Shown here piece after piece: positions 1 through 54,408 of a stretch of DNA of 54,408 nucleotides. The notes beneath the pieces are model-generated. The model searched no databases, was not told the DNA's origin, and saw only the letters and a program-made list of their open reading frames with translations. The DNA is from a virus. The stretch is taken from positions 1-54,408 of the IMG/VR virus record IMGVR_UViG_3300021424_000044. One strand, given 5' to 3'. The position numbers were made by a program, and so were the translations under genes. Positions within the stretch are counted from its first letter, which is position 1. Every line of letters begins with the position of its first letter.

Positions 1-29
1 GTAATTGGAACTGTAAATTTTTGTGCCAC
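1..29 (-). CDS. Tail fibre-like protein, N-terminus only (runs off the left edge)
   Basis: Read on the minus strand from a GTG at 27-29, the first codons give M-A-Q-K-F-T-V-P-I, which matches the M-A-Q-K-F start of the complete fibre-like gene just upstream (82-1377). A GAGG stretch lies directly upstream, but only about 2 bases from the GTG, which is closer than usual, so the start is uncertain. Only about nine codons are inside the window. The call rests on the shared N-terminus, the strand and the position, and suggests two paralogous tail appendage genes in tandem. No domain can be assigned to the rest. Confidence 0.5.
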
Positions 30-56
30 GACCTCAATCGCTTTCGGTTTCTTCTG

Positions 57-76
57 ATTGACCCCTCAAGGTCAAT
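57..76. other. Hairpin just after the stop of the fibre gene
   Basis: A perfect 7-bp inverted repeat (ATTGACC / GGTCAAT) with a 6-base loop begins 6 bases past the stop codon of the minus-strand fibre gene. No U-run follows on the minus strand, so it is not a textbook intrinsic terminator. It could be a weak terminator or an mRNA-end or processing hairpin between two fibre genes. Confidence 0.35.
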
Positions 77-81
77 GTTTG

Positions 82-1377
82 TTAACCAGTTACAACCACC
101 GTGTACGCGTCTGTGGCGGGTGCGGTAGCGAAAGTTACAGTCGCCGTGTTGACGCTGGTTCTTGCCACGTCCGCAAAGACAGTATCGTATGGAGAATTTG
201 TCTCAACAACCTGAATCGTCAGATTCCTTGTGTTCAGGTTGTGGGTTATGGTAAACGAAGCAGATGAGTTGTTGCCAATCGTTTGAGTTACGACGCGAGC
301 CAACGAAGGAACGGATGTTGACCTCGTGCCAGCATCACCGCCTGCGGCGAGGTTTGTTCTTGCGTCCGCTTCCGACGATGCGTTGGTACCACCATGTTCA
401 ATACCGACATCTGTGGCAGACCACGTGCCAGTAGTGATTGTCCCAAGAGTCGTGATTGTTGATTGACCGACGTAGGTGGCGGCGATGTCGACCGCGTCTG
501 CGGTGACCGTAATTCTGTTCGCAGTCCCAACGACGTTGATGGTGTTGCCATCCTTGACCAAACCATCACCAGAAGTAAACGAACCAGTACCAGAGAATTG
601 CGTCCAGTTAATTGCATCGGTGCCGACAGTAAGCGGTCCATTGGATGAAATGGCAAATCCGTGGTCTGCGTTCGTGGTACCTTCTTCAACGAACGTGAAT
701 GTGCCGCCCGAAAGTTCGCCAGTGTCCGCGGTTCCGTTGGCGTCGGACGAACGGGAAGCGGCACCAGCCGCAACGGCGACGTAGATGCCGTTCTCGGATG
801 CGGTGCTTTGGTTCTTGACGAGGACTCTGTCGCCAGCGACGAGAGTTACTCCGTCAATTACGTCGCCAGCCTGAAGGTCCTCGGCGATATTAATCGCCGC
901 AGTTGTCGCGACGCGCACCGACTTCTTGACATCGAGACCCTGGCGGGCAGCGTCAACGTAAGACTTGTTGGCGGCGTGGGTGTCCTGTGTCGGGGTGCCG
1001 ACATGAATCCTTCCGCTACCATCACGTTTGGCGAGTGTGCCGCCAGTTGCGTCCGCTGTTGCGGCGGTTAGGTCGTTGAAATGCGCGGCGGTTAGCAAGC
1101 CCGCATCGTCAACATCGGCAAGATTAAGTTGTAGAGTTACCGCACCAGAACCTTGCGTAACGGTAAGCGCCGTCGCATTCGCTCCAACCGACGAAACGGA
1201 GTACACCATTCGGCGCCATTCTGAACCCGAATAGACCTTGATGGTGTCTTCGGTTGAGTTATAGATGAGGCGACCCTCAAAATTGCCCGAATTCGGGTCA
1301 TTGGCCAAAACTTCAAACGTGGCACTAATCAGTTGGTTCTGATTAAGGTTTAGATTCGTCAAGAACTTCTGAGCCAT
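82..1377 (-). CDS. Tail fibre / receptor-binding-like protein
   Basis: Protein of 431 residues, Ala/Thr/Gly/Asn-rich with low-complexity beta-type sequence typical of trimeric phage appendages. Around residues 128-142 it carries a Q-D-T-H-A-A-N-K-S-Y-V-D segment, common in phage tail fibres and appendage proteins. The next region (about 150-205) resembles the usual fibre repeat with V-A-G-D-R-V-L-V-K-N and E-N-G-I-Y. The C-terminal 60 residues form a beta-rich tip-like unit (F-T-I-T-H-N-L) that resembles the C-terminus of the neighbouring 103-residue protein. A GAGGT ribosome site lies 5 bases upstream of the ATG. Position at the end of the tail cluster supports a role in host recognition. 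Receptor and exact place in the tail are unknown. Confidence 0.75.
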   Translation of the reverse strand: MAQKFLTNLNLNQNQLISATFEVLANDPNSGNFEGRLIYNSTEDTIKVYSGSEWRRMVYSVSSVGANATALTVTQGSGAVTLQLNLADVDDAGLLTAAHFNDLTAATADATGGTLAKRDGSGRIHVGTPTQDTHAANKSYVDAARQGLDVKKSVRVATTAAINIAEDLQAGDVIDGVTLVAGDRVLVKNQSTASENGIYVAVAAGAASRSSDANGTADTGELSGGTFTFVEEGTTNADHGFAISSNGPLTVGTDAINWTQFSGTGSFTSGDGLVKDGNTINVVGTANRITVTADAVDIAATYVGQSTITTLGTITTGTWSATDVGIEHGGTNASSEADARTNLAAGGDAGTRSTSVPSLARVVTQTIGNNSSASFTITHNLNTRNLTIQVVETNSPYDTVFADVARTSVNTATVTFATAPATDAYTVVVTG

Positions 1378-1385
1378 TGTTTACC

Positions 1386-1697
1386 TCACGTCAAATAGGC
1401 GTAACCCGAGAAGGGGGCCGAAAAGGTCACGACCACCTGAGAATTACTTAAATATTGTACTTCACCGTAAACCACCGTGTCTGCAGAATCCACAACAGTT
1501 ACCTGTGGCTTGCCGCCAAGCGTGTGGTTAATGGTCCATGTTGAGGAAACAGAAGCCTGTGTGTGGGTATGGCGATTCGTTAAAACGAATTGACCAGTCA
1601 GGCTTGTAAGTGTTACGAGATTTGGTGAGACATCGTCAACATTTACGTCAATTCTTTGTTCTTGAACGATGACTTGGTTTGGAACAGCGTTACTCAT
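1386..1697 (-). CDS. Small tail appendage tip-like protein
   Basis: Protein of 103 residues. The second half contains W-T-I-N-H-T-L-G-G-K-P followed by alternating hydrophobic residues, closely parallel to the C-terminal tip unit of the adjacent fibre (F-T-I-T-H-N-L). It is probably a short fibre or tip protein with a beta-sandwich fold. Its ATG overlaps the stop of the upstream gene by four bases (ATGA), so the two are translationally coupled. Function is inferred from this similarity and the position between other tail appendage genes. No enzymatic motif is visible. Confidence 0.5.
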   Translation of the reverse strand: MSNAVPNQVIVQEQRIDVNVDDVSPNLVTLTSLTGQFVLTNRHTHTQASVSSTWTINHTLGGKPQVTVVDSADTVVYGEVQYLSNSQVVVTFSAPFSGYAYLT

Positions 1698-2068
1698 CTG
1701 GTCACCTCAGGTGACAAAGTAAAATTACCTTGCAGTATTCTGCTGACGATTCCATTTGATGCAACGATTTCTAAATCATAAACACCAGAACTTTCTATTG
1801 CCGAGGTATCGGCAGCGGTGATATTCAGTTCAATAATTCCTGTCGCACCGCCAAGTAAGATTCGTCCGTTTTCTGTGGTGAGTGAAATAAGAGTCGTGCT
1901 TGATTCAACTGTTCTTCGTACCTGCATTCTTGCCGTATAGCCAGTGAGATTCCACGGTAGATATGTCGGGTCTGCTGGCGGTGTCGAAGGGTCTGGATAC
2001 TTGAACGTGAGCGTGCGACCAAATGTCGCGCCCGCCTGACAAGTTATGTTGTAAATACCAGCAAGCAT
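1694..2068 (-). CDS. Tail/baseplate accessory protein with Ig-like beta fold
   Basis: Protein of 124 residues beginning M-L-A-G-I-Y-N-I-T-C-Q-A-G-A-T-F. The N-terminal ligand-like strand, a Y-T-A-R-M-Q-V-R segment near residue 45-50 and a G-V-Y-D-L-E-I segment near the end match small beta-sandwich proteins often found beside phage tail fibre genes, including those of cyanophages. It has no catalytic motif. It is coupled to the downstream 103-residue gene by an ATGA overlap. Likely a structural baseplate or fibre-attachment component; assignment is by pattern and context only. Confidence 0.45.
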   Translation of the reverse strand: MLAGIYNITCQAGATFGRTLTFKYPDPSTPPADPTYLPWNLTGYTARMQVRRTVESSTTLISLTTENGRILLGGATGIIELNITAADTSAIESSGVYDLEIVASNGIVSRILQGNFTLSPEVTR

Positions 2069-2133
2069 CGACGCGCGCTCCTAATCACTTCGTCCAATTG
2101 TAGATTACGCGCCCAACAAATTGCGGGCAGTAA

Positions 2134-2349
2134 TTACAAGACGCTTGCTGATTCCTTGTTCTTACCGACCTTCTTTAGGCCCATTGACATGGCAACCGAC
2201 AAAGCAACGGCGACGACGCCGACTTTCAAGTTGTCTGTCGATACCAGACCGTCAAAGTCTGCACCAGTGGCAAGCCACGCACCCAAGTAACCCTGAAGAA
2301 ACGTGCGCGCCGCCCTTTCAGCAACATCCTTAACGAATGAGGTAGCCAT
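2134..2349 (-). CDS. Holin, phage r1t-like
   Basis: Protein of 71 residues. Residues 4-28 form an amphipathic segment (F-V-K-D-V-A-E-R-A-A-R-T-F-L-Q-G) leading into a hydrophobic stretch, then a second hydrophobic segment (V-G-V-V-A-V-A-L-S-V-A-M-S-M-G-L) and a charged C-terminus (K-K-V-G-K-N-K-E). This layout is that of small two-segment phage holins of the r1t group, which permeabilise the cytoplasmic membrane at lysis. A very strong ribosome site (AAGGAGG) sits about 6 bases before the ATG. No separate endolysin gene is present in this window; the only peptidoglycan-hydrolase-like domain is inside the tape measure protein. Confidence 0.75.
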   Translation of the reverse strand: MATSFVKDVAERAARTFLQGYLGAWLATGADFDGLVSTDNLKVGVVAVALSVAMSMGLKKVGKNKESASVL

Positions 2350-2382
2350 AAACCCTCCTTATGGTCATATCAATTTTACCAG

Positions 2383-3594
2383 TTATGCAAGCGGAGCGGT
2401 GTTGAGTAGACCATAAGTTGGGTCATCAAGAATCAATGGCAATTCGTTGTAGGCTTCGTGGTTCAACACGAAACCCATCGGCTTGGTTTTCTCAATTATG
2501 GCGACAACTTCTGGTGAGGTATCTCCGTTCTGGGAAACGCCAGGCGTTTCTGACAAGAGCGTGTAAACGTTTATTTGAAAGAACTGTCCACCTGGGAAGA
2601 CCAGAACGATTTTTTCTCCACTCAAAACCTGTTTTGTGCATTCTTTGATTGCCTCAAGTGTTCCAGCATTGCGACCAAAATAAGCGTTCTCCAATTGCCA
2701 CGTTGTGAAGGTGTCAACGTTGCCAATTGATTCAACTCCCGCTGCTGTTGCAACACTTCTGAATAGTGGGGCGCCGTTGAATTGAGACAACCAATCCACA
2801 TAGTCTGCATCTACGTATGATGGATTCATTAATTGACTGTATCGCCAACTTTCATTACTGTTTGCTATTGATATGTCATTGTTTAAGTATTGATAAAACT
2901 TCGTATAAAGTTTTGCCGCAAGTGAGCCAGTGTGTGTAAAAGAATGAAAAAGTTTAGTAAATGGATAATTTGGGTATTCTTGAACTTTGTCTTTGTCCCA
3001 TATGAAAGTGGGCAAAAATTTTCGCATATTGTAAACAAAAAAGTTTTTTGACCATCCAACCTCATTTATGATGTGCGGCATAGACATATAAATTGGGTCT
3101 GTAAGTTGATACTGAATCGTTAGGGAAATCGCAAATTGAATAGTGTCTGCGGAAGTATCAATGTCACCAACTTCTATGACAGGACTAAAAACGACATTCC
3201 ATTGATTTGAAATTAGTTCTTGAGTGTGAGAAACAGATGTTCCCTTAGTCACGTTGGTGAGTGTTGCAGTTACCATGGCTTGCTGCCCAGACATAGATGA
3301 TTGTCTGGATGGATACATTTGGCAGTGAAATTGAGCCTTTCTGTTATTAATGTCTTCATCTGGTGGCACCACGCTAGAAAGCGAGCACGTCATCGACGAT
3401 GTCGTGGTCGGAGTGAGTTTTAGGGAATAATACAGTCCATCTATTATTGTGTCGCCAACTACCGAACGTGTTGAGTTTGTCGATGTCCACGAATGAGAAT
3501 ATGTTTCTGGAGATAAAACATTCCCGTTAGCAGAAAACTTGTAAAACTTATTCGCAATGGGAATTATGTTGCGTGTTGGATTGGATAAGTCCAT
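2383..3594 (-). CDS. Baseplate wedge protein, gpI-like tail protein
   Basis: Protein of 403 residues lying directly downstream of the gpJ-like gene with a 3-base gap, as in P2-type baseplate operons (W-J-I order). The C-terminal half contains W-Q-L-E-N-A-Y-F-G-R-N-A-G-T followed by an alpha-helical stretch, a pattern seen in phage tail proteins of the gpI type. The N-terminal 180 residues are Ser/Thr-rich beta sequence, longer than in P2 gpI, and may be a carbohydrate-binding or fibre-docking extension. Such proteins bind gpJ to form the wedge to which fibres attach. Medium confidence because the identification rests on gene order plus a short motif. Confidence 0.6.
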   Translation of the reverse strand: MDLSNPTRNIIPIANKFYKFSANGNVLSPETYSHSWTSTNSTRSVVGDTIIDGLYYSLKLTPTTTSSMTCSLSSVVPPDEDINNRKAQFHCQMYPSRQSSMSGQQAMVTATLTNVTKGTSVSHTQELISNQWNVVFSPVIEVGDIDTSADTIQFAISLTIQYQLTDPIYMSMPHIINEVGWSKNFFVYNMRKFLPTFIWDKDKVQEYPNYPFTKLFHSFTHTGSLAAKLYTKFYQYLNNDISIANSNESWRYSQLMNPSYVDADYVDWLSQFNGAPLFRSVATAAGVESIGNVDTFTTWQLENAYFGRNAGTLEAIKECTKQVLSGEKIVLVFPGGQFFQINVYTLLSETPGVSQNGDTSPEVVAIIEKTKPMGFVLNHEAYNELPLILDDPTYGLLNTAPLA

Positions 3595-3597
3595 AAA

Positions 3598-5037
3598 TCA
3601 AACTGATGCAGACTGCATTGTCAGCACGACTCGTTGTTCGCTTAATTTCAACAAACTTCCTTTTTTGGAAAAGAGAAAGTCATTTCCGCTTGCCGCTCCC
3701 CAGGGTGTCAACGTTACGGTTGCCGAGCCCCCAGAAGAATATGTTCCGCTGGCACTTGCGTTTACAACTTTAAATGTTGTGGCAGTTCGTTCTGTTATTA
3801 CCGTTGACGTGCTGTTGAGTCCAGATGGGGTTATCCCGCTTACAGTTACGGTGTCTCCGACGGCAAAAGTGTTTGCTGCGGTGTATGTTACGGTCTGAGA
3901 CGCACCAGCACCCTCTCGTACGGCGTTTGTTACAGAAGCAGAATCTGTAATTGCAAGACTCAACGAACTCACTGATTTTGCAAATGAATGATTTAAAATA
4001 AATTTAAGAACTGTGTTGTATCTAAGTCTATCTTCATCAAAATCTGAGAATTCTGGAGAAAAGAATCTAACCAAATTTGTGGTCAGCGCCTCTGTTATTT
4101 CGGAAACATCAAACGTCGAATAGTATTGAATCGTTGCGGTTATTTTAAAATCAAGAAGATATGGGTCAACTGTTCCAATATCCATTCCAGCAACAGAACG
4201 CAAAGCAACGGCACTTGTTATGGTGTTTTTTTCAGATTCGGTTAAAAGTCTTTGCGGTCCATAAGCAAACAAAGTTGCATGTCCAGCAACAGCGGCGTCA
4301 GCAACTCCAAAACTTCCATCTTTGTCTGTTAGGTCGTACGTTTTACACCTCGAAATTAAAGTTGGGTTTTCAACCAAAACGTAATTTTGGACTTGTCTTG
4401 CCGTTACGAGCGCGGATGTCATTGTAGATAAATTTGCAACGCCCCTTTCTAGAAAAATATCAAGCGGTTCTGCGTCTTGCCCCTGAACAAAACTCCCAGC
4501 AGCAACCGCAGAAAGTACGTCTGGTTTATAGGAGAGGATTGACAAATTCGTAGATGACGGAATGACTGGAATCGTTCCAATGTTTGTGCAGGTGCAGGTA
4601 ACGGAACCAGTTGGCAGTGGGTCACCTTCTGTATTCGCTGCTATTTCAAGTAGTGTATTTGTTTCAAATGTATATTGAATTTCCAAATCGTCATCTTGAA
4701 TCAAATAAGAAACTATTGTTCCTGCGGGAATGGTAGCGCCATCATTTGTGTTTGCCGTAAAGGTGACACTCATTGTTGCTCTTGTGCCATCGTTGTATGG
4801 CGTTCCAAGCATCTTTATTGCGCCCAAAAACAAAGAATCTGGCAATCTATTGATGGCACCAATGTTTAATGCAGACATGTAGGCAAAAGCCTGAAACATC
4901 GCATCCTCGATTGTCCCCACCCGTAGTTCAAATCCAGGAACAACTGTTTTGGCAACTTCTATTGCGTCAAGATAAACCTGCGTTGGAGAAATATCAAGCG
5001 GTGTTAGGTCGACGTATTGGCGAAAATCTGCTGACAT
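3598..5037 (-). CDS. Baseplate J-like wedge protein
   Basis: Protein of 479 residues. The N-terminus (about 1-80) has the helical, G-T-I-E-D-A-M-F-Q-A-F-containing region typical of gpJ-family proteins. Residues 85-140 contain the Baseplate_J beta unit with T-I-P-A-G-T, and residues 150-290 include G-Q-D-A-E-P-L-D-I-F-L-E-R, a frequent gpJ feature. Residues about 376-442 are an extra Ser/Thr/Gly-rich beta module, T-V-T-Y-T-A then F-A-V-G-D-T-V-T-V-S-G, which also occurs inside the connector protein at 17947-18819. Gene order (gpW-like upstream, gpI-like downstream) supports the call. The protein forms the baseplate wedge that triggers sheath contraction. Confidence 0.85.
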   Translation of the reverse strand: MSADFRQYVDLTPLDISPTQVYLDAIEVAKTVVPGFELRVGTIEDAMFQAFAYMSALNIGAINRLPDSLFLGAIKMLGTPYNDGTRATMSVTFTANTNDGATIPAGTIVSYLIQDDDLEIQYTFETNTLLEIAANTEGDPLPTGSVTCTCTNIGTIPVIPSSTNLSILSYKPDVLSAVAAGSFVQGQDAEPLDIFLERGVANLSTMTSALVTARQVQNYVLVENPTLISRCKTYDLTDKDGSFGVADAAVAGHATLFAYGPQRLLTESEKNTITSAVALRSVAGMDIGTVDPYLLDFKITATIQYYSTFDVSEITEALTTNLVRFFSPEFSDFDEDRLRYNTVLKFILNHSFAKSVSSLSLAITDSASVTNAVREGAGASQTVTYTAANTFAVGDTVTVSGITPSGLNSTSTVITERTATTFKVVNASASGTYSSGGSATVTLTPWGAASGNDFLFSKKGSLLKLSEQRVVLTMQSASV

Positions 5038-5042
5038 GAGTG

Positions 5043-5342
5043 CTACCTATTGTAAACGAATTTGACACTGGTAACGCCAGAATCATCTGTTGCAGTGGAA
5101 CTTATGCCTTCTATGCGTATTTCTGGAATGAACTTATTTGCGACAATCATTAACTGCTCTGGCGAAACTGTTGAGAAACTTGGGTCGGCGACACCGAAAT
5201 CGGGAGTGAATGGAAAAACAAAGGGTTCAGTCAATAAGCAAATACTCAACAATTGCTTAATATAATCGTCTGTACCGTCACGTAGGCGCACCATGCTTCT
5301 GGTGTCGTTTGAAAACGTTATTGGAAATTTTAATGCATCCAT
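5043..5342 (-). CDS. Baseplate wedge protein, gpW/gp25 family
   Basis: Protein of 99 residues, close to the usual 100-130 of gpW/gp25-like proteins. It begins with L-K-F-P-I-T-F and contains D-D-Y-I-K-Q-L-L-S-I-C-L-L-T, the helical pattern by which these proteins are recognised, then E-P-F-V-F-P-F-T-P-D-F-G. The C-terminal half has the expected beta hairpins (P-E-I-R-I-E-G-I). A good ribosome site (AGGAG) precedes the ATG. It lies immediately upstream of the gpJ-like gene, as expected for the wedge heterodimer that links hub and sheath. Confidence 0.75.
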   Translation of the reverse strand: MDALKFPITFSNDTRSMVRLRDGTDDYIKQLLSICLLTEPFVFPFTPDFGVADPSFSTVSPEQLMIVANKFIPEIRIEGISSTATDDSGVTSVKFVYNR

Positions 5343-5350
5343 AAATTCTC

Positions 5351-5761
5351 CTATGTAGTTGGCTGCTTAAACGAGGACAGATTAATGGCGGGTAGTGGCG
5401 GCACCAATTTTGCCCGCACGGTGTTTAATTCTGTTGTCAACTGGTCAATTAGCGCGTTATATATGAGAACATCAGTAAATACATCGATTCGTTTATTTAG
5501 TGGTCCAATCACGTGTATCTGTTGGGTTTGATTATCAATAAAAGTGCAAAGAACAACATCTCCCTTTTTTAATGTGTTTGTTTTAGTGTTATTGACATAA
5601 TCAACCCGATTGAAAGTGCATCCAAGTTGTTCAACAAATATTGTTGGTCTATTATTGGCAAAAGATTTTACGACACCCTTGTAGACTCCTCCGCCAATCA
5701 ATGGGTGAGAGGACCCTTTAACCCTATTTATTTGATTTTTTCTTGTCTTGTCATTAGGCAT
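5351..5761 (-). CDS. Baseplate spike-like protein with OB-fold
   Basis: Protein of 136 residues. Residues 24-90 look like an OB-fold: G-G-V-Y-K-G-V-V-K-S-F, then beta strands and K-K-G-D-V-V-L-C-T-F and I-H-V-I-G-P-L, a pattern seen at the N-terminus of gpV/gp5-type spike proteins. The C-terminal 40 residues are helical and do not show the repetitive beta-helix of a full spike, so the needle is short or lies elsewhere. Context (between a hub gpD-like gene and the gpW-like gene) agrees with the central spike. No lysozyme motif is seen. Confidence 0.5.
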   Translation of the reverse strand: MPNDKTRKNQINRVKGSSHPLIGGGVYKGVVKSFANNRPTIFVEQLGCTFNRVDYVNNTKTNTLKKGDVVLCTFIDNQTQQIHVIGPLNKRIDVFTDVLIYNALIDQLTTELNTVRAKLVPPLPAINLSSFKQPTT

Positions 5762-5763
5762 GT

Positions 5764-6981
5764 CTAACTCTTTCCTTTATAGTTTTTGTTTGTCTGGTCA
5801 CCAAGTAAGTTCGTTATCGTCAACCAGTCAACCGACCCAGGGTAAATTTGCCCAATCGCTATTTGTTTTATCTTTTTTTCCTGTCTTGGTGGAGTGGCAA
5901 ATCTTACATTTACTGGGTCTGCCACCAATTCCTCATAATCGACTTCAGTTATCAGAAAATCATCCGTAAACCATGGTATGTCACCAACATTAACCGTCAT
6001 CCCTGGTCTTAACCTTACGCCATTTGTTCTCTCGACTATACACGAGCCATCTCCCTCCATCGGGTCATTTTCTGCTTTGTGCATCGATGGCAAGCCGAGC
6101 AATTTAAATCTTTGGTCAATCGCTCCGTTTATTGTTTTTGAAGGATAATGCAAGTAGGTGACATATCTTGTCACTTCTTTATTTGCTTTTGCTTTTTTAT
6201 CATAATACGAATGTTTATATGCGTCATGCCCCCATTTGTACATAAGCCATTGCTGAGTACCAAAATAAAGGGTTCCATCTGACTCAAATAAAACAAATGG
6301 ATTTTTGTTTTCGTCTTTTGATTCTCCAGCCAATCTTTCCAAAACAGTCCACAATGAATCGGCAACGTTGTCCCCGCTTGCTTGTGTTATTTGTCTTGAT
6401 GTTGATGTTTGTTGGGCTATGCAGCCCAACCCATATTTTTTTGCTGCATTTCTAACAAAATCACTCCCAGTTCCTTGTACGACTCCAGGATTTTTGTCCC
6501 TTTTCATTTGCTGGATTGCTTTTGTGTAGCACTGCACTCTCACCGTCGGTGATGCGCCTTCAGACTGCTCTACTGTCACGTCTGCTATTTCTAAAAAATA
6601 AGCCATATATTTATTGTTTACTTCCGCTGCAGCATCCGTAGAAAACCCACCATTTGAAACTCCAGAACCAGACTTAATGTCGTATGTCTTGTGACTTCTG
6701 TAAACAAGGGTCTGTCCAACTTGAAAATAATTTTGTAAAGTCAATTCAAGGCCAGGGTCTATTACGGAAAAAGTCACCGCAGTCGCTGCAGAAATTGAAT
6801 AACTAACGCTTATACTCAAAATTTGAGAATTAAGTTTTGTCAAAAATGGAGGCTTAGTAGATGTGCTGTCTCCCACAAAAACCAAAGGGACATCTCTAGC
6901 CGACCCCTGTATGGGGTTGGGGTCTAATTTTAAAGACTTCCCATCTGGAAGGCTTGGATAGTCGACTTCTGTGTTGCTCAT
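5764..6981 (-). CDS. Baseplate hub protein, gpD / gp27-like
   Basis: Protein of 405 residues. Its order in the operon, between the large hub-associated protein and the OB-fold protein, is that of gpD/gp44/gp27 hub proteins. The N-terminal part contains the beta segment S-I-S-V-S-Y-S-I-S-A-A-T-A-V-T-F and F-Q-V-G-Q-T-L-V-Y-R. The C-terminus has G-D-I-P-W-F and F-L-I-T-E-V-D-Y-E, typical of the tube-like beta barrels in late-control D proteins. The start overlaps the preceding stop by 4 bases. These proteins form the trimeric hub joining tail tube and spike. Family placement is by pattern and context. Confidence 0.6.
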   Translation of the reverse strand: MSNTEVDYPSLPDGKSLKLDPNPIQGSARDVPLVFVGDSTSTKPPFLTKLNSQILSISVSYSISAATAVTFSVIDPGLELTLQNYFQVGQTLVYRSHKTYDIKSGSGVSNGGFSTDAAAEVNNKYMAYFLEIADVTVEQSEGASPTVRVQCYTKAIQQMKRDKNPGVVQGTGSDFVRNAAKKYGLGCIAQQTSTSRQITQASGDNVADSLWTVLERLAGESKDENKNPFVLFESDGTLYFGTQQWLMYKWGHDAYKHSYYDKKAKANKEVTRYVTYLHYPSKTINGAIDQRFKLLGLPSMHKAENDPMEGDGSCIVERTNGVRLRPGMTVNVGDIPWFTDDFLITEVDYEELVADPVNVRFATPPRQEKKIKQIAIGQIYPGSVDWLTITNLLGDQTNKNYKGKS

Positions 6982-8783
6982 GGTGTCGCGTATACAACTT
7001 GAGGATTGGGTTGTGATGTCAGGGATTCTTCGGCCAGACCAACCTCGGCTTCTGGCTTGTCTTTTTCTTTTTCTTTTGGCGTGATGGGTTTGTGTCTTAG
7101 AACTGGCATCCCAATTATTTCTTGTTTTTCGACTGGAATCTCCTGCAGCGTAATCTGCGCAGTTGCTCGAGTTATTTCTAATCGTACGTTTCTTCTTTGT
7201 GCGGTAATTGATAAATCTTGAATGACAAATTGAACTCCTCGCGGAGAACCAGTTTCGTCATACCTAAATTGATTTGTCAAAAGTTTGTCAAGACCGTAAA
7301 ACATTACTGGGAAAGGGGTCTGAGCCATCCTTTGCAATTTCTCAATCTGTTCAGTCACTGGTGCTTCGAGTCCGTCTCCAGTTGCTGGTCCTCCAGTGGC
7401 TACTCTGCCAGGTGACGTGTTTTTTGCAATTAAAAAATTAAATGACACTTGCAACAACCTAAACGCTTTCCAGTCAACAAAAGGGAAACCGCCAGTTCTG
7501 TCGATTTGCACCCATTCACCACCAAAACCACTATAAGAAATCTCGCTTGGGGCAAAATCAAAAGAATAATCATTAATGATTGGCTTTACGGCAACTCCGT
7601 TTTCATTGACCGTTCTTGGGTACACCTGATACATAATTGGCGTTCCCTGTGAAAAAACAATATTTTGCTCTGATAGCGCCCTACCAACGTCGCCAGACGA
7701 TAAAAATATTCCCCTGCTTCTACCGACAGTTATTGTCTGTGTAACTCCAGAACGATACCCTTCTGGACCAAGCCATTTTGTTCCATTCGGAGCAGTTGCA
7801 CCGCCACTACTCGAGCCACCGCCACCACCCGAGCCGCCGCCACCACCACCCGAGCCGCCACCGCCACCCGAGCCGCCACCGCCTGTGCCAGGGTCAACAC
7901 CCGCGCGATTTTGTAAATCATATAATGTTTTTCCAGCAGTTTTCCTAATTATCCCAATTGCTGCAGGGGAGTATCCCCTGTCAGTTAATTCCCTTATTAC
8001 ATTTTCTTGACCCATTTGTTTTGCGATTGTGTCCCATAAACCAACGTAACTGTCTGGATAAATAACACCCTCAAACAAAAATCCGCCCTTGGTTCCAGTT
8101 GATAACTCGAGCAAACCAGAACCTTGAAACTGTTTGTCAAATTGAAAATATCTTGGAAATGCCGCTTGCAATTCCTCAATTGTGGTTATTTTTTTGGTTT
8201 GTATTTTTCCATCCGCGGTTCTTTGATTTACGTATATCGCCTTTGGGTCAGCATTTGCTCCTCCGACTTTTCTTGCGTAATCAACATAGGTATTCCACGC
8301 AGTAAGTATTTCCTGAACTGTCGTATTTGCTTTTAAAACGTTGGTATTTTCGGCGCCAACATACCAGCCAACCCCAGTGTTGGTTAGGGTTCCATAAACT
8401 TGATTTCTTTGGGTAAGTTTTGGTTGCTCCATTGTCGCATCAAATGTTGCAGAAAAAACACTATTTATAAATGACCCTGGAAGTGGTTGACTTAGAACTG
8501 GGTCTTTCCCGCACCATAGGGTCGGCAAGTTTTCATTCCCAACTGAATGAATCATTGGACAACTATTGGTATTTACGGACCCGACTGGAGGAACGCCGTT
8601 TAGGAAATATATGTCTTCATTAATTCGCTTCTTATTGGAATCCAATTTGAACCAAACTATAGGATTTGCCCCAAGTGATGGATATTTTCTTTTATAAGAA
8701 CTTTTAACATTTACACACTGCAAATCTGTTTCCATATACGTAATTGAGCCAACAACATAGGAACGTGGAACACCAAGAGGCAT
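6978..8783 (-). CDS. Baseplate hub-associated tail protein with Gly-Ser linker
   Basis: Protein of 601 residues located between tape measure and hub, the place of LysM-type or tube-initiator proteins (XkdP / gp53-like). The C-terminal 200 residues are beta-rich (Y-S-F-D-F-A-P-S-E-I-S-Y and V-D-W-K-A-F-R-L-L-Q-V-S-F) and include P-F-P-V-M-F-Y-G-L-D, suggesting a tail-tube-like or hub-initiator domain. Residues about 200-290 are helical. A 28-residue linker of Gly with occasional Ser (about residues 301-328) separates the two halves. The C-terminus is Pro/Lys/Glu-rich. No LysM motif is clear. Exact function is unresolved, but a baseplate role is well supported by neighbours. Confidence 0.5.
   Translation of the reverse strand: MPLGVPRSYVVGSITYMETDLQCVNVKSSYKRKYPSLGANPIVWFKLDSNKKRINEDIYFLNGVPPVGSVNTNSCPMIHSVGNENLPTLWCGKDPVLSQPLPGSFINSVFSATFDATMEQPKLTQRNQVYGTLTNTGVGWYVGAENTNVLKANTTVQEILTAWNTYVDYARKVGGANADPKAIYVNQRTADGKIQTKKITTIEELQAAFPRYFQFDKQFQGSGLLELSTGTKGGFLFEGVIYPDSYVGLWDTIAKQMGQENVIRELTDRGYSPAAIGIIRKTAGKTLYDLQNRAGVDPGTGGGGSGGGGGSGGGGGGSGGGGGSSSGGATAPNGTKWLGPEGYRSGVTQTITVGRSRGIFLSSGDVGRALSEQNIVFSQGTPIMYQVYPRTVNENGVAVKPIINDYSFDFAPSEISYSGFGGEWVQIDRTGGFPFVDWKAFRLLQVSFNFLIAKNTSPGRVATGGPATGDGLEAPVTEQIEKLQRMAQTPFPVMFYGLDKLLTNQFRYDETGSPRGVQFVIQDLSITAQRRNVRLEITRATAQITLQEIPVEKQEIIGMPVLRHKPITPKEKEKDKPEAEVGLAEESLTSQPNPQVVYATP
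7801..7883 (-). repeat. Short-period repeat encoding the Gly-Ser linker
   Basis: Tandem GGC/GGT-rich units on the minus strand encode runs of four to six Gly separated by single Ser, a flexible tether inside the hub-associated protein. The DNA is repetitive and therefore likely to vary in length by slippage. Confidence 0.8.
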
Positions 8784-8788
8784 AACCG

Positions 8789-11700
8789 TTAACCTCTATT
8801 CCCATATTCGTACATTGCTCTTTCGAGTTCTGCTTTAATCATCGGAACTGCTTCCTTCACGCCAATCCCATTCACATTCAGATTAATCGTTACGCGATTG
8901 GATTTGGCGGACATCTCACCATCGCCAGAAGTTGAACTTGCGTTAACTTGGGAATAGGAGGGGACCGTGGTGTCACCCATGGGACCAGGCCCAGGGACGA
9001 CATGCAAATGCCTATTTGTTGAACCGCCGTGGAATTCTGCAAACCCACCGTTTCTTTCGACAACCGTCTTGTACATGCCAAGTTGATTGCCGACCAAATC
9101 ATATGCTCGGCCAGTGATATGGTCTGAATTTATAGACCCAAGGTTGTTGGTTCTGAATGACGACGTGACCATGCGTTTTCCAGAAATCATTGAATTCATT
9201 GCTTCGTGTCTTGCCAAGGTCTTAGACAATCTGCTTGAAGTCGTGTCGCCAATTCCCTTGCCGCGAGGGGTTCTTGTATCGGCATCAATGAGGCCAGCGT
9301 CTATAAATAAAGTCCTTAGACTTTCAGCACTCCACCATTCTGGTTTGTCTGCATCCTCGCCAAAGAATTTACCCATATCTTCAACGACTTTCATTTCAGC
9401 AAGCAACAATTCAGCCTCTTTGTCTATGTTGTCCTTGGCAAGGGTGAATGCTTTTTCCTGTGCAGAAATTTGGTCAACTTGAACGTTCATGCCAAATGAT
9501 TGCAGAAACTGTTCCGCACTTGAGAAACCAGCAGTCTTGTAATCTCCAGCCGAAAGTATGTTTGTAAATCTTTCTTGGTCTTGAGTGCTCAAAGTTTTAA
9601 ACTTATTTTCAACTTCAGCCATCATGGCTGGGTCGGTAAGTTTCAAATCGTTCTGTGCTAATACCGCTCCGAGTTGTGGTTTAAGGGTATTAATCATATT
9701 GCTCTCGGCATCCGCGAGTGCTTTGCTGGTTGCTTGTCCAACCTGACCAGAGTGAAATTGATTACCCAAACCACCCAGCGGATTTTTCTTCCCAGTTAAA
9801 GGGTTTACCTCCTGAAACGCAAGTCCTTCGGGGTCGCCTATTTGTCTTTGAAGTTCAAAATATGCTTTTGTTGCATCACCGCCGTACATGTTGGTGAGTT
9901 GCTCAAGATATCCCTGGAATATCACCGATGCATCTTCGGTCGTTACTTTTGCATCTTTGCCCCTGCCTTTAAAGTCCGTGAAAAAGTTCTTTACAATGTC
10001 GTTCAATATATGCGGAGCATTTTGTTGTTTCAGCGCAGTTTCAAAAGCATCCGAAAAAGACTTTGCGTTCATAACTGCAATAGCATTATCTATCTCCCGT
10101 GCTGTTCTGACGATAGTCAGACCCATCGTTTCCAATGAAATGTTGAAGTCGTTCATGTTGTCGGCAAGGTTTACGCCAAATTGCTGAGCCATTTGGACAA
10201 CTTCAACTTCAGTTTTCCCAGTCATTTCCTGAATAAGTTTGATTCGTGCCTCGACTATGTCGGCGGTGTTGTTGTAGGCCTGCTGGTAAGCCGCACCTTT
10301 TTTGCTCAAATCTTCTAAGAATTTTTGGTTGTATGCGTCATCCACGGGCTGGTCTTTTTTGAGAAAGTCAATCCCCATGAATTTATTTTTTTTCTTTTCA
10401 TTGAGTTTGTTGTATTGGGCTTGCGATATTTCTCCAGTTGCATACAACTCATTTATTGAGGCTGCTCTCTCCTTTCTTCTTGCACCCTTACCCTTAATCG
10501 CTTGCATTATGCGTTGACCCCCATAGGCGATATTTCCCCCAATAAAACCAGCAACACCACCAACGCCAGCGCCAGGAAGCGCGCCAGCGCCAAAACCGAG
10601 CGCGCCGATTGCCGCGCCTCCTGCAGTGCCAGCAGCAGTCATGCCCATCACGGTGTCCATGTAACCCATGTTGTAAGTTGCCTCTACACCGCCCTTTGCA
10701 CCCCTGCCAGCAATTTTTGATATCTTGCCCATTCTGTCCGATGCTTTTCTTAATGAGTCAATAAGAGTTGTTTCTTTTTTCCCAGACCTGTGGGCACTTC
10801 CTTCTACCTGTGCCAGTTGAACCATTATTTCACCAGTGGTCAGCGCAAAGAAGTTTTTGACTTGGGCTTGCGCTCTCTTGCTTGCGTTTTTCATGGTGTT
10901 CACTTGGGCCATTATGGCGCCAGTAATGGTGCCGATGGTTATTCCAATAAGAGTGCCTGGCGCCTTCATCACGGCTTTTGCCTTCATCATTCTCGTAGCG
11001 TCATCACCCAGGTCTGCTCGTCCAAAATTGCTTCCAAAGAGCCCACCAGCAGCAGCACCACCCAACATTGCGAATCCAGAGTCTTCGCTTGTTAGACCAA
11101 CACCACCAGCGGCAATTCCTAGACCCATCTTGGGAGAAAACATTGCTGCTGTGCCACCAAGGGAAAGCATCGCCGCCATTTGTTCGTTTTCGACTTTGTC
11201 AGCCATGTTCATCAAAGCCAATGAATACATGAAGCCACCCATTCCACCAAATGGCTTATGTCCTTGCTGAGCGTCTGCGTTGGCTTGGTTTTGGAGGTTG
11301 CGTCCGTTCCCGCCAACTGCTGCCATTGCCCTAAACATTTTTGAAAAATTGCCTGGGGGGCCTGCTGGATTTCCCTTTCCAGTTATGCGCAGCATCGCGC
11401 GCCGTACTGCACTTGGCGTTGGCGCTGGCGGACCGTGAATGGGCCCACCTGGCGGCGGTGGTGGCAGCGAACCGCCTGGTGGCAGCGGAGGCGGTGGTGG
11501 ACCACCACCACCTGGGCCGCCACCGCCAGAACGCAATCTCATTAGGGTTCCAGTTGCTTTGCCCAATGCCTTGCTGAAATGACCAAGACCCCTTGTAGAT
11601 TTATCGGATGCGGTGCCGAGGCTAGTTACGGCAGTTGTCGTTGCTCCAGATGATTTAAGAAGGGTTGATGCGGCTGAGGTACTTGCTGAAGCAGCGGCAG

Positions 11701-13645
11701 AGGGCGCGATAGCGGCGGCAGCGGCTTTACCGATACCTAATTTGCCCATAATTCCTTTTACGGTCATAAACCTTGCTGCTGTGCCACCAGTTTTGTCCCA
11801 CAAATCTTTTGCCTTCGGCCCAAGCCACCCACCTTTCATAAGTCCACCAGCAACAGCGCCAGCGGCAGCCCCCTTGGGGCCAGCAACCTTACCCACCTTA
11901 TAACCCTCGTAAGCGCCTTTGAGTGTCCCCATCAAACTGACTTGTTTTGCCTGCACGTTCATTTGGGCGACGTTCTTGTCAACAAGTGTTCCGCGTATCG
12001 TCTTCATTCCTCTTGCCATCCCCATAAGCGCCAAAAATGCGCTTCTGTCACTAAAGAATGGCAAATTAGAAAGAGTGTTAAACAATGACAAGAATTGGTC
12101 TACGAGCACCGAAACTGATTTGACTATTCGACTTATTGTTGGAAGATTGTTGACAATAATTCTTTCAAAAAGACTTAAAAGTTTCAATAATGCTGAAACA
12201 GAATTGCCAACTTCTTGTCCAAATTTTTCAAATGCAGGAGCACTCTTTTGGAGAGTTCTGTTGAACTCTTCGCTTCTGTCTTTTATCTCATTCCAAATTG
12301 GCTTCCACGCTTTACCAAATGATGATTCAATAACTTCTGCACCATCAATCAATGGTCTTAGTCCATCTGCTATTTCGTTCCAGCCTTTTTTAAAACGGTC
12401 CCACCAGTCGCCAAGACGTTTAAACATTCCTTCTGATTTTGGCAAGTATTCGCTAATCAATTTCAAATAAAAATCTGATACTTTTTGAACAGCGCCAACA
12501 AGAGTGTCAACAAATCCTCCGCGCTTTTCCCATCCAGCAACTATTCCGCTGGACTGTTTTAACGTGTTAGAAATTATTCTAAATATTTTTTCAAGCCCAA
12601 CTTTGGCTTCTGGCAAAAACTGTTGACCGAAATCAGCAAATTGAACTCTTAGCAAGTTAAAATATTTTTTCATTTGTCCAATTAGTGTTCCGTTCACTGC
12701 ATCCATTTGCCCAGTGACTCCACCAAGTTGGGCGAGGGTCCCATCCTGGATTGCCTTAATCAATTCATCCCTTGTATCAATTCCCTTTTTCTTAGCCTCA
12801 TCCATGGCTTTTGTCATCTCTGGTCCCATGGCCTTGGCGGCTTCAGAAATGGCGCCAAATCCTTTTTTCTTGTCCTGGAGAACGGCCACAAGTTCTGCTG
12901 CTTTTGCCAAACCCTCTTCCAATGGTTGACCAGCAGATGCAAAATCAGTAAGACCTTTGAGCAACCCCTTGCTTTGTCCAGTAAACCCAGTTTTTGTTTT
13001 GGCAAGCGTCGAATACACCTTGTTCAGTGCTTCTGCCCCAGCGCCAGCAAGCATGGTGTCAGCATGGAGACTTCGCATGTCAACTTGCGCCTGTCTTAGC
13101 CCACTACCAAATTCTTTGTGACCCCTTCCAGCGTAAGCAAACTGTGCTGCCTGCTGTTCCCTTATCGCCGCAGCCATCAGGCCTATTGCCACCGCAGTAC
13201 CAGCGGCTGTCGCAGCCAATCCCTTGAGGGCAACGTGATACGACTTGACTAAAAATCTTCCAGTTATGAAAAGCGCGTGCACACCGACCAGAGCAATGCT
13301 CATCGCCCCAAGTGACATTGTTGCCATTTTGAGACCGCCAACAAGCATTTTTTGCATCATCCCGCCGAACGCGGCAATTGTTTTATGAATCTTGAACATC
13401 ATTCGTTCAAGGGTCCTGCCCCCTTTATCGACGCTTTTTAACGCTGTGCCCGCTACCGTCGTCGCGGCGGCCATGCGCAACATTGCTTTGCTGACTTTGT
13501 CGCCAGCCTTTGCCATTAAGTAGAGGCGGCCAGTCGTTTTTGTTGCGTGGTCGCCGAGTTCGTCTACTCGTTCCGTTGACCGCGTGGGACCCTCGTCACG
13601 AGTGGTCCTTACGTTGAGAACTATGTTTCTTACTGCGTCAGACAT
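8789..13645 (-). CDS. Tape measure protein with C-terminal M15-like peptidase domain
   Basis: Protein of 1618 residues, the largest in the tail region. It contains hydrophobic segments near residues 85-160 (M-A-T-M-S-L-G-A-M-S-I-A-L-V-G-V and later G-T-A-V-A-I-G-L-M-A-A) and again near 835-920 and 980-1030, with long helices between. This is the usual layout of a protein that sets tail length and enters the host envelope. At residues 704-745 an L-R-S-G-G-G-G motif leads into a Pro/Gly-rich tract. Near residues 1470-1553 there is an M15-type metallopeptidase signature: S-D-H-I-T-G-R-A-Y-D (H1509, D1516) and R-H-L-H (H1546, H1548), giving the H-x6-D and HxH zinc ligands of D-Ala-D-Ala peptidases. 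It probably degrades peptidoglycan during DNA injection. It is preceded by the chaperone pair, as usual. Confidence 0.9.
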   Translation of the reverse strand: MSDAVRNIVLNVRTTRDEGPTRSTERVDELGDHATKTTGRLYLMAKAGDKVSKAMLRMAAATTVAGTALKSVDKGGRTLERMMFKIHKTIAAFGGMMQKMLVGGLKMATMSLGAMSIALVGVHALFITGRFLVKSYHVALKGLAATAAGTAVAIGLMAAAIREQQAAQFAYAGRGHKEFGSGLRQAQVDMRSLHADTMLAGAGAEALNKVYSTLAKTKTGFTGQSKGLLKGLTDFASAGQPLEEGLAKAAELVAVLQDKKKGFGAISEAAKAMGPEMTKAMDEAKKKGIDTRDELIKAIQDGTLAQLGGVTGQMDAVNGTLIGQMKKYFNLLRVQFADFGQQFLPEAKVGLEKIFRIISNTLKQSSGIVAGWEKRGGFVDTLVGAVQKVSDFYLKLISEYLPKSEGMFKRLGDWWDRFKKGWNEIADGLRPLIDGAEVIESSFGKAWKPIWNEIKDRSEEFNRTLQKSAPAFEKFGQEVGNSVSALLKLLSLFERIIVNNLPTISRIVKSVSVLVDQFLSLFNTLSNLPFFSDRSAFLALMGMARGMKTIRGTLVDKNVAQMNVQAKQVSLMGTLKGAYEGYKVGKVAGPKGAAAGAVAGGLMKGGWLGPKAKDLWDKTGGTAARFMTVKGIMGKLGIGKAAAAAIAPSAAASASTSAASTLLKSSGATTTAVTSLGTASDKSTRGLGHFSKALGKATGTLMRLRSGGGGPGGGGPPPPPLPPGGSLPPPPPGGPIHGPPAPTPSAVRRAMLRITGKGNPAGPPGNFSKMFRAMAAVGGNGRNLQNQANADAQQGHKPFGGMGGFMYSLALMNMADKVENEQMAAMLSLGGTAAMFSPKMGLGIAAGGVGLTSEDSGFAMLGGAAAGGLFGSNFGRADLGDDATRMMKAKAVMKAPGTLIGITIGTITGAIMAQVNTMKNASKRAQAQVKNFFALTTGEIMVQLAQVEGSAHRSGKKETTLIDSLRKASDRMGKISKIAGRGAKGGVEATYNMGYMDTVMGMTAAGTAGGAAIGALGFGAGALPGAGVGGVAGFIGGNIAYGGQRIMQAIKGKGARRKERAASINELYATGEISQAQYNKLNEKKKNKFMGIDFLKKDQPVDDAYNQKFLEDLSKKGAAYQQAYNNTADIVEARIKLIQEMTGKTEVEVVQMAQQFGVNLADNMNDFNISLETMGLTIVRTAREIDNAIAVMNAKSFSDAFETALKQQNAPHILNDIVKNFFTDFKGRGKDAKVTTEDASVIFQGYLEQLTNMYGGDATKAYFELQRQIGDPEGLAFQEVNPLTGKKNPLGGLGNQFHSGQVGQATSKALADAESNMINTLKPQLGAVLAQNDLKLTDPAMMAEVENKFKTLSTQDQERFTNILSAGDYKTAGFSSAEQFLQSFGMNVQVDQISAQEKAFTLAKDNIDKEAELLLAEMKVVEDMGKFFGEDADKPEWWSAESLRTLFIDAGLIDADTRTPRGKGIGDTTSSRLSKTLARHEAMNSMISGKRMVTSSFRTNNLGSINSDHITGRAYDLVGNQLGMYKTVVERNGGFAEFHGGSTNRHLHVVPGPGPMGDTTVPSYSQVNASSTSGDGEMSAKSNRVTINLNVNGIGVKEAVPMIKAELERAMYEYGNRG

Positions 13646-13659
13646 TGTACCTAGCCGAA

Positions 13660-13678
13660 ATTAAAGATGTTCTTTAAT
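13660..13678. other. Perfect 8-bp inverted repeat between chaperone and tape measure genes
   Basis: ATTAAAGA, a 3-base loop, then TCTTTAAT, lying 15 bases before the tape measure ATG and 20 bases after the stop of the frameshift extension. No U-run follows on the minus strand. It may lower translation or transcription into the tape measure gene or act as a protein-binding site; function is unknown. Confidence 0.4.
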
Positions 13679-13698
13679 GACTCGTGCTGAGGGGAGTG

Positions 13699-13905
13699 CT
13701 ACCGTTTTTTCTCCAGTTCGCGCCGTTCTCGCTCGCGGTCTTGCTCTACCACTTTAGCACAAGCCATTAATATCAGCCATTCAATATCATTGCAGCGCAG
13801 CAATTCGAGGGGGTTTGTACCCCATAGTTCACCAAGCCTTGCGGCATTGACGATTATCGAGTCTTCGATTAATTCGTCGAAGACTCCTTCATAGGGTCCT
13901 CGGTG
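13699..13905 (-). CDS. Tail assembly chaperone, -1 frameshift extension (gpGT-like)
   Basis: A 68-codon open frame overlaps the end of the chaperone gene in the -1 frame and runs to a TAG at 13699-13701. It is bounded upstream by a TGA at 13906-13908 and has no ATG or GTG near its beginning, so it has no credible start of its own. Its product is helical and charged (I-I-V-N-A-A-R-L-G-E-L-W-G and a C-terminal D-R-E-R-E-R-R-E-L-E-K-K-R), as expected for the T half of a gpG/gpGT pair. Slippage would have to occur between 13905 and 13869. No canonical X-XXY-YYZ heptamer is present; the best candidate is re-pairing of a CCU codon on CCC. An AAGGAG sequence follows and could stimulate slippage or, less likely, start translation at a non-standard codon. 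Confidence 0.75.
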   Translation of the reverse strand, partial: HRGPYEGVFDELIEDSIIVNAARLGELWGTNPLELLRCNDIEWLILMACAKVVEQDRERERRELEKKR

Positions 13906-14399
13906 TCAACAGTGTCGGAATATCCTGCTGCCTCAAGAATTGCTACAGCCGCTGACTCGACATGCGGGTCAACGCCAAAGAAGGCGCGAACACAATCTGG
14001 CTGTGGGCGAGTTGTTTCCGTCATATCAAGAATAAGGTCAGACGCAAAGGTCAATTCATTACCATCGGCGTCTCGAACTTCTTCATCGTTGAACATGATG
14101 CCACGAGTTGTGGAGCCAACCACAAGACAAGCAAATCGAAGCGCATCCATGCCGTTCTTGGTGTCTTCGCCAGCAGCCTTGCGCCACGAACGAATTTGAT
14201 GCTGGGTGATATTCGGGCTAATAATGAGTTTTACGTTGGGGCGCTCAGGGACGTTCAGATAAACGATTGGTCGCTCAACCTTTTTGCGAATGGCAGCAGA
14301 AAGTTGGTCAAGAACAGTAAGTTCTTTTTTTTCTGATTTTTCAGCCTTTGCAGACTTCTTTGGTTCTTCTGGGGATGTGTACAGTTCGTTGTTGCTCAT
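13869..14399 (-). CDS. Tail assembly chaperone (gpG-like)
   Basis: Protein of 176 residues from ATG 14399; a GTG two codons earlier is a less likely start, since an AGG lies about 8 bases before the ATG. The N-terminus is Lys/Glu-rich and the middle has V-K-L-I-I-S-P-N-I-T-Q-H-Q-I-R-S-W-R-K-A, then helical sequence, common in small acidic tail chaperones. Its identity rests mainly on its position directly before the tape measure gene and on the -1 overlapping reading frame at its 3-prime end. The chaperone coats the tape measure during tail assembly and is not part of the virion in known systems. Confidence 0.75.
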   Translation of the reverse strand: MSNNELYTSPEEPKKSAKAEKSEKKELTVLDQLSAAIRKKVERPIVYLNVPERPNVKLIISPNITQHQIRSWRKAAGEDTKNGMDALRFACLVVGSTTRGIMFNDEEVRDADGNELTFASDLILDMTETTRPQPDCVRAFFGVDPHVESAAVAILEAAGYSDTVDTEDPMKESSTN

Positions 14400-14433
14400 G
14401 GGCACAACCTAGCACACTGGTCTACACTCAGTT

Positions 14434-14455
14434 GTAAATTATTAAGTTAATTTAC
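14434..14455. other. Perfect 8-bp inverted repeat at the end of the tail tube gene
   Basis: GTAAATTA, a 6-base loop, TAATTTAC. It overlaps the stop codon of the tube gene and lies before the chaperone gene. The stem is AT-rich and there is no clear U-tract, so termination would be weak. It is well placed to reduce read-through from the highly expressed sheath and tube genes into the chaperone, which is needed in smaller amounts. This role is inferred. Confidence 0.4.
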
Positions 14456-14925
14456 TTGCTGGCAACCGTTGAGACCGAGAAGGTCAAAGCAAACGTTGAT
14501 GGAGCGCCCGATGACGAGTCTCCGTCTGGTTCGGTAAGACCGACCAAAAGGGCCTTTGAGTAGATGCGGTCAAGACCTGGCTTCTTCAAGTCACAGTCAA
14601 ATGTCTCAACCGTAATGTCGTAGTAGGCCTTACCGACGTACTCACGCAACTTGGCAATCTTTGCTGCCAAACCGCTGGCGCCGTCAGATGGTGTTCTGTC
14701 GTCGTCGTAGTGTGCGGTGAGCGTAATGTCGCCAATATCGAATGGAGCGCACAGGACGGTGGGCGATGCCTTGCCACCCTCGTAAATCTTCTCTACCGAA
14801 GCGGTGATTTCGCCACCCGACACCTGCGCAAACAGGAAAGTCTCAAACTTGGGCAGGTCCGAGATTTGTTGCGCGCCGTGCGGCGCAACCTTTGCAAGAA
14901 CTTGCCTTTGTGATACTTTTGCCAT
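14452..14925 (-). CDS. Tail tube protein
   Basis: Protein of 157 residues, in the normal 140-170 range for myovirus tube proteins. It directly follows the sheath gene (17-base gap) and precedes the chaperone. Sequence is beta-rich (F-E-T-F-L-F-A-Q-V-S-G-G-E-I-T-A, Y-Y-D-I-T-V-E-T-F-D-C-D and F-A-L-T-F-S-V-S-T-V at the C-terminus), matching the tube fold with a final strand. A strong ribosome site (GGAGGA, 6 bases from the ATG) fits a protein made in high copy. It polymerises inside the sheath to form the channel for DNA. Confidence 0.8.
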   Translation of the reverse strand: MAKVSQRQVLAKVAPHGAQQISDLPKFETFLFAQVSGGEITASVEKIYEGGKASPTVLCAPFDIGDITLTAHYDDDRTPSDGASGLAAKIAKLREYVGKAYYDITVETFDCDLKKPGLDRIYSKALLVGLTEPDGDSSSGAPSTFALTFSVSTVASK

Positions 14926-14942
14926 GATTTATCCTCCGTTGA

Positions 14943-16421
14943 TTAAACGACCGACTTGGTCAGGTTCGACTTGACGATGTCGACTTCAATCTTGTCGCCA
15001 ACGCTCGAAACTCGAACGCCGACTTTTGCCTTGACAAGACCATCGGACAACTGCGAAGTTGGGTTGATTGAAGCATCGCACTTCACTGAGTAACCGAAGT
15101 CGATTCTCTTTCCATTTGTGTCGAACGCTTCAAACAGCGCGCCGTTTGCACGGAGCGGCTCAAGAATCGCGAACAACTTTGACTCAACTGCAGCGAACAC
15201 CGTGTTGCGGCCATCGATGACGCTGAAGATGAGGTCTTCAAGCGAGCGGTTGGCTTCAACCACAACTTGATTGACAACGTCCTGCGCCGTGATATAGCGG
15301 AAGTTCGTCGTGTCAGAAGACAGCGAACGAGCGCCATACACACGAATTGTGTTATTAATGACACGAATTGCATTTACAAATGCGTCATCAAGTGCGTCAC
15401 CATTCGTCTTGTCAATGTCAGTTGCAACACCATTGACAAACGAAGCCACAGAAATCAAACCAGCGCCTGGTTTGTGGGCACCAACCTGAGTGTGTGCGAC
15501 CGCTCGTTTTGCGGCAGCGTAACCCACAGGTGGAATCAATCGATTGACACCAGCGATGCTTGTCGGAACAAAAACCCACGGATAGAAATAAGCGACGTGC
15601 TCGGTGTTGTCACCAGCCGCAGACAAGGTTTGTCCAGTAGACGTTGCCTCTGCAATCGTGTCGTCAAACGCGCCATACAGAAAGGCGACCCTGTTATATG
15701 TATTGGCATGATTTGCCAAAGCCGTCTGAACCGTTGCGTTTGACGACTCTGCGCATATTACGGCACCAGTTCCAAATGATTCAAGGAACAAACTGAGTCC
15801 AGCGACATAGTCGGCTGCGGCTACGTCTTCTTCATTGTCATCCCCAGCACTAAGCGCGACTGGTGATGCGTCGTTGTGTGGTACGCCAGCCTCACCAAGG
15901 TCCGTGGCGCTTACAAGTTTTGACACCGTTGGGTTGGAATTAATGCGACCGACTGCTTGCGCAACCGTCGTGACATTGCCCGTGCTGAACACAAGCGTGC
16001 CACCATCAAAAATCTTAATGATGAATGTACCAGTAGCAGTTCCTGGATTTATACACTGAACAGTGATGCCAGTACTCCACGCACCAGGACCGTTGGCTGT
16101 AATCGTCATGACGTTTGTTCCGCCAGCGCCAGCCGTTGTGTCGAGGGTTCTTGAACCAGTTGAATGACCAGAACCAGCAACACGCGCAATCCACGCTCTT
16201 GTCCCACCCTCTTCAAAGAATGTCTGCACTGAAGGATGCGTGTACGAGTACGACGCATAACCACCATAGATTGCTTCAAATTCTTCGAGACTTGTGACCA
16301 ACTTGGATGAAGTCACTGGACCACGCGCCGTCTTGCCAACAAAGAACGCCTGTGATGTCTCAACTGCCGTTGTGGCGTTTGGTCCAACTCTTACTGCTGT
16401 TTGTATGCTTACGCCTGGCAT
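14943..16421 (-). CDS. Tail sheath protein
   Basis: Protein of 492 residues. The N-terminus M-P-G-V-S-I-Q-T-A-V-R-V-G-P then F-F-V-G-K-T-A-R-G-P and a F-F-E-E-G-G-T-R-A-W-I-A-R-V segment near residue 70 are hallmarks of contractile tail sheath proteins. A variable beta domain occupies about residues 90-200 and the C-terminal domain (about 380-490) carries conserved helices and a terminal extended strand (V-D-I-V-K-S-N-L-T). The gene has a purine-rich ribosome site (GAGGAAGG). The sheath contracts on baseplate triggering to drive the tube through the host envelope. This gene alone establishes a myovirus morphology. Confidence 0.95.
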   Translation of the reverse strand: MPGVSIQTAVRVGPNATTAVETSQAFFVGKTARGPVTSSKLVTSLEEFEAIYGGYASYSYTHPSVQTFFEEGGTRAWIARVAGSGHSTGSRTLDTTAGAGGTNVMTITANGPGAWSTGITVQCINPGTATGTFIIKIFDGGTLVFSTGNVTTVAQAVGRINSNPTVSKLVSATDLGEAGVPHNDASPVALSAGDDNEEDVAAADYVAGLSLFLESFGTGAVICAESSNATVQTALANHANTYNRVAFLYGAFDDTIAEATSTGQTLSAAGDNTEHVAYFYPWVFVPTSIAGVNRLIPPVGYAAAKRAVAHTQVGAHKPGAGLISVASFVNGVATDIDKTNGDALDDAFVNAIRVINNTIRVYGARSLSSDTTNFRYITAQDVVNQVVVEANRSLEDLIFSVIDGRNTVFAAVESKLFAILEPLRANGALFEAFDTNGKRIDFGYSVKCDASINPTSQLSDGLVKAKVGVRVSSVGDKIEVDIVKSNLTKSVV

Positions 16422-16466
16422 GACACCTTCCTCACTACTTGAGAACTACGCGTATTAATTTGATTC

Positions 16467-16781
16467 CTATTGTACAGAACTGTTGTCTTCTGTGACAGCA
16501 ACTGTTGGTTCTAATTGAACTTCGACTGGTTCAACATTTTTTACTTTTGATTTTGGTGATTTTGGGGCTGAAACGGTGTGAAGTACTTGCAATTTTCCTT
16601 TTTCAATTCCCGCCTTGCAGATGGGGCACGACTCATCAACGGCTGCGACCCTCATGCTCGAAAGGATTCTGCCGTCTTCACCAATTTCAAGGGGTCCAAG
16701 GGTGACGTTTTTGACGATGAGTGCTGGACCATTGACCGACGAGTAGTCGCCGTTTTCAATAATTTTGAATAGATGCGACAT
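16467..16781 (-). CDS. Small protein with CxxC, unknown function
   Basis: Protein of 104 residues. The N-terminal half is a compact beta-type sequence (L-F-K-I-I-E-N-G-D-Y and L-I-V-K-N-V-T-L-G-P) ending in C-P-I-C-K-A-G near residue 52, a single CxxC that could bind metal only as a dimer or with help. The C-terminal 35 residues are Pro/Val/Glu-rich and probably disordered. It has a good ribosome site (AAGGAG) and lies upstream of the sheath gene among tail-completion genes. I do not recognise a family; it could be a minor neck or tail protein. Confidence 0.6.
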   Translation of the reverse strand: MSHLFKIIENGDYSSVNGPALIVKNVTLGPLEIGEDGRILSSMRVAAVDESCPICKAGIEKGKLQVLHTVSAPKSPKSKVKNVEPVEVQLEPTVAVTEDNSSVQ

Positions 16782-16830
16782 TTTCGCAGTCTCCTTACGT
16801 ATTGCGGTATAAATTGTACCTTATAGATAG

Positions 16831-17466
16831 TTAGTCAATAGTATGGGTTTCAAAGCCAGAACTTGTCATCAAGTTGGTATCCGTAAGTCCCTGTTGGGAA
16901 ATTGATAGTTCAATCTCTGAAATTTCCCCAATATCTTGACGGGTTACCACTTCATTAATGCCCAGGTCGTAACCGATGTAGGCGCCGCACAGAACCCTGT
17001 CGCCTTTCAGCAAAGTGATTTCAGAAAACTCTTCTCTCATGGTTGCTTCGTCAATCATTACTTGAAATGACTGTCTTGGGTCAACCGCTTGCAGACACGG
17101 ATAGTCCAAAAGGGCAGAACGAATAACTGAGGTGAGCCTATCTCTGGCAATGGTCGCCTCGTCTGCACCGACGGCCCTGCACCAAACATAAGTTCTCATT
17201 GCATAGACAACTCGATATAGCGGGTCTGGTCCATCAAAACCCATTCTGTCAAAACGTGTTGTTGATATTGCAACGGTAATAATTGTTGGCCACACATCAA
17301 GGGCGAGCGGTTCATAAGTGAAGTATTTTTCTGGCATTGGCAACTCAGTGCTGGAAATATCCCAACCATTTCTATAGCGAACAACTCGTTTCGGCAAATC
17401 GTTTTGCAAATACGACGATACATAGTTCTTGGCAAAATGTGAGCCATGCATCAGATAGTTAGCCAT
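16831..17466 (-). CDS. Putative tail terminator / neck protein
   Basis: Protein of 211 residues. It has alternating beta and helical segments (P-T-I-I-T-V-A-I-S-T-T-R-F-D and Y-A-M-R-T-Y-V-W-C-R-A) and an A-R-D-R-L-T-S-V-I-R-S-A-L-L segment, resembling proteins that cap the tail tube or sheath. It sits between the virion-morphogenesis protein and the sheath gene, where tail terminator genes normally lie. The identification is from position and general fold pattern only. Confidence 0.45.
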   Translation of the reverse strand: MANYLMHGSHFAKNYVSSYLQNDLPKRVVRYRNGWDISSTELPMPEKYFTYEPLALDVWPTIITVAISTTRFDRMGFDGPDPLYRVVYAMRTYVWCRAVGADEATIARDRLTSVIRSALLDYPCLQAVDPRQSFQVMIDEATMREEFSEITLLKGDRVLCGAYIGYDLGINEVVTRQDIGEISEIELSISQQGLTDTNLMTSSGFETHTID

Positions 17467-17467
17467 A

Positions 17468-17947
17468 TCAATCCACTCCGTCTAGTCCCTCAACAATGTA
17501 GTCGACAACTGTTTTTGCTGCGTCATCAATCCATCTTTGTGGCGCAAAAAGAATCGGGCGTGCTGGCATTCGTTCGGTTCCGTATTGATGAAATCTTGCA
17601 ATTTTCCCCGAGAATTTAAATGTTGCACCGCGCGCCCCACCGTCAAGTTTTGGACCTTTGGAAACTTGTCTAAATAATTCACCGCTTTGAACCAGTAGTG
17701 GCGCTCCAGGAAAATTCGTTGCTTTCCATGATGCATATTCTGCGTCCAGTGGTTTCCATCCGCCAGACGGTAGACCCTGTGCGGTGAAGTTGGAAATCAT
17801 GTAGCCCCTTAGGCTTTCATGCAACTTGGGCCAAACAGGGCGCAAATCACGCATTCTTTTGCGCACGTCTTTTAGATACTCGTTTGCGTCATCATCACCA
17901 TCAATGTCTACTTTTATTTTGACATCAAATTCAGCAAAACGGGCCAT
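17468..17947 (-). CDS. Virion morphogenesis protein (Mu gpG / tail completion family)
   Basis: Protein of 159 residues, usual size for the family. Diagnostic features are G-W-K-P-L-D near residue 63, the L-L-V-Q-S-G-E-L segment, and F-H-Q-Y-G-T-E-R-M-P-A-R-P-I-L-F near residues 118-133, the conserved H-x-Y-G-x-x-x-x-P-A-R-P signature of phage virion morphogenesis / tail completion proteins. The start codon overlaps the upstream stop. The protein acts at the head-tail joining step. Confidence 0.85.
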   Translation of the reverse strand: MARFAEFDVKIKVDIDGDDDANEYLKDVRKRMRDLRPVWPKLHESLRGYMISNFTAQGLPSGGWKPLDAEYASWKATNFPGAPLLVQSGELFRQVSKGPKLDGGARGATFKFSGKIARFHQYGTERMPARPILFAPQRWIDDAAKTVVDYIVEGLDGVD

Positions 17948-18819
17948 TATGCAATTCTTCTTCGAGAATATTTTTTAAGTTGCATTAATTCGGTCTCCAA
18001 AAATCCAGTTTCGACGGTGGCCACACCTCGTGGATTTAGGTCTTTAACACCGACAACGTCATCGTGCATATTTTGCATTTCTCGTGTTGCGGCACGAAGA
18101 ATCATGAGTTTAAACATCTTGATGTTGTCACCATCTAGCCCACCCCTGTACGTAACCCTGATTATGTCGTTTGCAAAACCAGTGTAAATATCCAATCCGT
18201 ATCTGCGGACGGTGTAGTCACTTCCGTTTGCTGTTGCTGTTCCACCCGACGTGTAAGCACCAGTAACACCAGAATTAGCAATAGAAAAAGTATTAGTTGC
18301 TACGGCAGTGATTATTTTGGCATTGATATTGTATGTCGCTGGTGTTGCTCCCGTAATCGTTACGGTTTGACCAAGAGTAAATCCATGATTTCCCGCAGTG
18401 TAGGTTGCGGTTCCAGATGAAACTGTTGCAGCAGTAATTGTTGCGGTTCTCTTTACTGCCTCACCAAGGATTTTATTGTTGATTGTTGGTCCATCCATTT
18501 CAACTTTTGAAACAGAAACGATTGGTGTATGCCTCATGTAAATTGTGCTTGGCGGTGCTGCGTATGTGATAATTCCATTTGGGTCAGAATCCCCAAGGCC
18601 AAGTCCTTGATTATAAAAATAGGAACCCATTGGAACATTCACGTGGTTGGCTTCGAGAATGTGGGTCTCATCCACAAATTGAGTCACCTCGACAGGGCGC
18701 CCAAGATAGGTCTCCATTTCGCTTTGGAGGCCCTGCAGAATCATTTCTGCTGCGTCCTGTTGGCGCAAGGACAAAGATATGTCCATGTATGTCGTAAGGT
18801 CAGTAAGTGTTACCAACAT
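17947..18819 (-). CDS. Head-tail connector (gp6-like adaptor) with inserted beta module
   Basis: Protein of 290 residues. The N-terminal helix region (L-T-D-L-T-T-Y-M then E-M-I-L-Q-G-L-Q-S-E-M-E-T-Y-L-G-R-P) and the C-terminal helices (F-K-L-M-I-L-R-A-A-T-R-E-M) match HK97 gp6-like adaptors that bind the portal. Residues about 124-197 are an insertion rich in Thr/Ala/Gly (T-A-T-Y-T-A-G-N-H-G-F-T-L-G-Q-T-V-T-I-T-G) resembling the module near the C-terminus of the gpJ-like protein. Typical adaptors are about 100-200 residues, so the insertion explains the size. A GGAGG ribosome site lies 9 bases before the ATG. Confidence 0.7.
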   Translation of the reverse strand: MLVTLTDLTTYMDISLSLRQQDAAEMILQGLQSEMETYLGRPVEVTQFVDETHILEANHVNVPMGSYFYNQGLGLGDSDPNGIITYAAPPSTIYMRHTPIVSVSKVEMDGPTINNKILGEAVKRTATITAATVSSGTATYTAGNHGFTLGQTVTITGATPATYNINAKIITAVATNTFSIANSGVTGAYTSGGTATANGSDYTVRRYGLDIYTGFANDIIRVTYRGGLDGDNIKMFKLMILRAATREMQNMHDDVVGVKDLNPRGVATVETGFLETELMQLKKYSRRRIA

Positions 18820-18852
18820 CTAACTAACCTCCACTTAGGGGGCAAAGGCAAT

Positions 18853-19140
18853 TTAGCCTCTGCGGCGAAGACGACCGAGCAGGCCTCGTGCAAGTTCAGA
18901 TGCTCTTTCGGTTAGACGAGAAAGGCGGCGTCTTGTCTTGCCAGCGCGACCCTCATCCTCGTCACCTTTCTGGACAATAACGTCAAAGCAAACAACCATT
19001 CCTCTTATCTTGCCGTAATCAAGTGGCTTCTTTCCGCCACCCAAACCAAACTTTTCGTTGCGACCATCTAGAAACATTGGGATGAACTCCTTGGTTTTGA
19101 AGCGCAACACTTGACGAAGCGCTCCACCAAATTTTACCAT
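18853..19140 (-). CDS. Small protein with Arg-rich C-terminus, unknown function
   Basis: Protein of 95 residues starting at the ATG at 19138-19140 (M-V-K-F-G-G-A-L-R-Q). A longer version would overlap the previous gene by some 80 bases, so the shorter start is preferred, although no clear ribosome site is visible. The last 30 residues are strongly basic and helical (R-R-R-L-S-R-L-T-E-R-A-S-E-L-A-R-G), suggesting nucleic acid or membrane-surface binding. No family is recognised. Confidence 0.5.
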   Translation of the reverse strand: MVKFGGALRQVLRFKTKEFIPMFLDGRNEKFGLGGGKKPLDYGKIRGMVVCFDVIVQKGDEDEGRAGKTRRRLSRLTERASELARGLLGRLRRRG

Positions 19141-19159
19141 TATTGGCGTAGCGACAGCG

Positions 19160-19714
19160 TTATCTATCTGAATTTGGGGGTCGCTCGGTCTCGATTGCCT
19201 CCACGGTGCCAGCAGGAGCCTCAATCGGAACCCATGCACGAGAATACTTGTGCTCTGAAATGTTTAATTTTTTGATAAGTGTTCCATCTAACAAAAGATG
19301 CAATTCATCGTATTTGATTGTCAATAATTTATCCAAATCCTCTTCTGAATACTTATTGCTATAAATCAAATCGCGAACCACTTTCGCAACCTTGTGTGCC
19401 ACAAGCGTGCCACGTCCGCGGTTTAATTGCAAATGCATGAGCGACGCTTCCAGGGTGTCGCATTCGCGAATGACACATGGAATTACATCGCCAATACGTT
19501 TGGCCATCTTTTCGTTTTCCTTCACCAACATCCATCGGTGGTAGCCATCAATAATCGCATTATCTGCCTTACGAACCAAAATTGGGAATATAAATCCATA
19601 TTGTTGAAGTGATGCAGAAAGCGTTAGTAGGTCTGGGCGAAGAACGTGATTGGAGTGCCAGTCGCCTTTCTTTAGTTCAGACACTGGTAGATATTCGGTG
19701 GCCACTAATCTCAT
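19160..19714 (-). CDS. ParB/sulfiredoxin-like nuclease-domain protein (second of two)
   Basis: Protein of 184 residues. Residues 8-80 form a ParB N-terminal-like domain: Y-L-P-V-S-E-L-K, L-L-T-L-S-A-S-L-Q-Q-Y-G-F-I-F-P-I-L-V and I-I-D-G-Y-H-R-W. The D-G-Y-H-R box corresponds to the ParB catalytic or nucleotide-binding motif. The C-terminal region is helical and lacks a recognisable ParB helix-turn-helix. The ATG overlaps the PAPS-reductase-like gene by four bases, so the two are coupled. Pairing of ParB-like and PAPS-reductase-like proteins is known for IbrA/IbrB. A role in DNA modification or host regulation is an inference. Confidence 0.75.
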   Translation of the reverse strand: MRLVATEYLPVSELKKGDWHSNHVLRPDLLTLSASLQQYGFIFPILVRKADNAIIDGYHRWMLVKENEKMAKRIGDVIPCVIRECDTLEASLMHLQLNRGRGTLVAHKVAKVVRDLIYSNKYSEEDLDKLLTIKYDELHLLLDGTLIKKLNISEHKYSRAWVPIEAPAGTVEAIETERPPNSDR

Positions 19715-20853
19715 TCTTCCTCCATGTTCATTTCTGATGATTCAATTTCCCTAACTGAATGAACCCTGGTTTTGGGGCCTATCGGCGTCGCCGCAACCGA
19801 GGGTGCGATTGAGTGCATGAAGAGAGAATTTATCAACGCATAAATTGTGTATGACTTTGGGTCTTTGACCTGTTTGCGTCTATATTCTGCTACAAAAGCC
19901 ATTGCCCTCTGTTTTTTGGTTTCGCCAATCATGTATTCGTCAATGAATTCCTTAACGCCATCCCAGCCTCGCTTTGCATGCTGGGATATGAGCGCCTCTA
20001 TGTCAAAGACTGGCCAATATCTGTGTTGGGCATCTATGTATGGGAAGCACTCAACGAGTCGGTCATAAAACTCTGGCTCCGTGGCAACGACATCTCCAAT
20101 TCTACGAATCGCAGTTGCATGAAGTGGGATGCCAACTCTAGTGTTACTGCCAGTAACAGCAGCCCTGTCGTAGTACTCACAATACCGTTCGTTGTGCTCT
20201 TCGATAATAAATTTAAAAACATCAGCGGTCTGCCAATCATAAATAACCTTGGCGAACTTTAAGGGCATTTTGCGCTTCATCTTGTACGGCGTAACAATGT
20301 AGTTTTCGTGAAGTTTTTGTACCAGTGAGCGATATCTAACCATTGATTCATTTGCTCTAACCCCAGTTATGAATGCAACATTGCCTTTCTTACCCTGCAT
20401 GGTGTAGTAGTCGGGATGCTCTGGCATATATGTGTGCCCGCTAACTCCAAAATTCTTTGCCGATATTGAGTATGACGGCATTTCTCTAATTAGCCTGCCT
20501 TCGGCACGACGCTTTTCGCTCCACAAAATCACAGACTGTCGTCGCCCAAGTACCCATACCTCTGACCCGTGGGAAAGGCAATACCATTCCATATCTACCC
20601 ATGGCTTATCCCTGATGTATTCAACGTACTCAATTACCGCAGGACTAACCATTTCCTCGTCACGAAAAATAACTTTGACTGGACCAAGTCCACGTTCCTC
20701 GTGTACTTCCTTGGCCAACAAAAGAACGGCAGTGGAATCTTTACCGCCAGAAAACTGGACACAAACCGTATCGAAAGTGTCGTAAACATGGCGAATACGT
20801 TGACGCGCAGCCTCGACGCAATTGATGTCCAGAAATAGGCGTTGCCGTGTCAT
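19711..20853 (-). CDS. PAPS reductase-like protein (IbrA/DUF3440-like PP-loop ATPase)
   Basis: Protein of 380 residues. The N-terminus contains the PP-loop V-Q-F-S-G-G-K-D-S-T-A-V-L (S35-G-G-K-D-S40) of the adenylating N-type ATP pyrophosphatase/PAPS reductase superfamily. It lacks the C-terminal E-C-G-L-H motif of assimilatory PAPS reductases, and its length and layout fit IbrA-like proteins. It contains R-A-N-E-S-M-V-R-Y-R, the arginine-rich motif of this group. The gene is coupled by ATGA overlaps to ParB-like genes on both sides. Relatives in this superfamily include DndC/SspD-type proteins that activate sulfur chemistry on DNA, but no cysteine desulfurase or other Dnd proteins are seen here, so the substrate is unknown. 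Confidence 0.8.
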   Translation of the reverse strand: MTRQRLFLDINCVEAARQRIRHVYDTFDTVCVQFSGGKDSTAVLLLAKEVHEERGLGPVKVIFRDEEMVSPAVIEYVEYIRDKPWVDMEWYCLSHGSEVWVLGRRQSVILWSEKRRAEGRLIREMPSYSISAKNFGVSGHTYMPEHPDYYTMQGKKGNVAFITGVRANESMVRYRSLVQKLHENYIVTPYKMKRKMPLKFAKVIYDWQTADVFKFIIEEHNERYCEYYDRAAVTGSNTRVGIPLHATAIRRIGDVVATEPEFYDRLVECFPYIDAQHRYWPVFDIEALISQHAKRGWDGVKEFIDEYMIGETKKQRAMAFVAEYRRKQVKDPKSYTIYALINSLFMHSIAPSVAATPIGPKTRVHSVREIESSEMNMEEE

Positions 20854-21644
20854 GCGTCTGTATGTGCGTCAATGAAATTGATTAGGCGCTCTGCGGTTGT
20901 TGTTCCGTCAATCGCTGGGTCATTGCGCAACCAACGAATAAAGTCGTACCAGCGACGCTGTTGTTCTGGTGAATCAAAAACGACCTGAACTGAAACTATT
21001 GCCTGGGGCGCCGAACCAGGAACAGCGACGGTGGAGCCCTGAAGGACTACGCTCTTTTGGTCAATATCCTTTGGTGCAATCAGTTTCGCTTCTCCGTCTT
21101 CGTCTTTTTGCGCAAGCGATGAAATTTGCTTTTCTACTTCCTCTGACACCTGTGTCGGTTGGGCAACAATCACTGGCGGAACATAGACGCTAGAAATTAT
21201 TTCGTCGTTTGCCTTCATTGTGGCTCGCTCGTCCATGGCGGCCATTTCGAATTCGTCCCACCCAAGACCACTCCATAGGTCACTAAAATCCTGTGAAACT
21301 TCTGTCAACATTTTCTGCAACATATCGTCATCGGTGTAGCCAAGTTCCATCGTTCGGTTGTCGGCTAGGGCGTATGCAATTGCTCGCTTGTCGTCGCCGT
21401 CAATAAATACAACTGCAATTTCATTCCATCCAAGTTGCTTGGCAGCCATAACCTGATGATTTCCCGCAACAATCGTCGCAGTGCCGTCGTCGTTTTTCTT
21501 GGCGACGATTGGCTTAATCTGTCCAAACTCTTGATATGAAGCCGCAATCGCGTTTACGTCGCCCTTGCGGGGGTTGTTGTTGAGGTGTACAAGTTGGTCA
21601 ATCGGGAACACCAATGATTTCAGCGAGGGATGGATGTTGCTCAT
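20850..21644 (-). CDS. ParB-like nuclease-domain protein (first of two)
   Basis: Protein of 264 residues. Residues about 15-90 are a ParB-like N-terminal domain: L-N-N-N-P-R-K-G-D, then F-G-Q-I-K-P-I-V, G-N-H-Q-V-M-A-A-K-Q-L-G and A-Y-A-L-A-D-N-R. The G-N-H-x-V box replaces G-E-R-R of chromosomal ParB and is common in phage and IbrB-like proteins. The C-terminal half is a poorly conserved acidic linker followed by Q-Q-R-R-W-Y-D-F-I-R-W-L-R. It is coupled by four-base overlaps both upstream (coiled-coil gene) and downstream (PAPS-reductase-like gene), making it part of a three-gene unit. It may act as a nuclease or CTP-binding switch; neither is shown. Confidence 0.75.
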   Translation of the reverse strand: MSNIHPSLKSLVFPIDQLVHLNNNPRKGDVNAIAASYQEFGQIKPIVAKKNDDGTATIVAGNHQVMAAKQLGWNEIAVVFIDGDDKRAIAYALADNRTMELGYTDDDMLQKMLTEVSQDFSDLWSGLGWDEFEMAAMDERATMKANDEIISSVYVPPVIVAQPTQVSEEVEKQISSLAQKDEDGEAKLIAPKDIDQKSVVLQGSTVAVPGSAPQAIVSVQVVFDSPEQQRRWYDFIRWLRNDPAIDGTTTAERLINFIDAHTDA

Positions 21645-21979
21645 ACCTGTACCCGTACGTTTGCGTTCAAGGTTCGCAGTGAATCCATTGATGTTCGCAG
21701 GGAAAGAAGTTTTTCTCGTTTGGATTTAACCAGTGCCTCTGCAATTTTGTAGTCGTAATCAAAGTCGGCCATTTTGTAGTCGGCCCACGCTTCGCGTTCC
21801 TTGATGGAGCCCTTGGCTGACAGATACTCTTTGGCCCAATTTGCTTTATAAAGAGATTCTTTTTTGGCCGCGTCTTCAGCCAACTTTTCAAAGGCCTCGG
21901 TTTCTTCTTCAAGTAGGTCCATCATGCGCAACAACTCTTGCTCGATTTCTACTTGACTTATCGGAGCAGTTCGGACCAT
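21641..21979 (-). CDS. Coiled-coil protein, unknown function
   Basis: Protein of 112 residues that is almost entirely charged helix (E-I-E-Q-E-L-L-R-M-M-D-L-L-E-E-E-T-E then a second helix with K-S-K-R-E-K-L-L-S-L-R). It overlaps the end of the RuvC-like gene by 22 bases and the next gene by four. It has no motif that identifies a function. Similar small helical proteins accompany recombination genes in many phages, and it could be an accessory of the nuclease cluster. Confidence 0.6.
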   Translation of the reverse strand: MVRTAPISQVEIEQELLRMMDLLEEETEAFEKLAEDAAKKESLYKANWAKEYLSAKGSIKEREAWADYKMADFDYDYKIAEALVKSKREKLLSLRTSMDSLRTLNANVRVQV

Positions 21980-22536
21980 TTTGTATTTCTCCTTAGTGCT
22001 TTAAACAGTGGTTCCCAATCTACCTTTTGCAAAGCCGCCAACTGGTCTTTCGACCAGGAATACCACGATTCGTTCAATTTGGCGTAAGCCATCTGCTCCA
22101 GCACCCATGCATCGCATTCATCGTGGCTGTAACCTTCCACAAACCGCATTGGAAACTGCTTTTGTAATGATGCCAAAACGTCGGCTTTACTAGAATTGCC
22201 GTTGCCAGTCGCGAATTTGGCCCTGCACTTTGGGGGCACTTCAACAATTTCAAACCCAGCCTTATGTAGGGCCACCTTGACAACACCCCCCAACTCACCC
22301 AAAGAGTGGGCCCTTGAGAATCGCGACCCAAAGGAGTATCCCTCCACGACCACTGCTATGGATTGTGCCGTCAGAGCAGAACCTACGATTCGGTCTGATA
22401 TTTCTGCCAATCGCTCAACGCCACGCAGTTTTGATTTGATTGAAAAAGTTTGCCCATTGATGCTTACGCCAGTAGACGTAAGCGATAGGTCAAGGCCCAT
22501 CATTTTCGGATAATCCATTTTAGCCAGGCTGCCCAT
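21958..22536 (-). CDS. ruvC: RuvC-like Holliday junction resolvase
   Basis: Protein of 192 residues from ATG 22536; another ATG six codons later is possible and neither has a clear ribosome site. The RNase H-like fold is shown by M-G-L-D-L-S-L-T-S-T-G (catalytic Asp), V-V-V-E-G-Y-S-F-G (catalytic Glu) and S-H-D-E-C-D-A-W (acidic pair near the C-terminus), in the order of RuvC. Size is close to bacterial RuvC. It would cut branched DNA before packaging or during recombination. Position beside HNH, Cas4-like nuclease and Rad52-like genes supports a recombination role. Confidence 0.85.
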   Translation of the reverse strand: MGSLAKMDYPKMMGLDLSLTSTGVSINGQTFSIKSKLRGVERLAEISDRIVGSALTAQSIAVVVEGYSFGSRFSRAHSLGELGGVVKVALHKAGFEIVEVPPKCRAKFATGNGNSSKADVLASLQKQFPMRFVEGYSHDECDAWVLEQMAYAKLNESWYSWSKDQLAALQKVDWEPLFKALRRNTKWSELLR

Positions 22537-22546
22537 GGCCACAAGA

Positions 22547-22861
22547 TTAGTTGCTGGGTGGCTTGTCCCAGTGATGCTTTGATAAACCCAAATCAAATGC
22601 TAATTGCGGGTATTTGCCAATCCTGTCATGACATTTTCTGCAGACAGCCAACAAGTTGGATTCATCCAGTATTGAGCCACCCTGTGAACGTCTAACTAAT
22701 TCGTGAATGTCCTGCGATGGATTTTGTTGATAAGTGACCTTGCCATCGTGTTTGGCAAACACTCCACAGGCTTGGCAATAGGGATATTTTTCAATAAGTT
22801 TGACAACCAAGGGTCTTCTTAGTTGATACTGCTGCTCTTTCTTTTTGCTGCGAAAGCGCAT
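22547..22861 (-). CDS. HNH endonuclease-domain protein
   Basis: Protein of 104 residues. Zinc ligands C29-x2-C32 and C74-x2-C77 flank the nuclease core, which reads D-I-H-E-L-V-R-R-S-Q-G-G (H53), then D-E-S-N-L-L-A-V-C (N69) and C-H-D-R-I (H78), the His-Asn-His pattern. The basic N-terminus (R-F-R-S-K-K-K) may bind DNA. Stop and start overlap with the adjacent upstream gene (TAATG). Small HNH proteins near terminase genes often support DNA packaging in phages with cohesive ends, but this one is about 2.5 kb from terminase and sits with recombination genes, so either role is possible. Confidence 0.8.
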   Translation of the reverse strand: MRFRSKKKEQQYQLRRPLVVKLIEKYPYCQACGVFAKHDGKVTYQQNPSQDIHELVRRSQGGSILDESNLLAVCRKCHDRIGKYPQLAFDLGLSKHHWDKPPSN

Positions 22862-23388
22862 TACAGATTGCTTTCGTTAATCCCCTCGAAGGCCCACTCG
22901 TTGTCCAATGCCCGCCACAACGCCCTATCAATTTCTGTTGCTTCAAGGTCGTATTCGTCAAGAAGCGAGCGATGCTTGGCAATTGCCTTTCTATAAAAGT
23001 TGGCATCACTGTTTAAAGTCAACGCATCGCGCTGAACGTGGTCAGATGTGCCAGTCTCAATCATTTGAGTTACATCATCAAGTCGTCGATTGACATGAAA
23101 CTTAAACCGTTCAATCTTCATTTTGTGCGACCTATATGCATAGTCAGCCTCTTGAGCGAGAATTACTCCATCTTCGCCCATGGAACCAAAGCGGCGCGCG
23201 TCTGATTCTTGGTCTGCTTCTATGTTTGAGATTTGATTATCAAGGTTTTGAATGAGCAACACCAATGCTCGTTGCCAGCGACTCCAATTTTCTGAAGCCA
23301 GCAAGGTCTGGCGCTGGCGGCTGGAAATCTTGTTTTTCACATCCTCGGATACGAGTCGTGCAAATTCATCATCTGTTATGTAACTCAT
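22861..23388 (-). CDS. Conserved phage-type helical protein, unknown function
   Basis: Protein of 175 residues, predicted mostly helical with many charged residues (W-S-R-W-Q-R-A-L-V-L-L-I-Q-N-L-D-N-Q-I-S-N-I-E-A-D and H-K-M-K-I-E-R-F-K-F-H-V). It is coupled to the nuclease gene by an ATGA overlap and to the HNH gene by TAATG. No known domain is recognised. Its place between a Cas4-like nuclease and a HNH protein suggests an accessory to recombination or DNA processing. Confidence 0.6.
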   Translation of the reverse strand: MSYITDDEFARLVSEDVKNKISSRQRQTLLASENWSRWQRALVLLIQNLDNQISNIEADQESDARRFGSMGEDGVILAQEADYAYRSHKMKIERFKFHVNRRLDDVTQMIETGTSDHVQRDALTLNSDANFYRKAIAKHRSLLDEYDLEATEIDRALWRALDNEWAFEGINESNL

Positions 23389-24179
23389 CGTTTACCCCAT
23401 ACTGGACAAATTGGCTTGTAGGAACACCAATCACACAATTTAGATTTTACAGCCTCGAATTCACCAGTTTGACAACGATGGTCAATTTCTTCTTTGATGC
23501 GCGCAACCCTACCAATTGTTTTGGAAAGAGATTCGGGTGTCACTTCTTCTGTAAATTTCACACCATCACGAAGATAAATGAGTTCCAGTGACGTAACAGG
23601 AAATATCTGTATTTCTTGCATAATTGCCGCATAGATGCGCAACTGCTCAAACTTATCCGACACCCATTCAACGCGCGGCGTTTTGCCAGTTTTGTAATCC
23701 GAGATAGTCAACCCGTTATCGTCGTGCAACGATTTCGTGTAGCGGTCGATAAAGCCCTTGAGCATCACGCCACCAAGAGCGTGATTCAACTCGCTTTCCA
23801 AACCTATTGGATGGACTTTGGTTGGGTCTTCTACCAACCAAAGATTTTCTATACAGAACCACGCTTGCCACCTAAAATTAGAAATCTCGTCGGCGCGACG
23901 TAGATGGGTTTGGACTGTTTCTGCGTACTTATCCATATAGACACTGCGTGCTTGGTTGCGGGCAGTATCTTTCGTTCTAAATTCTGGCGAAAACGCATAC
24001 AGCGATTCCAGAACGTCATGCACGAAATTGCCCAAAATCGCTTCAATCCCTGGTTTATCTGGAATTTGGTCAATCTTGCTGAATCGAAATTTCAGCGGAC
24101 ATTGCTCAAACGTGGCCAATGAAGTTGGCGACAAATGTGGTGGCGGTATCAGTACCTGTTCACTCTTTGGCGGCAACAT
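23385..24179 (-). CDS. Cas4/RecB-like PD-(D/E)XK exonuclease with Fe-S cluster
   Basis: Protein of 264 residues. Motifs are in the right order: L-S-P-T-S-L-A-T-F-E-Q-C-P (C27), a helix with L-G-N-F-V-H-D-V-L-E (motif with His), G-F-I-D-R-Y (Asp), T-I-S-D-Y-K-T-G-K (D-x-K core), and a C-terminal C-D-W-C-S-Y-K-P-I-C-P (C249, C252, C258). The four cysteines match the 4Fe-4S cluster of Cas4 and AddB-type nucleases. It would resect DNA ends 5-prime to 3-prime or the reverse to load the annealing protein encoded just upstream, with which it overlaps by 20 bases. No CRISPR array or cas1/cas2 is present, so this is a recombination enzyme and not an adaptation protein. Confidence 0.85.
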   Translation of the reverse strand: MLPPKSEQVLIPPPHLSPTSLATFEQCPLKFRFSKIDQIPDKPGIEAILGNFVHDVLESLYAFSPEFRTKDTARNQARSVYMDKYAETVQTHLRRADEISNFRWQAWFCIENLWLVEDPTKVHPIGLESELNHALGGVMLKGFIDRYTKSLHDDNGLTISDYKTGKTPRVEWVSDKFEQLRIYAAIMQEIQIFPVTSLELIYLRDGVKFTEEVTPESLSKTIGRVARIKEEIDHRCQTGEFEAVKSKLCDWCSYKPICPVWGKR

Positions 24180-24816
24180 GACTACCGCTAAATTGTAGTC
24201 GAACTGCCTCGGCCAGAAGGGCGTCTAGTTCATCTGACGTCACCGTTTCTGCGCCTTTTGGTTTTGGCTTGTCTCCGTAGGTTGTTTTCCAAAATGCGCC
24301 GATTGCCTCTTTTTGGTCCTTGTTCAAACCAGCGGAAATGTTCTTGAAGTTTTCCCACTTTTGCTGGTGTTCGGAAAGAGGCGCACTGGATGCGTCAATA
24401 ACCTGCTCAATTTCCATTGCTTCTTCACTGCGGGCAAGGTAAAGACCGACACCAAATGTCTGCGCCGCCTTCTTCACGGCATCAGAAATGGCGCCCTTAA
24501 ATTCGTCGCCCAAGTCAAGGATTGCTCCAGCCTTGGTGCGCTTAATTTTCTGACCACCGATTCCGTCGCGGGTAATCGTGCTGAATTCAGTGAGAAAATA
24601 CTCAATGCGAACATGCGCTATCACAAAGTCTGGGTCGTTTGGGTCACGGTGACAACTCTGAATAGTCATTGACCACTTGTCAACGCCAAGTACTTTGTTG
24701 AGACGATTGATGACTTCACTGACGGGAATGTAGGTCAGATTGACCCCACCCTTATTGATTATCTTTTCCATCTCCTGCGGAAATGGTTCGGATAGACGAC
24801 TGTAGGTATCGCTCAT
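24160..24816 (-). CDS. Rad52/22-like single-strand annealing protein
   Basis: Protein of 218 residues. The N-terminal 130 residues match phage Rad52-family annealing proteins: L-T-Y-I-P-V-S-E-V-I-N-R-L-N-K-V-L-G, W-S-M-T-I, and the helix A-I-S-D-A-V-K-K-A-A-Q-T-F-G-V-G-L-Y-L, a conserved Rad52/Rad22 element. The C-terminal part is a less conserved linker likely to contact the nuclease or SSB. The gene is coupled to its upstream neighbour by an ATGA overlap. Together with the Cas4-like nuclease it forms a typical two-component phage recombination system. Confidence 0.85.
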   Translation of the reverse strand: MSDTYSRLSEPFPQEMEKIINKGGVNLTYIPVSEVINRLNKVLGVDKWSMTIQSCHRDPNDPDFVIAHVRIEYFLTEFSTITRDGIGGQKIKRTKAGAILDLGDEFKGAISDAVKKAAQTFGVGLYLARSEEAMEIEQVIDASSAPLSEHQQKWENFKNISAGLNKDQKEAIGAFWKTTYGDKPKPKGAETVTSDELDALLAEAVRLQFSGSHVAAKE

Positions 24817-25319
24817 TTGTTCTTGTCCCCCAATCGGACGATGACGTTTGTTTTGTGTTCGCCTTGTTCGCAGTATAGGTCAGGGTTGATGCCCAGTTCC
24901 CCCAACTTGCCAACGCGCCAATACGAAACAGCAGCGTAATCAAGCAGTTTTTCAACCATTTGCGTTGCCGTCATGGTGCGCTCGCCAGTATCCATGTCAA
25001 CCGACATTTCATTCAGGCGTTCGGCTACTCGTGTTGCAAGTTTGCCGTGGTCCCATTTCTTGCGGTCTGTTGCGCTCTTCTTTTCAACGGAAGCGCCAGA
25101 CTGTGTTTCCACAAGGCCACGGTTGCCCATGAGCATGCCGACCTTGCCAGCAAATGAGTCGTAGATGATTCCCATGTCACGCTTGACCATGTTTAATTGC
25201 ACGAGCATCTCGCCCGCTTCTGCAATGTCTGGTGTTGTACGGATGTATTCATCCAGCAGGGCATCAATATCCATGATGTCCTTGCGCCATTTTTCAAATA
25301 CAGAAATATCAAGTGACAT
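24813..25319 (-). CDS. Protein of unknown function beside the annealing protein
   Basis: Protein of 168 residues from ATG 25319, chosen because AGGAG lies 7 bases upstream. It is a helical acidic protein with L-D-I-S-V-F-E-K-W-R-K-D-I-M-D-I-D at the N-terminus and a basic segment (S-A-T-D-R-K-K-W-D-H-G-K-L) near residue 90. It immediately follows the terminase gene and starts the coupled recombination run. No family is recognised; a role as an SSB-like or annealing accessory protein is only suggested by position. A terminase small subunit was considered but no DNA-binding motif is visible. Confidence 0.55.
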   Translation of the reverse strand: MSLDISVFEKWRKDIMDIDALLDEYIRTTPDIAEAGEMLVQLNMVKRDMGIIYDSFAGKVGMLMGNRGLVETQSGASVEKKSATDRKKWDHGKLATRVAERLNEMSVDMDTGERTMTATQMVEKLLDYAAVSYWRVGKLGELGINPDLYCEQGEHKTNVIVRLGDKNK

Positions 25320-25349
25320 TACCAATCTCCTAAGTAGTGGGTTATTAAC

Positions 25350-26657
25350 TCAGACTACGATACTGGCTTTACGTCTCTGTGGCAACCCCAAACCTGTTAA
25401 ATAATTGAATGCCCCCGTAGCCGAGTCAACTTGGTCATCATGGTTGGCGGATTCTGGGAATGAGGACAATTCGTCCAACCAATCGCCCAGCCATGCCCCC
25501 CTGACCACCCTGACATTGCCATTGGCGAGGGCGGCGGCAAAAGGCCGTGCTCTTGTGATTTTGTCGCCAGTTGACCGATTGGCCCCAAAATCAAAACCAG
25601 GCAACACGTATCGGGCGTATTGGTCTATTAGCGCCTTGCCAGACGAGCCAGGTTCTTGCTCCATCCTTATTGGGACGACAACGCCATCTTCGTAGGCGGT
25701 TTGGGCGACGAATTGTTCTACTTTATCTGCCTTAATCCTCTTCTTTTTTACGTCAAGAACATAAGAAATCCCTTGGTCAAAGAGCATCAATGTGCCAACC
25801 GTCCAGTCGGGGTCTGGTGTTGATTGGTTGGGTTCCGTGGCCGCCAAGTCCCAGAATCTGACCATTCTTGCTGACGAGGTAACCACTGGCACTTCGTCCT
25901 TATCTATTATTACAACTGACGTTCGGTCAAACATGCTGCCAAGCGTTGTGGACCACCAGTCTCCTTCTTCCAGTCTCTTGCGCTCTACAGGGTCCAACGC
26001 AGACAGTGCTTGACGATAAGAGTCGGCATCAATGCCTGGGTTGTCGGTCAGCCGCGACGGAACAAAAATTCTTCCCTTTTCTTGCCCCTCGACAATGAAC
26101 CTTTGGCGTACCCAGTTTGGCGCTGGGTTTGAGGCGCACCTCATGCGCAGGGGAACTGATGAAAGCGGCCCTGTCGCTGGTCTGCGAAGACGAGAAAAGA
26201 GGTAACGGTAGTCAGATTCCCTAATCTCTGTCACCTCGTCCATGCCTATGAATTGGAATTCAGAACCCTTATAACGCAAATAGTCATTTGTGTTATTTAG
26301 GTACCCGAACGAAACTCGCGCACTGGAGGGAAATGTTGCGACGAAACTGTTGTTGTTCCAATGTACGTCGTCATACTGCGTGACCCAAGTTCTGAATCTG
26401 TCCATCAAGGCGCCAGGAAGTGATAGGTCGGCGAAAGTTCTTCTGAACAAAATTGCAGAATACCCAGGGATATCAACATACTGAAGCGCTGCCATCAGCA
26501 AGGCAGAAGACTTGCCACCACCAGCCGCTCCGCCAAAAAGGGCCTCGATTGAGTATGTTCTTAAAAAAACCTTTTGATTTATTGACGGCTGTTCAGGACA
26601 ATATGAGGGTGCTTTTGGTTCTAGATATTCAAGAATTTTATTCCAGTCTTTAGTCAC
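25350..26657 (-). CDS. Terminase large subunit
   Basis: Protein of 435 residues from GTG 26657; an in-frame ATG 20 codons earlier exists but would overlap the divergent small gene and has no ribosome site. It has Walker A G-G-A-A-G-G-G-K-S-S (K49), hydrophobic strand and Walker B F-I-G-M-D-E-V (D140, E141), an ATPase coupling segment C-A-S-N-P-A-P, and the RNase H-like nuclease with R-F-W-D-L-A (D270), M-E-Q-E-P-G-S-S-G-K and the final H-D-D-Q-V-D-S. All packaging-motor elements are present. It cuts and translocates DNA into the prohead. It is transcribed away from the portal, which is unusual. No small subunit was identified in the window. Confidence 0.95.
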   Translation of the reverse strand: MTKDWNKILEYLEPKAPSYCPEQPSINQKVFLRTYSIEALFGGAAGGGKSSALLMAALQYVDIPGYSAILFRRTFADLSLPGALMDRFRTWVTQYDDVHWNNNSFVATFPSSARVSFGYLNNTNDYLRYKGSEFQFIGMDEVTEIRESDYRYLFSRLRRPATGPLSSVPLRMRCASNPAPNWVRQRFIVEGQEKGRIFVPSRLTDNPGIDADSYRQALSALDPVERKRLEEGDWWSTTLGSMFDRTSVVIIDKDEVPVVTSSARMVRFWDLAATEPNQSTPDPDWTVGTLMLFDQGISYVLDVKKKRIKADKVEQFVAQTAYEDGVVVPIRMEQEPGSSGKALIDQYARYVLPGFDFGANRSTGDKITRARPFAAALANGNVRVVRGAWLGDWLDELSSFPESANHDDQVDSATGAFNYLTGLGLPQRRKASIVV

Positions 26658-26698
26658 TCTCCAATCGTAGACCAAGATGTGCGCTAGTTTAGGACGAC

Positions 26699-26878
26699 AT
26701 GGACAAGGTGCTCGCATTTTTGCGCAGGGCAGTAAATAGAACTACCTTCGCGAATATCTTGATGTCGTCATTTATACTATTTACTGCGATAGGTGGCTTC
26801 CTTATAGCGCCGCCTATTGGTTTTATCGTCGCGGGAGTTACCTGTGGAGTTTTCGGATATCTGTTGGGCGCTGAGTAG
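26699..26878 (+). CDS. Small membrane protein before the portal gene
   Basis: Open frame of 59 codons from ATG 26699 with AGGA 5 bases upstream and 7 bases before the portal start. The product has a basic N-terminus (M-D-K-V-L-A-F-L-R-R) and a long hydrophobic stretch from residue 20 to 56 broken by Pro-Pro near residue 39, consistent with two membrane segments (I-L-F-T-A-I-G-G-F-L-I-A and G-F-I-V-A-G-V-T-C-G-V). It has no enzymatic motif. The long inverted repeat and overlapping promoter-like elements at the strand switch lie within it, so the coding assignment competes with a regulatory reading. Confidence 0.6.
   Translation: MDKVLAFLRRAVNRTTFANILMSSFILFTAIGGFLIAPPIGFIVAGVTCGVFGYLLGAE
26729..26787. 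promoter_or_regulatory. Perfect 11-bp inverted repeat at the strand switch, with divergent -10-like elements
   Basis: GCAGTAAATAG at 26729-26739 and its exact reverse complement CTATTTACTGC at 26777-26787, 37 bases apart. Next to the right arm a TATACT (plus) and TATAAA (minus) overlap, which could be divergent -10 boxes for the portal and terminase transcripts; no convincing -35 boxes are seen. The pair could bind a regulator, form a hairpin, or mark a packaging site. Only the repeat is directly visible. Confidence 0.5.
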
Positions 26879-26885
26879 TTAACAA

Positions 26886-28898
26886 ATGGCTTGGAACTCA
26901 TTTAGAAACAAATCTTTAGGCAACGCCGCCGCTAAGGCATTGGGCGTTGGGGCACCGATAAGTCTTGACCCAGGCCGCGCAGGCAAGCCGTACCACGACA
27001 TGTGGGATATCGAGCGCGCTTACCGCGAAGGGTTCCAAAAAATTACCTGGGTCCAAAGGTGTATTGACGCAATCGCTGGAAACCAAGCAAGATTACCCAT
27101 CATCCTTCGCAAAGACAATTCTCGGGATGGCCAAATCATCACTGGGAGAAGAGCACTTCGTTCTCCCCTAATTGAAATCTTTAATACCAAAGCCAACGAA
27201 GGTGAAAATTCATTTGTTTTTCGCTACAGGCTGTCGTCGCAATTGTTGATGTCTTCGCGTGGAGCGTTTATTGAAAAAGTCAAAGGACGCGATGGACGAT
27301 TGATTGGCCTCAATCTTTTGCCACCGCAATTCACCGCACCGATTCCAGACCCAAAGAAATTTATTTCTGGCTACGAAGTGAAGATGCCGACTGGGCAAAC
27401 AATAATTCTAAAACCAGAAGATGTGCTTTGGGTTCGTCGACCACACCCACTTGACCCGTATCTGTCGCTCACTCCAATGGAATCTGCTGGAATTGCGATT
27501 GAAATTGAAAACTTGGCAAAGGTCTATAACCGCAACTACCTAATCAATGATGGTCGCCCTGGCGGAATCCTTGTTGTCAAAGGCGAAATTGATGACGATG
27601 ATAAAGATGAATTACGTAACAGATTTAGGGGCAATATAGGGCGCGCAGGACACACAACCGTAATATCGTCTGACGAAGGTGTCGACTATGTTGACACTTC
27701 GGCAAATCCGAGAGACGCCGCATATGTTCAAATGCGGCAAATTCAGAAAGAAGAAATTCTTGCCGCATTCGGAGTTCCAGAATCGGTAATTGGAAATGCA
27801 TCTGGCAGAACGTTCAGCAATGCCGCAGAAGAGCATCGCGTGTTCTGGAACGAAACCATGCTTCCACATATTGATTTGCTTGCGCGCGCATTTGATGAAC
27901 TTGATGAAGTCAACTATGTGGATTTTGATGTAACAAGCGTTCCAATTCTTATTTTGTACAAGCAGGAGCGCTCTCGTTACTATATGGAAGAAGTTCAGAT
28001 GGGTCTCATTAGTACCAATGAATATCGTGAAGCAACAAGCAGGAAAACAGTCGAAAGTGACCTTGCTGATTCTTTGTTGATGAATCCAAACCTTACGCCA
28101 ATCGCCAACACTGAAAAGAAAATGGAACAGCAACCACAAGCAGGAATGCCAGGAATGCCAGGTATGCCGCCTGGTGCCCCAGGGATGCCACCACAAGGTG
28201 GGGCGCCAGTTGACCCAACCGCGAGCCCGCTCGACCCCAATACGATGGCTGGCGCGCTCGCCCAAGAGGGTGTTCCACCAGGAGGTCAATTGCCGCCAGA
28301 AGCCGCTGGGATGCCAGCCGCAGAACCGCAGCCTGGAATGGAAAACACAGCATTACCGCCAGGTCAGCAATTGTCCGCCGAGGCGTTTGGTCTCATCGAA
28401 ACCAAAGAGGACAACGTCTCGCTTCAGCGATGGTCCGCGATTCTTAATCGAGCCTTGGAAAGAACCATCGAACGCCAACAGAGAGTTACTCTTGAAAAAA
28501 CAAATGGCGCGAAGGCCAAGAAGGCTCTACAAAACGGCAGTCTTGCAATTGACATGATTTTTAATACCGAAGTCTGGGACAGGCAGTTTGAGGAAGACAT
28601 CAGGCCAGTTCTCTCCACCATCATTTCAGATAGTTCCGAGTACTCAGAAAAGACCCTTGACCAATCCGATGTGGTGGCACAACTTGGTGCGCAGATGCAG
28701 AGATTTAGGGAAGTTAATGAGTCAACTTATAACGCACTTAACTCCGCCTATGTGACCAGTCTCAACGTAAAAGACGCAGAGCAGCGCAGCATTATCTTCA
28801 AGTCGAGTTGTGTGGCCATATTTTCAAACATCTTGGCCAAGTCGGTGAACGAGATATCGAGTAACGAAGCCCGACGAGCGTGGATGTTCGCAAACTAA
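26886..28898 (+). CDS. Portal protein
   Basis: Protein of 670 residues, HK97-type. The N-terminal region contains a T-W-V-Q-R-C-I-D-A-I-A-G-N helix near residue 54, and the core has S-S-R-G-A-F-I-E-K-V, L-P-P-Q-F-T-A-P, P-E-D-V-L-W-V-R-R-P-H-P, G-I-L-V-V-K-G and E-I-L-A-A-F-G-V-P, all typical of phage portals. Residues about 428-497 are a Gly/Met/Pro-rich linker with G-M-P repeats, after which a helical C-terminal domain (about 510-665) follows. The ring of twelve forms the DNA entry vertex, binding terminase during packaging and the connector afterwards. Confidence 0.9.
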   Translation: MAWNSFRNKSLGNAAAKALGVGAPISLDPGRAGKPYHDMWDIERAYREGFQKITWVQRCIDAIAGNQARLPIILRKDNSRDGQIITGRRALRSPLIEIFNTKANEGENSFVFRYRLSSQLLMSSRGAFIEKVKGRDGRLIGLNLLPPQFTAPIPDPKKFISGYEVKMPTGQTIILKPEDVLWVRRPHPLDPYLSLTPMESAGIAIEIENLAKVYNRNYLINDGRPGGILVVKGEIDDDDKDELRNRFRGNIGRAGHTTVISSDEGVDYVDTSANPRDAAYVQMRQIQKEEILAAFGVPESVIGNASGRTFSNAAEEHRVFWNETMLPHIDLLARAFDELDEVNYVDFDVTSVPILILYKQERSRYYMEEVQMGLISTNEYREATSRKTVESDLADSLLMNPNLTPIANTEKKMEQQPQAGMPGMPGMPPGAPGMPPQGGAPVDPTASPLDPNTMAGALAQEGVPPGGQLPPEAAGMPAAEPQPGMENTALPPGQQLSAEAFGLIETKEDNVSLQRWSAILNRALERTIERQQRVTLEKTNGAKAKKALQNGSLAIDMIFNTEVWDRQFEEDIRPVLSTIISDSSEYSEKTLDQSDVVAQLGAQMQRFREVNESTYNALNSAYVTSLNVKDAEQRSIIFKSSCVAIFSNILAKSVNEISSNEARRAWMFAN

Positions 28899-28984
28899 TT
28901 TCTGTATTCTTTACATAATGACCAAATACTTTCAATGAGTCGGTCCATTGTCGTTTATTATTGCTATGGCAAAAAGGATTTTTG

Positions 28985-31900
28985 ATGGAAGATATCAAAT
29001 TTAAGTCCAACTCTGGACAGTTCAATATTGACCAAGCACAAGGAATAGTGGAGTGCTTCGTCGCTGGGATAGGCAATAAGGACTCCGTCGGCGACATTGT
29101 CGTTTCTGGCGCGTTCGCAAAGAGCCTAGTCCGCAGAAAGCCAAGAGTTGTCTGGGGCCACAACTGGAATGACCCAATTGGCAAAGTCCTAGAAATTTAT
29201 GAAGTTCCGCCAAATGACCCACGGCTTCCACAAAAGATGAAACTTGCTGGCATCGGTGGACTATATGCCAAAGTGCAATTCAATCTGAATTCGGAAAAGG
29301 GTCGAGAAGCGTTTACCAATGTCGCGTTTTTTGGAGAAGAGCAAGAGTGGTCGATTGGCTACAAGACGCTTGATGCGATATATGACAATGGCAGACAGGC
29401 AAACATTCTGCGTGAAGTTGAGTTGTACGAACTGAGCCCTGTCCTTCACGGCGCAAATCAACTTACTGGAACAATCTCTGTAAAAACAGAGGAAGAAAAA
29501 AATCATATGATGCACATGGTGGGCGGCGGTTCAGCGGTTGCCGTCATAGAAAAGCCAAAAGGTCCAGTTGACCCATTTGCGCAAGGTGTTGCGCAGCCAG
29601 CAGACAGCGATAGAACCGCAGCGCTCGAAAGAGAACTTGCCACAAGAACTGGCGGCCCAGTGAAAATTATGAAAGCAAACGAAAGTTCGGTTGTTTTCAT
29701 GAAGCCAGGCAGGGGAGTTTTCCGTCTTGGTTATTACTTTGACGGCGAACAGTATATGTTTGGCAAACCCGAGAAAATGGGCGCGACGATGATGGTCGTC
29801 TCCCCAAGTTCTGGTCGCCCAACCTCAGGTCCAGGAATGCCAAGAATTCCAAATTTCCCTGCGGTTCAGGGCAAGCCATCTACATCAGGGCCAATCATTC
29901 CAGTTAAGTATGGGAATGATGCAGCAGCCACTGGGTTTTTTAATCTGGATGATGAAAAATCATTGACCGAACAACTGTCGGAGCAGCCAGATTTCGTTGA
30001 GCAACTTTCGGGGATTATCGGCTCTCTGCAGGGTTTGGTCAATCAACACCGCTCCGAAAAATCAGAGTTGATGATTCCATGTAAGCCACAGGACGCCTTT
30101 GAGACAAAACAAGCCCTTGACCCAGTGTTTGATTATCACAGAATTGAAACATACGTTACGGAAGATGGCATCGTAATCGCGTCGCCACTGAGTGGAGATG
30201 CTTACGAGGCGGTGGAAAATGCGACCAAATCACTCCTCGGAAGAATTGGCAGGAGTCTTGGTGGCGGGGGAAAAGTTAGGCGCGGCAGGGCCGCGCTAGC
30301 CAGAATCGAAGGGGTACTAGACCCCAGAAAACGTCGTGACTTTGATGGCGACGGACTCATCTTTGATGGCACATGGATGGAGCAACCAGACCCAAATCGC
30401 GCACAATCTGTCTATAGGCAAGTTTCGTTTCTTCGTTCTAGCGGCAAAAAGCCCAAGGAAGTCACTGATGCATTGACTGGGGACGAAGTTCCTCGTTTGG
30501 AAATTAATTTTACCAGAACAGAAAAAATAAAGATTCTTGAGGTTTTGGACAACGTAATCAGTGAAAATCAATTGACCGAAGACAATCCAATAACAAAGTT
30601 GAGAGATTCGATAAAGAATGCCAAGAAAGTTGGCGAACAACTTCAACCGCAACTTTTCGGACCAGACGGCGAAAGTTTGCTTGATGGCGCAAAAGCAGAA
30701 TTTGAAAAATTGCAACCAAGTTTTGAAAAGCATGGCGGCAAAAAACCTGGAACAAAGGGCAGAACGCCAACTGACATAATCAAAGATGTTTTGACCAATA
30801 AGCGTTATGAAAGAAGAAATATCGACAAGCGTGCCAAGGGCGGTCTTGGTGGCACCTCTGCAAGGCAGGGAACAGCGCAGGGCAGACGGACAAACATTGT
30901 TGGCTCCAGTAAGCCCCTTCCACGGCTCGGGGGTAGGCGCGACGGAAAGTTGAACGTAGACGATTTTATTGAAAAAGAATTTTTGCCATTTGATTGGTAC
31001 AAGATGTCTGGTGATGAAAAACTGAAATGGCTCAACAGCAAGCCAGATGGCGCTGGAAATGAAGGGACCAATGAGGAAGCGTTGATAGGTTTGCGGCCCA
31101 AACAAGAGGCATGGCGAAAAACGGTCGAGCAAATAACCAATGACGCGATTGAGCAGTCCCTTGAGGAAGAGGACCCTGCTGAAAATCTTAGGGAGCGCAG
31201 GCAAGCGGCGAGTGAGGACCGCGCGGAAAGAGCGGCGGCGCCACGACGCGTATGGGAACAGACCATAGAAAGAGAAGAAAAAGAAAAGGCCAAGGTCGAA
31301 GAAAAACGCCGCAAGATGCGAGAAGCGGCGGCGGCAAGAAAGGCAAAAGACGAAAAGCGCGAGCCTCGCGAATTCCAGTCTGACCCAGATAGACCAGACA
31401 CGATTGCACACAAGCGAACAGCGGAAAAAATAACTAGAGATTCGGACAAAATCAGAACATTTCTGGACGCGCAATCAGCAAAAGGAAGGGTTAATAAGAC
31501 TGTTGAGGATTTAATCAGCGATGGCCTTGATGATGTTGATGTGTTGATTGCTGACGAGGATGATGTTCCAACGCTTGAATCACTAAGTGAGGCACGAGAC
31601 AAAATTGAAGCGCTTATTGCGACACTCACCGACCCAGACTTGATTGAAAAAATCAACAAGCGAAGAAAGATAAATAAAGAAACTGGCAAAGAAGAAGATG
31701 AACTAGAAGTTGTCACAACCCTTAGCAATGCTGAACAACAGTTGATTCAAGGCTTGAAAACTGTTTCTGGCAGATTGTCCGAACACATCAGTGAATGGGA
31801 GGACAGAGAGTCAGACCTTGATGCCGAAAGGGACCTCATTGGCCGTGCTGGAAGGTCTGGTATCAGGGCGGAAGATTCTGGGTATGACTTTGATGAATAT

Positions 31901-32470
31901 GGTGGCGGAGATGATGGGGCTGATGAGGTAACCAACTTCAGTGTAAACAGGAATCCAAATTTGCTAAGAAGTGGCGGTTCTGGGGTCAGGCGAAGGGACT
32001 TGAACACAGTAGTGAATGAGGCTCGACAATTTCAAACAACACTGGCAAGAAGAAAAACCAGCGGGGGGTTGCGCTCTGGCGGCGGAGGAGACAAAACGCC
32101 AAGAACGGAAATAATTAAAGAGTCGACATGGTGGAGGGGTATCGATACGTCACTAAGGAGAGAAATAGATAAAGCAGAAACATCTGCCATAAAAGATGGT
32201 TTGACGCTTTTGCAACAAAAAATCTCTAAATATAAGGCTGGCGCATTTACGCCTGGCTCCAAGAGAACGAACGTAGGTTCAATCAAAATTACAGCCGATG
32301 AAGCAGACAAAATTCTTGACGCAGTTATGGCGGTAATTGATAGACAAATGACTGCTGGAAAAGGCGGAAGCGTAGGCAGCAGAGCAGAAATTTTTGCGGA
32401 ACTGCTTGAGGCTGTCTCGTCAGCAGCAATGTCAACGTTTATAGATAAAAGCGGTTCGCCCGCGGACTGA
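28985..32470 (+). CDS. Prohead protease fused to a long polyvalent-type tail
   Basis: Protein of 1161 residues from ATG 28985 (AGGA 7 bases upstream; an upstream TTG is rejected). Residues 1-185 match HK97-type S78 prohead proteases: D-S-V-G-D-I-V, V-V-W-G-H-N-W-N-D-P-I-G-K (H59), W-S-I-G-Y (S123) and Y-E-L-S-P-V-L-H-G-A-N. Typical proteases are 160-250 residues, so the remaining roughly 900 residues are an added tail. This includes a calcium-loop-like module at residues 440-472, LRSSG-type motifs at 483, 994 and 1029, Lys/Arg/Glu-rich helices (about 680-830) and disordered linkers. The enzyme matures the capsid; the tail may deliver cargo to the prohead interior or be a substrate itself. That is inference. 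Confidence 0.85.
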   Translation: MEDIKFKSNSGQFNIDQAQGIVECFVAGIGNKDSVGDIVVSGAFAKSLVRRKPRVVWGHNWNDPIGKVLEIYEVPPNDPRLPQKMKLAGIGGLYAKVQFNLNSEKGREAFTNVAFFGEEQEWSIGYKTLDAIYDNGRQANILREVELYELSPVLHGANQLTGTISVKTEEEKNHMMHMVGGGSAVAVIEKPKGPVDPFAQGVAQPADSDRTAALERELATRTGGPVKIMKANESSVVFMKPGRGVFRLGYYFDGEQYMFGKPEKMGATMMVVSPSSGRPTSGPGMPRIPNFPAVQGKPSTSGPIIPVKYGNDAAATGFFNLDDEKSLTEQLSEQPDFVEQLSGIIGSLQGLVNQHRSEKSELMIPCKPQDAFETKQALDPVFDYHRIETYVTEDGIVIASPLSGDAYEAVENATKSLLGRIGRSLGGGGKVRRGRAALARIEGVLDPRKRRDFDGDGLIFDGTWMEQPDPNRAQSVYRQVSFLRSSGKKPKEVTDALTGDEVPRLEINFTRTEKIKILEVLDNVISENQLTEDNPITKLRDSIKNAKKVGEQLQPQLFGPDGESLLDGAKAEFEKLQPSFEKHGGKKPGTKGRTPTDIIKDVLTNKRYERRNIDKRAKGGLGGTSARQGTAQGRRTNIVGSSKPLPRLGGRRDGKLNVDDFIEKEFLPFDWYKMSGDEKLKWLNSKPDGAGNEGTNEEALIGLRPKQEAWRKTVEQITNDAIEQSLEEEDPAENLRERRQAASEDRAERAAAPRRVWEQTIEREEKEKAKVEEKRRKMREAAAARKAKDEKREPREFQSDPDRPDTIAHKRTAEKITRDSDKIRTFLDAQSAKGRVNKTVEDLISDGLDDVDVLIADEDDVPTLESLSEARDKIEALIATLTDPDLIEKINKRRKINKETGKEEDELEVVTTLSNAEQQLIQGLKTVSGRLSEHISEWEDRESDLDAERDLIGRAGRSGIRAEDSGYDFDEYGGGDDGADEVTNFSVNRNPNLLRSGGSGVRRRDLNTVVNEARQFQTTLARRKTSGGLRSGGGGDKTPRTEIIKESTWWRGIDTSLRREIDKAETSAIKDGLTLLQQKISKYKAGAFTPGSKRTNVGSIKITADEADKILDAVMAVIDRQMTAGKGGSVGSRAEIFAELLEAVSSAAMSTFIDKSGSPAD
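30302..30400 (+). other. Shared Asp/Gly module, copy 1 (in protease fusion)
   Basis: Encodes residues 440-472 with V-L-D-P-R-K-R-R-D-F-D-G-D-G-L-I-F-D-G-T followed by W-M-E-Q-P-D-P. The D-F-D-G-D-G-L-I loop resembles EF-hand or dockerin-type calcium loops (D-x-D-x-D-G-x-I). An Arg/Gly/Ala-rich stretch (G-R-I-G-R-S-L-G) precedes it. Two other proteins in the window carry the same module with synonymous codon differences. Confidence 0.8.
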
Positions 32471-32603
32471 CAAGTGATTTGTAATAGATTTCACCACCGA
32501 ATAAGTCTGTGAAGTATAATTTGTGAAAACGAATTTTAAGAAATACAACGCAAGACGGGTGCCTGTGGTATTGTCGTCTCGCAACACATAAGGAGCCATC
32601 ACA
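32471..32603 (+). promoter_or_regulatory. Intergenic region with promoter-like elements and strong ribosome site
   Basis: This 133-base gap before the acidic protein gene holds a perfect TATAAT at 32515-32520, and a second possible promoter TTGTGA (32521-32526) with a 17-base spacer to TACAAC (32544-32549). A strong ribosome site AAGGAG (32590-32595) lies 8 bases before the ATG. The strength suggests the downstream gene is highly expressed. Neither promoter has a good -35 and -10 together, so this is only a candidate. Confidence 0.4.
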
Positions 32604-33923
32604 ATGGATTACGACAAGAACGCAGTGGTTAAGTTGGACACCGACGGCTCCGTTTTGAAGTGCGCCAAGGGTGCTGACGCAGAGGGCTGCGGCTACAGCA
32701 TGGGCGCCAAGGTTTGCGCAAAGTGCGGCGCCATGCCCGTTCAGATGAAGGCCATGCCGATGGATGACGACGAGGAAATGGACGACCAGGAAGAAATGGT
32801 TGATGCCGAAGACGAAGATGACGAAGACGCGGTCGAAGAGGATGCGGACGAGGATGACGGCGAGGAAGACGACATTGATGCCAAGACCATGATGCAGGAC
32901 GAGGACGAGGACGAAGACGAAGAGGAAGAGGAAGAGGAAGAGGAAGAGGAAGAGAGTTCCGAACTTGAGGAAATGAAATCTCGTCGTCTAAGAAACATGG
33001 GCTACAAAACAGCCGATGTTGGCGCTCGTGGTTACCTGTGCGCAATTGACCGTAAGGTTTACCCAGGTGGTCAGCCAGTTTGTGACGACTGCGTCGGCGG
33101 ATGCATGGCCGAAAAGGGTATGCCAGGTCTGCTTCATGTTGAAGGTATTGCGGAAGACATGTTTGACGGCAAGGTTTTGGACTCTGGCTATTCAGCAGAA
33201 GCCGACATGTTTGTCGTTGACGTTGAGGCCAAGGATGGTCGCGCCGTTGAGGTGTTCGTTGACGGAACCAGTGCAGAAGTATTGGGCTGGCACAAGTTGG
33301 ACGGAAGTGCGTTTGAGCAGAAGTCGCTTGTTGACGAGATGATGCTCATCGACTTCAACGACGCCGCCGAAATCGCAGTCAAGTCGATTGAGGGCAACGT
33401 TGTGGCTGTTGAGCCAGATGTGTTCGAAGGGTTTGACGCATACGCAGTTGAAATCGACGGCATTGACGGTAAGTCATATGACGTGTTCGTTTCTCTTGAT
33501 GGCGAAGTCCTTGGCTACGACAAGTACGAGGAAGAGGATGCACAAGACATCGAAGCAGAGGCTGCAGAAATTGCATTGAAGCGCGCCTTCACAGACGAAC
33601 AGCGAACAAGCATGGCCAAGGAGGGAACTGCCCTTCCAGATGGCTCTTATCCAATTGGCAACAAGGAGGACTTGTCGAACGCGATTCAGGCTTTTGGTCG
33701 CGCCAAGGATAAGTCTGCCGCCAAGCGCCACATCATCAAGCGCGCAAAGGCGCTGGGTGCTGAGGCAATGATTCCAGCAAACTGGGTTGCTGGGGCCAAA
33801 GCCGATACGGGCCAGTCCGTGGGGGCTGACGGAGAAGCAGTTGACTCGGAGTTCATGTCACAATTGCTTGAATTTGAGTTGCTCAATGCCGAGGTTGAAG
33901 AAAACCAAACCCCAGAATCGTAA
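32604..33923 (+). CDS. Acidic head protein with zinc-ribbon, PepSY-like repeats and a phage C-terminal module
   Basis: Protein of 439 residues. C20, C29, C38 and C41 form a zinc-ribbon-like N-terminus; residues about 53-118 are a very acidic Asp/Glu tract; a second Cys cluster (Y-L-C-A-I-D then C-D-D-C-V-G-G-C) lies near 145-170. Two beta/alpha units with A-A-E-I-A-V-K and V-F-V-S-L-D-G-E-V-L-G-Y resemble PepSY repeats. Residues about 330-395 have F-T-D-E-Q-R-T-S-M-A-K-E-G-T-A-L-P-D-G-S-Y-P and R-A-K-D-K-S-A-A-K-R-H-I-I-K-R-A-K-A, a module frequent in actinobacteriophage head or structural proteins. The strong ribosome site and position suggest an abundant capsid-internal or scaffold-like protein. 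Function is not established. Confidence 0.65.
   Translation: MDYDKNAVVKLDTDGSVLKCAKGADAEGCGYSMGAKVCAKCGAMPVQMKAMPMDDDEEMDDQEEMVDAEDEDDEDAVEEDADEDDGEEDDIDAKTMMQDEDEDEDEEEEEEEEEEEESSELEEMKSRRLRNMGYKTADVGARGYLCAIDRKVYPGGQPVCDDCVGGCMAEKGMPGLLHVEGIAEDMFDGKVLDSGYSAEADMFVVDVEAKDGRAVEVFVDGTSAEVLGWHKLDGSAFEQKSLVDEMMLIDFNDAAEIAVKSIEGNVVAVEPDVFEGFDAYAVEIDGIDGKSYDVFVSLDGEVLGYDKYEEEDAQDIEAEAAEIALKRAFTDEQRTSMAKEGTALPDGSYPIGNKEDLSNAIQAFGRAKDKSAAKRHIIKRAKALGAEAMIPANWVAGAKADTGQSVGADGEAVDSEFMSQLLEFELLNAEVEENQTPES
32898..32954 (+). repeat. Low-complexity GAG/GAC repeat encoding an Asp/Glu run
   Basis: Tandem GAG/GAC/GAA codons encode an uninterrupted acidic run inside the acidic head protein. The purine-only repeat is prone to slippage and could vary between related phages. 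Confidence 0.85.
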
Positions 33924-33949
33924 TCCGATTCCAGAAAAAGGCGCCTGCC

Positions 33950-36900
33950 ATGCAGGAACGTAAAGTATTAATTGCGCGCGTCATAAAGAGCGCTCGGGTT
34001 TTGCCTACATCGAAAGATACGCCGCAAGAGCGCATATCGAAATTTGTAGAGGCACAGAAGCAGGTTGTCGCGTACCCGTTTTCGCCAGAACTTTCGGTGA
34101 AGGCACTCGGGCAAGCACTCAAAAACAACAAGGACCCTTCTGCCGACAACAAGGAAAAACGCAAAAAGGCAGAATCCAATTTCACTCGTATCGGTGTTGC
34201 TGTTTTTGACCCAGATGCGACACCCAAAAAGGGCCAATACTTTGAGATAAGACCTCGCAAAGTAAATCAAGACGGACAACTTGGCGATGTGCCGAATGTT
34301 GGTTGGCTTGACCCACGAAAGACGGTCAAACCAGAAGATTTGGTTAACCAGGGCAAGAAGTTTCTAGCGTCGAAAAAGGGACCATCTGTAAGAAAGGTTC
34401 CAGCCAAGAAAAACCCGCGCACTGGACAAATGGAAGTTAAGGCGCTGGGCAGAACAATCGGCAGGGCCGCTGGGAACATCGGGCAAGCAGCCGCAAGGGC
34501 GGCTGGGGTTCTCGTTGATGCTGACGGCAAGTTCAGATGCCCGCCAGGAGTTCCAGCGGCCAATCAATTTACGGATGAAGTTGGAAGCAACTGTTTTGAT
34601 TTTTCCCCATTGGTAGCCCGAGCGTTGGTGAAAATCGCTGAAAAGTTTGGACATCAAATGATGGAAAAACTTAGCAAAGTTAATAACGCAACCCCCTTTG
34701 AGCGGAATGACGATTATCAACTTGTCCTGCGTAGTAGTGGCGGAAGACTCCGTGGCACAGTCCTTGGTCCAGAGAAAGAAAGACTTCGCGGAACACTTCT
34801 TGGTCCTGATGGAAAACCAATACCGCCGACACCACCACCGCCGCCAGCAACACCAATTGAGCCTTTTGATTTGATTGAGCGCGAACTTGAGATAGCAGAA
34901 AGAGACCTTGCAAGAATTGCTGGTTCTGGAGAAATAATTGACCCAGACACCTATGAAGAAAAATTTGAAGAAGCGTTTCGCGCCGCATACCCAGAATTGA
35001 CTGACGAAGAAATCAAGTCGCTTGCCAAAATCGCATCAGAGCGTGAGCGCATGAGAGATAAATTACGCGCAGAGCAGAGAAGCGCACTGGACCTAATAAG
35101 GTCGCTTGGAATAGACGTTGACGAAAGTGACCCAGTGTCAGTTCAAAGAGGAATAGCGCTGGCGTTGTTGAAAATGAAAGAGATGGGCTGGGATATCGAC
35201 CTTGACTCATATTTTGGTGAAGGATTTTCCGAAAATCCAGAGCGAGCATTACTCGCATACAGGAACACCATCGCAAATATGGCTTTGGATGGGACGCTTG
35301 ATGCGGTAAGGCAGGGGATAATTCACGGGATGAGCCCAGCCGATTTAGAGGTACTGCAAAGAAAATACGGGTCAAAATTTGAAGAAATGTTGGTGCAGGG
35401 GATAGTTGATGGCTCCAACCCTTCTGAAATTTTCCCTGATGACGAAAAAGCACAACAGTTGCTTGCCATGGGTCAAAGGTCTCTCGCCAAGGCTCAACAA
35501 TTTGAGACTGGCACCCTTTTGCAATTGATAAATGCAAGGCAAGAGAACCCCGAACTTACGCAAGATATAAAAAGTATTGTTCATGTTGCTTACGACCCCA
35601 GTGACCCGTTTTTTGGGGGGATGAGTATTGACGAAAAGGGCAATTTGCAGTTTCAGATGAATCTCGGCGGAATGTTACTGCTACACCCAGCCGCGTCGTT
35701 GTCGGATTCGGATTCATTCCTGTATGAACCAACTGGGACCGCTGGAACAGAAATAGAAAAATTGAAAAGAATAGGCGAAGTTGTAAGCGCGGAAAATAGG
35801 CACCGCCTGCTTGATTCATACATGGGGGGCCTAACGACATTTGCAGAACAAATATCTAAAATCCGCAACGGCGAAGGCTACATGACGCAGAGTCTCAACG
35901 ATTCATTTGGTGGTATGGCGCTTGGCCAATTCGTTGCTTTTCATGAACTGACGCATGGGCGCCAACTTTCCATGGCAAGGGAGATAATCAAGTCAAGAAA
36001 CCCTGGAATGTCAAACAGTGAGGCTATGGCACTGTTGGGTCAAATGATTTTTCAGGGCAGAAAATTCACGGATTCAAGAGGTGTTGACTTCGATTACGGA
36101 ACAATGATTACCGACCCGCAAGTGATGCTCACCGCATGTGCGAACATGAGGGAAATAGTTCATCACTTAATCGACAATAAAGTCGGAGGTACATACGGTC
36201 CCTCGCATTACTATTCCACGTTTTACTTAAACGAGGTCATGAGCAAAGCCAATAATTATTCTGACGTGAGCGACCTAAGAGACAGTCTCGTTATGCGGAA
36301 GCGAGAATTGGAGGCCGCAGGAAAAAACGAAGAAGACGCAGAATACAAGGGTCTGATTATGGCTATAGGGCGTATTGACGGTGTCCTAGCAAGTGCCACC
36401 GATGACGAAGACGCCCTATTAAAGATGCGCAGACAAGTAAACGAAATGGCTCAAGTTACATATTTGGAAATGCAGGCAGACCTTTCGGCTGCAGTGAAAT
36501 TCGGGCTCATAAAAGAAACTCCAGAAATAAAGGCATTCCTGGCTCCGCTATCGCTTGGCCAAGACCTCCCAGAAATAAAAAAGAATATTGTGCCGCCGCC
36601 GCCGCCAGCACCGCCTGGCCCACCACCAACGAGGCGAGATAAGTTGAGGGAATTGGCAGGGATAGGTAAACGAGCAAGAAAAATTTCGATGATGGACTTG
36701 CGAGACATGGTTGAGGGAATCGCTGACATAGATGAAGCCACTGATAAAACTGGTGGTCTTTCTGCTCACGACAGGACTCTCATGTCGGCAGGTATGGCGT
36801 CAGCCGCAAAATTTGATAGTAGGGGCTCTGCATCCAGATGGGGCAAACAAGTCAGAGACGCTGTGTTGCGCGACATGACAGAAAAACATCGTGAGGTGTT

Positions 36901-39900
36901 GGAATCTGAATGGCGTGAACTTTTCGATGTTAAAAACCCAATAGCAGAAGACGGAACAAACCAGTCCATATTGGACCATAGGCTGATTATGGGTGGTGTT
37001 GACGACTCCTGGCTCTCAAATGAAATAGAAAATGGCTTCATTCCATTGGTAGAAGTTGTTGGTGAATCCAAACTTCCGAATTCTGTGGCTGCTGAAATAG
37101 TTATACCTGGTGGCGCCATTAGCGAATTTGGCGAGGAAATGAAGGGGAGAAGAATAGAAATCAGAACACATTTCACTGGGGTCATCAAATCCGACGACAA
37201 CCTTGGTTCCTCAGATTCCATTACAAATCCAATTGACAATCAAAGATTGATTGTCGCCGTACCAGAGGGGTATTCGGGCCTTCCCGACTACACGCCAGGA
37301 ACAGACAAAAGCGAAATTGGCTCGATAATTCTTCCCCCTGGGGAAATAGAAATTGTTGGTGTTAGGGATGACGGTGTCGCAATTGGCCGCGTAACGTCGC
37401 AGCGAAGCGCCGACGATATTATCGACGCAAAACGCCAAGAACTTAAAGCATTTGACGACAAAAAAACTGACATTGGCGAAAAAATAACAGTCAGAAAAGC
37501 CATAAATAGGCTTGAAAGACAACAAGAGACCCGCAGACTTTCTGCGCTTCGTTCCGCTGGTAATACCGCTCGCGCATTACCAGATGAAGATAGAACAAAA
37601 CTTCCATCAGCAAAGTCGAGCAAAACACGCGACGTACTTGAGCGCCTCAATGCCGTTGGAATTAAATTTGGCATCAGCAGCAAAAAAGACAGGGAGAGAA
37701 AACGCAAGGAGCGATTGTCCAGGGTTGGCGGAGATAATGCGCGTGTCGGGATGAGCGTTAGAACAGACACGTATGAATTCGAAAGTCCAGAAGAGTCGCA
37801 GGTGAGGGTTTCGAAAAGCATCGATAGGGCTGTAGAACTAATTAAAGAGGGCAAACTTCCTGGACTGGCGCCAGAAGTTGCAGAAATCATGAAGGACAAA
37901 TCCCCAGAAGAAATTAGAGCCATTCTTGTTGCTTCCGCACGTTCGTTTGTCGATGGACTTGATAAGAGACCGCGATTTAGGGTGCGTGGAACAAGGGTCC
38001 GAGACGTAAAGGACGCCAGAGAAATACCGTTACTTGGATTCTTGAAAACTGGTGTTTACAAAACCACCTATGATGCTGACGCAACTGGTGTCGCGGCGGC
38101 ATCCGATGTGGGAAGGAGGGCGGAGTATGAGATTCTGCTTGGTTTACCAGAGGGGGCCGATGAATCCCTGAGGCCAGCACATGGCTTCATGACGCATAGA
38201 GACCAAATTGAGTTTGAGGACGAGTGGGCAAAAGCACAGATTGACGCTGCTGAAAAACGGTCGCCAAACGCCGTTTCGTTTAGAGACCCAAGCGTTATCC
38301 CGCCAGCATCTGGCTCCAATAACAAACTCAAGGATGCTGACGGCAAACTGAGGGCTGTTGACTCATTGCCATATCAGTATGGTGACAGCGAAATAGTGTT
38401 GAGAACCGACGCGGCCAATCGTTCTGTCGGAACAATGGGTGACTCGCTAAATGGCTTTAGGACCCCATTCCAACTTGATGGCTCATCCACCGATGATGAA
38501 TTATTGGAGTCTTTTATTCTCAATAGGGGTTCTGCGGCTGACAAGGGCGATATTACCGCTTCAGAACAAAGACGAATTGCAAACCTGTTGAATGCCGCAG
38601 TCGGCAAAAATCACGCACACACCACCGACTGGACGGAAGATGGTGGGGTTCCACAAAGGGATTATGTAGAAGCAGTTGTTGCTGGTTCTTTTGATATGAG
38701 CGACGTGGAAGAAATAAAAATTTCCAAGGGCTTCCAAGATGCAGAAATAATGCCGTTTGCAAAAGTTGACGCTCAAAATGTCGGGGGTGATGAGGTGGTT
38801 GAATTATTGCAAGACGTACTCCCACAAAAAGATATAGATGAGGTTAAAAAACTTATTTCATCTCCACAAACAGACCCAGACAAAAAGCGCCTTGCTGAGG
38901 ACATTAAGCAATTAATCGCGGCGAGACTCCAGTTGGTAAGAGAAAGAAGTGGCAGAAGGCAAGTGCGCGCACGAGTTGCACAACATTCATCGGATGGCAA
39001 TGTTCCCAAGGTTACTTTCTTGAATCCTGATGGAATAAACATTGATGACCCCAGGACCTTCAAGAGAACAATGGACGCCGTCGGTATGGGCGAAGAGCAC
39101 GAAATAGACGACATCGTCAAATATGCAACCGCAAAAGCCATCCGTGAAAGACTTTCTGGCTCTGGCATTTCTGTTGACGACGATGCATCATTCGCTGCCC
39201 TGAAGCCAAAACCAGTTATATCTGTTGCCAATAATAAACCAGCACTTCGCTCCAGTGGCGCCGCGACACCAAAAACAAGAACGCAAATACTTTCCGAACT
39301 GACAAGTTCGGGGAATAAGCCAGACTATGCCCCAATAGGTTCTCGTTCACTACAGATGATGGACGAGGCAAAAAAGAGGCGAGAAGAACTATCCCAAATA
39401 CTTGATTCGGCAAGAATGATAACCCCCAATTTTGAAGAAGATGAATTGAGCGAAGTTCTCAACATGGCCGACAAGACTTTTGCTTGGGCAGATGAGGAAC
39501 TTATTGCATCCTTAAGACAATTACGAAATCGCCCTGGTCTCTCAGATGCTGGTAGAAAGAAAATTGACCGCGCATTACAAGAACTACAACAAAGAAAAAA
39601 GGAATTTGTTGCAGCGGGTGAACGAGGATTTGTTCCAGGGATTCGCAGAAGCGGCGCCGACAAAAGCCGACGCCTCGCAAGGCGTTCTGAATCTGCCGCT
39701 CGCAGAATGGAATCTGGTGACCCAGCACAAATAGCCCGAGGTTTGAGAGACATTCGCAGCGCAAGAATGAGCGCCGAGGGGAGGGAGAACACCACCCGAA
39801 TCGCCCAAAACCAAGTTATCCGAGGGAGTGGTTCAAGGTCTGCTTTCAGGACAAGGGGTGTTGGCGCCTCACTTCGTTCTTCTGGTGCCACAAGAAGTGT

Positions 39901-40963
39901 GGATGACAAACTTTCCGAAGGGCCAAGAAACCTTCAGTATGGAACAGACTCACAAAATTTGCCGCGCGTGGCGACGGCGGATGAATTGGAAAAGCGATTT
40001 GGGAATTCCACAAAGGCTCACAGAAAATATTTTCGTCAATACGGCGTAAAACTCGTGGGCAACATACCCGATGACCCAGTTGAAAGAGAAACTTACTACG
40101 CGTCTTTGCAAGCGTTGGATGATTTATTTAAAAACGTAGACCATAAACAACTGTTGAAAGGACTCAAATTTAAGGTAAGAGTTAATTCTTTTGTAACAAA
40201 GGGTGGCGAGGGACCATTTGGAGAATTTTCAAGGGTAAAAAGAATATTTGCAGATTATGGAAAAGATAAAATCCAAATGAGCATCTCAACTGACAGAATT
40301 ACCAAAAACGCAAAAGAACTTCACGACGATTCGCTCAGGTATCGTTTTGTTGACCCGATGACAAACCAAATGTTGTCTTCCTTTGTGAACAGACTTTACA
40401 TAAGTCCAGAAAGACTTAAAGGCTCAAATGGCTCCCAAGAAGAAATAGCAAGAAGGCTTGCGTATGCATGTGCAGTTCACGAATTTGGACACTTCCTTGA
40501 TTTTGCAGCGGTCAGAAAGGAAGATAGGACAAGAATGAGGTCCCTTCTTGGTGAAGGAGTATTTGGTGAAAGGGACTTGGCAACCGAAGAACTCGGCGCC
40601 TATAGAACAGCGCGTTTAGTTGAGCAATTGAATCAGATGCCGTCTGTGTCTTCGTACGGAGTATCAAGCCCACAGGAAAAACTCGCAGAGGCGTTCACCG
40701 CCTGGTTCTTGTTTTCCAAACGACCAGATATAGCGATTAATGGCGACCTTTCGCTAAGCGATAAAGAAAGGTCGCAACCAATATCAGGAACAATTGGCGG
40801 ATTTGCCAAACCAGTTGTTGAACTCTTGCTGGAAGAATTGGGACCAAGAGTCAAATCCGCTAAACAAAACAAAAACGATGATGATGATGATGATGATTTG
40901 CCACCACTTGTCGCCATGTACGCCCTGTTTCCGTTTATGATTGAAGATGGTGGAAAAGCGTGA
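33950..40963 (+). CDS. Giant polyvalent protein with two zincin-like metallopeptidase sites
   Basis: Protein of 2337 residues. N-terminal beta/alpha region (1-150), then an Arg/Ala-rich amphipathic stretch L-G-R-T-I-G-R-A-A-G, then a paired-Cys module (residues 195-216: R-C-P-P-G and F-T-D with C215). LRSSG-type motifs are at 260, 1200, 1766 and 1975. H-E-L-T-H (665-669), followed about 175 residues later by Y-L-E-M-Q-A-D-L, and H-E-F-G-H (2177-2181), followed by K-L-A-E-A-F-T-A-W-F, are two HExxH zinc sites with plausible third ligands. Several Pro-rich linkers occur (near 295 and 880). The C-terminus is Asp-rich. It may process head or host proteins. The gene ends overlapping the next start. 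Confidence 0.8.
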   Translation: MQERKVLIARVIKSARVLPTSKDTPQERISKFVEAQKQVVAYPFSPELSVKALGQALKNNKDPSADNKEKRKKAESNFTRIGVAVFDPDATPKKGQYFEIRPRKVNQDGQLGDVPNVGWLDPRKTVKPEDLVNQGKKFLASKKGPSVRKVPAKKNPRTGQMEVKALGRTIGRAAGNIGQAAARAAGVLVDADGKFRCPPGVPAANQFTDEVGSNCFDFSPLVARALVKIAEKFGHQMMEKLSKVNNATPFERNDDYQLVLRSSGGRLRGTVLGPEKERLRGTLLGPDGKPIPPTPPPPPATPIEPFDLIERELEIAERDLARIAGSGEIIDPDTYEEKFEEAFRAAYPELTDEEIKSLAKIASERERMRDKLRAEQRSALDLIRSLGIDVDESDPVSVQRGIALALLKMKEMGWDIDLDSYFGEGFSENPERALLAYRNTIANMALDGTLDAVRQGIIHGMSPADLEVLQRKYGSKFEEMLVQGIVDGSNPSEIFPDDEKAQQLLAMGQRSLAKAQQFETGTLLQLINARQENPELTQDIKSIVHVAYDPSDPFFGGMSIDEKGNLQFQMNLGGMLLLHPAASLSDSDSFLYEPTGTAGTEIEKLKRIGEVVSAENRHRLLDSYMGGLTTFAEQISKIRNGEGYMTQSLNDSFGGMALGQFVAFHELTHGRQLSMAREIIKSRNPGMSNSEAMALLGQMIFQGRKFTDSRGVDFDYGTMITDPQVMLTACANMREIVHHLIDNKVGGTYGPSHYYSTFYLNEVMSKANNYSDVSDLRDSLVMRKRELEAAGKNEEDAEYKGLIMAIGRIDGVLASATDDEDALLKMRRQVNEMAQVTYLEMQADLSAAVKFGLIKETPEIKAFLAPLSLGQDLPEIKKNIVPPPPPAPPGPPPTRRDKLRELAGIGKRARKISMMDLRDMVEGIADIDEATDKTGGLSAHDRTLMSAGMASAAKFDSRGSASRWGKQVRDAVLRDMTEKHREVLESEWRELFDVKNPIAEDGTNQSILDHRLIMGGVDDSWLSNEIENGFIPLVEVVGESKLPNSVAAEIVIPGGAISEFGEEMKGRRIEIRTHFTGVIKSDDNLGSSDSITNPIDNQRLIVAVPEGYSGLPDYTPGTDKSEIGSIILPPGEIEIVGVRDDGVAIGRVTSQRSADDIIDAKRQELKAFDDKKTDIGEKITVRKAINRLERQQETRRLSALRSAGNTARALPDEDRTKLPSAKSSKTRDVLERLNAVGIKFGISSKKDRERKRKERLSRVGGDNARVGMSVRTDTYEFESPEESQVRVSKSIDRAVELIKEGKLPGLAPEVAEIMKDKSPEEIRAILVASARSFVDGLDKRPRFRVRGTRVRDVKDAREIPLLGFLKTGVYKTTYDADATGVAAASDVGRRAEYEILLGLPEGADESLRPAHGFMTHRDQIEFEDEWAKAQIDAAEKRSPNAVSFRDPSVIPPASGSNNKLKDADGKLRAVDSLPYQYGDSEIVLRTDAANRSVGTMGDSLNGFRTPFQLDGSSTDDELLESFILNRGSAADKGDITASEQRRIANLLNAAVGKNHAHTTDWTEDGGVPQRDYVEAVVAGSFDMSDVEEIKISKGFQDAEIMPFAKVDAQNVGGDEVVELLQDVLPQKDIDEVKKLISSPQTDPDKKRLAEDIKQLIAARLQLVRERSGRRQVRARVAQHSSDGNVPKVTFLNPDGINIDDPRTFKRTMDAVGMGEEHEIDDIVKYATAKAIRERLSGSGISVDDDASFAALKPKPVISVANNKPALRSSGAATPKTRTQILSELTSSGNKPDYAPIGSRSLQMMDEAKKRREELSQILDSARMITPNFEEDELSEVLNMADKTFAWADEELIASLRQLRNRPGLSDAGRKKIDRALQELQQRKKEFVAAGERGFVPGIRRSGADKSRRLARRSESAARRMESGDPAQIARGLRDIRSARMSAEGRENTTRIAQNQVIRGSGSRSAFRTRGVGASLRSSGATRSVDDKLSEGPRNLQYGTDSQNLPRVATADELEKRFGNSTKAHRKYFRQYGVKLVGNIPDDPVERETYYASLQALDDLFKNVDHKQLLKGLKFKVRVNSFVTKGGEGPFGEFSRVKRIFADYGKDKIQMSISTDRITKNAKELHDDSLRYRFVDPMTNQMLSSFVNRLYISPERLKGSNGSQEEIARRLAYACAVHEFGHFLDFAAVRKEDRTRMRSLLGEGVFGERDLATEELGAYRTARLVEQLNQMPSVSSYGVSSPQEKLAEAFTAWFLFSKRPDIAINGDLSLSDKERSQPISGTIGGFAKPVVELLLEELGPRVKSAKQNKNDDDDDDDLPPLVAMYALFPFMIEDGGKA
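34532..34597 (+). other. Paired-Cys module, copy 1 (in 2337-residue protein)
   Basis: Encodes residues 195-216 with F-R-C-P-P-G, then F-T-D and a final C; the equivalent element in the 686-residue protein reads S-R-C-P-E-G, G-G-R-F-T-D and C. It sits where the Asp/Gly calcium-loop-like module sits in the other large proteins, after an Arg/Ala-rich amphipathic stretch. Confidence 0.6.
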
Positions 40964-41415
40964 AGTCAATACTTGTTGGAAAACTTGAAAAAACGAAGGT
41001 TTATTACGTCGTTGATTCAATACACAAAAATGCTGACTGCATTCTGGTCGGCCAACTAGGCGATACCAAGGTGACAAATTTCTGGGAATTTATTGACTGG
41101 AATAAAAACATTCAAAAAATAACGAATACTAATTTTCACGATTACCTCTGGAATGGACATCAGTCCAAATCGGGTCCGCACTGGTATTCTGTTTTTGTCG
41201 AGAAATCTTTGCCAGTCGACCAAAATCTTCTTGATGGCACAGTTGTCAATGAGGATGTCTTGAGAAGGCGCCCCAAAGTACTCGAATACGAGAACAGAGC
41301 AATTGACTTCATGGTTTCACTTCAATCACAGGTCCCATCATCGAAGACGATGCAACACTGGGCGACAAGAAGAGTAAATAGGAAAAGAAAAAAGCGTGGC
41401 AAGAATTATGAATGA
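40960..41415 (+). CDS. Protein of unknown function in the polyvalent gene run
   Basis: Protein of 151 residues starting at GTG 40960, overlapping the stop of the giant gene (GTGA). It is beta/alpha with aromatic patches (F-W-E-F-I-D-W-N-K-N and H-W-Y-S-V-F-V-E-K) and a strongly basic C-terminus (R-R-V-N-R-K-R-K-K-R-G-K). The N-terminus M-K-S-I-L-V-G-K-L may be paired with the short N-terminal domains of its neighbours. The basic tail suggests nucleic acid binding. No family is recognised. Confidence 0.65.
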   Translation: MKSILVGKLEKTKVYYVVDSIHKNADCILVGQLGDTKVTNFWEFIDWNKNIQKITNTNFHDYLWNGHQSKSGPHWYSVFVEKSLPVDQNLLDGTVVNEDVLRRRPKVLEYENRAIDFMVSLQSQVPSSKTMQHWATRRVNRKRKKRGKNYE

Positions 41416-42073
41416 GCGTTACGAATTCAAAGCGCCACAAGATGTCATTTTTGACCTTCCACAGGAAAGAATCACTGGAGATATTCTTCGCGGTTATGGC
41501 CCAAGAAGAGGAAACTTGGAAAGACTTTTGCGCTACTGGCGACCAATCATGCGCAAGCCAGGGGGCTTTAGACGTTGTCGTATTATCCTGGCCGACCATC
41601 CAGAACTGTATCCGTTAAACAACATTTGCGCTTGGCTACACCATGAAACTACAGGACTTTGGCCAAACGAAGGTTGCCATCACCCTGGCATGAAAAATTG
41701 CAAAGGAAAATTAAAGAAAAGAAACTGGACAAATAGGGAGTTTTTGTCTCGACTAAAAAGGCCAATTCGTGCTCCTGGAAAACTTGCGCGAAGCGCGGGC
41801 AAGGACAAGCCGCTTGGGAAGTCTGCCAACTATTTGGAAGTAGACGAGTTTTATTCAGAAAAAGTTTGGCGAGCCACGATTGATGAGGAAGCGCCAATTA
41901 TTACTGGCGGAGACCAAAAGTACGCCATGACTGTTCTTAAGGAATTCATGGATGCAGAGCCAGATTTCGTAAAGTATCTTCGTGACGACAACAACTGGGA
42001 AATAGAGGGCGAAGATGATGCTGGCATGCCAGCAAAGGCTGCTTATATTGCCCAGAAATGTTGTGGTGGATGA
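41408..42073 (+). CDS. Cys/His-rich protein of unknown function
   Basis: Protein of 221 residues from ATG 41408, overlapping the upstream gene by 8 bases; a GTG 12 bases earlier is less likely. The N-terminus has D-I-L-R-G-Y-G-P-R-R-G-N-L-E-R-L-L-R-Y-W-R-P, then C-R-I-I-L-A-D-H-P-E-L-Y-P-L-N and C-A-W-L-H-H-E-T-T-G-L-W-P-N, and C-H-H-P-G-M-K-N-C-K: two His and several Cys close together that may bind zinc. The rest is basic, ending in C-C-G-G. It is an unrecognised but phage-like head-region protein, likely a structural or DNA-contacting component. Confidence 0.65.
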   Translation: MNERYEFKAPQDVIFDLPQERITGDILRGYGPRRGNLERLLRYWRPIMRKPGGFRRCRIILADHPELYPLNNICAWLHHETTGLWPNEGCHHPGMKNCKGKLKKRNWTNREFLSRLKRPIRAPGKLARSAGKDKPLGKSANYLEVDEFYSEKVWRATIDEEAPIITGGDQKYAMTVLKEFMDAEPDFVKYLRDDNNWEIEGEDDAGMPAKAAYIAQKCCGG

Positions 42074-44130
42074 TGAGAACAGATAGACGAGCGGTTTCGC
42101 AAATTAGGAAAATAATTGAGAAAAGTGCTTGCTGCCCTGATTCGGACATTGTAAAAACACGCGTTGTTTTTGTTCATGGAGAAACAGCCCCACAAGATGT
42201 AATGCGTTCATACGGCGCATATCGCCAAGAAATCATTTCTTTCAAAGCGCTAATCAAGCGAGGCGGCAGGGGTAGAGACTTTGAGTTCAAGAGAATTGGT
42301 TTAGTTGCCTCCAACAACCCAGTACTTCAAGGTGTTCAGGCGGTTGGCTCCGTCCTTACTCCTGGAAACTTGAGCGTGATAAGAAGCCCAATTCGCTCCG
42401 CAATCGCAAGAACATTGACCCCAGGCGTTCCTGGAATGCCTGGAAGAAATCAATGGAGAGATGGTGTGTCCAGATGTCCAGAGGGTTATCAATATGGCGG
42501 AAGATTTACGGATAATAGATTCTCCACGTGTGGCCAAAAACTTTTTGCACTACCTGGACCACTGGGAGCGGCGATTGGTCTCATCAGAAGACTTGCACGT
42601 GCGGCAAATCCACCAGTTTCAAACGTTTCTTCAACTGTTCTTGGCGCTGGTGATGCGCCAGACAATCTCATTCAATCTCGCGCACCGCAGATTCCAAAGG
42701 TGACAATGTCCAATCCACAAAAGGCATTGGCGGAAGTTAAAAAGTTGGTGAAGCCATTGGGCTCTGTCGATAATCCAGCAGCACGAATGGTTCGTCGCGA
42801 TGGATTTGTTCTTGAGCCAGTTGTGCCGCCATCAGTTTTGAGAACCATTCCAGACAACAGGGACATGGAGGGCGCAACTTACATGTTGAGCGTCGCAAGC
42901 CCTGACCTGATTGGCAAGGACGAACTCGGTCTTTTGTCAAATACTGGAGTGACAAGTCTTAAATACGTTCTGCCTGGCGGTTCTGTTCTTACGTTGGAAA
43001 AACGTCGTCAACTGACCGTTGGCGAAAGAAGAAAACTTGGAAGAACTGTAAATGCGGCAATGGATGCTGACAACTCTCGCGACCCATCGGCGCGTCTAAA
43101 AATGGTCGCACAAGAGACTGGTGAAGGTATCGGATATTCAGAATCGTTTGTCGGTGTTTCGCGACCAAACGAAATTGGCGAAGACGGCAAGCAGCGCTGG
43201 GCAACCCGTGCATTCAAGAAGCGTGTTGCAAAAGCACAAACTGAAGAAAAGCCAGAAGAACAACAGCGCCAGCCAGATTCCGTTTCCCCAATTGGTAAGG
43301 ACATCACGACACTTGCTGGAGCGGTGGCCCATATTCAGCGCGGCGGCTCACTGGTCAACATATCCCCAGACATCTTGCAGCAAGCACTTGCCAAGGTTTC
43401 CGAAATCAAGAAAGACAAGATAAACGACAATCAAACAATGCTGACACTGCCCAATGGTGACCAGTATGTTCAAAAGGCGGCAAAGTCGGATTTCGAGGCA
43501 GTAACTCAACGATTTGTGTCGCAAGTTCAGCAACACATGGGCGTCGAATCACCCAACATCGTATTGGTCGGTACTGGTAATAAACGTTCGTATTTGGTGG
43601 AGGACGCTGCAACCGCCTTGAAAGGTGCAAAAATTGATACAGAGGCTGGGTTTGCCCAGGCGCCGTGGTCAGACGTAATGCGATTGATGGTCGCAGACCT
43701 GTTGACGGATATGGGCAACAGAAACAGCGGCTCAATTGAAATAGCCGACTACAACGGAAAAAAGAAGTTGATTCCAATATCTAATGACGGTGCAGGGTTG
43801 GTTGAATTATCTAATATTTCCATTCGTGAAAGAACACAGGCCCAACTCCGAGACTTAGTCCAGCCTTCCGAATCGCAGTTGTACATCAAGTATTTCAAAG
43901 AGTTGAAGGCACGACAGCGCGCTCAGCAATTGCAATTTCTTGCTACACTTATTCAGCGCGCACGAGCGTTTAATTTGAGTAGTTTTAAATCAAGGCTTTA
44001 CACAGATGGTAAACTTAACTCTGGCGAGAAAATTCACTTGAATATTCTTGAAACCTTGTACACAACCAGACTTGAAAAACTCGTACAGCAAGACTCAGCG
44101 CTACAAGACGTGATTTCGGGAAGACAATGA
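42070..44130 (+). CDS. Polyvalent-type protein with paired-Cys module and possible kinase-like domain
   Basis: Protein of 686 residues from ATG 42070, which overlaps the previous stop by four bases (ATGA). N-terminal region about 1-115, then a Pro/Gly-rich stretch, then a paired-Cys module (residues 134-155: R-C-P-E-G and F-T-D, C). The middle is basic helix and linker. Residues about 440-600 have an alpha/beta pattern with N-G-D-Q-Y-V-Q-K, D-L-L-T-D-M-G-N-R-N-S-G-S-I and I-P-I-S-N-D-G-A-G-L, reminiscent of a HipA/PI4-kinase-type active site, but I could not confirm it. No LRSSG motif is present. It overlaps the next giant gene by four bases. Confidence 0.7.
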   Translation: MMRTDRRAVSQIRKIIEKSACCPDSDIVKTRVVFVHGETAPQDVMRSYGAYRQEIISFKALIKRGGRGRDFEFKRIGLVASNNPVLQGVQAVGSVLTPGNLSVIRSPIRSAIARTLTPGVPGMPGRNQWRDGVSRCPEGYQYGGRFTDNRFSTCGQKLFALPGPLGAAIGLIRRLARAANPPVSNVSSTVLGAGDAPDNLIQSRAPQIPKVTMSNPQKALAEVKKLVKPLGSVDNPAARMVRRDGFVLEPVVPPSVLRTIPDNRDMEGATYMLSVASPDLIGKDELGLLSNTGVTSLKYVLPGGSVLTLEKRRQLTVGERRKLGRTVNAAMDADNSRDPSARLKMVAQETGEGIGYSESFVGVSRPNEIGEDGKQRWATRAFKKRVAKAQTEEKPEEQQRQPDSVSPIGKDITTLAGAVAHIQRGGSLVNISPDILQQALAKVSEIKKDKINDNQTMLTLPNGDQYVQKAAKSDFEAVTQRFVSQVQQHMGVESPNIVLVGTGNKRSYLVEDAATALKGAKIDTEAGFAQAPWSDVMRLMVADLLTDMGNRNSGSIEIADYNGKKKLIPISNDGAGLVELSNISIRERTQAQLRDLVQPSESQLYIKYFKELKARQRAQQLQFLATLIQRARAFNLSSFKSRLYTDGKLNSGEKIHLNILETLYTTRLEKLVQQDSALQDVISGRQ
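42469..42534 (+). other. Paired-Cys module, copy 2 (in 686-residue protein)
   Basis: Encodes residues 134-155, S-R-C-P-E-G, G-G-R-F-T-D and a final C-G. Compare the copy in the 2337-residue protein. Both follow a Pro/Ala/Arg-rich stretch, suggesting a common structural unit or targeting signal. Confidence 0.6.
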
Positions 44131-47100
44131 GACAATACGCGGTACTAAAGAATGTGGTTCGCGACGTTAATTTTGGCGTCGTCGTAAAGTCCGATGGAAA
44201 CCTTAAGTTTTTTGGTTGGTCCCAAAAAGCAGTGGAGTGGGCAAACTGGGCAAATTCCAACAATGCCGACCTAAGTCAACTTCCGCCGAATATCTCTGTG
44301 GGTGAATTCAGGGGTATGTCCGACGAGACAATGAAGAGCATTATTCTGAATTCCCAAGATGCCGTCGCTGCTGGTTCGGCAACAATCAGCACCAAGACCT
44401 TGGCCTTTGATTTGGGGCGCGAGCACAACCCAAATGCGTCAAAATTCCCCTCTTTTATTGATTCGCCAATTTCTGGAGACTGGGTCTCAAAGCATAAGTC
44501 AATAAATTTCAAGGCGCATAACTTCAGAAAAGAAGTTGTACAGAATGAACTTGCCCTAAGGGTCCGCATTCACGAATTGGCTTTCAATAACGAGACTAAA
44601 CAATTTGTTTCAAAGCCCAATAAAATTACCGCAACCCACACTCGTTCAGAAATTCAAAAAAAGATGTCGCGCGGTGCGGAGCGAAAATTCGGTAAGCAAA
44701 TTGTTGAATACACGAACAAAGAAATCCTGAAAAACTACGTTGCCCCAACAATCAAGAGAGATACGCTGGGGAAATCCACCAAGGAAATTCTTGATACCTA
44801 TACAAAGGCAAGGCTCGGACGAGCGATTGGACGCGCTGCTGGTAACGCGATTCGCGGAGCAGCGTCAAGCAGGACAGCAAGAGGTGTTGCACGAAGATTT
44901 ATTTCTGGTACTCTCGACCCACGCAAGAGAAGAGACCATGACGGAGACGGGTTGATTTTTGACGGTACATGGCGGGAAATGCCAGACCCCAATAGATTTG
45001 TTTCTGCGCCGCGTGCCAGCGAAACCTCAACGGGCATGTTGATGGAGGGTACTCCTGGTCTTCGACGCCGCGGCGGAATGAACCTTCCAGGTGGTGGCGG
45101 TGTTGGAATTAGAAGTACTGACCCAGAAGAAAATAGGAGAGTAGAAGACAGCCTAAGAGCCCAAGATGAACTGCGACAACAATTTACGGCAGAAGTAGAA
45201 AAAATAGTCAATACACTAAGGGATGCTGGTCTTACTATCGAAAAACCAAAGCGTGGAAAGCGCGAACGAAGACTTTCTGACGGCACTTCCCTAAGAAGTT
45301 CTGGTGCAACCGCGAACGAGCCGCCACGTGCCGCCGCTGCGGTTCAGATGGCGTTTGACACGCGAAATAGTCGCAAAGCATCAAAGATGACGTATGACCC
45401 GCAGACGAATTCTGTTGAAGTCACATATAAAGACGGAAGAATGAAAAGATTTGACAATGTCCCATACGATGAAGCAAGACGCGCTGGGGCCGATGACGCA
45501 ATAGACAGACTCATTACAGACATGGAAACTGGCCGCATAGGCAAGGAATCCAAAGAGCCAATTATGGGCATTCGTTCATCTGGCAGAAGACCCAAACCAG
45601 ACGTTGACATGACAGATATGACGCCAGAAGAAAGAGAAGCGAATAGACCTAGTAGCGTTTCAGAAGATGAGTATCGTCGCCGAATTCGACGTGATGTCGA
45701 CCGAAGTTTGCGCAGGGCCGACGAAGAAGGTTTGCGTTCGTCTGGGAAATATACACGCGGGAACATGTCGCGCCTCACCCCTCAAAGCCAAAGTCGCGTT
45801 GACAACGCAAAAGAAATGCTTGATTCTGGAAGAGTTGACAACGTCAGGCAACTGACGACCCAGGTCGAAGGTCTTGATTTACGTATTTCCAGAAATCAAA
45901 ATTATCTTGATTCGCTAAGGGACACGCTTCGCAGGTTGGGCCCTGGTGACAAGCGCCGCCCAGATACAGAAAAAGATTTTGAACGCGCCGAGCAAGAACT
46001 TGGCGTTGATATGGCGATTCGCGACCTAACTCAGCAAAGACTCAAGAAAATCGACAGGGGCCCAAAGCCAGGTGGTTTGCGCTCTAGTGGTAATCGAAAT
46101 ACTGCAGAAAAACTCCCTGACGAAGGCGGAGAACCTGGTCGCTATGACGACATGCCGAGCGTTGAGGACGCTGTTAAAAAACTTACCTCTGGCGACAGAA
46201 TGTCAGCAGACGAACTCGAATATCTGGAGGAGGTGACGGACAGAATCCTCGATGACCCAGACACACCAGAAAATATTCGGGATTCAATGTTGGATTTGAA
46301 AAATCAAATTGCTGCACGAAGAAAGAATGGCGGCAATACGCTTCGCTCCAGTGGTGGAGGGGGAAGACGACGCGCAACCACGCCAACCCCAGTGGACGTT
46401 GAAGCATATCTCAAAGACTGGTTGGAAAATCGAAATCGCAATCGGCCATATATGCCTGGACAAGATACTGGCCAAAAAACACCTGTCGATGATATCCCAG
46501 ACCTGTCCGACGAAGCGATTCGTGACGAAATCGACAGAATTGAAAATCGTCCTCGCGTATATGACGGCAACGTTACTGCTGCTCGCATGGACGGCGAGCG
46601 CAAGGCGGCGCTGGAAAGAGAATTGCAAAGAAGACGGAGAGGCGGAGGCAGAAGAAAGCCAACTCAAAACACTAAGCGCCCGTTCTCGAGCGAACCAAAA
46701 CCAGAGACCAACAGACCACTTTCGACGGGCAGTAACCAGCGCGTTAGTAACTGGTTGAATTCACCCGAAGGTAGAAGGAGTGTTCAGACCCTTAGGTCAT
46801 CTGGGGCAGGCCGTGAGGAATTTGGGTCGACCGCAACTGGTGGTTTCAAATACCCCAATGCGTCGCAAAGAAAGCGAATATTCAACAGCAAGGAAGACGT
46901 CGACGATTTCATACAGGACCTCAAAGACGATTACGAGGCTCGCCGAAGACGATTAGAACAAGAACTTGGCTTTGAAGATGGCTACTACATGGACGACGAA
47001 GAACTTATTGAAAAGTTCATGGACGACTACGGAATGTCGAGAGGCGAAGCGCGCCAAGAAATGCGCAAATACAGACGTAATTACGACCTTCTAGAAAAAG

Positions 47101-50100
47101 AACAGGAAATTCACGAGCGTCGTCTCGATGAACTTGATGCAGAGAAATCAAGGCTTCCACACCAGCAGGAAATTGACGACCCGATTGAACTCGACACAAA
47201 TGGTTTCCCCAAAAATCCAGAACAGACGGAACGTTTTAACGAACTGATGGAGGAGGGGAATCCAGTCTTCAAGGCCCGCAAGAGGCCAACACGAAAACCC
47301 AAGGAAACAGAAGACAAACGAGACCCAGAAGTTGAAGACCTCATTTCCAACATTATGTCGTCCACCGCTGGTCCAAGCGAAGGGTCAAAGCGTTCACTCC
47401 GCTCTTCTGGCGCTGGCCCAGAAACCCAGGATAGACCAGAAATAACATCAATTACGAAATTGATTGAGAATGACTACGACAGCATGCTGCAGGGTGGGGC
47501 CGACATGGATTCTGGCATGAGAGAAGTCGCTAGAACGGTTGGACTTAACGAAAAACAAACTGAAAAGTTGTCCAAGATTGCTTACACCTTGGACAGACAA
47601 AGGGACGAACTTCCGCAAACCGCAAGTGACCAAAAGAGGCTCGTTGACGGAATCATGGAGGAAAGATTTGGCAATCAACCACTGAATGACGACCAAAAAG
47701 CGTCAGTGCGGGAGGCTCTGTCGGCATTTATTGCCTACGCCGCGAAGAACGCAAAAGCAGAAGCCAACGGAAAAGCGAAGCCACGCCGCGACAGCGAGCC
47801 AGATGACATTCAGTCGATGATTAGAAGATTGCAGAGCGGGCAGCAACTGAGTGATGACGAACTCGACATGCTTGATGAACTGAAAAACATCGTCAGAGGG
47901 AAACGGAATGTAACCGAAGACGAACTTGATGCAATGGCTGACCTGGAAAAGGAAATACAAAGGGCACGACGCGCACCACGTCGCCAATTCGAACCAGCAC
48001 AGCAGGCTCTCTTTTCACGAGGAAACGTAAGAACGGATGTGCCGCTAAGTTCCCGTAGGTCTCTTGCAAGAACCGAGCGTGCCGCTAAACCACGAGGGAC
48101 AACGCTCCGTAGCGCTGGTGGAGATAAAACAAAAACACCAAGAACACCAGCACCAAAGAGTGGCGCTCCGCGCGGTGTTGGTGCTGGTCCTGGTGGCAAG
48201 GCTGGCCACGCAAGAATGACAAGAACGTATGGTCGTGACAAGAAGGGCAGTGACGGAAAGGTATTTGACTCCCTCACACCAGAACAGAAGGATGCCGTTA
48301 AGAAGACTCTTGTCGAAGAGGTCAAGCCAGCATTGGATAAGAAACTAAAGGGTTTCTTCAGTAAGTATTGGAAAGCCAGAAGCGAAAGAGGCTCTAAGAA
48401 ACAAAGCCTTTTGGCTGTCCGTAGAAGAGCAAAGGGTGACGCTCGCGGAAGATACGACAAAGTCGCAGAAGACACCCCACTTGAGTCGGCAGATATTTAC
48501 GAGATGCTTTATCGACTTGACGGACAAGTGTCCGAAGGTCTACTTGAAAAGTTTGAAGTGTCCGATAAGGACTCGCGAGAATTAAAACTCACCGAAGATG
48601 GTGAGGCCAAGGTGAGCGCGGCCAAGAATGGATACACAGTTCAGCAAAGAGCCTTGGATGACGCTCAGACAATCATGAACATGATTGAAGACGGGGACTT
48701 CTCCGCTCTTGAGCACTTGCATCCTGCCACCAAGAAGAAGATTGCTGACGTAATCAAAAAGAACGGCGGCGAGGTTCCAAAAGGTTGGATTGATTCAGAG
48801 TCATCAGTCGCTGGTTGGGCTGGCGGAGAAGGACGAACAAAGGCCCCAGACGCAATCGACCTAGAGAAAGAACGTGGAATAGGGAAAAAGAAAAAAGAAA
48901 AGCGACTCTCCCTGTTCCAAAGACTGCGCCGCGTCGACCCAGAAAGAGAACGAAAAGTTGAATTGCGCGCTGCAAGAAGACAGGGCCGACTCCGCGAGGG
49001 TATTGAACTTGACCCTGACCTACAGTTGAAGCGACGTATTCTTCGTGGCCGCGCCATGAAGAGAACTTTTATGTCGAGGTTTAGGAAGAACCGCGACCCA
49101 GAAACGCTTGCAACAGACATGAGGGAAAGGCGAGAAGAGGTTGCAGTTCTTAAAACAAATGCTACGGATGGAAAGGTTGAGGTTACTGACGGTTATGTCG
49201 ACCTTTTGCACGCTCTTGACCAAGGCTTGATTGGGATTAATGAAAAGAAGAGAAAGGGAGCAAGCGAAGAAGAAGTTGAAAGCGAACATAAAGCGTTGTT
49301 GCGCAGACTGTGGGAAAACTCGGGCTTTTCAGAAACGCCAATCCAACTGAAAGAAGATGAGGTTAAGTTACTCCTTGATGCTGGTTGGCAACCCATCATG
49401 CGTGGCACTGGCCACGAAAAAGTCAATAGCGAAACCTATGTTGAGCAATTCATCACCTCGGAAGGACGATTTATCCCAGGTCAGGGTGGCTCCGCGTTCG
49501 GAATCGGCGAATACTTCTCGTACCCAGGCGAATGGGGTAGTTACCATGGCGCGAATCCAACCGACAGACACACGCTCGTGGCACTCCTGCCCCCAACATC
49601 AACAATTGTCAAGCAGAGTGAAATTGCACGTGAACATGCAAATCTCGGCGCCATCACAACAAAAATTTCGGACGCATTCAAAATAATCGGTGGTCGAGAT
49701 GCGACCAAAGCCATGGAGCCAGAAGAACTGGTCGCCGAAATAGACAAAGCGGTCCCAGACCTGTCATCCGACGCATCGCGAACTGGTCAGATAATTAAGC
49801 AATTACGCGACAGGCTTGAGGCATTGTCAAAACTGCCCAAAACAAACGACGAAGAACGCGGTGCAGTTCAAGCACAAAAGGAAAAGATTTTGAATTCGCT
49901 TGACTATCTACAGCGTTTTTCCAAGCAACGCTCGCCAGAAATGATTGCACCGCTTATCGGTGTTGACGCCATTGACACAAACGAGAATGACTCCTCCATT
50001 AAGGACCCAATTCTCCTTCACAACAGAACGTCTGTTGCGGTTCTTCAGGTACCGACAACCTACGACCAGGGCTTGGCATTGGTTTCTGGCCCCAATGGCG

Positions 50101-50993
50101 AACGAAGGCCCAAGGCGTGGCTTAAGTGGAAGCGGAAGAGTGTTGAAACACCAGAAAGAGAAGCACCAAGAAGAAGGTCGCCACGTCGCGCAAGACGAGC
50201 ACAGCCGCCAGCACCCCAGCCAGCAGCAACCCCAAATCCGCCGACGCCAACCCCAAGTACGCCAACGCCATCCCCAAGTACACCAACGCCACCCACTCCG
50301 TCACCAGACGGCAAGGGCGCAAAAGCACCAGTTGATGTTTCGTCATGGACTTCAAGCAGACCACAGTCGACTGGCTCAAATCCAGCCACACTGCTTACTG
50401 CGCCAGACGGAACCCAGTACTACACCAAACTGCCAAAAGGAACCCCAGACGACAAGGACAGAATGGAAACAGAAGCCCTTGCATCAGAACTTTATAAGTT
50501 GGCTGGGATTCAAAGCGCCGATGTTCAAATGGGGACCCGCAATGGTCAGCCAGTGACCATTTCAAGAATGGTGCAATCGCGTATGCCAAATTCGCAGGGT
50601 GACCAAGACGAAGCACTTAAGGGTTTTGTTGTGGATGCGTGGCTCGCAAACTGGGACGCACCGCTTAACGACAATATCAAGATTGATAGCAATGGCAACG
50701 CAGTGAGACTCGATGTTGGCGGCTCACTTGATTTCAGGGCGCAAGGCGCACGAAAAGGTAAGGCATGGGGCAACACGGTTGGTGAAATTGAATCAATGAA
50801 AAAAGGTGGAACATACGATTTCAAAAAGATTACGGATGCTGCAATCAAGCAGCAAGCCAAAGCACTGGGTAACGTAACTGACACAGATATTAGGGCAACA
50901 GTTTCCAGAATTGTCTCTGACCCAGCAAGGGCAAAGGCACTTGCTGATACGCTTATTGCACGACGAGATGACATAGTCAAGAGGTATGCATAG
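44127..50993 (+). CDS. Giant polyvalent protein with KTSC-like, ART-like and kinase-like domains
   Basis: Protein of 2288 residues, starting within ATGA overlap. N-terminal domain about 1-225, then L-G-R-A-I-G-R-A-A-G (Arg/Ala amphipathic), then the Asp/Gly module (D264-T281). Residues about 400-475 resemble a KTSC domain (S-K-M-T-Y-D then Y-K-D-G-R-M). LRSSG-type motifs at 389, 482, 536, 651, 739, 889, 1091 and 1327 separate Lys/Glu/Arg-rich helical units. Residues about 1750-1850 resemble an ADP-ribosyltransferase (R1759 and G-S-A-F-G-I-G-E-Y-F-S from 1788). The C-terminus (about 2080-2288) is kinase-like: K2101, E-A-L-A-S-E-L-Y, D2170/D2177, N2183 and D2196-V-G-G. A Pro/Thr-rich linker precedes it. 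Confidence 0.8.
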   Translation: MRQYAVLKNVVRDVNFGVVVKSDGNLKFFGWSQKAVEWANWANSNNADLSQLPPNISVGEFRGMSDETMKSIILNSQDAVAAGSATISTKTLAFDLGREHNPNASKFPSFIDSPISGDWVSKHKSINFKAHNFRKEVVQNELALRVRIHELAFNNETKQFVSKPNKITATHTRSEIQKKMSRGAERKFGKQIVEYTNKEILKNYVAPTIKRDTLGKSTKEILDTYTKARLGRAIGRAAGNAIRGAASSRTARGVARRFISGTLDPRKRRDHDGDGLIFDGTWREMPDPNRFVSAPRASETSTGMLMEGTPGLRRRGGMNLPGGGGVGIRSTDPEENRRVEDSLRAQDELRQQFTAEVEKIVNTLRDAGLTIEKPKRGKRERRLSDGTSLRSSGATANEPPRAAAAVQMAFDTRNSRKASKMTYDPQTNSVEVTYKDGRMKRFDNVPYDEARRAGADDAIDRLITDMETGRIGKESKEPIMGIRSSGRRPKPDVDMTDMTPEEREANRPSSVSEDEYRRRIRRDVDRSLRRADEEGLRSSGKYTRGNMSRLTPQSQSRVDNAKEMLDSGRVDNVRQLTTQVEGLDLRISRNQNYLDSLRDTLRRLGPGDKRRPDTEKDFERAEQELGVDMAIRDLTQQRLKKIDRGPKPGGLRSSGNRNTAEKLPDEGGEPGRYDDMPSVEDAVKKLTSGDRMSADELEYLEEVTDRILDDPDTPENIRDSMLDLKNQIAARRKNGGNTLRSSGGGGRRRATTPTPVDVEAYLKDWLENRNRNRPYMPGQDTGQKTPVDDIPDLSDEAIRDEIDRIENRPRVYDGNVTAARMDGERKAALERELQRRRRGGGRRKPTQNTKRPFSSEPKPETNRPLSTGSNQRVSNWLNSPEGRRSVQTLRSSGAGREEFGSTATGGFKYPNASQRKRIFNSKEDVDDFIQDLKDDYEARRRRLEQELGFEDGYYMDDEELIEKFMDDYGMSRGEARQEMRKYRRNYDLLEKEQEIHERRLDELDAEKSRLPHQQEIDDPIELDTNGFPKNPEQTERFNELMEEGNPVFKARKRPTRKPKETEDKRDPEVEDLISNIMSSTAGPSEGSKRSLRSSGAGPETQDRPEITSITKLIENDYDSMLQGGADMDSGMREVARTVGLNEKQTEKLSKIAYTLDRQRDELPQTASDQKRLVDGIMEERFGNQPLNDDQKASVREALSAFIAYAAKNAKAEANGKAKPRRDSEPDDIQSMIRRLQSGQQLSDDELDMLDELKNIVRGKRNVTEDELDAMADLEKEIQRARRAPRRQFEPAQQALFSRGNVRTDVPLSSRRSLARTERAAKPRGTTLRSAGGDKTKTPRTPAPKSGAPRGVGAGPGGKAGHARMTRTYGRDKKGSDGKVFDSLTPEQKDAVKKTLVEEVKPALDKKLKGFFSKYWKARSERGSKKQSLLAVRRRAKGDARGRYDKVAEDTPLESADIYEMLYRLDGQVSEGLLEKFEVSDKDSRELKLTEDGEAKVSAAKNGYTVQQRALDDAQTIMNMIEDGDFSALEHLHPATKKKIADVIKKNGGEVPKGWIDSESSVAGWAGGEGRTKAPDAIDLEKERGIGKKKKEKRLSLFQRLRRVDPERERKVELRAARRQGRLREGIELDPDLQLKRRILRGRAMKRTFMSRFRKNRDPETLATDMRERREEVAVLKTNATDGKVEVTDGYVDLLHALDQGLIGINEKKRKGASEEEVESEHKALLRRLWENSGFSETPIQLKEDEVKLLLDAGWQPIMRGTGHEKVNSETYVEQFITSEGRFIPGQGGSAFGIGEYFSYPGEWGSYHGANPTDRHTLVALLPPTSTIVKQSEIAREHANLGAITTKISDAFKIIGGRDATKAMEPEELVAEIDKAVPDLSSDASRTGQIIKQLRDRLEALSKLPKTNDEERGAVQAQKEKILNSLDYLQRFSKQRSPEMIAPLIGVDAIDTNENDSSIKDPILLHNRTSVAVLQVPTTYDQGLALVSGPNGERRPKAWLKWKRKSVETPEREAPRRRSPRRARRAQPPAPQPAATPNPPTPTPSTPTPSPSTPTPPTPSPDGKGAKAPVDVSSWTSSRPQSTGSNPATLLTAPDGTQYYTKLPKGTPDDKDRMETEALASELYKLAGIQSADVQMGTRNGQPVTISRMVQSRMPNSQGDQDEALKGFVVDAWLANWDAPLNDNIKIDSNGNAVRLDVGGSLDFRAQGARKGKAWGNTVGEIESMKKGGTYDFKKITDAAIKQQAKALGNVTDTDIRATVSRIVSDPARAKALADTLIARRDDIVKRYA
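44895..44996 (+). other. Shared Asp/Gly module, copy 2 (in 2288-residue protein)
   Basis: Encodes T-L-D-P-R-K-R-R-D-H-D-G-D-G-L-I-F-D-G-T followed by W-R-E-M-P-D-P-N-R. It is preceded by the Arg/Ala-rich amphipathic stretch G-R-A-I-G-R-A-A-G. Codons differ at many synonymous positions from the other two copies. Confidence 0.85.
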
Positions 50994-50995
50994 TC

Positions 50996-51379
50996 ATGGA
51001 TTACTCACAGGGTATTAAAGCGATGGAGTTGGCAGAAAAAGAATTGCTGGAATTAATGGACTATCCCCCATTCAGCGAAATCGACGGCGGTGACGAAGTC
51101 GAACCCGACTGGGGTTTCCCGTCAATCAGTGAACGTGGTGAGGATTTGGCGGAGGCAATCCGCGATGCCATTGACCTCGTACGGACCGAGCAAAAGCGTC
51201 TAGAAAAAGCGGGCAAACGAATGTATGACATGGATGGCGCCATACTCGCTAAAGCATTTACAGATGTAGAGAAAGAATTTGCCGATGACCTTGACGAAGC
51301 ACGCTTGTACCGAAAGCGTTTTCCAAAAACCAGAATTTCTGCCCTGATGCAGGCGTGGAAGCCAAAACAACAAAAGTAG
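50996..51379 (+). CDS. Small helical acidic protein, unknown function
   Basis: Protein of 127 residues, starting 2 bases after the giant gene stop. It is rich in acidic and charged helix (A-M-E-L-A-E-K-E-L-L-E-L-M-D and R-G-E-D-L-A-E-A-I-R-D-A-I-D-L-V) with a basic end (W-K-P-K-Q-Q-K). No domain is recognised. It may be a small partner of the kinase- or ART-bearing protein encoded upstream, or of the zeta-toxin-like protein that follows, but no antitoxin-like motif can be shown. Confidence 0.6.
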   Translation: MDYSQGIKAMELAEKELLELMDYPPFSEIDGGDEVEPDWGFPSISERGEDLAEAIRDAIDLVRTEQKRLEKAGKRMYDMDGAILAKAFTDVEKEFADDLDEARLYRKRFPKTRISALMQAWKPKQQK

Positions 51380-51388
51380 GTTTGGCTC

Positions 51389-54097
51389 ATGGCCGATGAG
51401 CAGTCCGATACAAATTCTCGTGTTTTTGCCATTCGCGCATCACAGTGGATTGGTTGTTCTGGAGCGCACAAACACGAGGGTAAGTGGATGCCGTGCGAAA
51501 CGCATGAAGAACTTCTAAAAATTTCTGGTGAGGCAGAGCCAAAAAAGAAAACTGCTTTTGAAGATTTGTACAAAAGATACAACACGCGAAAAGCAAAAGG
51601 GAAAAAGAAAAAGCGCGGTTGGGAAAATTTAAGAGAATTAAGACCGCTTGGCGGGTTTGCAACACTTGAGGGCGGCGGCATAGTTTCTGCCCCAATAAAT
51701 TCAACAATTTACTCTGGTGGCGTTAAGTCATACATTCCTGGCGTAACTCCAAGAGATAATGACCCAGACGTTTTCACAGACATCGAATCGGCGCGCAAAA
51801 GAAGCAGGATGCTGGGGTGCATTGGGGTGAGAAGAATGCCTTCTGCAAGCGGAAGAACAGTTTGGATGCCGTGTACAACGAATACCGATTATGCGCGCCT
51901 TGCTGGAACGACATTTCTTGGCAGAAGAGGTCAGCAAGAAGCACAGCGCAGAATGATTAGAACGATTGTCAGAAACGAATTCCGTAACGAAGAGCGAAAC
52001 AGAAGAATTAGAAAGAAGTCACTGTTCGAGGAGTTGGTCCAAGACAAGAGTCTACTTGGAAGAGCCATAGGCAGAATAAATTCACCTGGTTCTTTGTCAA
52101 GAAGACTAAGAAGAGGAATGTCTGCTGGCGGCAGAATTGAAGGAGTACTTGACCCCCGCGTGAGAAGAGACCTTGATGGCGACGGTCTCATTTTTGATGG
52201 CACGTGGAGAGAAATGCCAGACCCAACCAGGGCGACAACCGCAGCGTCGAGAGTGCTACGAAGTTCTGGTGATGCGACACCACCAGAAATGAAATGGTGG
52301 AAATCTAAAACAGACAACACCTGGCTGACGCCAAACAGAATTGGCAAAGGGGGGAAACTCAAAGCCTCCGAAATACTCAACTTTGACAGAGTGCGCTTGC
52401 GAAAAGACAGAGACGAACAAGCCGAAGTTCTCGGTGTATCACGAGAAGTCATAGACGCCATGCACCAGCCAGGCGCATCATTGGACCCAGAGGATGCAGA
52501 CAAACTCTCCCTAAGAGCACTTGAATTGCACCCAGCGCTCATTTGGGGCGCATCATGGCTAGAGCCAGATAGGAAAAAGAAAACCAAAATACGAAGAACC
52601 AAAAGTTCACGCGGCAAGTACGGCTCGCTTGACGGAAGACAGGTTCGCGCCAAAAAACGTGGCGCTGGGGAATTGGACGACAGGGACAAGCGCGTTCTTG
52701 AAATGCGCGCAAACGGCGCAACAATGCAGGAAATAGCGGATGAACTCAAAGTAACAAAACAAAGGGCTGACCAAATTTACAAGAGGGCGGTTAAAAGAAA
52801 TACGCAAGCAGACATCAGTAGAGATGGCAGCATCCTTCGCAGTCAGGGGACAAATCTTGCGCGCGGTGACGGGATGATTCGCCGAGACGAACGTGGAAAG
52901 CCAATTCGTCAGGCAGACAGAAGAAAAGAAACCCTTGAGCAGACAATAGCCAAACTCAAAGAAATGGGTTTTTCTGATGAAGAGATAAATCTGCTTATGA
53001 CTGGTGACCGAAACACACCTGTCGATACGACCACAAGAGATGTTGATACCTCAGAGGCAAGAAGGCTTCGGTCTTCTGGTCGAGTCAATTCGCCAGTTGG
53101 TCTAAGGTCTGGCGGCTTCAGTATTAGTCAGATGGAAATAACGCCGCCCAAAGAGTGGCCAGAATCGTCAAAAACACACATGCTCAACTGGGCAAATGGA
53201 AGACCATCTTTCAATATCCCATACTCAATAAGCCAAAAACACAAGCGTGATGGAAGTCTTTCCGACAGAGAATGGAAGACGCTACTTAGGTTCTACAAGC
53301 AATGGGGCCCAGAAAATACATCTGGGAGAAGATTGCGTTCTGGTGGCGGTGGAAACATCACTGATACATACACCAATGTTGGTGCAAGAAGAATGGCACA
53401 AATCATTCTTGACAGAGTAAAGCCGCAGTCCAGAAATAAGCCAGTAGGTAAAAGACGGCACTTCCACATAATTGGTCCAGGCGGAATGGGAAAGACCACG
53501 CTGCGCGAGTTTCTAACGAAAGAAGGGGTAATACCTGGCGACGACGAAGCGGCGCTTGTTGACCCCGATTTCATCAAAATGGGAATTGTTGGGTATGAGG
53601 GTGGAAAAGGTTCAGAACTTGTTCATAGGGAGTCGGCACATTCGGCAACACATACGGTGAATGACGCGCGAAAAGAGGGCATGGACATAATCACTGAAGG
53701 AACTGGATACAGACTGCACGACTACAAAACGACAAGTGACAATACCTATGAGAAGGTGTTTCACATTCCGTACCTGCCATACGATGAAGCAGAAAGGCGA
53801 GTCCGCGTAAGAAATGCACAAGGAAAAAGACAATTGCCAGTTAGTCAAATAAGGGCCAAGGGTGCTGGCCTGTATGGATTCATAACCGACCACCTGAGAA
53901 GAGGCGAAGCGCAAACAATGTATATCTGGGACATGGACGTTCCAGAAGGGGCTGCGCCAAGGGTCATCGCAAAAATAGAAGATGGTGTTTTTCAGGCTTT
54001 TGACGAACCAAAATTCAAGGCTTGGGCCGTGCAGCACGGTGGTAGGGGTGGGGATTCCGATATCTCCTGGTTCAGGAGAAACTTCCCTTCTAAATAA
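51389..54097 (+). CDS. Polyvalent protein with helix-turn-helix and zeta-toxin-like kinase domain
   Basis: Protein of 902 residues. N-terminal part has two G-C-x-x-x-x-x motif regions (W-I-G-C-S-G and M-L-G-C-I-G-V-R-R-M, each followed by W-M-P-C), suggesting a repeated Cys-containing unit. Then L-G-R-A-I-G-R, Arg-rich sequence and the Asp/Gly module (249-281). LRSSG-type motifs occur at 290, 483, 560, 572 and 649. Residues 429-471 form a sigma-region-4/LuxR-type helix-turn-helix (G-A-T-M-Q-E-I-A-D-E-L-K-V-T-K-Q-R). Residues about 690-860 are a zeta-toxin-like P-loop kinase with G-P-G-G-M-G-K-T (K702), D-P-D-F-I-K, and E-S-A-H-S. It may phosphorylate sugar nucleotides or proteins in the host, as an inference. 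Confidence 0.8.
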   Translation: MADEQSDTNSRVFAIRASQWIGCSGAHKHEGKWMPCETHEELLKISGEAEPKKKTAFEDLYKRYNTRKAKGKKKKRGWENLRELRPLGGFATLEGGGIVSAPINSTIYSGGVKSYIPGVTPRDNDPDVFTDIESARKRSRMLGCIGVRRMPSASGRTVWMPCTTNTDYARLAGTTFLGRRGQQEAQRRMIRTIVRNEFRNEERNRRIRKKSLFEELVQDKSLLGRAIGRINSPGSLSRRLRRGMSAGGRIEGVLDPRVRRDLDGDGLIFDGTWREMPDPTRATTAASRVLRSSGDATPPEMKWWKSKTDNTWLTPNRIGKGGKLKASEILNFDRVRLRKDRDEQAEVLGVSREVIDAMHQPGASLDPEDADKLSLRALELHPALIWGASWLEPDRKKKTKIRRTKSSRGKYGSLDGRQVRAKKRGAGELDDRDKRVLEMRANGATMQEIADELKVTKQRADQIYKRAVKRNTQADISRDGSILRSQGTNLARGDGMIRRDERGKPIRQADRRKETLEQTIAKLKEMGFSDEEINLLMTGDRNTPVDTTTRDVDTSEARRLRSSGRVNSPVGLRSGGFSISQMEITPPKEWPESSKTHMLNWANGRPSFNIPYSISQKHKRDGSLSDREWKTLLRFYKQWGPENTSGRRLRSGGGGNITDTYTNVGARRMAQIILDRVKPQSRNKPVGKRRHFHIIGPGGMGKTTLREFLTKEGVIPGDDEAALVDPDFIKMGIVGYEGGKGSELVHRESAHSATHTVNDARKEGMDIITEGTGYRLHDYKTTSDNTYEKVFHIPYLPYDEAERRVRVRNAQGKRQLPVSQIRAKGAGLYGFITDHLRRGEAQTMYIWDMDVPEGAAPRVIAKIEDGVFQAFDEPKFKAWAVQHGGRGGDSDISWFRRNFPSK
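52133..52231 (+). other. Shared Asp/Gly module, copy 3 (in 902-residue protein)
   Basis: Encodes V-L-D-P-R-V-R-R-D-L-D-G-D-G-L-I-F-D-G-T then W-R-E-M-P-D-P-T-R. It is preceded by the same R-I-E-G context as copy 1, and is followed 8 residues later by an LRSSG motif. Copy 1 is followed by LRSSG after 10 residues. Confidence 0.85.
54063..54079. other. Hairpin near the end of the last large gene
   Basis: A perfect 7-bp inverted repeat (TCTCCTG / CAGGAGA) with a 3-base loop lies 16 bases before the stop of the 902-residue protein. It may be a weak terminator or mRNA-end structure ahead of the capsid gene; no U-run follows, so this is a guess. Confidence 0.3.
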
Positions 54098-54205
54098 AAC
54101 ATCTATTTACACACATTGATTTGCCCATATTTACACAAGAGTTACACTACGCAACAATTATTTTCTGTATCTTTGATACCTAAGGGCTGGGTGCTTACCT
54201 GAGCC
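54098..54205 (+). promoter_or_regulatory. Intergenic region before the capsid gene with direct repeats
   Basis: 108 bases without a gene. ATTTACACA occurs exactly at 54105-54113 and again at 54129-54137, with a related GTTACAC at 54141-54147. The next segment contains TTTCTGTATCTTT, similar to TTTCTGTATTCTTT after the portal gene (about 28901-28914). These could be promoter or operator elements for the highly expressed capsid gene, but no clear -35/-10 pair is seen. Confidence 0.35.
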
Positions 54206-54408
54206 ATGAAGCAACAAGTCCAAATACTCACAAGAAAGCAAGTCAATCACATGTCTACTCAAGACACCAGCAGATTGAACGAACTGCAGACAGCACTTCG
54301 TTCAAAGATGGCGGACAATAAGGCAATCGCCGATTCGTTCCGCGTCGAAGACGGCACCGTTGTCGTCTCTTCGGCACAAAAGAATGCGTTCGACAAGAAC
54401 ATGTCCGA
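54206..54408 (+). CDS. Putative major capsid protein, N-terminus (runs off the right edge)
   Basis: Open frame from ATG 54206 (alternative ATG 54251) to the end of the window, giving at least 67 codons. From the second ATG the product reads M-S-T-Q-D-T-S-R-L-N-E-L-Q-T-A-L-R-S-K-M, then V-V-V-S-S-A-Q-K-N-A-F-D-K-N-M-S. A helical, charged N-terminus with E-L-Q-T-A-L-R-S-K is typical of the delta-domain of HK97-fold capsid proteins, which acts as scaffold and is removed by the prohead protease. Position after the head protease and accessory genes supports this. Neither start has a good ribosome site. The call is inferred. Confidence 0.55.
   Translation, partial: MKQQVQILTRKQVNHMSTQDTSRLNELQTALRSKMADNKAIADSFRVEDGTVVVSSAQKNAFDKNMS

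What the first reader, a model, noticed from the sequence alone, without database searches (positions are those of the whole stretch)
19160..21644. ParB-like / PAPS-reductase-like / ParB-like coupled trio
Three genes overlap each other by four bases: a 264-residue ParB-like protein, a 380-residue PP-loop protein with S-G-G-K-D-S, and a 184-residue ParB-like protein with D-G-Y-H-R-W. PAPS-reductase-like plus ParB-like gene pairs are known (IbrA/IbrB), and PP-loop proteins of the same superfamily act in DNA sulfur modification (DndC, SspD), in which DndB-like proteins carry a related D-G-Q-H-R motif. Two ParB-like partners with different boxes (G-N-H-Q-V and D-G-Y-H-R) on either side of one PP-loop protein is an unusual arrangement. 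A phage DNA-modification or anti-restriction unit is possible, but no cysteine desulfurase or other Dnd gene is present.
Basis: partly seen in the sequence, partly recalled or inferred. Interest (0 to 1): 0.7.

Follow-up and report, generated by a model that had tools for sequence, protein, structure and literature searches.

The report
Phage ParB–PP-loop–ParB modification cassette candidate
Three tightly coupled phage genes, an ATP-using enzyme of the PAPS-reductase type between two ParB-like proteins, recur in many aquatic and soil phages and, in one well-studied phage group, sit where relatives carry proven or predicted DNA-modifying gene sets, so they probably make a still unidentified chemical mark, most likely on DNA.

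Summary
The trio is not a one-off: of 90 loci found through neighbouring genes, 81 carry all three; it also occurs in Mycobacterium, Arthrobacter, Bacillus and Rhizobium phages. PPL and the last gene are relatives of IbrA/IbrB, but the ParB1-bearing clade is one side of a branch (97*); 69 classical IbrA loci have no ParB1. In cluster-B mycobacteriophages the slot between the ParB gene and terminase holds PPL+IbrB in B3, but DpdA/QueCDE/FolE in the Rosebush type (dPreQ0 proven in Rosebush DNA) or TET/JBP with amino-acid:DNA transferase in others. That points to a DNA-modification cassette. DndC-type sulfur chemistry is not supported: one near-invariant cysteine, no DndB match. Against a general anti-restriction shield: this 54-kb genome has no GATC, AGCT or CCGG site at all, and relatives that lost ParB1+PPL avoid GATC just as much. 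Chemistry and target are unknown; mycobacteriophage Athena is a ready test case.

The parts
20850..21644 (-). ParB1: 264-aa ParB-fold protein (GNHQ box), flexible linker, conserved C-terminal segment
   Evidence: ParB_N 4.7e-8, phrog_723 1.3e-39; model matches Noc/ParB-CTP structures; 48-58% identity between the Athena ParB1 and gp1 of DpdA- and TET-type cassettes
19711..20853 (-). PPL: 380-aa PP-loop / PAPS-reductase-fold protein, presumed catalytic subunit
   Evidence: phrog_2302 8.5e-78, PF01507 2.3e-11; AlphaFold model pLDDT 86, FAD synthase / APS and PAPS reductase / CysD at Z 13-16 within residues 6-280
19160..19714 (-). IbrB-like ParB: 184 aa, DGYHR box, invariant DGxxR
   Evidence: phrog_2159 2.3e-28; homologous to annotated phage IbrB; follows PPL in 78/79 window-lineage loci with room
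20734..20751 (-). SGGKDS PP-loop (residues 35-40 of PPL)
   Evidence: invariant in 54 aligned homologues
20335..20364 (-). GxRxxExxxR motif of PPL (residues 164-173)
   Evidence: G164, R166, E169, R173 invariant
20179..20181 (-). Cys225 of PPL, the only cysteine conserved across the trio clade
   Evidence: 60 of 61 sequences; N in Streptococcus phage IbrA
21450..21464 (-). GNHQV box of ParB1 (residues 61-65)
20871..21005 (-). C-terminal segment of ParB1 (VVFDxxxQQxxWYxFIxWLR...TxAERLxxFI)
   Evidence: F223, Q228, T249 invariant in 59 sequences; predicted as two confident helices after a long flexible linker
19532..19549 (-). DGYHRW box of the IbrB-like protein (residues 56-61)
21641..21979 (-). 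112-aa small protein (phrog_1389) overlapping the start of ParB1; conserved in the window lineage, neighbour rather than component

Best explanation
The trio is a phage nucleic-acid modification cassette, most likely acting on DNA. Proposed mechanism: the PP-loop protein binds ATP and activates a site on the DNA (a base carbonyl or the phosphate) by adenylylation, then a small nucleophile is attached. The IbrB-like ParB is its working partner. ParB1 is an NTP-dependent DNA-loading clamp, the same part that heads the DpdA, TET/JBP and ParB-methyltransferase cassettes of related phages. Some relatives add an acetyltransferase or a SAM methyltransferase gene directly after the trio, which fits tailoring of a group already installed. 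Shown here: gene coupling, conservation, fold, clade-specific presence of ParB1, shared slot with proven or predicted DNA-modification cassettes, joint loss of ParB1 and PPL. Inferred: target DNA, adenylylation, clamp role of ParB1. Unknown: the nucleophile, the modified position and the benefit. A general shield against type II restriction is unlikely.
For: (1) Slot: in Bclasvirinae, ParB gp1 is followed, before terminase, by PPL+IbrB in B3 Athena, DpdA/QueC/QueD-like/QueE/FolE in Laurie of genus Rosebushvirus (Rosebush DNA carries dPreQ0 at ~28% of G, PMC6884629), a TET_JBP-like protein + ADDT (PF18724, 2e-21) + FAD enzyme in Reprobate, ParB fused to a methyltransferase plus a PLP enzyme in Vincenzo, no cassette in B1 Serendipity. 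Gordonia MossRose repeats ParB+TET+ADDT (ADDT 5e-26); Arthrobacter Altadena has ParB, TET, glycosyltransferase, deacetylase. (2) The ParBs of these cassettes are homologous (48-58% to Athena gp1); PMC6392294 proposes ORF1 of the DpdA type as DpdB, and PMC11955845 lists a ParB-first thymidine-hypermodification set. (3) ParB1 upstream in 60/60, 21/25 (two more by hand) and 19/19 trio-clade loci versus 0/69 classical IbrA loci; one change on the tree, 97* support. (4) Eight loci lost ParB1 and PPL together. (5) GNAT or methyltransferase downstream in 9/30 and 15/20 trio loci outside the window lineage, 0/80 IbrA loci. (6) PPL fold.
Against: No modified base has been measured in any trio phage. 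PP-loop enzymes often act on tRNA or small molecules. The window has 0 GATC, 0 AGCT and 0 CCGG (158, 125 and 96 expected) and Bacillus phage 031MP002 has essentially no CCGG, CGCG or GGCC, so trio phages still dodge restriction by losing sites. Loci without PPL avoid GATC equally (4/5 versus 55/79). IbrB persists alone in 8 loci. The window lineage has no tailoring gene next to the trio (0/80). The slot argument comes from Bclasvirinae; in the window lineage the trio lies between RuvC and head genes. The 'DpdA' of Laurie had no Pfam match here and is taken from its annotation and the papers.
Confidence: 0.5

Rival explanations
1. The trio modifies something other than phage DNA (tRNA, a host protein or a small metabolite) or works as a gene-expression co-activator like the reported role of IbrA/IbrB; the ParB proteins regulate or present that target.
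For: PPL and the third gene are homologous to phage proteins annotated as IbrA and IbrB, named co-activators of prophage gene expression (PMC4490671). PPL's best structural matches include FAD synthase and CysD, which adenylylate small molecules. 13 of 45 IbrB-like proteins match the serine kinase SerK weakly.
Against: The ParB1 member is absent from classical IbrA loci (0/69) and is shared instead with DNA-modification cassettes.
Confidence: 0.25
2. The trio is a reduced phosphorothioation or other DNA-sulfur system of DndC/SspD type that borrows the host cysteine desulfurase.
For: PPL shows local similarity to DndC and BrxP models around the PP-loop; host IscS can replace DndA (PMC10853773); one cysteine, C225, is near-invariant, and LarE, a PP-loop sulfur transferase, is among the fold relatives.
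Against: DndC has three cluster cysteines and an extra dyad (PMC10853773); PPL has one conserved cysteine, replaced by N in an IbrA. No DndB/DGQHR model matches any of 45 IbrB-like proteins. No cysteine desulfurase family in 20 records. DndC match is 24 bits against a cut-off of 290.
Confidence: 0.08
3. The ParB proteins and PPL act in genome packaging or segregation, for example marking or clamping phage DNA for the terminase.
For: The trio lies next to terminase genes in Arthrobacter, Mycobacterium and Bacillus-like phages; the window trio lies between terminase and head/tail genes on one strand; ParB1 resembles ParB/Noc clamps.
Against: DpdA and TET cassettes share the position without any packaging role known; PPL is an enzyme with intact ATP motifs; eight relatives live without ParB1 and PPL.
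Confidence: 0.1
4. PPL is an auxiliary metabolic PAPS reductase feeding host sulfur assimilation, as such genes are often annotated.
For: PF01507 match and PAPS-reductase fold.
Against: No ECGxH catalytic motif and no CC pair of APS reductases; nearly always coupled to ParB partners; 11-19% identity to true reductases.
Confidence: 0.02

Closest known systems
IbrA/IbrB pairs of prophages and enterobacterial genomes
   Same: Adjacent PP-loop protein and DGxHR ParB in the same order, homologous in sequence
   Different: Classical loci lack ParB1 (0/69); PPL falls on the other side of a 97* branch, is about 50 residues shorter, and has a cysteine (C225) missing in the sampled IbrA
ParB-headed DNA-modification cassettes of Bclasvirinae and other actinophages (DpdA/Que type of Rosebush and CRB2; TET/JBP + ADDT type)
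   Same: Homologous ParB first gene, coupled modifying enzymes, same slot before terminase
   Different: The catalytic part is a PP-loop protein plus a second ParB instead of a transglycosylase or dioxygenase
DndC/DndB (phosphorothioation) and BrxP
   Same: PP-loop fold and a ParB-superfamily partner
   Different: Cysteine set missing, no desulfurase found, DndB models do not match
DpdB, the ParB-like ATPase of bacterial Dpd systems
   Same: Same superfamily; this role is proposed for the first ParB of the DpdA-type phage cassette (PMC6392294)
   Different: Not compared directly with a DpdB sequence here

Membership tests
IbrA/IbrB pair | PP-loop protein homologous to annotated IbrA | tested here: met
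   27% over 275 aa, E 1e-20 to Streptococcus phage CHPC1148 IbrA
IbrA/IbrB pair | Adjacent downstream ParB homologous to annotated IbrB | tested here: met
   E 9e-12 to the same phage's IbrB; downstream in 78/79 loci
IbrA/IbrB pair | Two-gene unit without a further ParB | tested here: not met
   ParB1 upstream in 60/60 window-lineage loci, in 0/69 IbrA loci
IbrA/IbrB pair | Activates prophage genes | not testable with these tools
   No expression data
Dnd/Ssp phosphorothioation (DndC) | Three Fe-S cysteines plus a cysteine dyad in the PP-loop protein | tested here: not met
   Five cysteines in all, one near-invariant in the clade
Dnd/Ssp phosphorothioation (DndC) | Score above the curated DndC cut-off (TIGR03183) | tested here: not met
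   24.3 bits against 290.4
Dnd/Ssp phosphorothioation (DndC) | Cysteine desulfurase encoded with it | tested here: inconclusive
   PF00266 absent in window and 19 related records, but records may be fragments and the host enzyme may serve
Dnd/Ssp phosphorothioation (DndC) | Phosphorothioate in DNA | not testable with these tools
   Needs LC-MS/MS
DndB / DGQHR proteins | Match to a DndB or DGQHR model | tested here: not met
   None in 45 IbrB-like proteins, PADLOC and NCBIfam, E up to 0.1
ParB-headed phage DNA-modification cassette | First gene a ParB homologous to those of known cassettes | tested here: met
   Window ParB1 33-37% over 119-149 aa to gp1 of Laurie, Reprobate, Stinger, MossRose; Athena ParB1 48-58%
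ParB-headed phage DNA-modification cassette | Occupies the same genomic slot, between ParB and terminase | tested here: met
   Met in Bclasvirinae B3 and Arthrobacter Kovu; not in the window lineage, where the trio lies between RuvC and head genes
ParB-headed phage DNA-modification cassette | Modified bases in virion DNA | not testable with these tools
   Needs LC-MS/MS; site avoidance argues against a broad shield
Assimilatory PAPS/APS reductase | ECGxH catalytic motif or paired cysteines | tested here: not met
   Neither motif present
ParABS chromosome partition ParB | Score above TIGR00180 cut-off | tested here: not met
   35.5 bits for ParB1 and 21 for the IbrB-like protein against 58.45
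ParABS chromosome partition ParB | ParA partner next to it | not tested
   No ParA family search was run on the window; none of the immediate neighbours scanned matched one
ParB-CTPase fold | ParB_N fold | tested here: met
   ParB1: Pfam above cut-off, Foldseek Noc/ParB E 2e-8. IbrB-like: Pfam 23.3 bits, below the cut-off of 26.3, fold not predicted

The most novel reading that the evidence does not exclude
The trio is a new, widespread class of phage DNA modification: a PP-loop ATPase, a chemistry known so far on tRNA and in the Dnd backbone, installs an undescribed base or backbone group on DNA with the help of two different ParB proteins, optionally acetylated or methylated by a following enzyme, and serves something other than broad restriction resistance.
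Probability: 0.3. Interest if true: 0.85.

Novelty: new variant of a known kind. Interest (0 to 1): 0.6.

Why it matters
If it modifies DNA, hundreds of environmental phages and a culturable mycobacteriophage group carry an unrecognised DNA mark made by PP-loop chemistry, and the 'co-activator' label of the IbrA/IbrB family would gain a mechanism. The comparison also suggests that one ParB-like protein is a shared loading part of several unrelated phage DNA-modification cassettes, which makes the role of ParB folds outside segregation directly testable.

Tried and rejected
Sulfur assimilation enzyme: no reductase cysteine motifs. DndB relationship of the third gene: motif resemblance only, no model match. 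Search for other modification enzymes in 20 records: no TGT, no thymidylate synthase, no cysteine desulfurase; the amidoligase search rang in no control and says nothing. Sequence search of the PDB with the single PPL protein gave no PP-loop match; the profile search and the fold did. DndC is not among the listed structural matches, which does not exclude it. The published GATC/GGATCC excess of B3 phages (PMC4841201) was considered as a footprint of the trio; at GATC it is mostly explained by trinucleotide content (Markov ratio 1.16), though GGATCC is frequent in Athena (106, versus 1 in B1), so it is not used as evidence. GATC avoidance as an effect of the trio: rejected because loci without PPL avoid it too. 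One locus with ParB1 but no PPL in reach (L336) showed a long insertion, not another cassette. No paper found in the held library describes a tested function for this trio. The Iyer 2013 paper on DNA-base modification systems is not held. Accessions tried for Rosebush and PG1 were not in the collection; Laurie and Serendipity were used instead.
Full report
Observation. The motifs are present. Family scans give ParB_N and phrog_723 for ParB1, PF01507 and phrog_2302 for PPL, phrog_2159 for the third. Between the window and four near relatives, silent sites are near saturation while amino-acid changes are few (pN 0.06-0.20), so all three are under strong purifying selection.

Distribution. The window is an IMG/VR virus record with portal, terminase, head and tail genes (a tail sheath at 14943-16421 is my reading of the sequence). 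A scan with PPL returned at least 599 viral stretches. In the 80 closest loci the order is TerL, ERF, PD-(D/E)XK, HNH, RuvC, 112-aa protein, ParB1, PPL, IbrB-like, head gene; where the contig allows, ParB1 precedes PPL in 60/60 and the IbrB-like gene follows in 78/79. Those loci were chosen by PPL similarity, so I repeated the count with loci fetched through RuvC and terminase: 81 of 90 informative loci have the full trio, eight have lost ParB1 and PPL together but keep an IbrB-like gene with its DGxxR box, one has ParB1 only within reach. The trio also occurs in Arthrobacter Kovu, M. abscessus prophage prophi79-1, mycobacteriophages Daisy and Athena, Bacillus 031MP002 and Rhizobium P11VFA. 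In bacterial genomes the trio type is rare; the better hits are mostly enterobacterial and flavobacterial IbrA types.

Relation to IbrA/IbrB. PPL and the third protein are homologous to Streptococcus phage proteins annotated IbrA and IbrB (E 1e-20 and 9e-12). In 80 loci of the classical type, PPL-like and IbrB-like genes are neighbours in 72 of 74 with room, but none of 69 has ParB1 upstream. On a tree of 99 PPL/IbrA proteins the ParB1-associated ones are one side of a single branch with support 97*, one change against a mean of 31.6 in shuffles (quick search). So this is a distinct three-gene subtype.

The slot argument. In Bclasvirinae the genome's left end runs from a ParB gene (gp1) to the terminase. 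In Athena (Pipefishvirus, B3) the genes between are two small ORFs, PPL and the IbrB-like ParB. In Laurie (Rosebushvirus) they are an annotated DpdA-like transglycosylase, QueC, a QueD-like protein, QueE and FolE; Rosebush DNA carries dPreQ0 at about 28% of G (PMC6884629). In Reprobate they are a TET/JBP-like dioxygenase (E 6e-5, below Pfam's cut-off), an amino-acid:DNA transferase (PF18724, 2e-21) and an FAD enzyme. In Stinger a TET/JBP relative stands alone. In Vincenzo the ParB is fused to a methyltransferase-like domain (N6_N4_Mtase 3e-5, just below cut-off), followed by a PLP enzyme. In Serendipity (B1) no such cassette lies there. Gordonia MossRose repeats ParB, TET, ADDT, and Arthrobacter Altadena has ParB, TET, glycosyltransferase, deacetylase. 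The ParBs of these sets are homologous: Athena gp1 is 48-58% identical to gp1 of Laurie, Reprobate, Stinger, Vincenzo and MossRose. Two papers read the same first gene as part of a modification set (PMC6392294; PMC11955845). The simplest reading is that PPL+IbrB is another interchangeable DNA-modification cassette headed by the same ParB. This is inference from position and homology.

Mechanism. The PPL model (pLDDT 86) matches FAD synthase, APS/PAPS reductase and CysD at Z 13-16 within residues 6-280, with a C-terminal helical extension not covered. SGGKDS is invariant, as are the fixed residues of GxRxxExxxR, so ATP use and adenylyl transfer are expected from the superfamily; not shown. Of five cysteines only C225 is near-invariant in the trio clade, and it is N in the sampled IbrA. 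That does not fit the DndC set of three cluster cysteines plus a dyad (PMC10853773). No cysteine desulfurase, TGT or thymidylate synthase family was found in the window and 19 related records, although these may be fragments. ParB1 matches ParB/Noc CTP clamps and carries, after a flexible linker, a short C-terminal segment conserved in trio ParB1s across the sampled phages. In 9 of 30 and 15 of 20 trio loci outside the window lineage a GNAT or SAM-methyltransferase gene follows within 2.5 kb, in none of 80 IbrA loci and none of 80 window-lineage loci. In three near-identical loci PPL carries an intein-like insert of about 320 residues directly before the cysteine at position 92; inteins usually settle in conserved, important sites (general knowledge).

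What speaks against a broad anti-restriction role. The 54.4-kb window has 0 GATC, 0 AGCT and 0 CCGG where a second-order Markov model expects 158, 125 and 96; no other 4-mer with 15 or more expected is depleted below 0.35. In 54 window-lineage loci of at least 8 kb, 48 lack at least one 4-nt palindrome, GATC in 45. Bacillus phage 031MP002, with the trio, has essentially no CCGG, CGCG or GGCC, which from general knowledge match B. subtilis restriction specificities. Loci without PPL avoid GATC as much as those with it (4/5 versus 55/79; small numbers). These phages therefore seem to escape restriction by losing sites; the trio neither causes nor relieves it. If the mark is on DNA it is sparse, sequence-specific, or serves another purpose.

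Verdict. It is a new three-gene variant of the IbrA/IbrB kind with a clear, cheap test in mycobacteriophage Athena.

Noticed in passing
window 1-54408: The whole record contains no GATC, AGCT or CCGG (158, 125, 96 expected by a second-order Markov model) while no other 4-mer is strongly depleted; GATC is absent from most of the lineage. Looks like complete restriction-site elimination.
   Followed up: partly
L124-L126, PPL ORF 4759-6861: PPL interrupted by an in-frame intein-like insert of about 320 residues directly before Cys92; ParB1 not found in the 4.7 kb upstream.
   Followed up: partly
L314, L319, L330, L339, L344, L347, L350, L352: ParB1 and PPL lost together, IbrB-like gene kept with intact DGxxR box, suggesting a function of its own or recent loss.
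   Followed up: partly
window 18853-19239 (-): Small arginine-rich ORF between the IbrB-like gene and the head gene; relatives have similar short Arg-rich ORFs in the same place.
   Followed up: no
window 51389-54097 (+): 902-aa protein combining DUF3721, a sigma-70 region 4-like HTH and a zeta-toxin-like kinase domain.
   Followed up: no
window 33950-40963 and 44127-50993 (+): Two very large ORFs (2337 and 2288 aa); the first has no convincing Pfam match, the second was not scanned.
   Followed up: no
NC_041965 (Athena, L085/L086): GGATCC occurs 106 times in Athena but once in the B1 Serendipity and B5 Reprobate stretches read; a published GATC/GGATCC excess of B3 phages is unexplained (PMC4841201).
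   Followed up: partly
L091:807-1670, L094:776-1744: Genes annotated 'queuine tRNA-ribosyltransferase' or 'oxidoreductase' in many cluster-B phages look like TET/JBP-like dioxygenases, a probable misannotation.
   Followed up: partly
L140:5303-5998 and L107:2962-3543: A 2OG-oxygenase-like protein (HalD family match 1.6e-6 in L140) encoded between ParB1 and PPL.
   Followed up: no
L286 (Kovu) and L288 (031MP002): Both trio phages also encode annotated amidoligase and gamma-glutamyl cyclotransferase genes elsewhere.
   Followed up: no

Follow-up and report, generated by a model that had tools for sequence, protein, structure and literature searches.

A candidate head-addressing module and a virus-specific repeated peptide in giant proteins encoded between the portal and capsid genes of uncultivated phages

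In a family of uncultivated phages, large proteins encoded between the portal and the major capsid protein (MCP) genes carry one of two conserved modules, and a repeated peptide, spelled differently from virus to virus, lies almost entirely on the C-terminal side of that module. This association points to a system, towards which we lean slightly, in which the module would be an address tag allowing co-assembly with the prohead, and effector polyproteins would be cut at the peptides downstream of the tag.

The window, i.e., the whole stretch of 54,408 nucleotides analyzed here (IMG/VR record IMGVR_UViG_3300021424_000044), is a myophage contig whose tail sheath, baseplate and terminase are all encoded on the minus strand. 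On the plus strand, the portal gene is followed by that of an S78 prohead-protease fusion, then by that of an acidic 439-aa protein and by four further ORFs, all of them giant or large, and all five module proteins of the window lie between portal and MCP. The portal protein (26886..28898, plus strand; Pfam Phage_portal, E 5e-53) is one edge of this block and contains no repeated-peptide site. At the other edge, only the start of the MCP gene is present (54203..54408, plus strand), as it is cut by the window end; the intact gene is found at 12104-13468 in the near-identical contig L011. The acidic protein (32604..33923, plus strand), whose C-terminus resembles protease/scaffold proteins of other phages (phrog_80, weak), has neither module nor site. 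The minus strand also carries an auxiliary metabolic gene, encoding a phosphoadenosine phosphosulfate reductase (19711-20853).

The Asp module, LDPRxRRDxDGDGLIFDGTWxExPDP, is present in three proteins of the window, as had been predicted, with the sequences expected and at positions inside those originally proposed. Copy 1 belongs to the S78 fusion (30317..30394), whereas copies 2 and 3 are given together with their LGRAIGR basic segment (44814..44990, module at 44913-44990, and 52055..52225, module at 52148-52225), all on the plus strand. The three copies match one another at E 1e-16 to 1e-17 within the record. Their DNA has diverged (67-79% identity among copies, and 38-58% at third codon positions), which shows that conservation is at the protein level. 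A wider form of the Asp module, FDPxAxDGDxDGLVQEGTPFERPxxP, is homologous to this IFDGT form (hhalign 93%, E 2.6e-7).

Paired-Cys elements are found at the equivalent place in two other proteins, in agreement with the original prediction: one follows an LGRTIGR basic segment (34445..34597, RCPPGVPAANQFTDEVGSNCF, element at 34535-34597), and the other, of a second type (RCPEGYQYGGRFTDNRFSTCG), belongs to the 690-aa protein (42472..42534), both on the plus strand. They are not, as had been assumed, variants of the Asp module, since no profile is common to the Asp and Cys modules (hhalign probability 0.4% and 0.2%), and a single module common to all five proteins was therefore rejected. On comparison of their profiles, the two modules are not homologous, and the upstream basic LG..IG segment is the sole part that they share. 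This segment, read as LGRxIGR or LGRIGR, does precede the module in four of the five window proteins, as first noticed. Among relatives, the LG..IG pattern is found upstream of 73/89 modules of the IFDGT form, 59/61 of the wider form and 62/77 Cys modules, vs. about 0.2 in random stretches. The segment is strongly basic in the Asp forms (mean net charge +4.2 for IFDGT and +6.5 for the wider form) and weakly basic in the Cys form (+1.3). Relatives of the Cys module occur in 282 IMG/VR stretches. A scan of a genome collection also yielded the Cys module in two contigs (L226 and L227) of one Phycisphaerae MAG (ETNP), probably phage sequence binned as a contaminant.

IMG/VR was queried with the portal, with both kinds of module and with a diverged Asp form, and HMMs were then applied to the loci obtained. 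In uncultivated relatives, this yields a non-redundant set of 243 module ORFs, of which 63 have the IFDGT form, 102 the wider form and 78 the Cys module, a number that makes a chance origin of the module untenable. With a single exception, each of these ORFs has one module, whose median first residue is 179-251 in the open frame. Occurrence mostly away from head genes, which had been named as evidence against a head role, is not what is observed: in 19 long records, the portal-to-MCP block holds 93 of the 105 module matches while representing 30% of the sequence. Three of the 12 outliers were read closely; all are large multi-unit proteins in which the module stands close to the N-terminus, and two of them have site-like peptides behind it. 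These two, outside the block, are the proteins of L334 (4807 onward, 3365-aa frame) and L336 (1894 onward, 2410-aa frame). Beyond the MCP gene, and immediately after it, L011 encodes a 598-aa protein (14249-16045) with a minimal module (LGPRIGGGG...DKDGDGVVNDGTPDERP), and similar module matches are found 1.4-2 kb past MCP in G018, G028 and G033. Among the 72 S78 fusions that are long enough, HMM detects the module in 63, and several of the remaining fusions bear a more diverged form; the head-maturing protease and the predicted cargo therefore share one tag.

Judged by portal and MCP, the closest cultured relatives are the actinophages Cantare, GMA6, Chidiebere, DalanDe and Gilgamesh, which suggests that the viruses studied here may have actinobacterial hosts. 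In these actinophages, the same portal-to-MCP block is occupied by an ART toxin, by HTH proteins or by a protein of 4624 aa; unlike the window, all five have neither module nor repeated peptide. The 4624-aa protein is gp48 of Streptomyces phage Gilgamesh (L116, 4979-18853). In cultured phages at large, tblastn finds no module at E 1 and one chance-level match at E 6.

The window contains twenty [L/I]RS[S/G/A/Q]G sites (30431..53347, plus strand; the first at 30431-30445 and the last at 53333-53347), all of them C-terminal of a module. LRSSG alone is present in 12 copies in the cargo proteins, where shuffles predict 0.06. It stands 10 residues behind the module in the 902-aa protein and 12 residues behind it in the protease fusion. 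The constant order of parts initially described does not survive, as the 690-aa protein is devoid of LRSSG, nor does the variable N-terminus of the first protein, which is the S78 protease. The peptide had been regarded as a spacer between units, but it seems to be the half of the system that carries more information. In relatives it is replaced by other spellings, such as GMRS (27 copies), LSSG (17-38 copies in some viruses), GLASST, LxSGR, RGARS (GARS), RFSSG and GMASR, which all share the core hydrophobic-[R/S/A]-S. Alignment of 431 sites from 29 viruses gives (R/G)-G-[L/M/F]-[R/S/A]-S-[G/S/R], with linker-like flanks.

The placement of these sites relative to the module is highly one-sided. 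When virus-specific sites are counted, 477 are found in 149,328 aa on the C-side of the module and one in 30,018 aa on the N-side, where 96 are expected; the p-value of 2e-36 is to be taken as a guide, as the viruses are related and the counts partly dependent. Motifs were detected automatically, virus by virus, the final site count excludes two clusters whose repeats are unrelated, and the site definition, though learned from proteins that were later counted, was blind to the side of the module. An earlier and smaller count gave 214 sites on the C-side and none on the N-side. The generic G[LMF][RSA]S behaves in the same way (354 vs. 1), and the core is still one-sided in those viruses whose genome gives no significant motif of its own (135 vs. 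1). By comparison, reordered or altered tripeptides mostly show little or no side bias, [LMF][KNQ]S having the opposite one, and the portals of the family contain four core matches in 42,820 aa. The first site lies at a median of 45 residues behind the module, and within 60 residues in 62% of cases. Codons at the repeated peptides are fully mixed, which indicates that selection acts on the peptide and led us to reject LRSSG as a DNA-level repeat or recombination site. Elsewhere in the window, a minus-strand 1618-aa protein (8789-13645) has a single LRSGG (LRLRSGGGGPGGGG) and one GFSS; apart from the latter, this LRSGG is the sole site-like match among the minus-strand genes checked.

The module proteins of the window differ widely in the domains that accompany the module. 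The 1161-aa S78 fusion (28985..32470, plus strand; Pfam Peptidase_S78, E 4e-10; PHROG head maturation protease, E 4e-26) is a member of Peptidase_S78, with conserved catalytic residues (invariant WGH, EWSIGY) and portal and MCP genes nearby. Its Asp module occupies residues 445-470 and its sites are at 483, 994 and 1029; a fold search with its model gave nothing significant, with weak herpesvirus protease matches only. The 2337-aa polyprotein (33950..40963, plus strand) combines the Cys module, a zincin unit and an ADP-ribosyltransferase (ART) fold, with sites at 260, 1200, 1766 and 1975 and a second HExxH near the C-terminus. The zinc-binding motif of its zincin, HELTH, is encoded at 35942..35956 (plus strand). 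HExxH is kept in 55 of 57 orthologs, and the invariant columns of this family are essentially the Cys module and the zincin residues (HExxH, a Gly and a distal Glu). The ART fold, located behind the zincin, is supported by PDB 5urp (E 2.7e-4) and by viral structure matches, and AlphaFold models most of this region with a pLDDT >90. L303 (frame 1-2515 aa) encodes a Cys-module protein without HExxH in a virus that is also devoid of the repeated peptide, the single case of this kind.

The 690-aa protein (42058..44130, plus strand), with its variant of the Cys module, has no Pfam match and no repeated site. The 2288-aa polyprotein (44127..50993, plus strand) contains an Asp module, eight sites and an enzyme-like C-terminal region. 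By eye only, the C-termini of these two proteins look kinase-like; databases give no support to this assignment, and a sequence search of the C-terminal units against PDB gave no match. Finally, the 902-aa polyprotein (51389..54097, plus strand) has an Asp module, five sites and, according to Pfam, a sigma-70 region 4-like HTH and a Zeta-toxin-like P-loop. Its N-terminus bears two DUF3721-like repeats, at 51455-51496 (C-x-GAHKHEGKWMPC) and, as a diverged copy, at 51818-51874, with a strong Pfam match. With a zincin HExxH, an ART fold, a Zeta-like P-loop and an HTH encoded between portal and MCP, these proteins belong to the phage polyvalent proteins.

A head-addressing role for the module fits well with the sequence data. 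The head-targeting signal that had been proposed by analogy with T4 gains from the position of the block and from the tagged protease, but the T4-type N-terminal location does not apply. In the mechanism that we propose, the module, made of the basic LG..IG segment followed either by the DxDxDG..[ED]GT..ExP loop or by the Cys element, would address the S78 protease to the prohead, and the same module would bring a set of effector polyproteins into the prohead as it assembles. Once co-assembled, they would be cut at (R/G)-G-[L/M/F]-[R/S/A]↓S, before the Ser of the sites located downstream of the tag. The tag and the N-terminal domain would stay whole and be left behind, while zincin, ADP-ribosyltransferase, kinase-like and Zeta-like units would be freed and may travel into the host along with the DNA. 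Our literature search yielded no virion detection of any protein from these viruses and no experiment on them. The 690-aa module protein, which is devoid of sites, counts against the proposal, as do the cultured actinophage relatives, which have neither module nor sites.

We favor the S78 protease as the enzyme that would cut the sites, the zincin being a possible candidate. The tag is present on the protease itself, most MCP delta-domain junctions (TR↓SIGE, FK↓SIGD) have a Ser at P1', as does the site core, and L[ST]SR stands immediately before the MCP junction in LSSG viruses. Ser at P1' is also encountered with herpesvirus assemblin and HK97. A preference for serine at this position is reported for gp245, the prohead protease of SPN3US (PMC10052503). 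Against S78, however, its domain barely differs between the window and close relatives in which the site is spelled otherwise (91-94% identity), and none of its columns tells the A class from the R class, so that a simple co-evolution of S78 and spelling is unsupported. The MCP junction ETRSIGE is alike in LRSSG, GLASST, LxSGR and RGARS viruses, independently of cargo spelling, and with a generic site matrix its median rank is 29th of ~425 MCP positions. An MCP junction spelled as a cargo site was thus rejected, except loosely for LSSG viruses and for the shared P1' Ser. It could alternatively be the zincin of the Cys-module protein that cuts the sites, the module serving mainly to co-localize substrate and zincin, which we find unlikely. 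This enzyme is near-universal, its catalytic residues and the module being essentially the sole invariant columns, and it evolves fast alongside the spelling, with 48-62% identity within a spelling class and 19-37% between classes; but grouping by spelling is also seen with the N-terminal domain of this protein and may simply reflect lineage, and the zincin is present in several viruses that have no significant motif. The prohead protease is, moreover, the enzyme to which both the P1' Ser and the MCP junction point. Self-processing has been proposed for zincins of polyvalent proteins, e.g., P1 DdrB (PMC5512222).

The peptide could also bind a viral partner, such as a shell, scaffold or DNA-packaging part, without being cut, the module then being an extra docking element. 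A near-invariant S78 across spellings would be in line with this, and co-evolution with any partner should produce a spelling that is lineage-specific and has mixed codons. We nevertheless hold simple binding to be quite improbable: in close relatives, sites stand on either side of the zincin unit at similar places; they lie in linker-like sequence and are nearly absent N-terminal of the module, as release sites would, and no partner was found whose variability matches the spelling. As for the Asp module, it would be very surprising if it were a calcium-binding dimerization or translocation element of the dockerin/EF-hand type, unrelated to head entry. The calcium-binding loop originally suggested stands as a sequence resemblance, since DxDxDG[x][I/V] is EF-hand-like, with Asp/Asn interchange at loop positions, but position 12 is a Thr instead of Glu/Asp, Pfam gives no EF-hand or dockerin match at E 0.1, and some members break the loop (e.g., DADLDM). 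As the loop is modeled by AlphaFold at a low confidence of ~60, nothing can be deduced from it on the fold or on calcium. Moreover, calcium binding leaves both the module on the protease and the position of the block unexplained.

The precedent for this reading is strong. One parallel is found in T4, where IPI-III and Alt have capsid-targeting sequences and gp21 is the prohead protease (PMC9026906). As in T4, a tag is shared by otherwise unrelated proteins, their head location being deduced here from gene position only. In T4, the prohead protease shares their compartment and a cut just after the tag frees the cargo; here, both are predicted. The T4 sequences, by contrast, are short N-terminal propeptides, with a tag of ~10 residues and the site L/I-x-E, whereas here the tag is an internal composite element of ~60 residues, which can lie several hundred residues from the N-terminus and exists in two unrelated versions, and each cargo has many sites whose spelling varies between viruses. 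Head ejection proteins of SPN3US and phiKZ have N-terminal propeptides, most of 111-254 residues, some of which are cut several times (PMC10052503). They resemble the proteins described here by a large head cargo and by the P1' Ser preference (both predicted in our case), but have one AxE motif, are not multi-enzyme polyproteins and, as far as the accessible text goes, have no comparable shared tag described. Phage polyvalent proteins contain zincin, ART and other enzyme domains, have portal and capsid genes as neighbors and are predicted to be packaged (Iyer; PMC5512222), and the N-terminus of P1 DarA is cut by the prohead protease (PMC12810830). Polyvalent and P1 Dar proteins are, as here, multi-domain proteins including zincin and ART, near portal and capsid genes; for them, the portions accessible describe neither a shared address module nor a processing peptide that is repeated. 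Searches of open-access papers retrieved no described phage effector polyprotein of this kind. In plant and animal RNA virus polyproteins, site spelling is uniform per genome and differs between species. The same pattern is observed here, but this is an analogy only, as viruses and proteases are unrelated.

It is nearly as likely as not that a widespread group of DNA phages relies on true effector polyproteins, with an interchangeable tag common to the maturation protease and the cargo, lineage-private sites co-evolving with their cutter, and a few giant genes from which many host-acting enzymes would be loaded, cut and delivered. The module gives a sequence-level handle on which proteins of uncultivated phages likely ride in the head and reach the host, and the repeated peptide marks the points at which giant proteins are likely divided. 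With their lineage-specific spellings, these viruses form a natural series for following how a phage protease changes together with dozens of its sites. Finally, if the tag works in isolation, it would be a portable label with which proteins could be loaded into phage heads.

Follow-up and report, generated by a model that had tools for sequence, protein, structure and literature searches.

The window analysed here is a stretch of 54,408 nucleotides of viral DNA, positions 1 to 54,408 of the IMG/VR record IMGVR_UViG_3300021424_000044. On its plus strand, positions 28985–32470 form one open reading frame that starts with ATG and codes for a protein of 1161 residues (Table 1). Residues 19–170 match the Pfam family Peptidase_S78 (PF04586) with an E-value of 4e-10 and 40.5 bits against a cut-off of 21, and the same N-terminal protease matches the head maturation proteases of PHROG 80 (E = 4e-26). 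The catalytic residues His59 (in WGHNW) and Ser123 (in EWSIG) are invariant among relatives in an alignment of 28 rows. These results bear out an earlier, sequence-only reading of the window, which had described the N-terminal protease domain as complete. The domain is about 91–98% identical among the nearest relatives, and a comparison across the versions of the motif described below gives 82–98% identity to its nearest relatives. The portal gene, at 26886, precedes the protease gene. On contig G003 (locus L006), which codes for the same protease with 100% identity, the major capsid gene starts just past the point at which the window ends, so that the S78 gene can be placed between the portal and major capsid genes. 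A structure search with the model of the full 1161-residue protein gave no significant match; the best one was a herpesvirus protease, at an E-value of 0.38 and with a low-confidence model. A host assignment through three matching metagenome-assembled "bacterial" contigs was set aside, as these are probably stray phage contigs.

The protease is followed by a tail of about 990 residues. The sequence-only reading had put the protein at about five times the usual length, which is a fair estimate where S78 proteases are concerned; in relatives the protease-tail proteins reach 3900 residues, with tails of up to about 3700. The Asp/Gly (D/G) module and the three LRSSG-type motifs that it had reported in the tail are both present; only 0.004 matches to LRS[SG]G would be expected from shuffles of the protein. 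Alignment of nine full-length relatives revealed a common layout, in which a near-invariant protease and a conserved segment extend to the D/G module, with the first motif directly after it. Conservation is low in the middle part that follows; one or two further motifs come next, and a conserved helical domain forms the C-terminus. The same helical domain also closes the tail in relatives that have protease and tail in separate frames.

A scaffold-like protein and three long motif-bearing proteins are all coded between the protease and capsid genes. The four head-cluster proteins with the motif contain 19 LRS[SAGQ]G sites: three in the 1161-residue fusion and four, seven and five in the proteins of 2337, 2288 and 902 residues, respectively. 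The D/G module of the protease tail recurs in the last two of these. The last ~65 residues of the scaffold-like protein resemble the C-terminus of the proteases of the phages GMA6 and DalanDe. Pfam searches with the 2337- and 2288-residue proteins and with a protein of 690 residues returned nothing above the cut-off; the 2288-residue protein has a weak KTSC match (residues 415–449) between its motif sites at 389 and 482. The 902-residue protein contains a DUF3721 domain (on the first of its WMPC motifs), a sigma-70 region 4 and a zeta-toxin-like P-loop, and its motif sites lie at junctions between conserved blocks. In structure models of the 1161- and 902-residue proteins, all eight motif sites fall within linkers of pLDDT below 50 between foldable segments. 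Such residues make up ~31% and ~38% of the two models, and by simple arithmetic this outcome would arise by chance about twice in 10,000.

Table 1. Positions of the protease-tail gene's features and of the other genes discussed, in window coordinates
Feature	Position	Strand	Basis
S78 prohead protease domain, residues 1–170, H59/S123	28985..29494	+	Pfam/PHROG
Conserved segment behind the protease, residues 171–427	29495..30265	+	alignment of relatives
Slippery run GGGGGAAAA, with in-frame heptamer G GGA AAA at 30268–30274 (codons G429, K430)	30266..30274	+	
Stop TAG in the −1 frame, two codons on; a slip would give a free protease of ~431 residues (...GGGGKS)	30277..30279	+	
7-bp hairpin GCGCGGC-AGG-GCCGCGC, 5 nt past the slippery run	30280..30296	+	
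Asp/Gly (D/G) module DFDGDGLIFDGTW, residues 452–464	30338..30376	+	sequence, alignment
Motif site 1, LRSSG, residue 483	30431..30445	+	model pLDDT <50 at 473–501
Poorly conserved mid-tail, residues 488–993, probable cargo	30446..31963	+	alignment; confident helical segments in model
Motif site 2, LRSGG, residue 994	31964..31978	+	model pLDDT <50 at 955–1005
Motif site 3, LRSGG, residue 1029	32069..32083	+	model pLDDT <50 at 1021–1043
Conserved C-terminal helical domain, residues 1044–1151	32114..32437	+	alignment, model
Acidic, scaffold-like protein, without the motif	32604..33923	+	sequence
2337-residue protein, probable packaged cargo, with 4 LRS[SA]G sites and two HExxH motifs	33950..40963	+	
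2288-residue protein, D/G module, 7 LRS[SA]G sites	44127..50993	+	
902-residue protein, two WMPC motifs, D/G module, 5 motif sites at junctions	51389..54097	+	
Tape measure protein, two class-matched sites (LKSSG at 663, LRSGG at 704)	8789..13645	−	

The junction between protease and tail

The conserved segment is followed by a putative −1 recoding element (30266–30296), which the sequence-only reading had not described. The junction site reads GGGGGAAAAG in the window and in its close relatives, in which the two frames are fused. Codons 425–438 are conserved at the synonymous level, with identical codons at 2.07 times expectation, compared to at most 1.22 in 402 other codon windows. Of 73 distinct fused relatives, 57 combine a slippery heptamer in frame with a −1 stop soon after it, within codons 371–620; the other 16 have no slippery heptamer. 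In this region such heptamers are about 39-fold denser than in codons 1–370 and 5-fold denser than in the tail. A core pair of the hairpin changes from G-C to C-G, on both sides, in three relatives, although pair changes are few overall; the energy of the hairpin in the window is not unusual compared to shuffles (z of −0.6 to −1.1).

Other relatives are split at the same place (L071/L072, L115, L116, L153, L154, L155 and four further loci). Their protease frame ends at 431–482 residues, and the −1 frame codes for the tail over hundreds to thousands of further codons, after seven or eight consecutive A, which form an A7 slippery heptamer in seven of these relatives. Protein homology, including the D/G module, is unbroken across the slip. 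Hairpins are found downstream of the slip in six split relatives, with energies at best modestly better than those of shuffles and with no double change in the A7 group. Comparison of the two groups suggests that the arrangement is inverted between them: a slip would shorten the product in one and lengthen it in the other, and both would be expected to make a free protease and a fusion. A free protease is thereby predicted for most relatives, and the fusion would not be obligatory. The recoding element is very probably real. Its support comes from the conserved codons, the placement of the heptamers and the continuity of the protein across frames, the hairpin energies being unremarkable on their own.

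A different signal at the junction, such as transcriptional slippage, an internal start or RNA binding, with translation restarting in the split relatives, appears improbable to us. A restart would be in keeping with the GTG or TTG that follows the slip in several split relatives, and the runs of A10–A11 at the junction in some clades suit transcriptional slippage, which may act there but would give the same two products anyway. Against these readings, no start codon is present in L071 and L153 at the slip or between it and the start of the D/G module, yet their homology is continuous through the −1 frame. Moreover, a slippery heptamer is combined with a short spacer and a hairpin whether the frames are fused or split.

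A motif that differs from virus to virus

More than 540 related loci were found in IMG/VR with the S78 protease gene as search bait; the presence of this gene in every relative is, therefore, no argument for the S78 protease as the cutting enzyme. Unbiased pattern discovery, applied to the 145 relatives for which the sequence sufficed, identified a strong repeated pattern in 99. These patterns include a few acidic repeats, which are not the motif, but nearly all contain x-S after Leu, Phe or Met, sometimes Thr or Ala. The versions include LRSxG, GLxSxT, LxSGR, GARSxS, GFAS, GLAS, GFxSxT, GMRSR, FSSG, LSSG and STRS. The version is specific to each virus and mostly has an [L/F/M]-x-S core; in the virus studied here it is LRSxG. 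The versions change in concert, both throughout all cargo proteins of one virus and at matching junctions. One linker, for instance, is KIEKEKIR-GFAS in one virus and KIEKEKIR-GLAS in another. This difference in letters between viruses was not part of the sequence-only reading. The protease domain is shared with the cultured Gordonia phages GMA6 and DalanDe and the Brevibacterium phage Cantare, in which the repeated motif was not found.

The minus strand of the window codes for 8557 residues and contains one exact LRS[SAGQ]G match, located in the tape measure protein. This protein has one more site, a degenerate one, which had escaped the earlier reading. The tape measures of 16 genomes with a known motif class contain 22 class-matched sites, compared to about 1.3 expected. 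In nine genomes, two or more sites were found in the protease tail, where it is fused, in the long proteins of the head cluster, in the tape measure and, in the large genomes, in one additional giant protein. No class motif was found in the capsid and terminase proteins of these nine genomes, and none of their portal or scaffold-like proteins has two sites. The major capsid protein, the usual substrate of such a protease, is without a class-matched motif. The minus-strand genes of seven genomes, with the tape measure left out, have no comparable repeated pattern, except for glycine-rich repeats in one genome. By analogy with precedent, the carriers of the motif suggest a common denominator, namely proteins that enter the host.

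At the 19 sites of the window, Leu, Arg and Ser are each spelled by many codons, which indicates selection on the peptide and excludes DNA copying. Selection on the peptide, combined with concerted virus-specific switching, requires a trans-acting reader, and the motif is almost certainly read in trans. The mixed codons and the location of the eight modelled sites in low-confidence linkers likewise imply that such a reader, probably the prohead protease, selects the sites.

Candidate reader and proposed processing

The motif version was compared with the relationships of individual genes. The nearest neighbor has the same version in 9 of 11 cases for the protease domain, 11 of 11 for residues 171–470 and 10 of 10 for the scaffold-like gene, compared to 7 of 11 for the terminase, 8 of 11 for the portal and one of three for the capsid protein. 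The signal, therefore, appears to sit in the block from protease to cargo, rather than in the terminase, portal or capsid genes, although the genes are linked, the numbers are small, and linkage alone could explain part of the concordance. No residue of the protease domain clearly tracks the motif version beyond phylogeny, in an association test for which the version labels were set by hand. Position 118 gave the best normalized association, yet it follows phylogeny, and a single protease residue as specificity switch was discarded. The capsid protein was also rejected as the reader, since its relationships do not follow the version, as exemplified by the capsid proteins of G003 and G005, which are 94% identical despite different motifs.

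The favored reader is the S78 protease itself, by which the motif is probably cut. If the cut falls after the Ser, a guess as to the bond, the hydrophobic-x-Ser core would have the same layout as the A-x-E (P3-P2-P1) site of the phage SPN3US. The near-constant protease domain, the motif-free capsid protein and the position of the tape measure outside the head nonetheless keep a docking tag and another protease as rivals. The motif could be a tag by which a head partner or a tail chaperone binds the peptide and loads cargo for packaging or ejection. The many copies in disordered linkers, read in trans, would suit such a tag, and its presence in head cargo and tape measure alike would suit a common ejection or loading factor. 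We nevertheless consider it fairly unlikely: the capsid protein does not track the version, the sites of the 902-residue protein are at block junctions, as expected of cutting sites, and the core fits the P3-x-P1 site layout known from another head protease. Cutting by a different enzyme, either a HExxH metallopeptidase domain of the 2337-residue protein or a host protease, is less probable still. The two HExxH motifs of that protein speak for it, and processing of polyvalent proteins by their peptidase domains has been proposed (PMC5512222). However, the second HExxH region is matched in only five close relatives, one cluster has a single HExxH, and a host protease would hardly be expected to demand different letters in closely related phages. 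Least probable by far is a neutral linker spread through duplication or recombination. It would agree with cargo regions that are very different between relatives, but it was already disfavored by the varied codons of the 19 sites, and the versions switch together at matching junctions.

In the preferred reading, one gene would give two proteins. Ribosomes that stay in frame would make the 1161-residue fusion of protease and cargo, while those that slip by −1 on G GGA AAA, before the hairpin, would stop at once and release a protease of ~431 residues; slipping would thus set the ratio of free protease to fusion. Cargo on the fused tail may enter the head along with the enzyme as the head assembles. 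The motif would be the phage's own cutting site. There the S78 protease would cut its own chain as well as the rest of the motif carriers, and so release leaders and cargo domains; these proteins are expected to be ejected alongside the DNA. As the tape measure is a tail protein outside the head, activity within the prohead alone would be insufficient, and this protein is probably also trimmed by the S78 protease, before or during tail assembly. The scheme as a whole (a two-product gene, a motif cut by the S78 protease and cargo entering the head), for which we infer the frameshifting itself, cleavage, the identity of the cutter, packaging and ejection from sequence, seems to us reasonably probable. 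We regard as evenly balanced the wider proposal that a large lineage of tailed phages combines a Gag-Pol-like frameshift ratio with a fast-changing, virus-specific cutting code that frees host-bound proteins from head and tail polyproteins.

The sequence-only reading had offered two roles for the fusion, self-processing and a tail that carries cargo into the prohead with the enzyme, and it is partly supported. Both roles agree with the location of motif 1 right after the conserved leader, near the point where the free and fused products would diverge, with sites in disordered linkers that behave as if read in trans, and with a fusion that seems to be preserved through the frameshift element even across different frames. 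Against them stand a protease domain with no residue that clearly tracks the version, a motif-free capsid protein, a motif-bearing tape measure and a fusion that would not be obligatory.

If correct, an abundant group of aquatic phages would process its packaged proteins as polyproteins, with frameshifting deciding the share of protease that bears cargo, and the head protease gene would be a new place for programmed frameshifting. The motif would then mark, by sequence alone, the phage proteins likely to enter the host and the limits of their functional pieces, giving a direct handle on many unannotated "dark" proteins of phages. The virus-specific versions would also provide natural matched sets of protease and sites, in which the joint change of a protease and dozens of sites could be studied.

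Comparison with known systems

The protease gp245 of SPN3US cuts internal proteins after A-x-E (P3-P2-P1), with Ser favored at P1′, and it also cleaves off the propeptide at its own C-terminus (PMC10052503). Pro of phage P1 cuts DarA and the capsid protein (PMC12810830; PMC9024508), and P1 ejects its tape measure and Dar proteins (PMC12810830), while the tape measure of DT57C/T5 is cut during assembly (PMC10713586). Along with T4 gp21, gp245 and P1 Pro resemble the proposed system in that one head protease has several internal-protein substrates, and gp245 additionally in its short motif and self-cutting. They differ in that mostly N-terminal propeptides are removed at the A-x-E sites of SPN3US, whereas a virus-specific motif punctuates multi-domain proteins here.

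Polyvalent proteins (Iyer et al. 2017, PMC5512222) are likewise very long, multi-domain, coded among head genes and predicted to be packaged and injected. Here, the 902-residue protein has several unrelated domains, and the long proteins are all coded between portal and capsid genes; packaging and injection would be expected of them too. Neither a shared virus-specific interdomain motif nor fusion to a head protease was found in the searched passages of that paper.

The S78 prohead proteases of the HK97 gp4 type, including those of GMA6 and Cantare, share the domain, the catalytic His and Ser and the gene position between portal and capsid. The proteases of GMA6 and Cantare have 484 and 417 residues, respectively, and the head-gene proteins of these phages are without such a motif. 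The virus studied here differs from them in the ~990-residue tail, the repeated motifs and the −1 recoding element at the junction.

Programmed −1 frameshifts are also known from dnaX and from retroviral Gag-Pol. In lambda gpG/gpGT, a slippery heptamer and a downstream structure set the ratio of short to long product (PMC5009743). Each component is already known by itself: head proteases that act on internal substrates, packaged polyvalent proteins, and frameshifting in phages. In the literature searched, the coverage of which is partial, so that absence is weak evidence, we found neither a precedent for a frameshift at a head protease nor its combination with a virus-specific site code common to head cargo and tape measure. 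The element described here resembles the known −1 frameshifts in its heptamer and structure, and differs from them in its location in a head protease gene and in an arrangement that appears inverted between relatives.

Putative cleavage motifs outside the head cluster

The short repeated peptide that is a probable cutting site in the head proteins recurs in the tape measure protein. That of the related genome G002 carries motif sites at positions matching window residues 663 and 704, and in G001, a 136-kb relative, the matching positions read GLASST/GLASAT. G001 also codes a 3355-residue motif-bearing protein away from the head cluster, which is resembled by a 3112-residue protein of a further relative, G007 (94703-104041, reversed coordinates).

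Coordinates of proteins compared
Protein	Coordinates	Strand	Features
Tape measure protein	window 8789-13645	-	motif sites at residues 663 and 704, both in the version particular to this virus
3355-aa protein (L025-L031)	G001 80836-90903		seven GLxSxT-version sites, two HExxH motifs
1633-aa 'capsid maturation protease', Gordonia phage DalanDe	L047 14641-19542		S78 domain near C-terminus, after ~1100 residues

Modules of the large proteins

The proteins at 33950-40963 and 42058-44130 share a second module, CP.G....FT....C (CPPGVPAANQFTDEVGSNC; CPEGYQYGGRFTDNRFSTC), close to the N-terminus. Both lack the Asp/Gly module, and the shared module may play the same role.

Judged by eye, the 44127-50993 protein appears ADP-ribosyltransferase-like at residues ~1750-1860 and kinase-like in fold over its last ~200 residues; Pfam gave no match over either region.

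Protease fusions

Pentapeptide-like repeats (GADL/GANL) occur within the protease tail of two relatives (L080 and L086).

The scaffold-like protein (32604-33923) ends in ~65 residues that match the C-terminus of the proteases of Gordonia phages GMA6 and DalanDe (L045, L047). A segment that is fused to the protease in these phages resides on a separate protein in the window. The fusion order in DalanDe, where the additional residues precede the S78 domain, is also opposite to that of the window.
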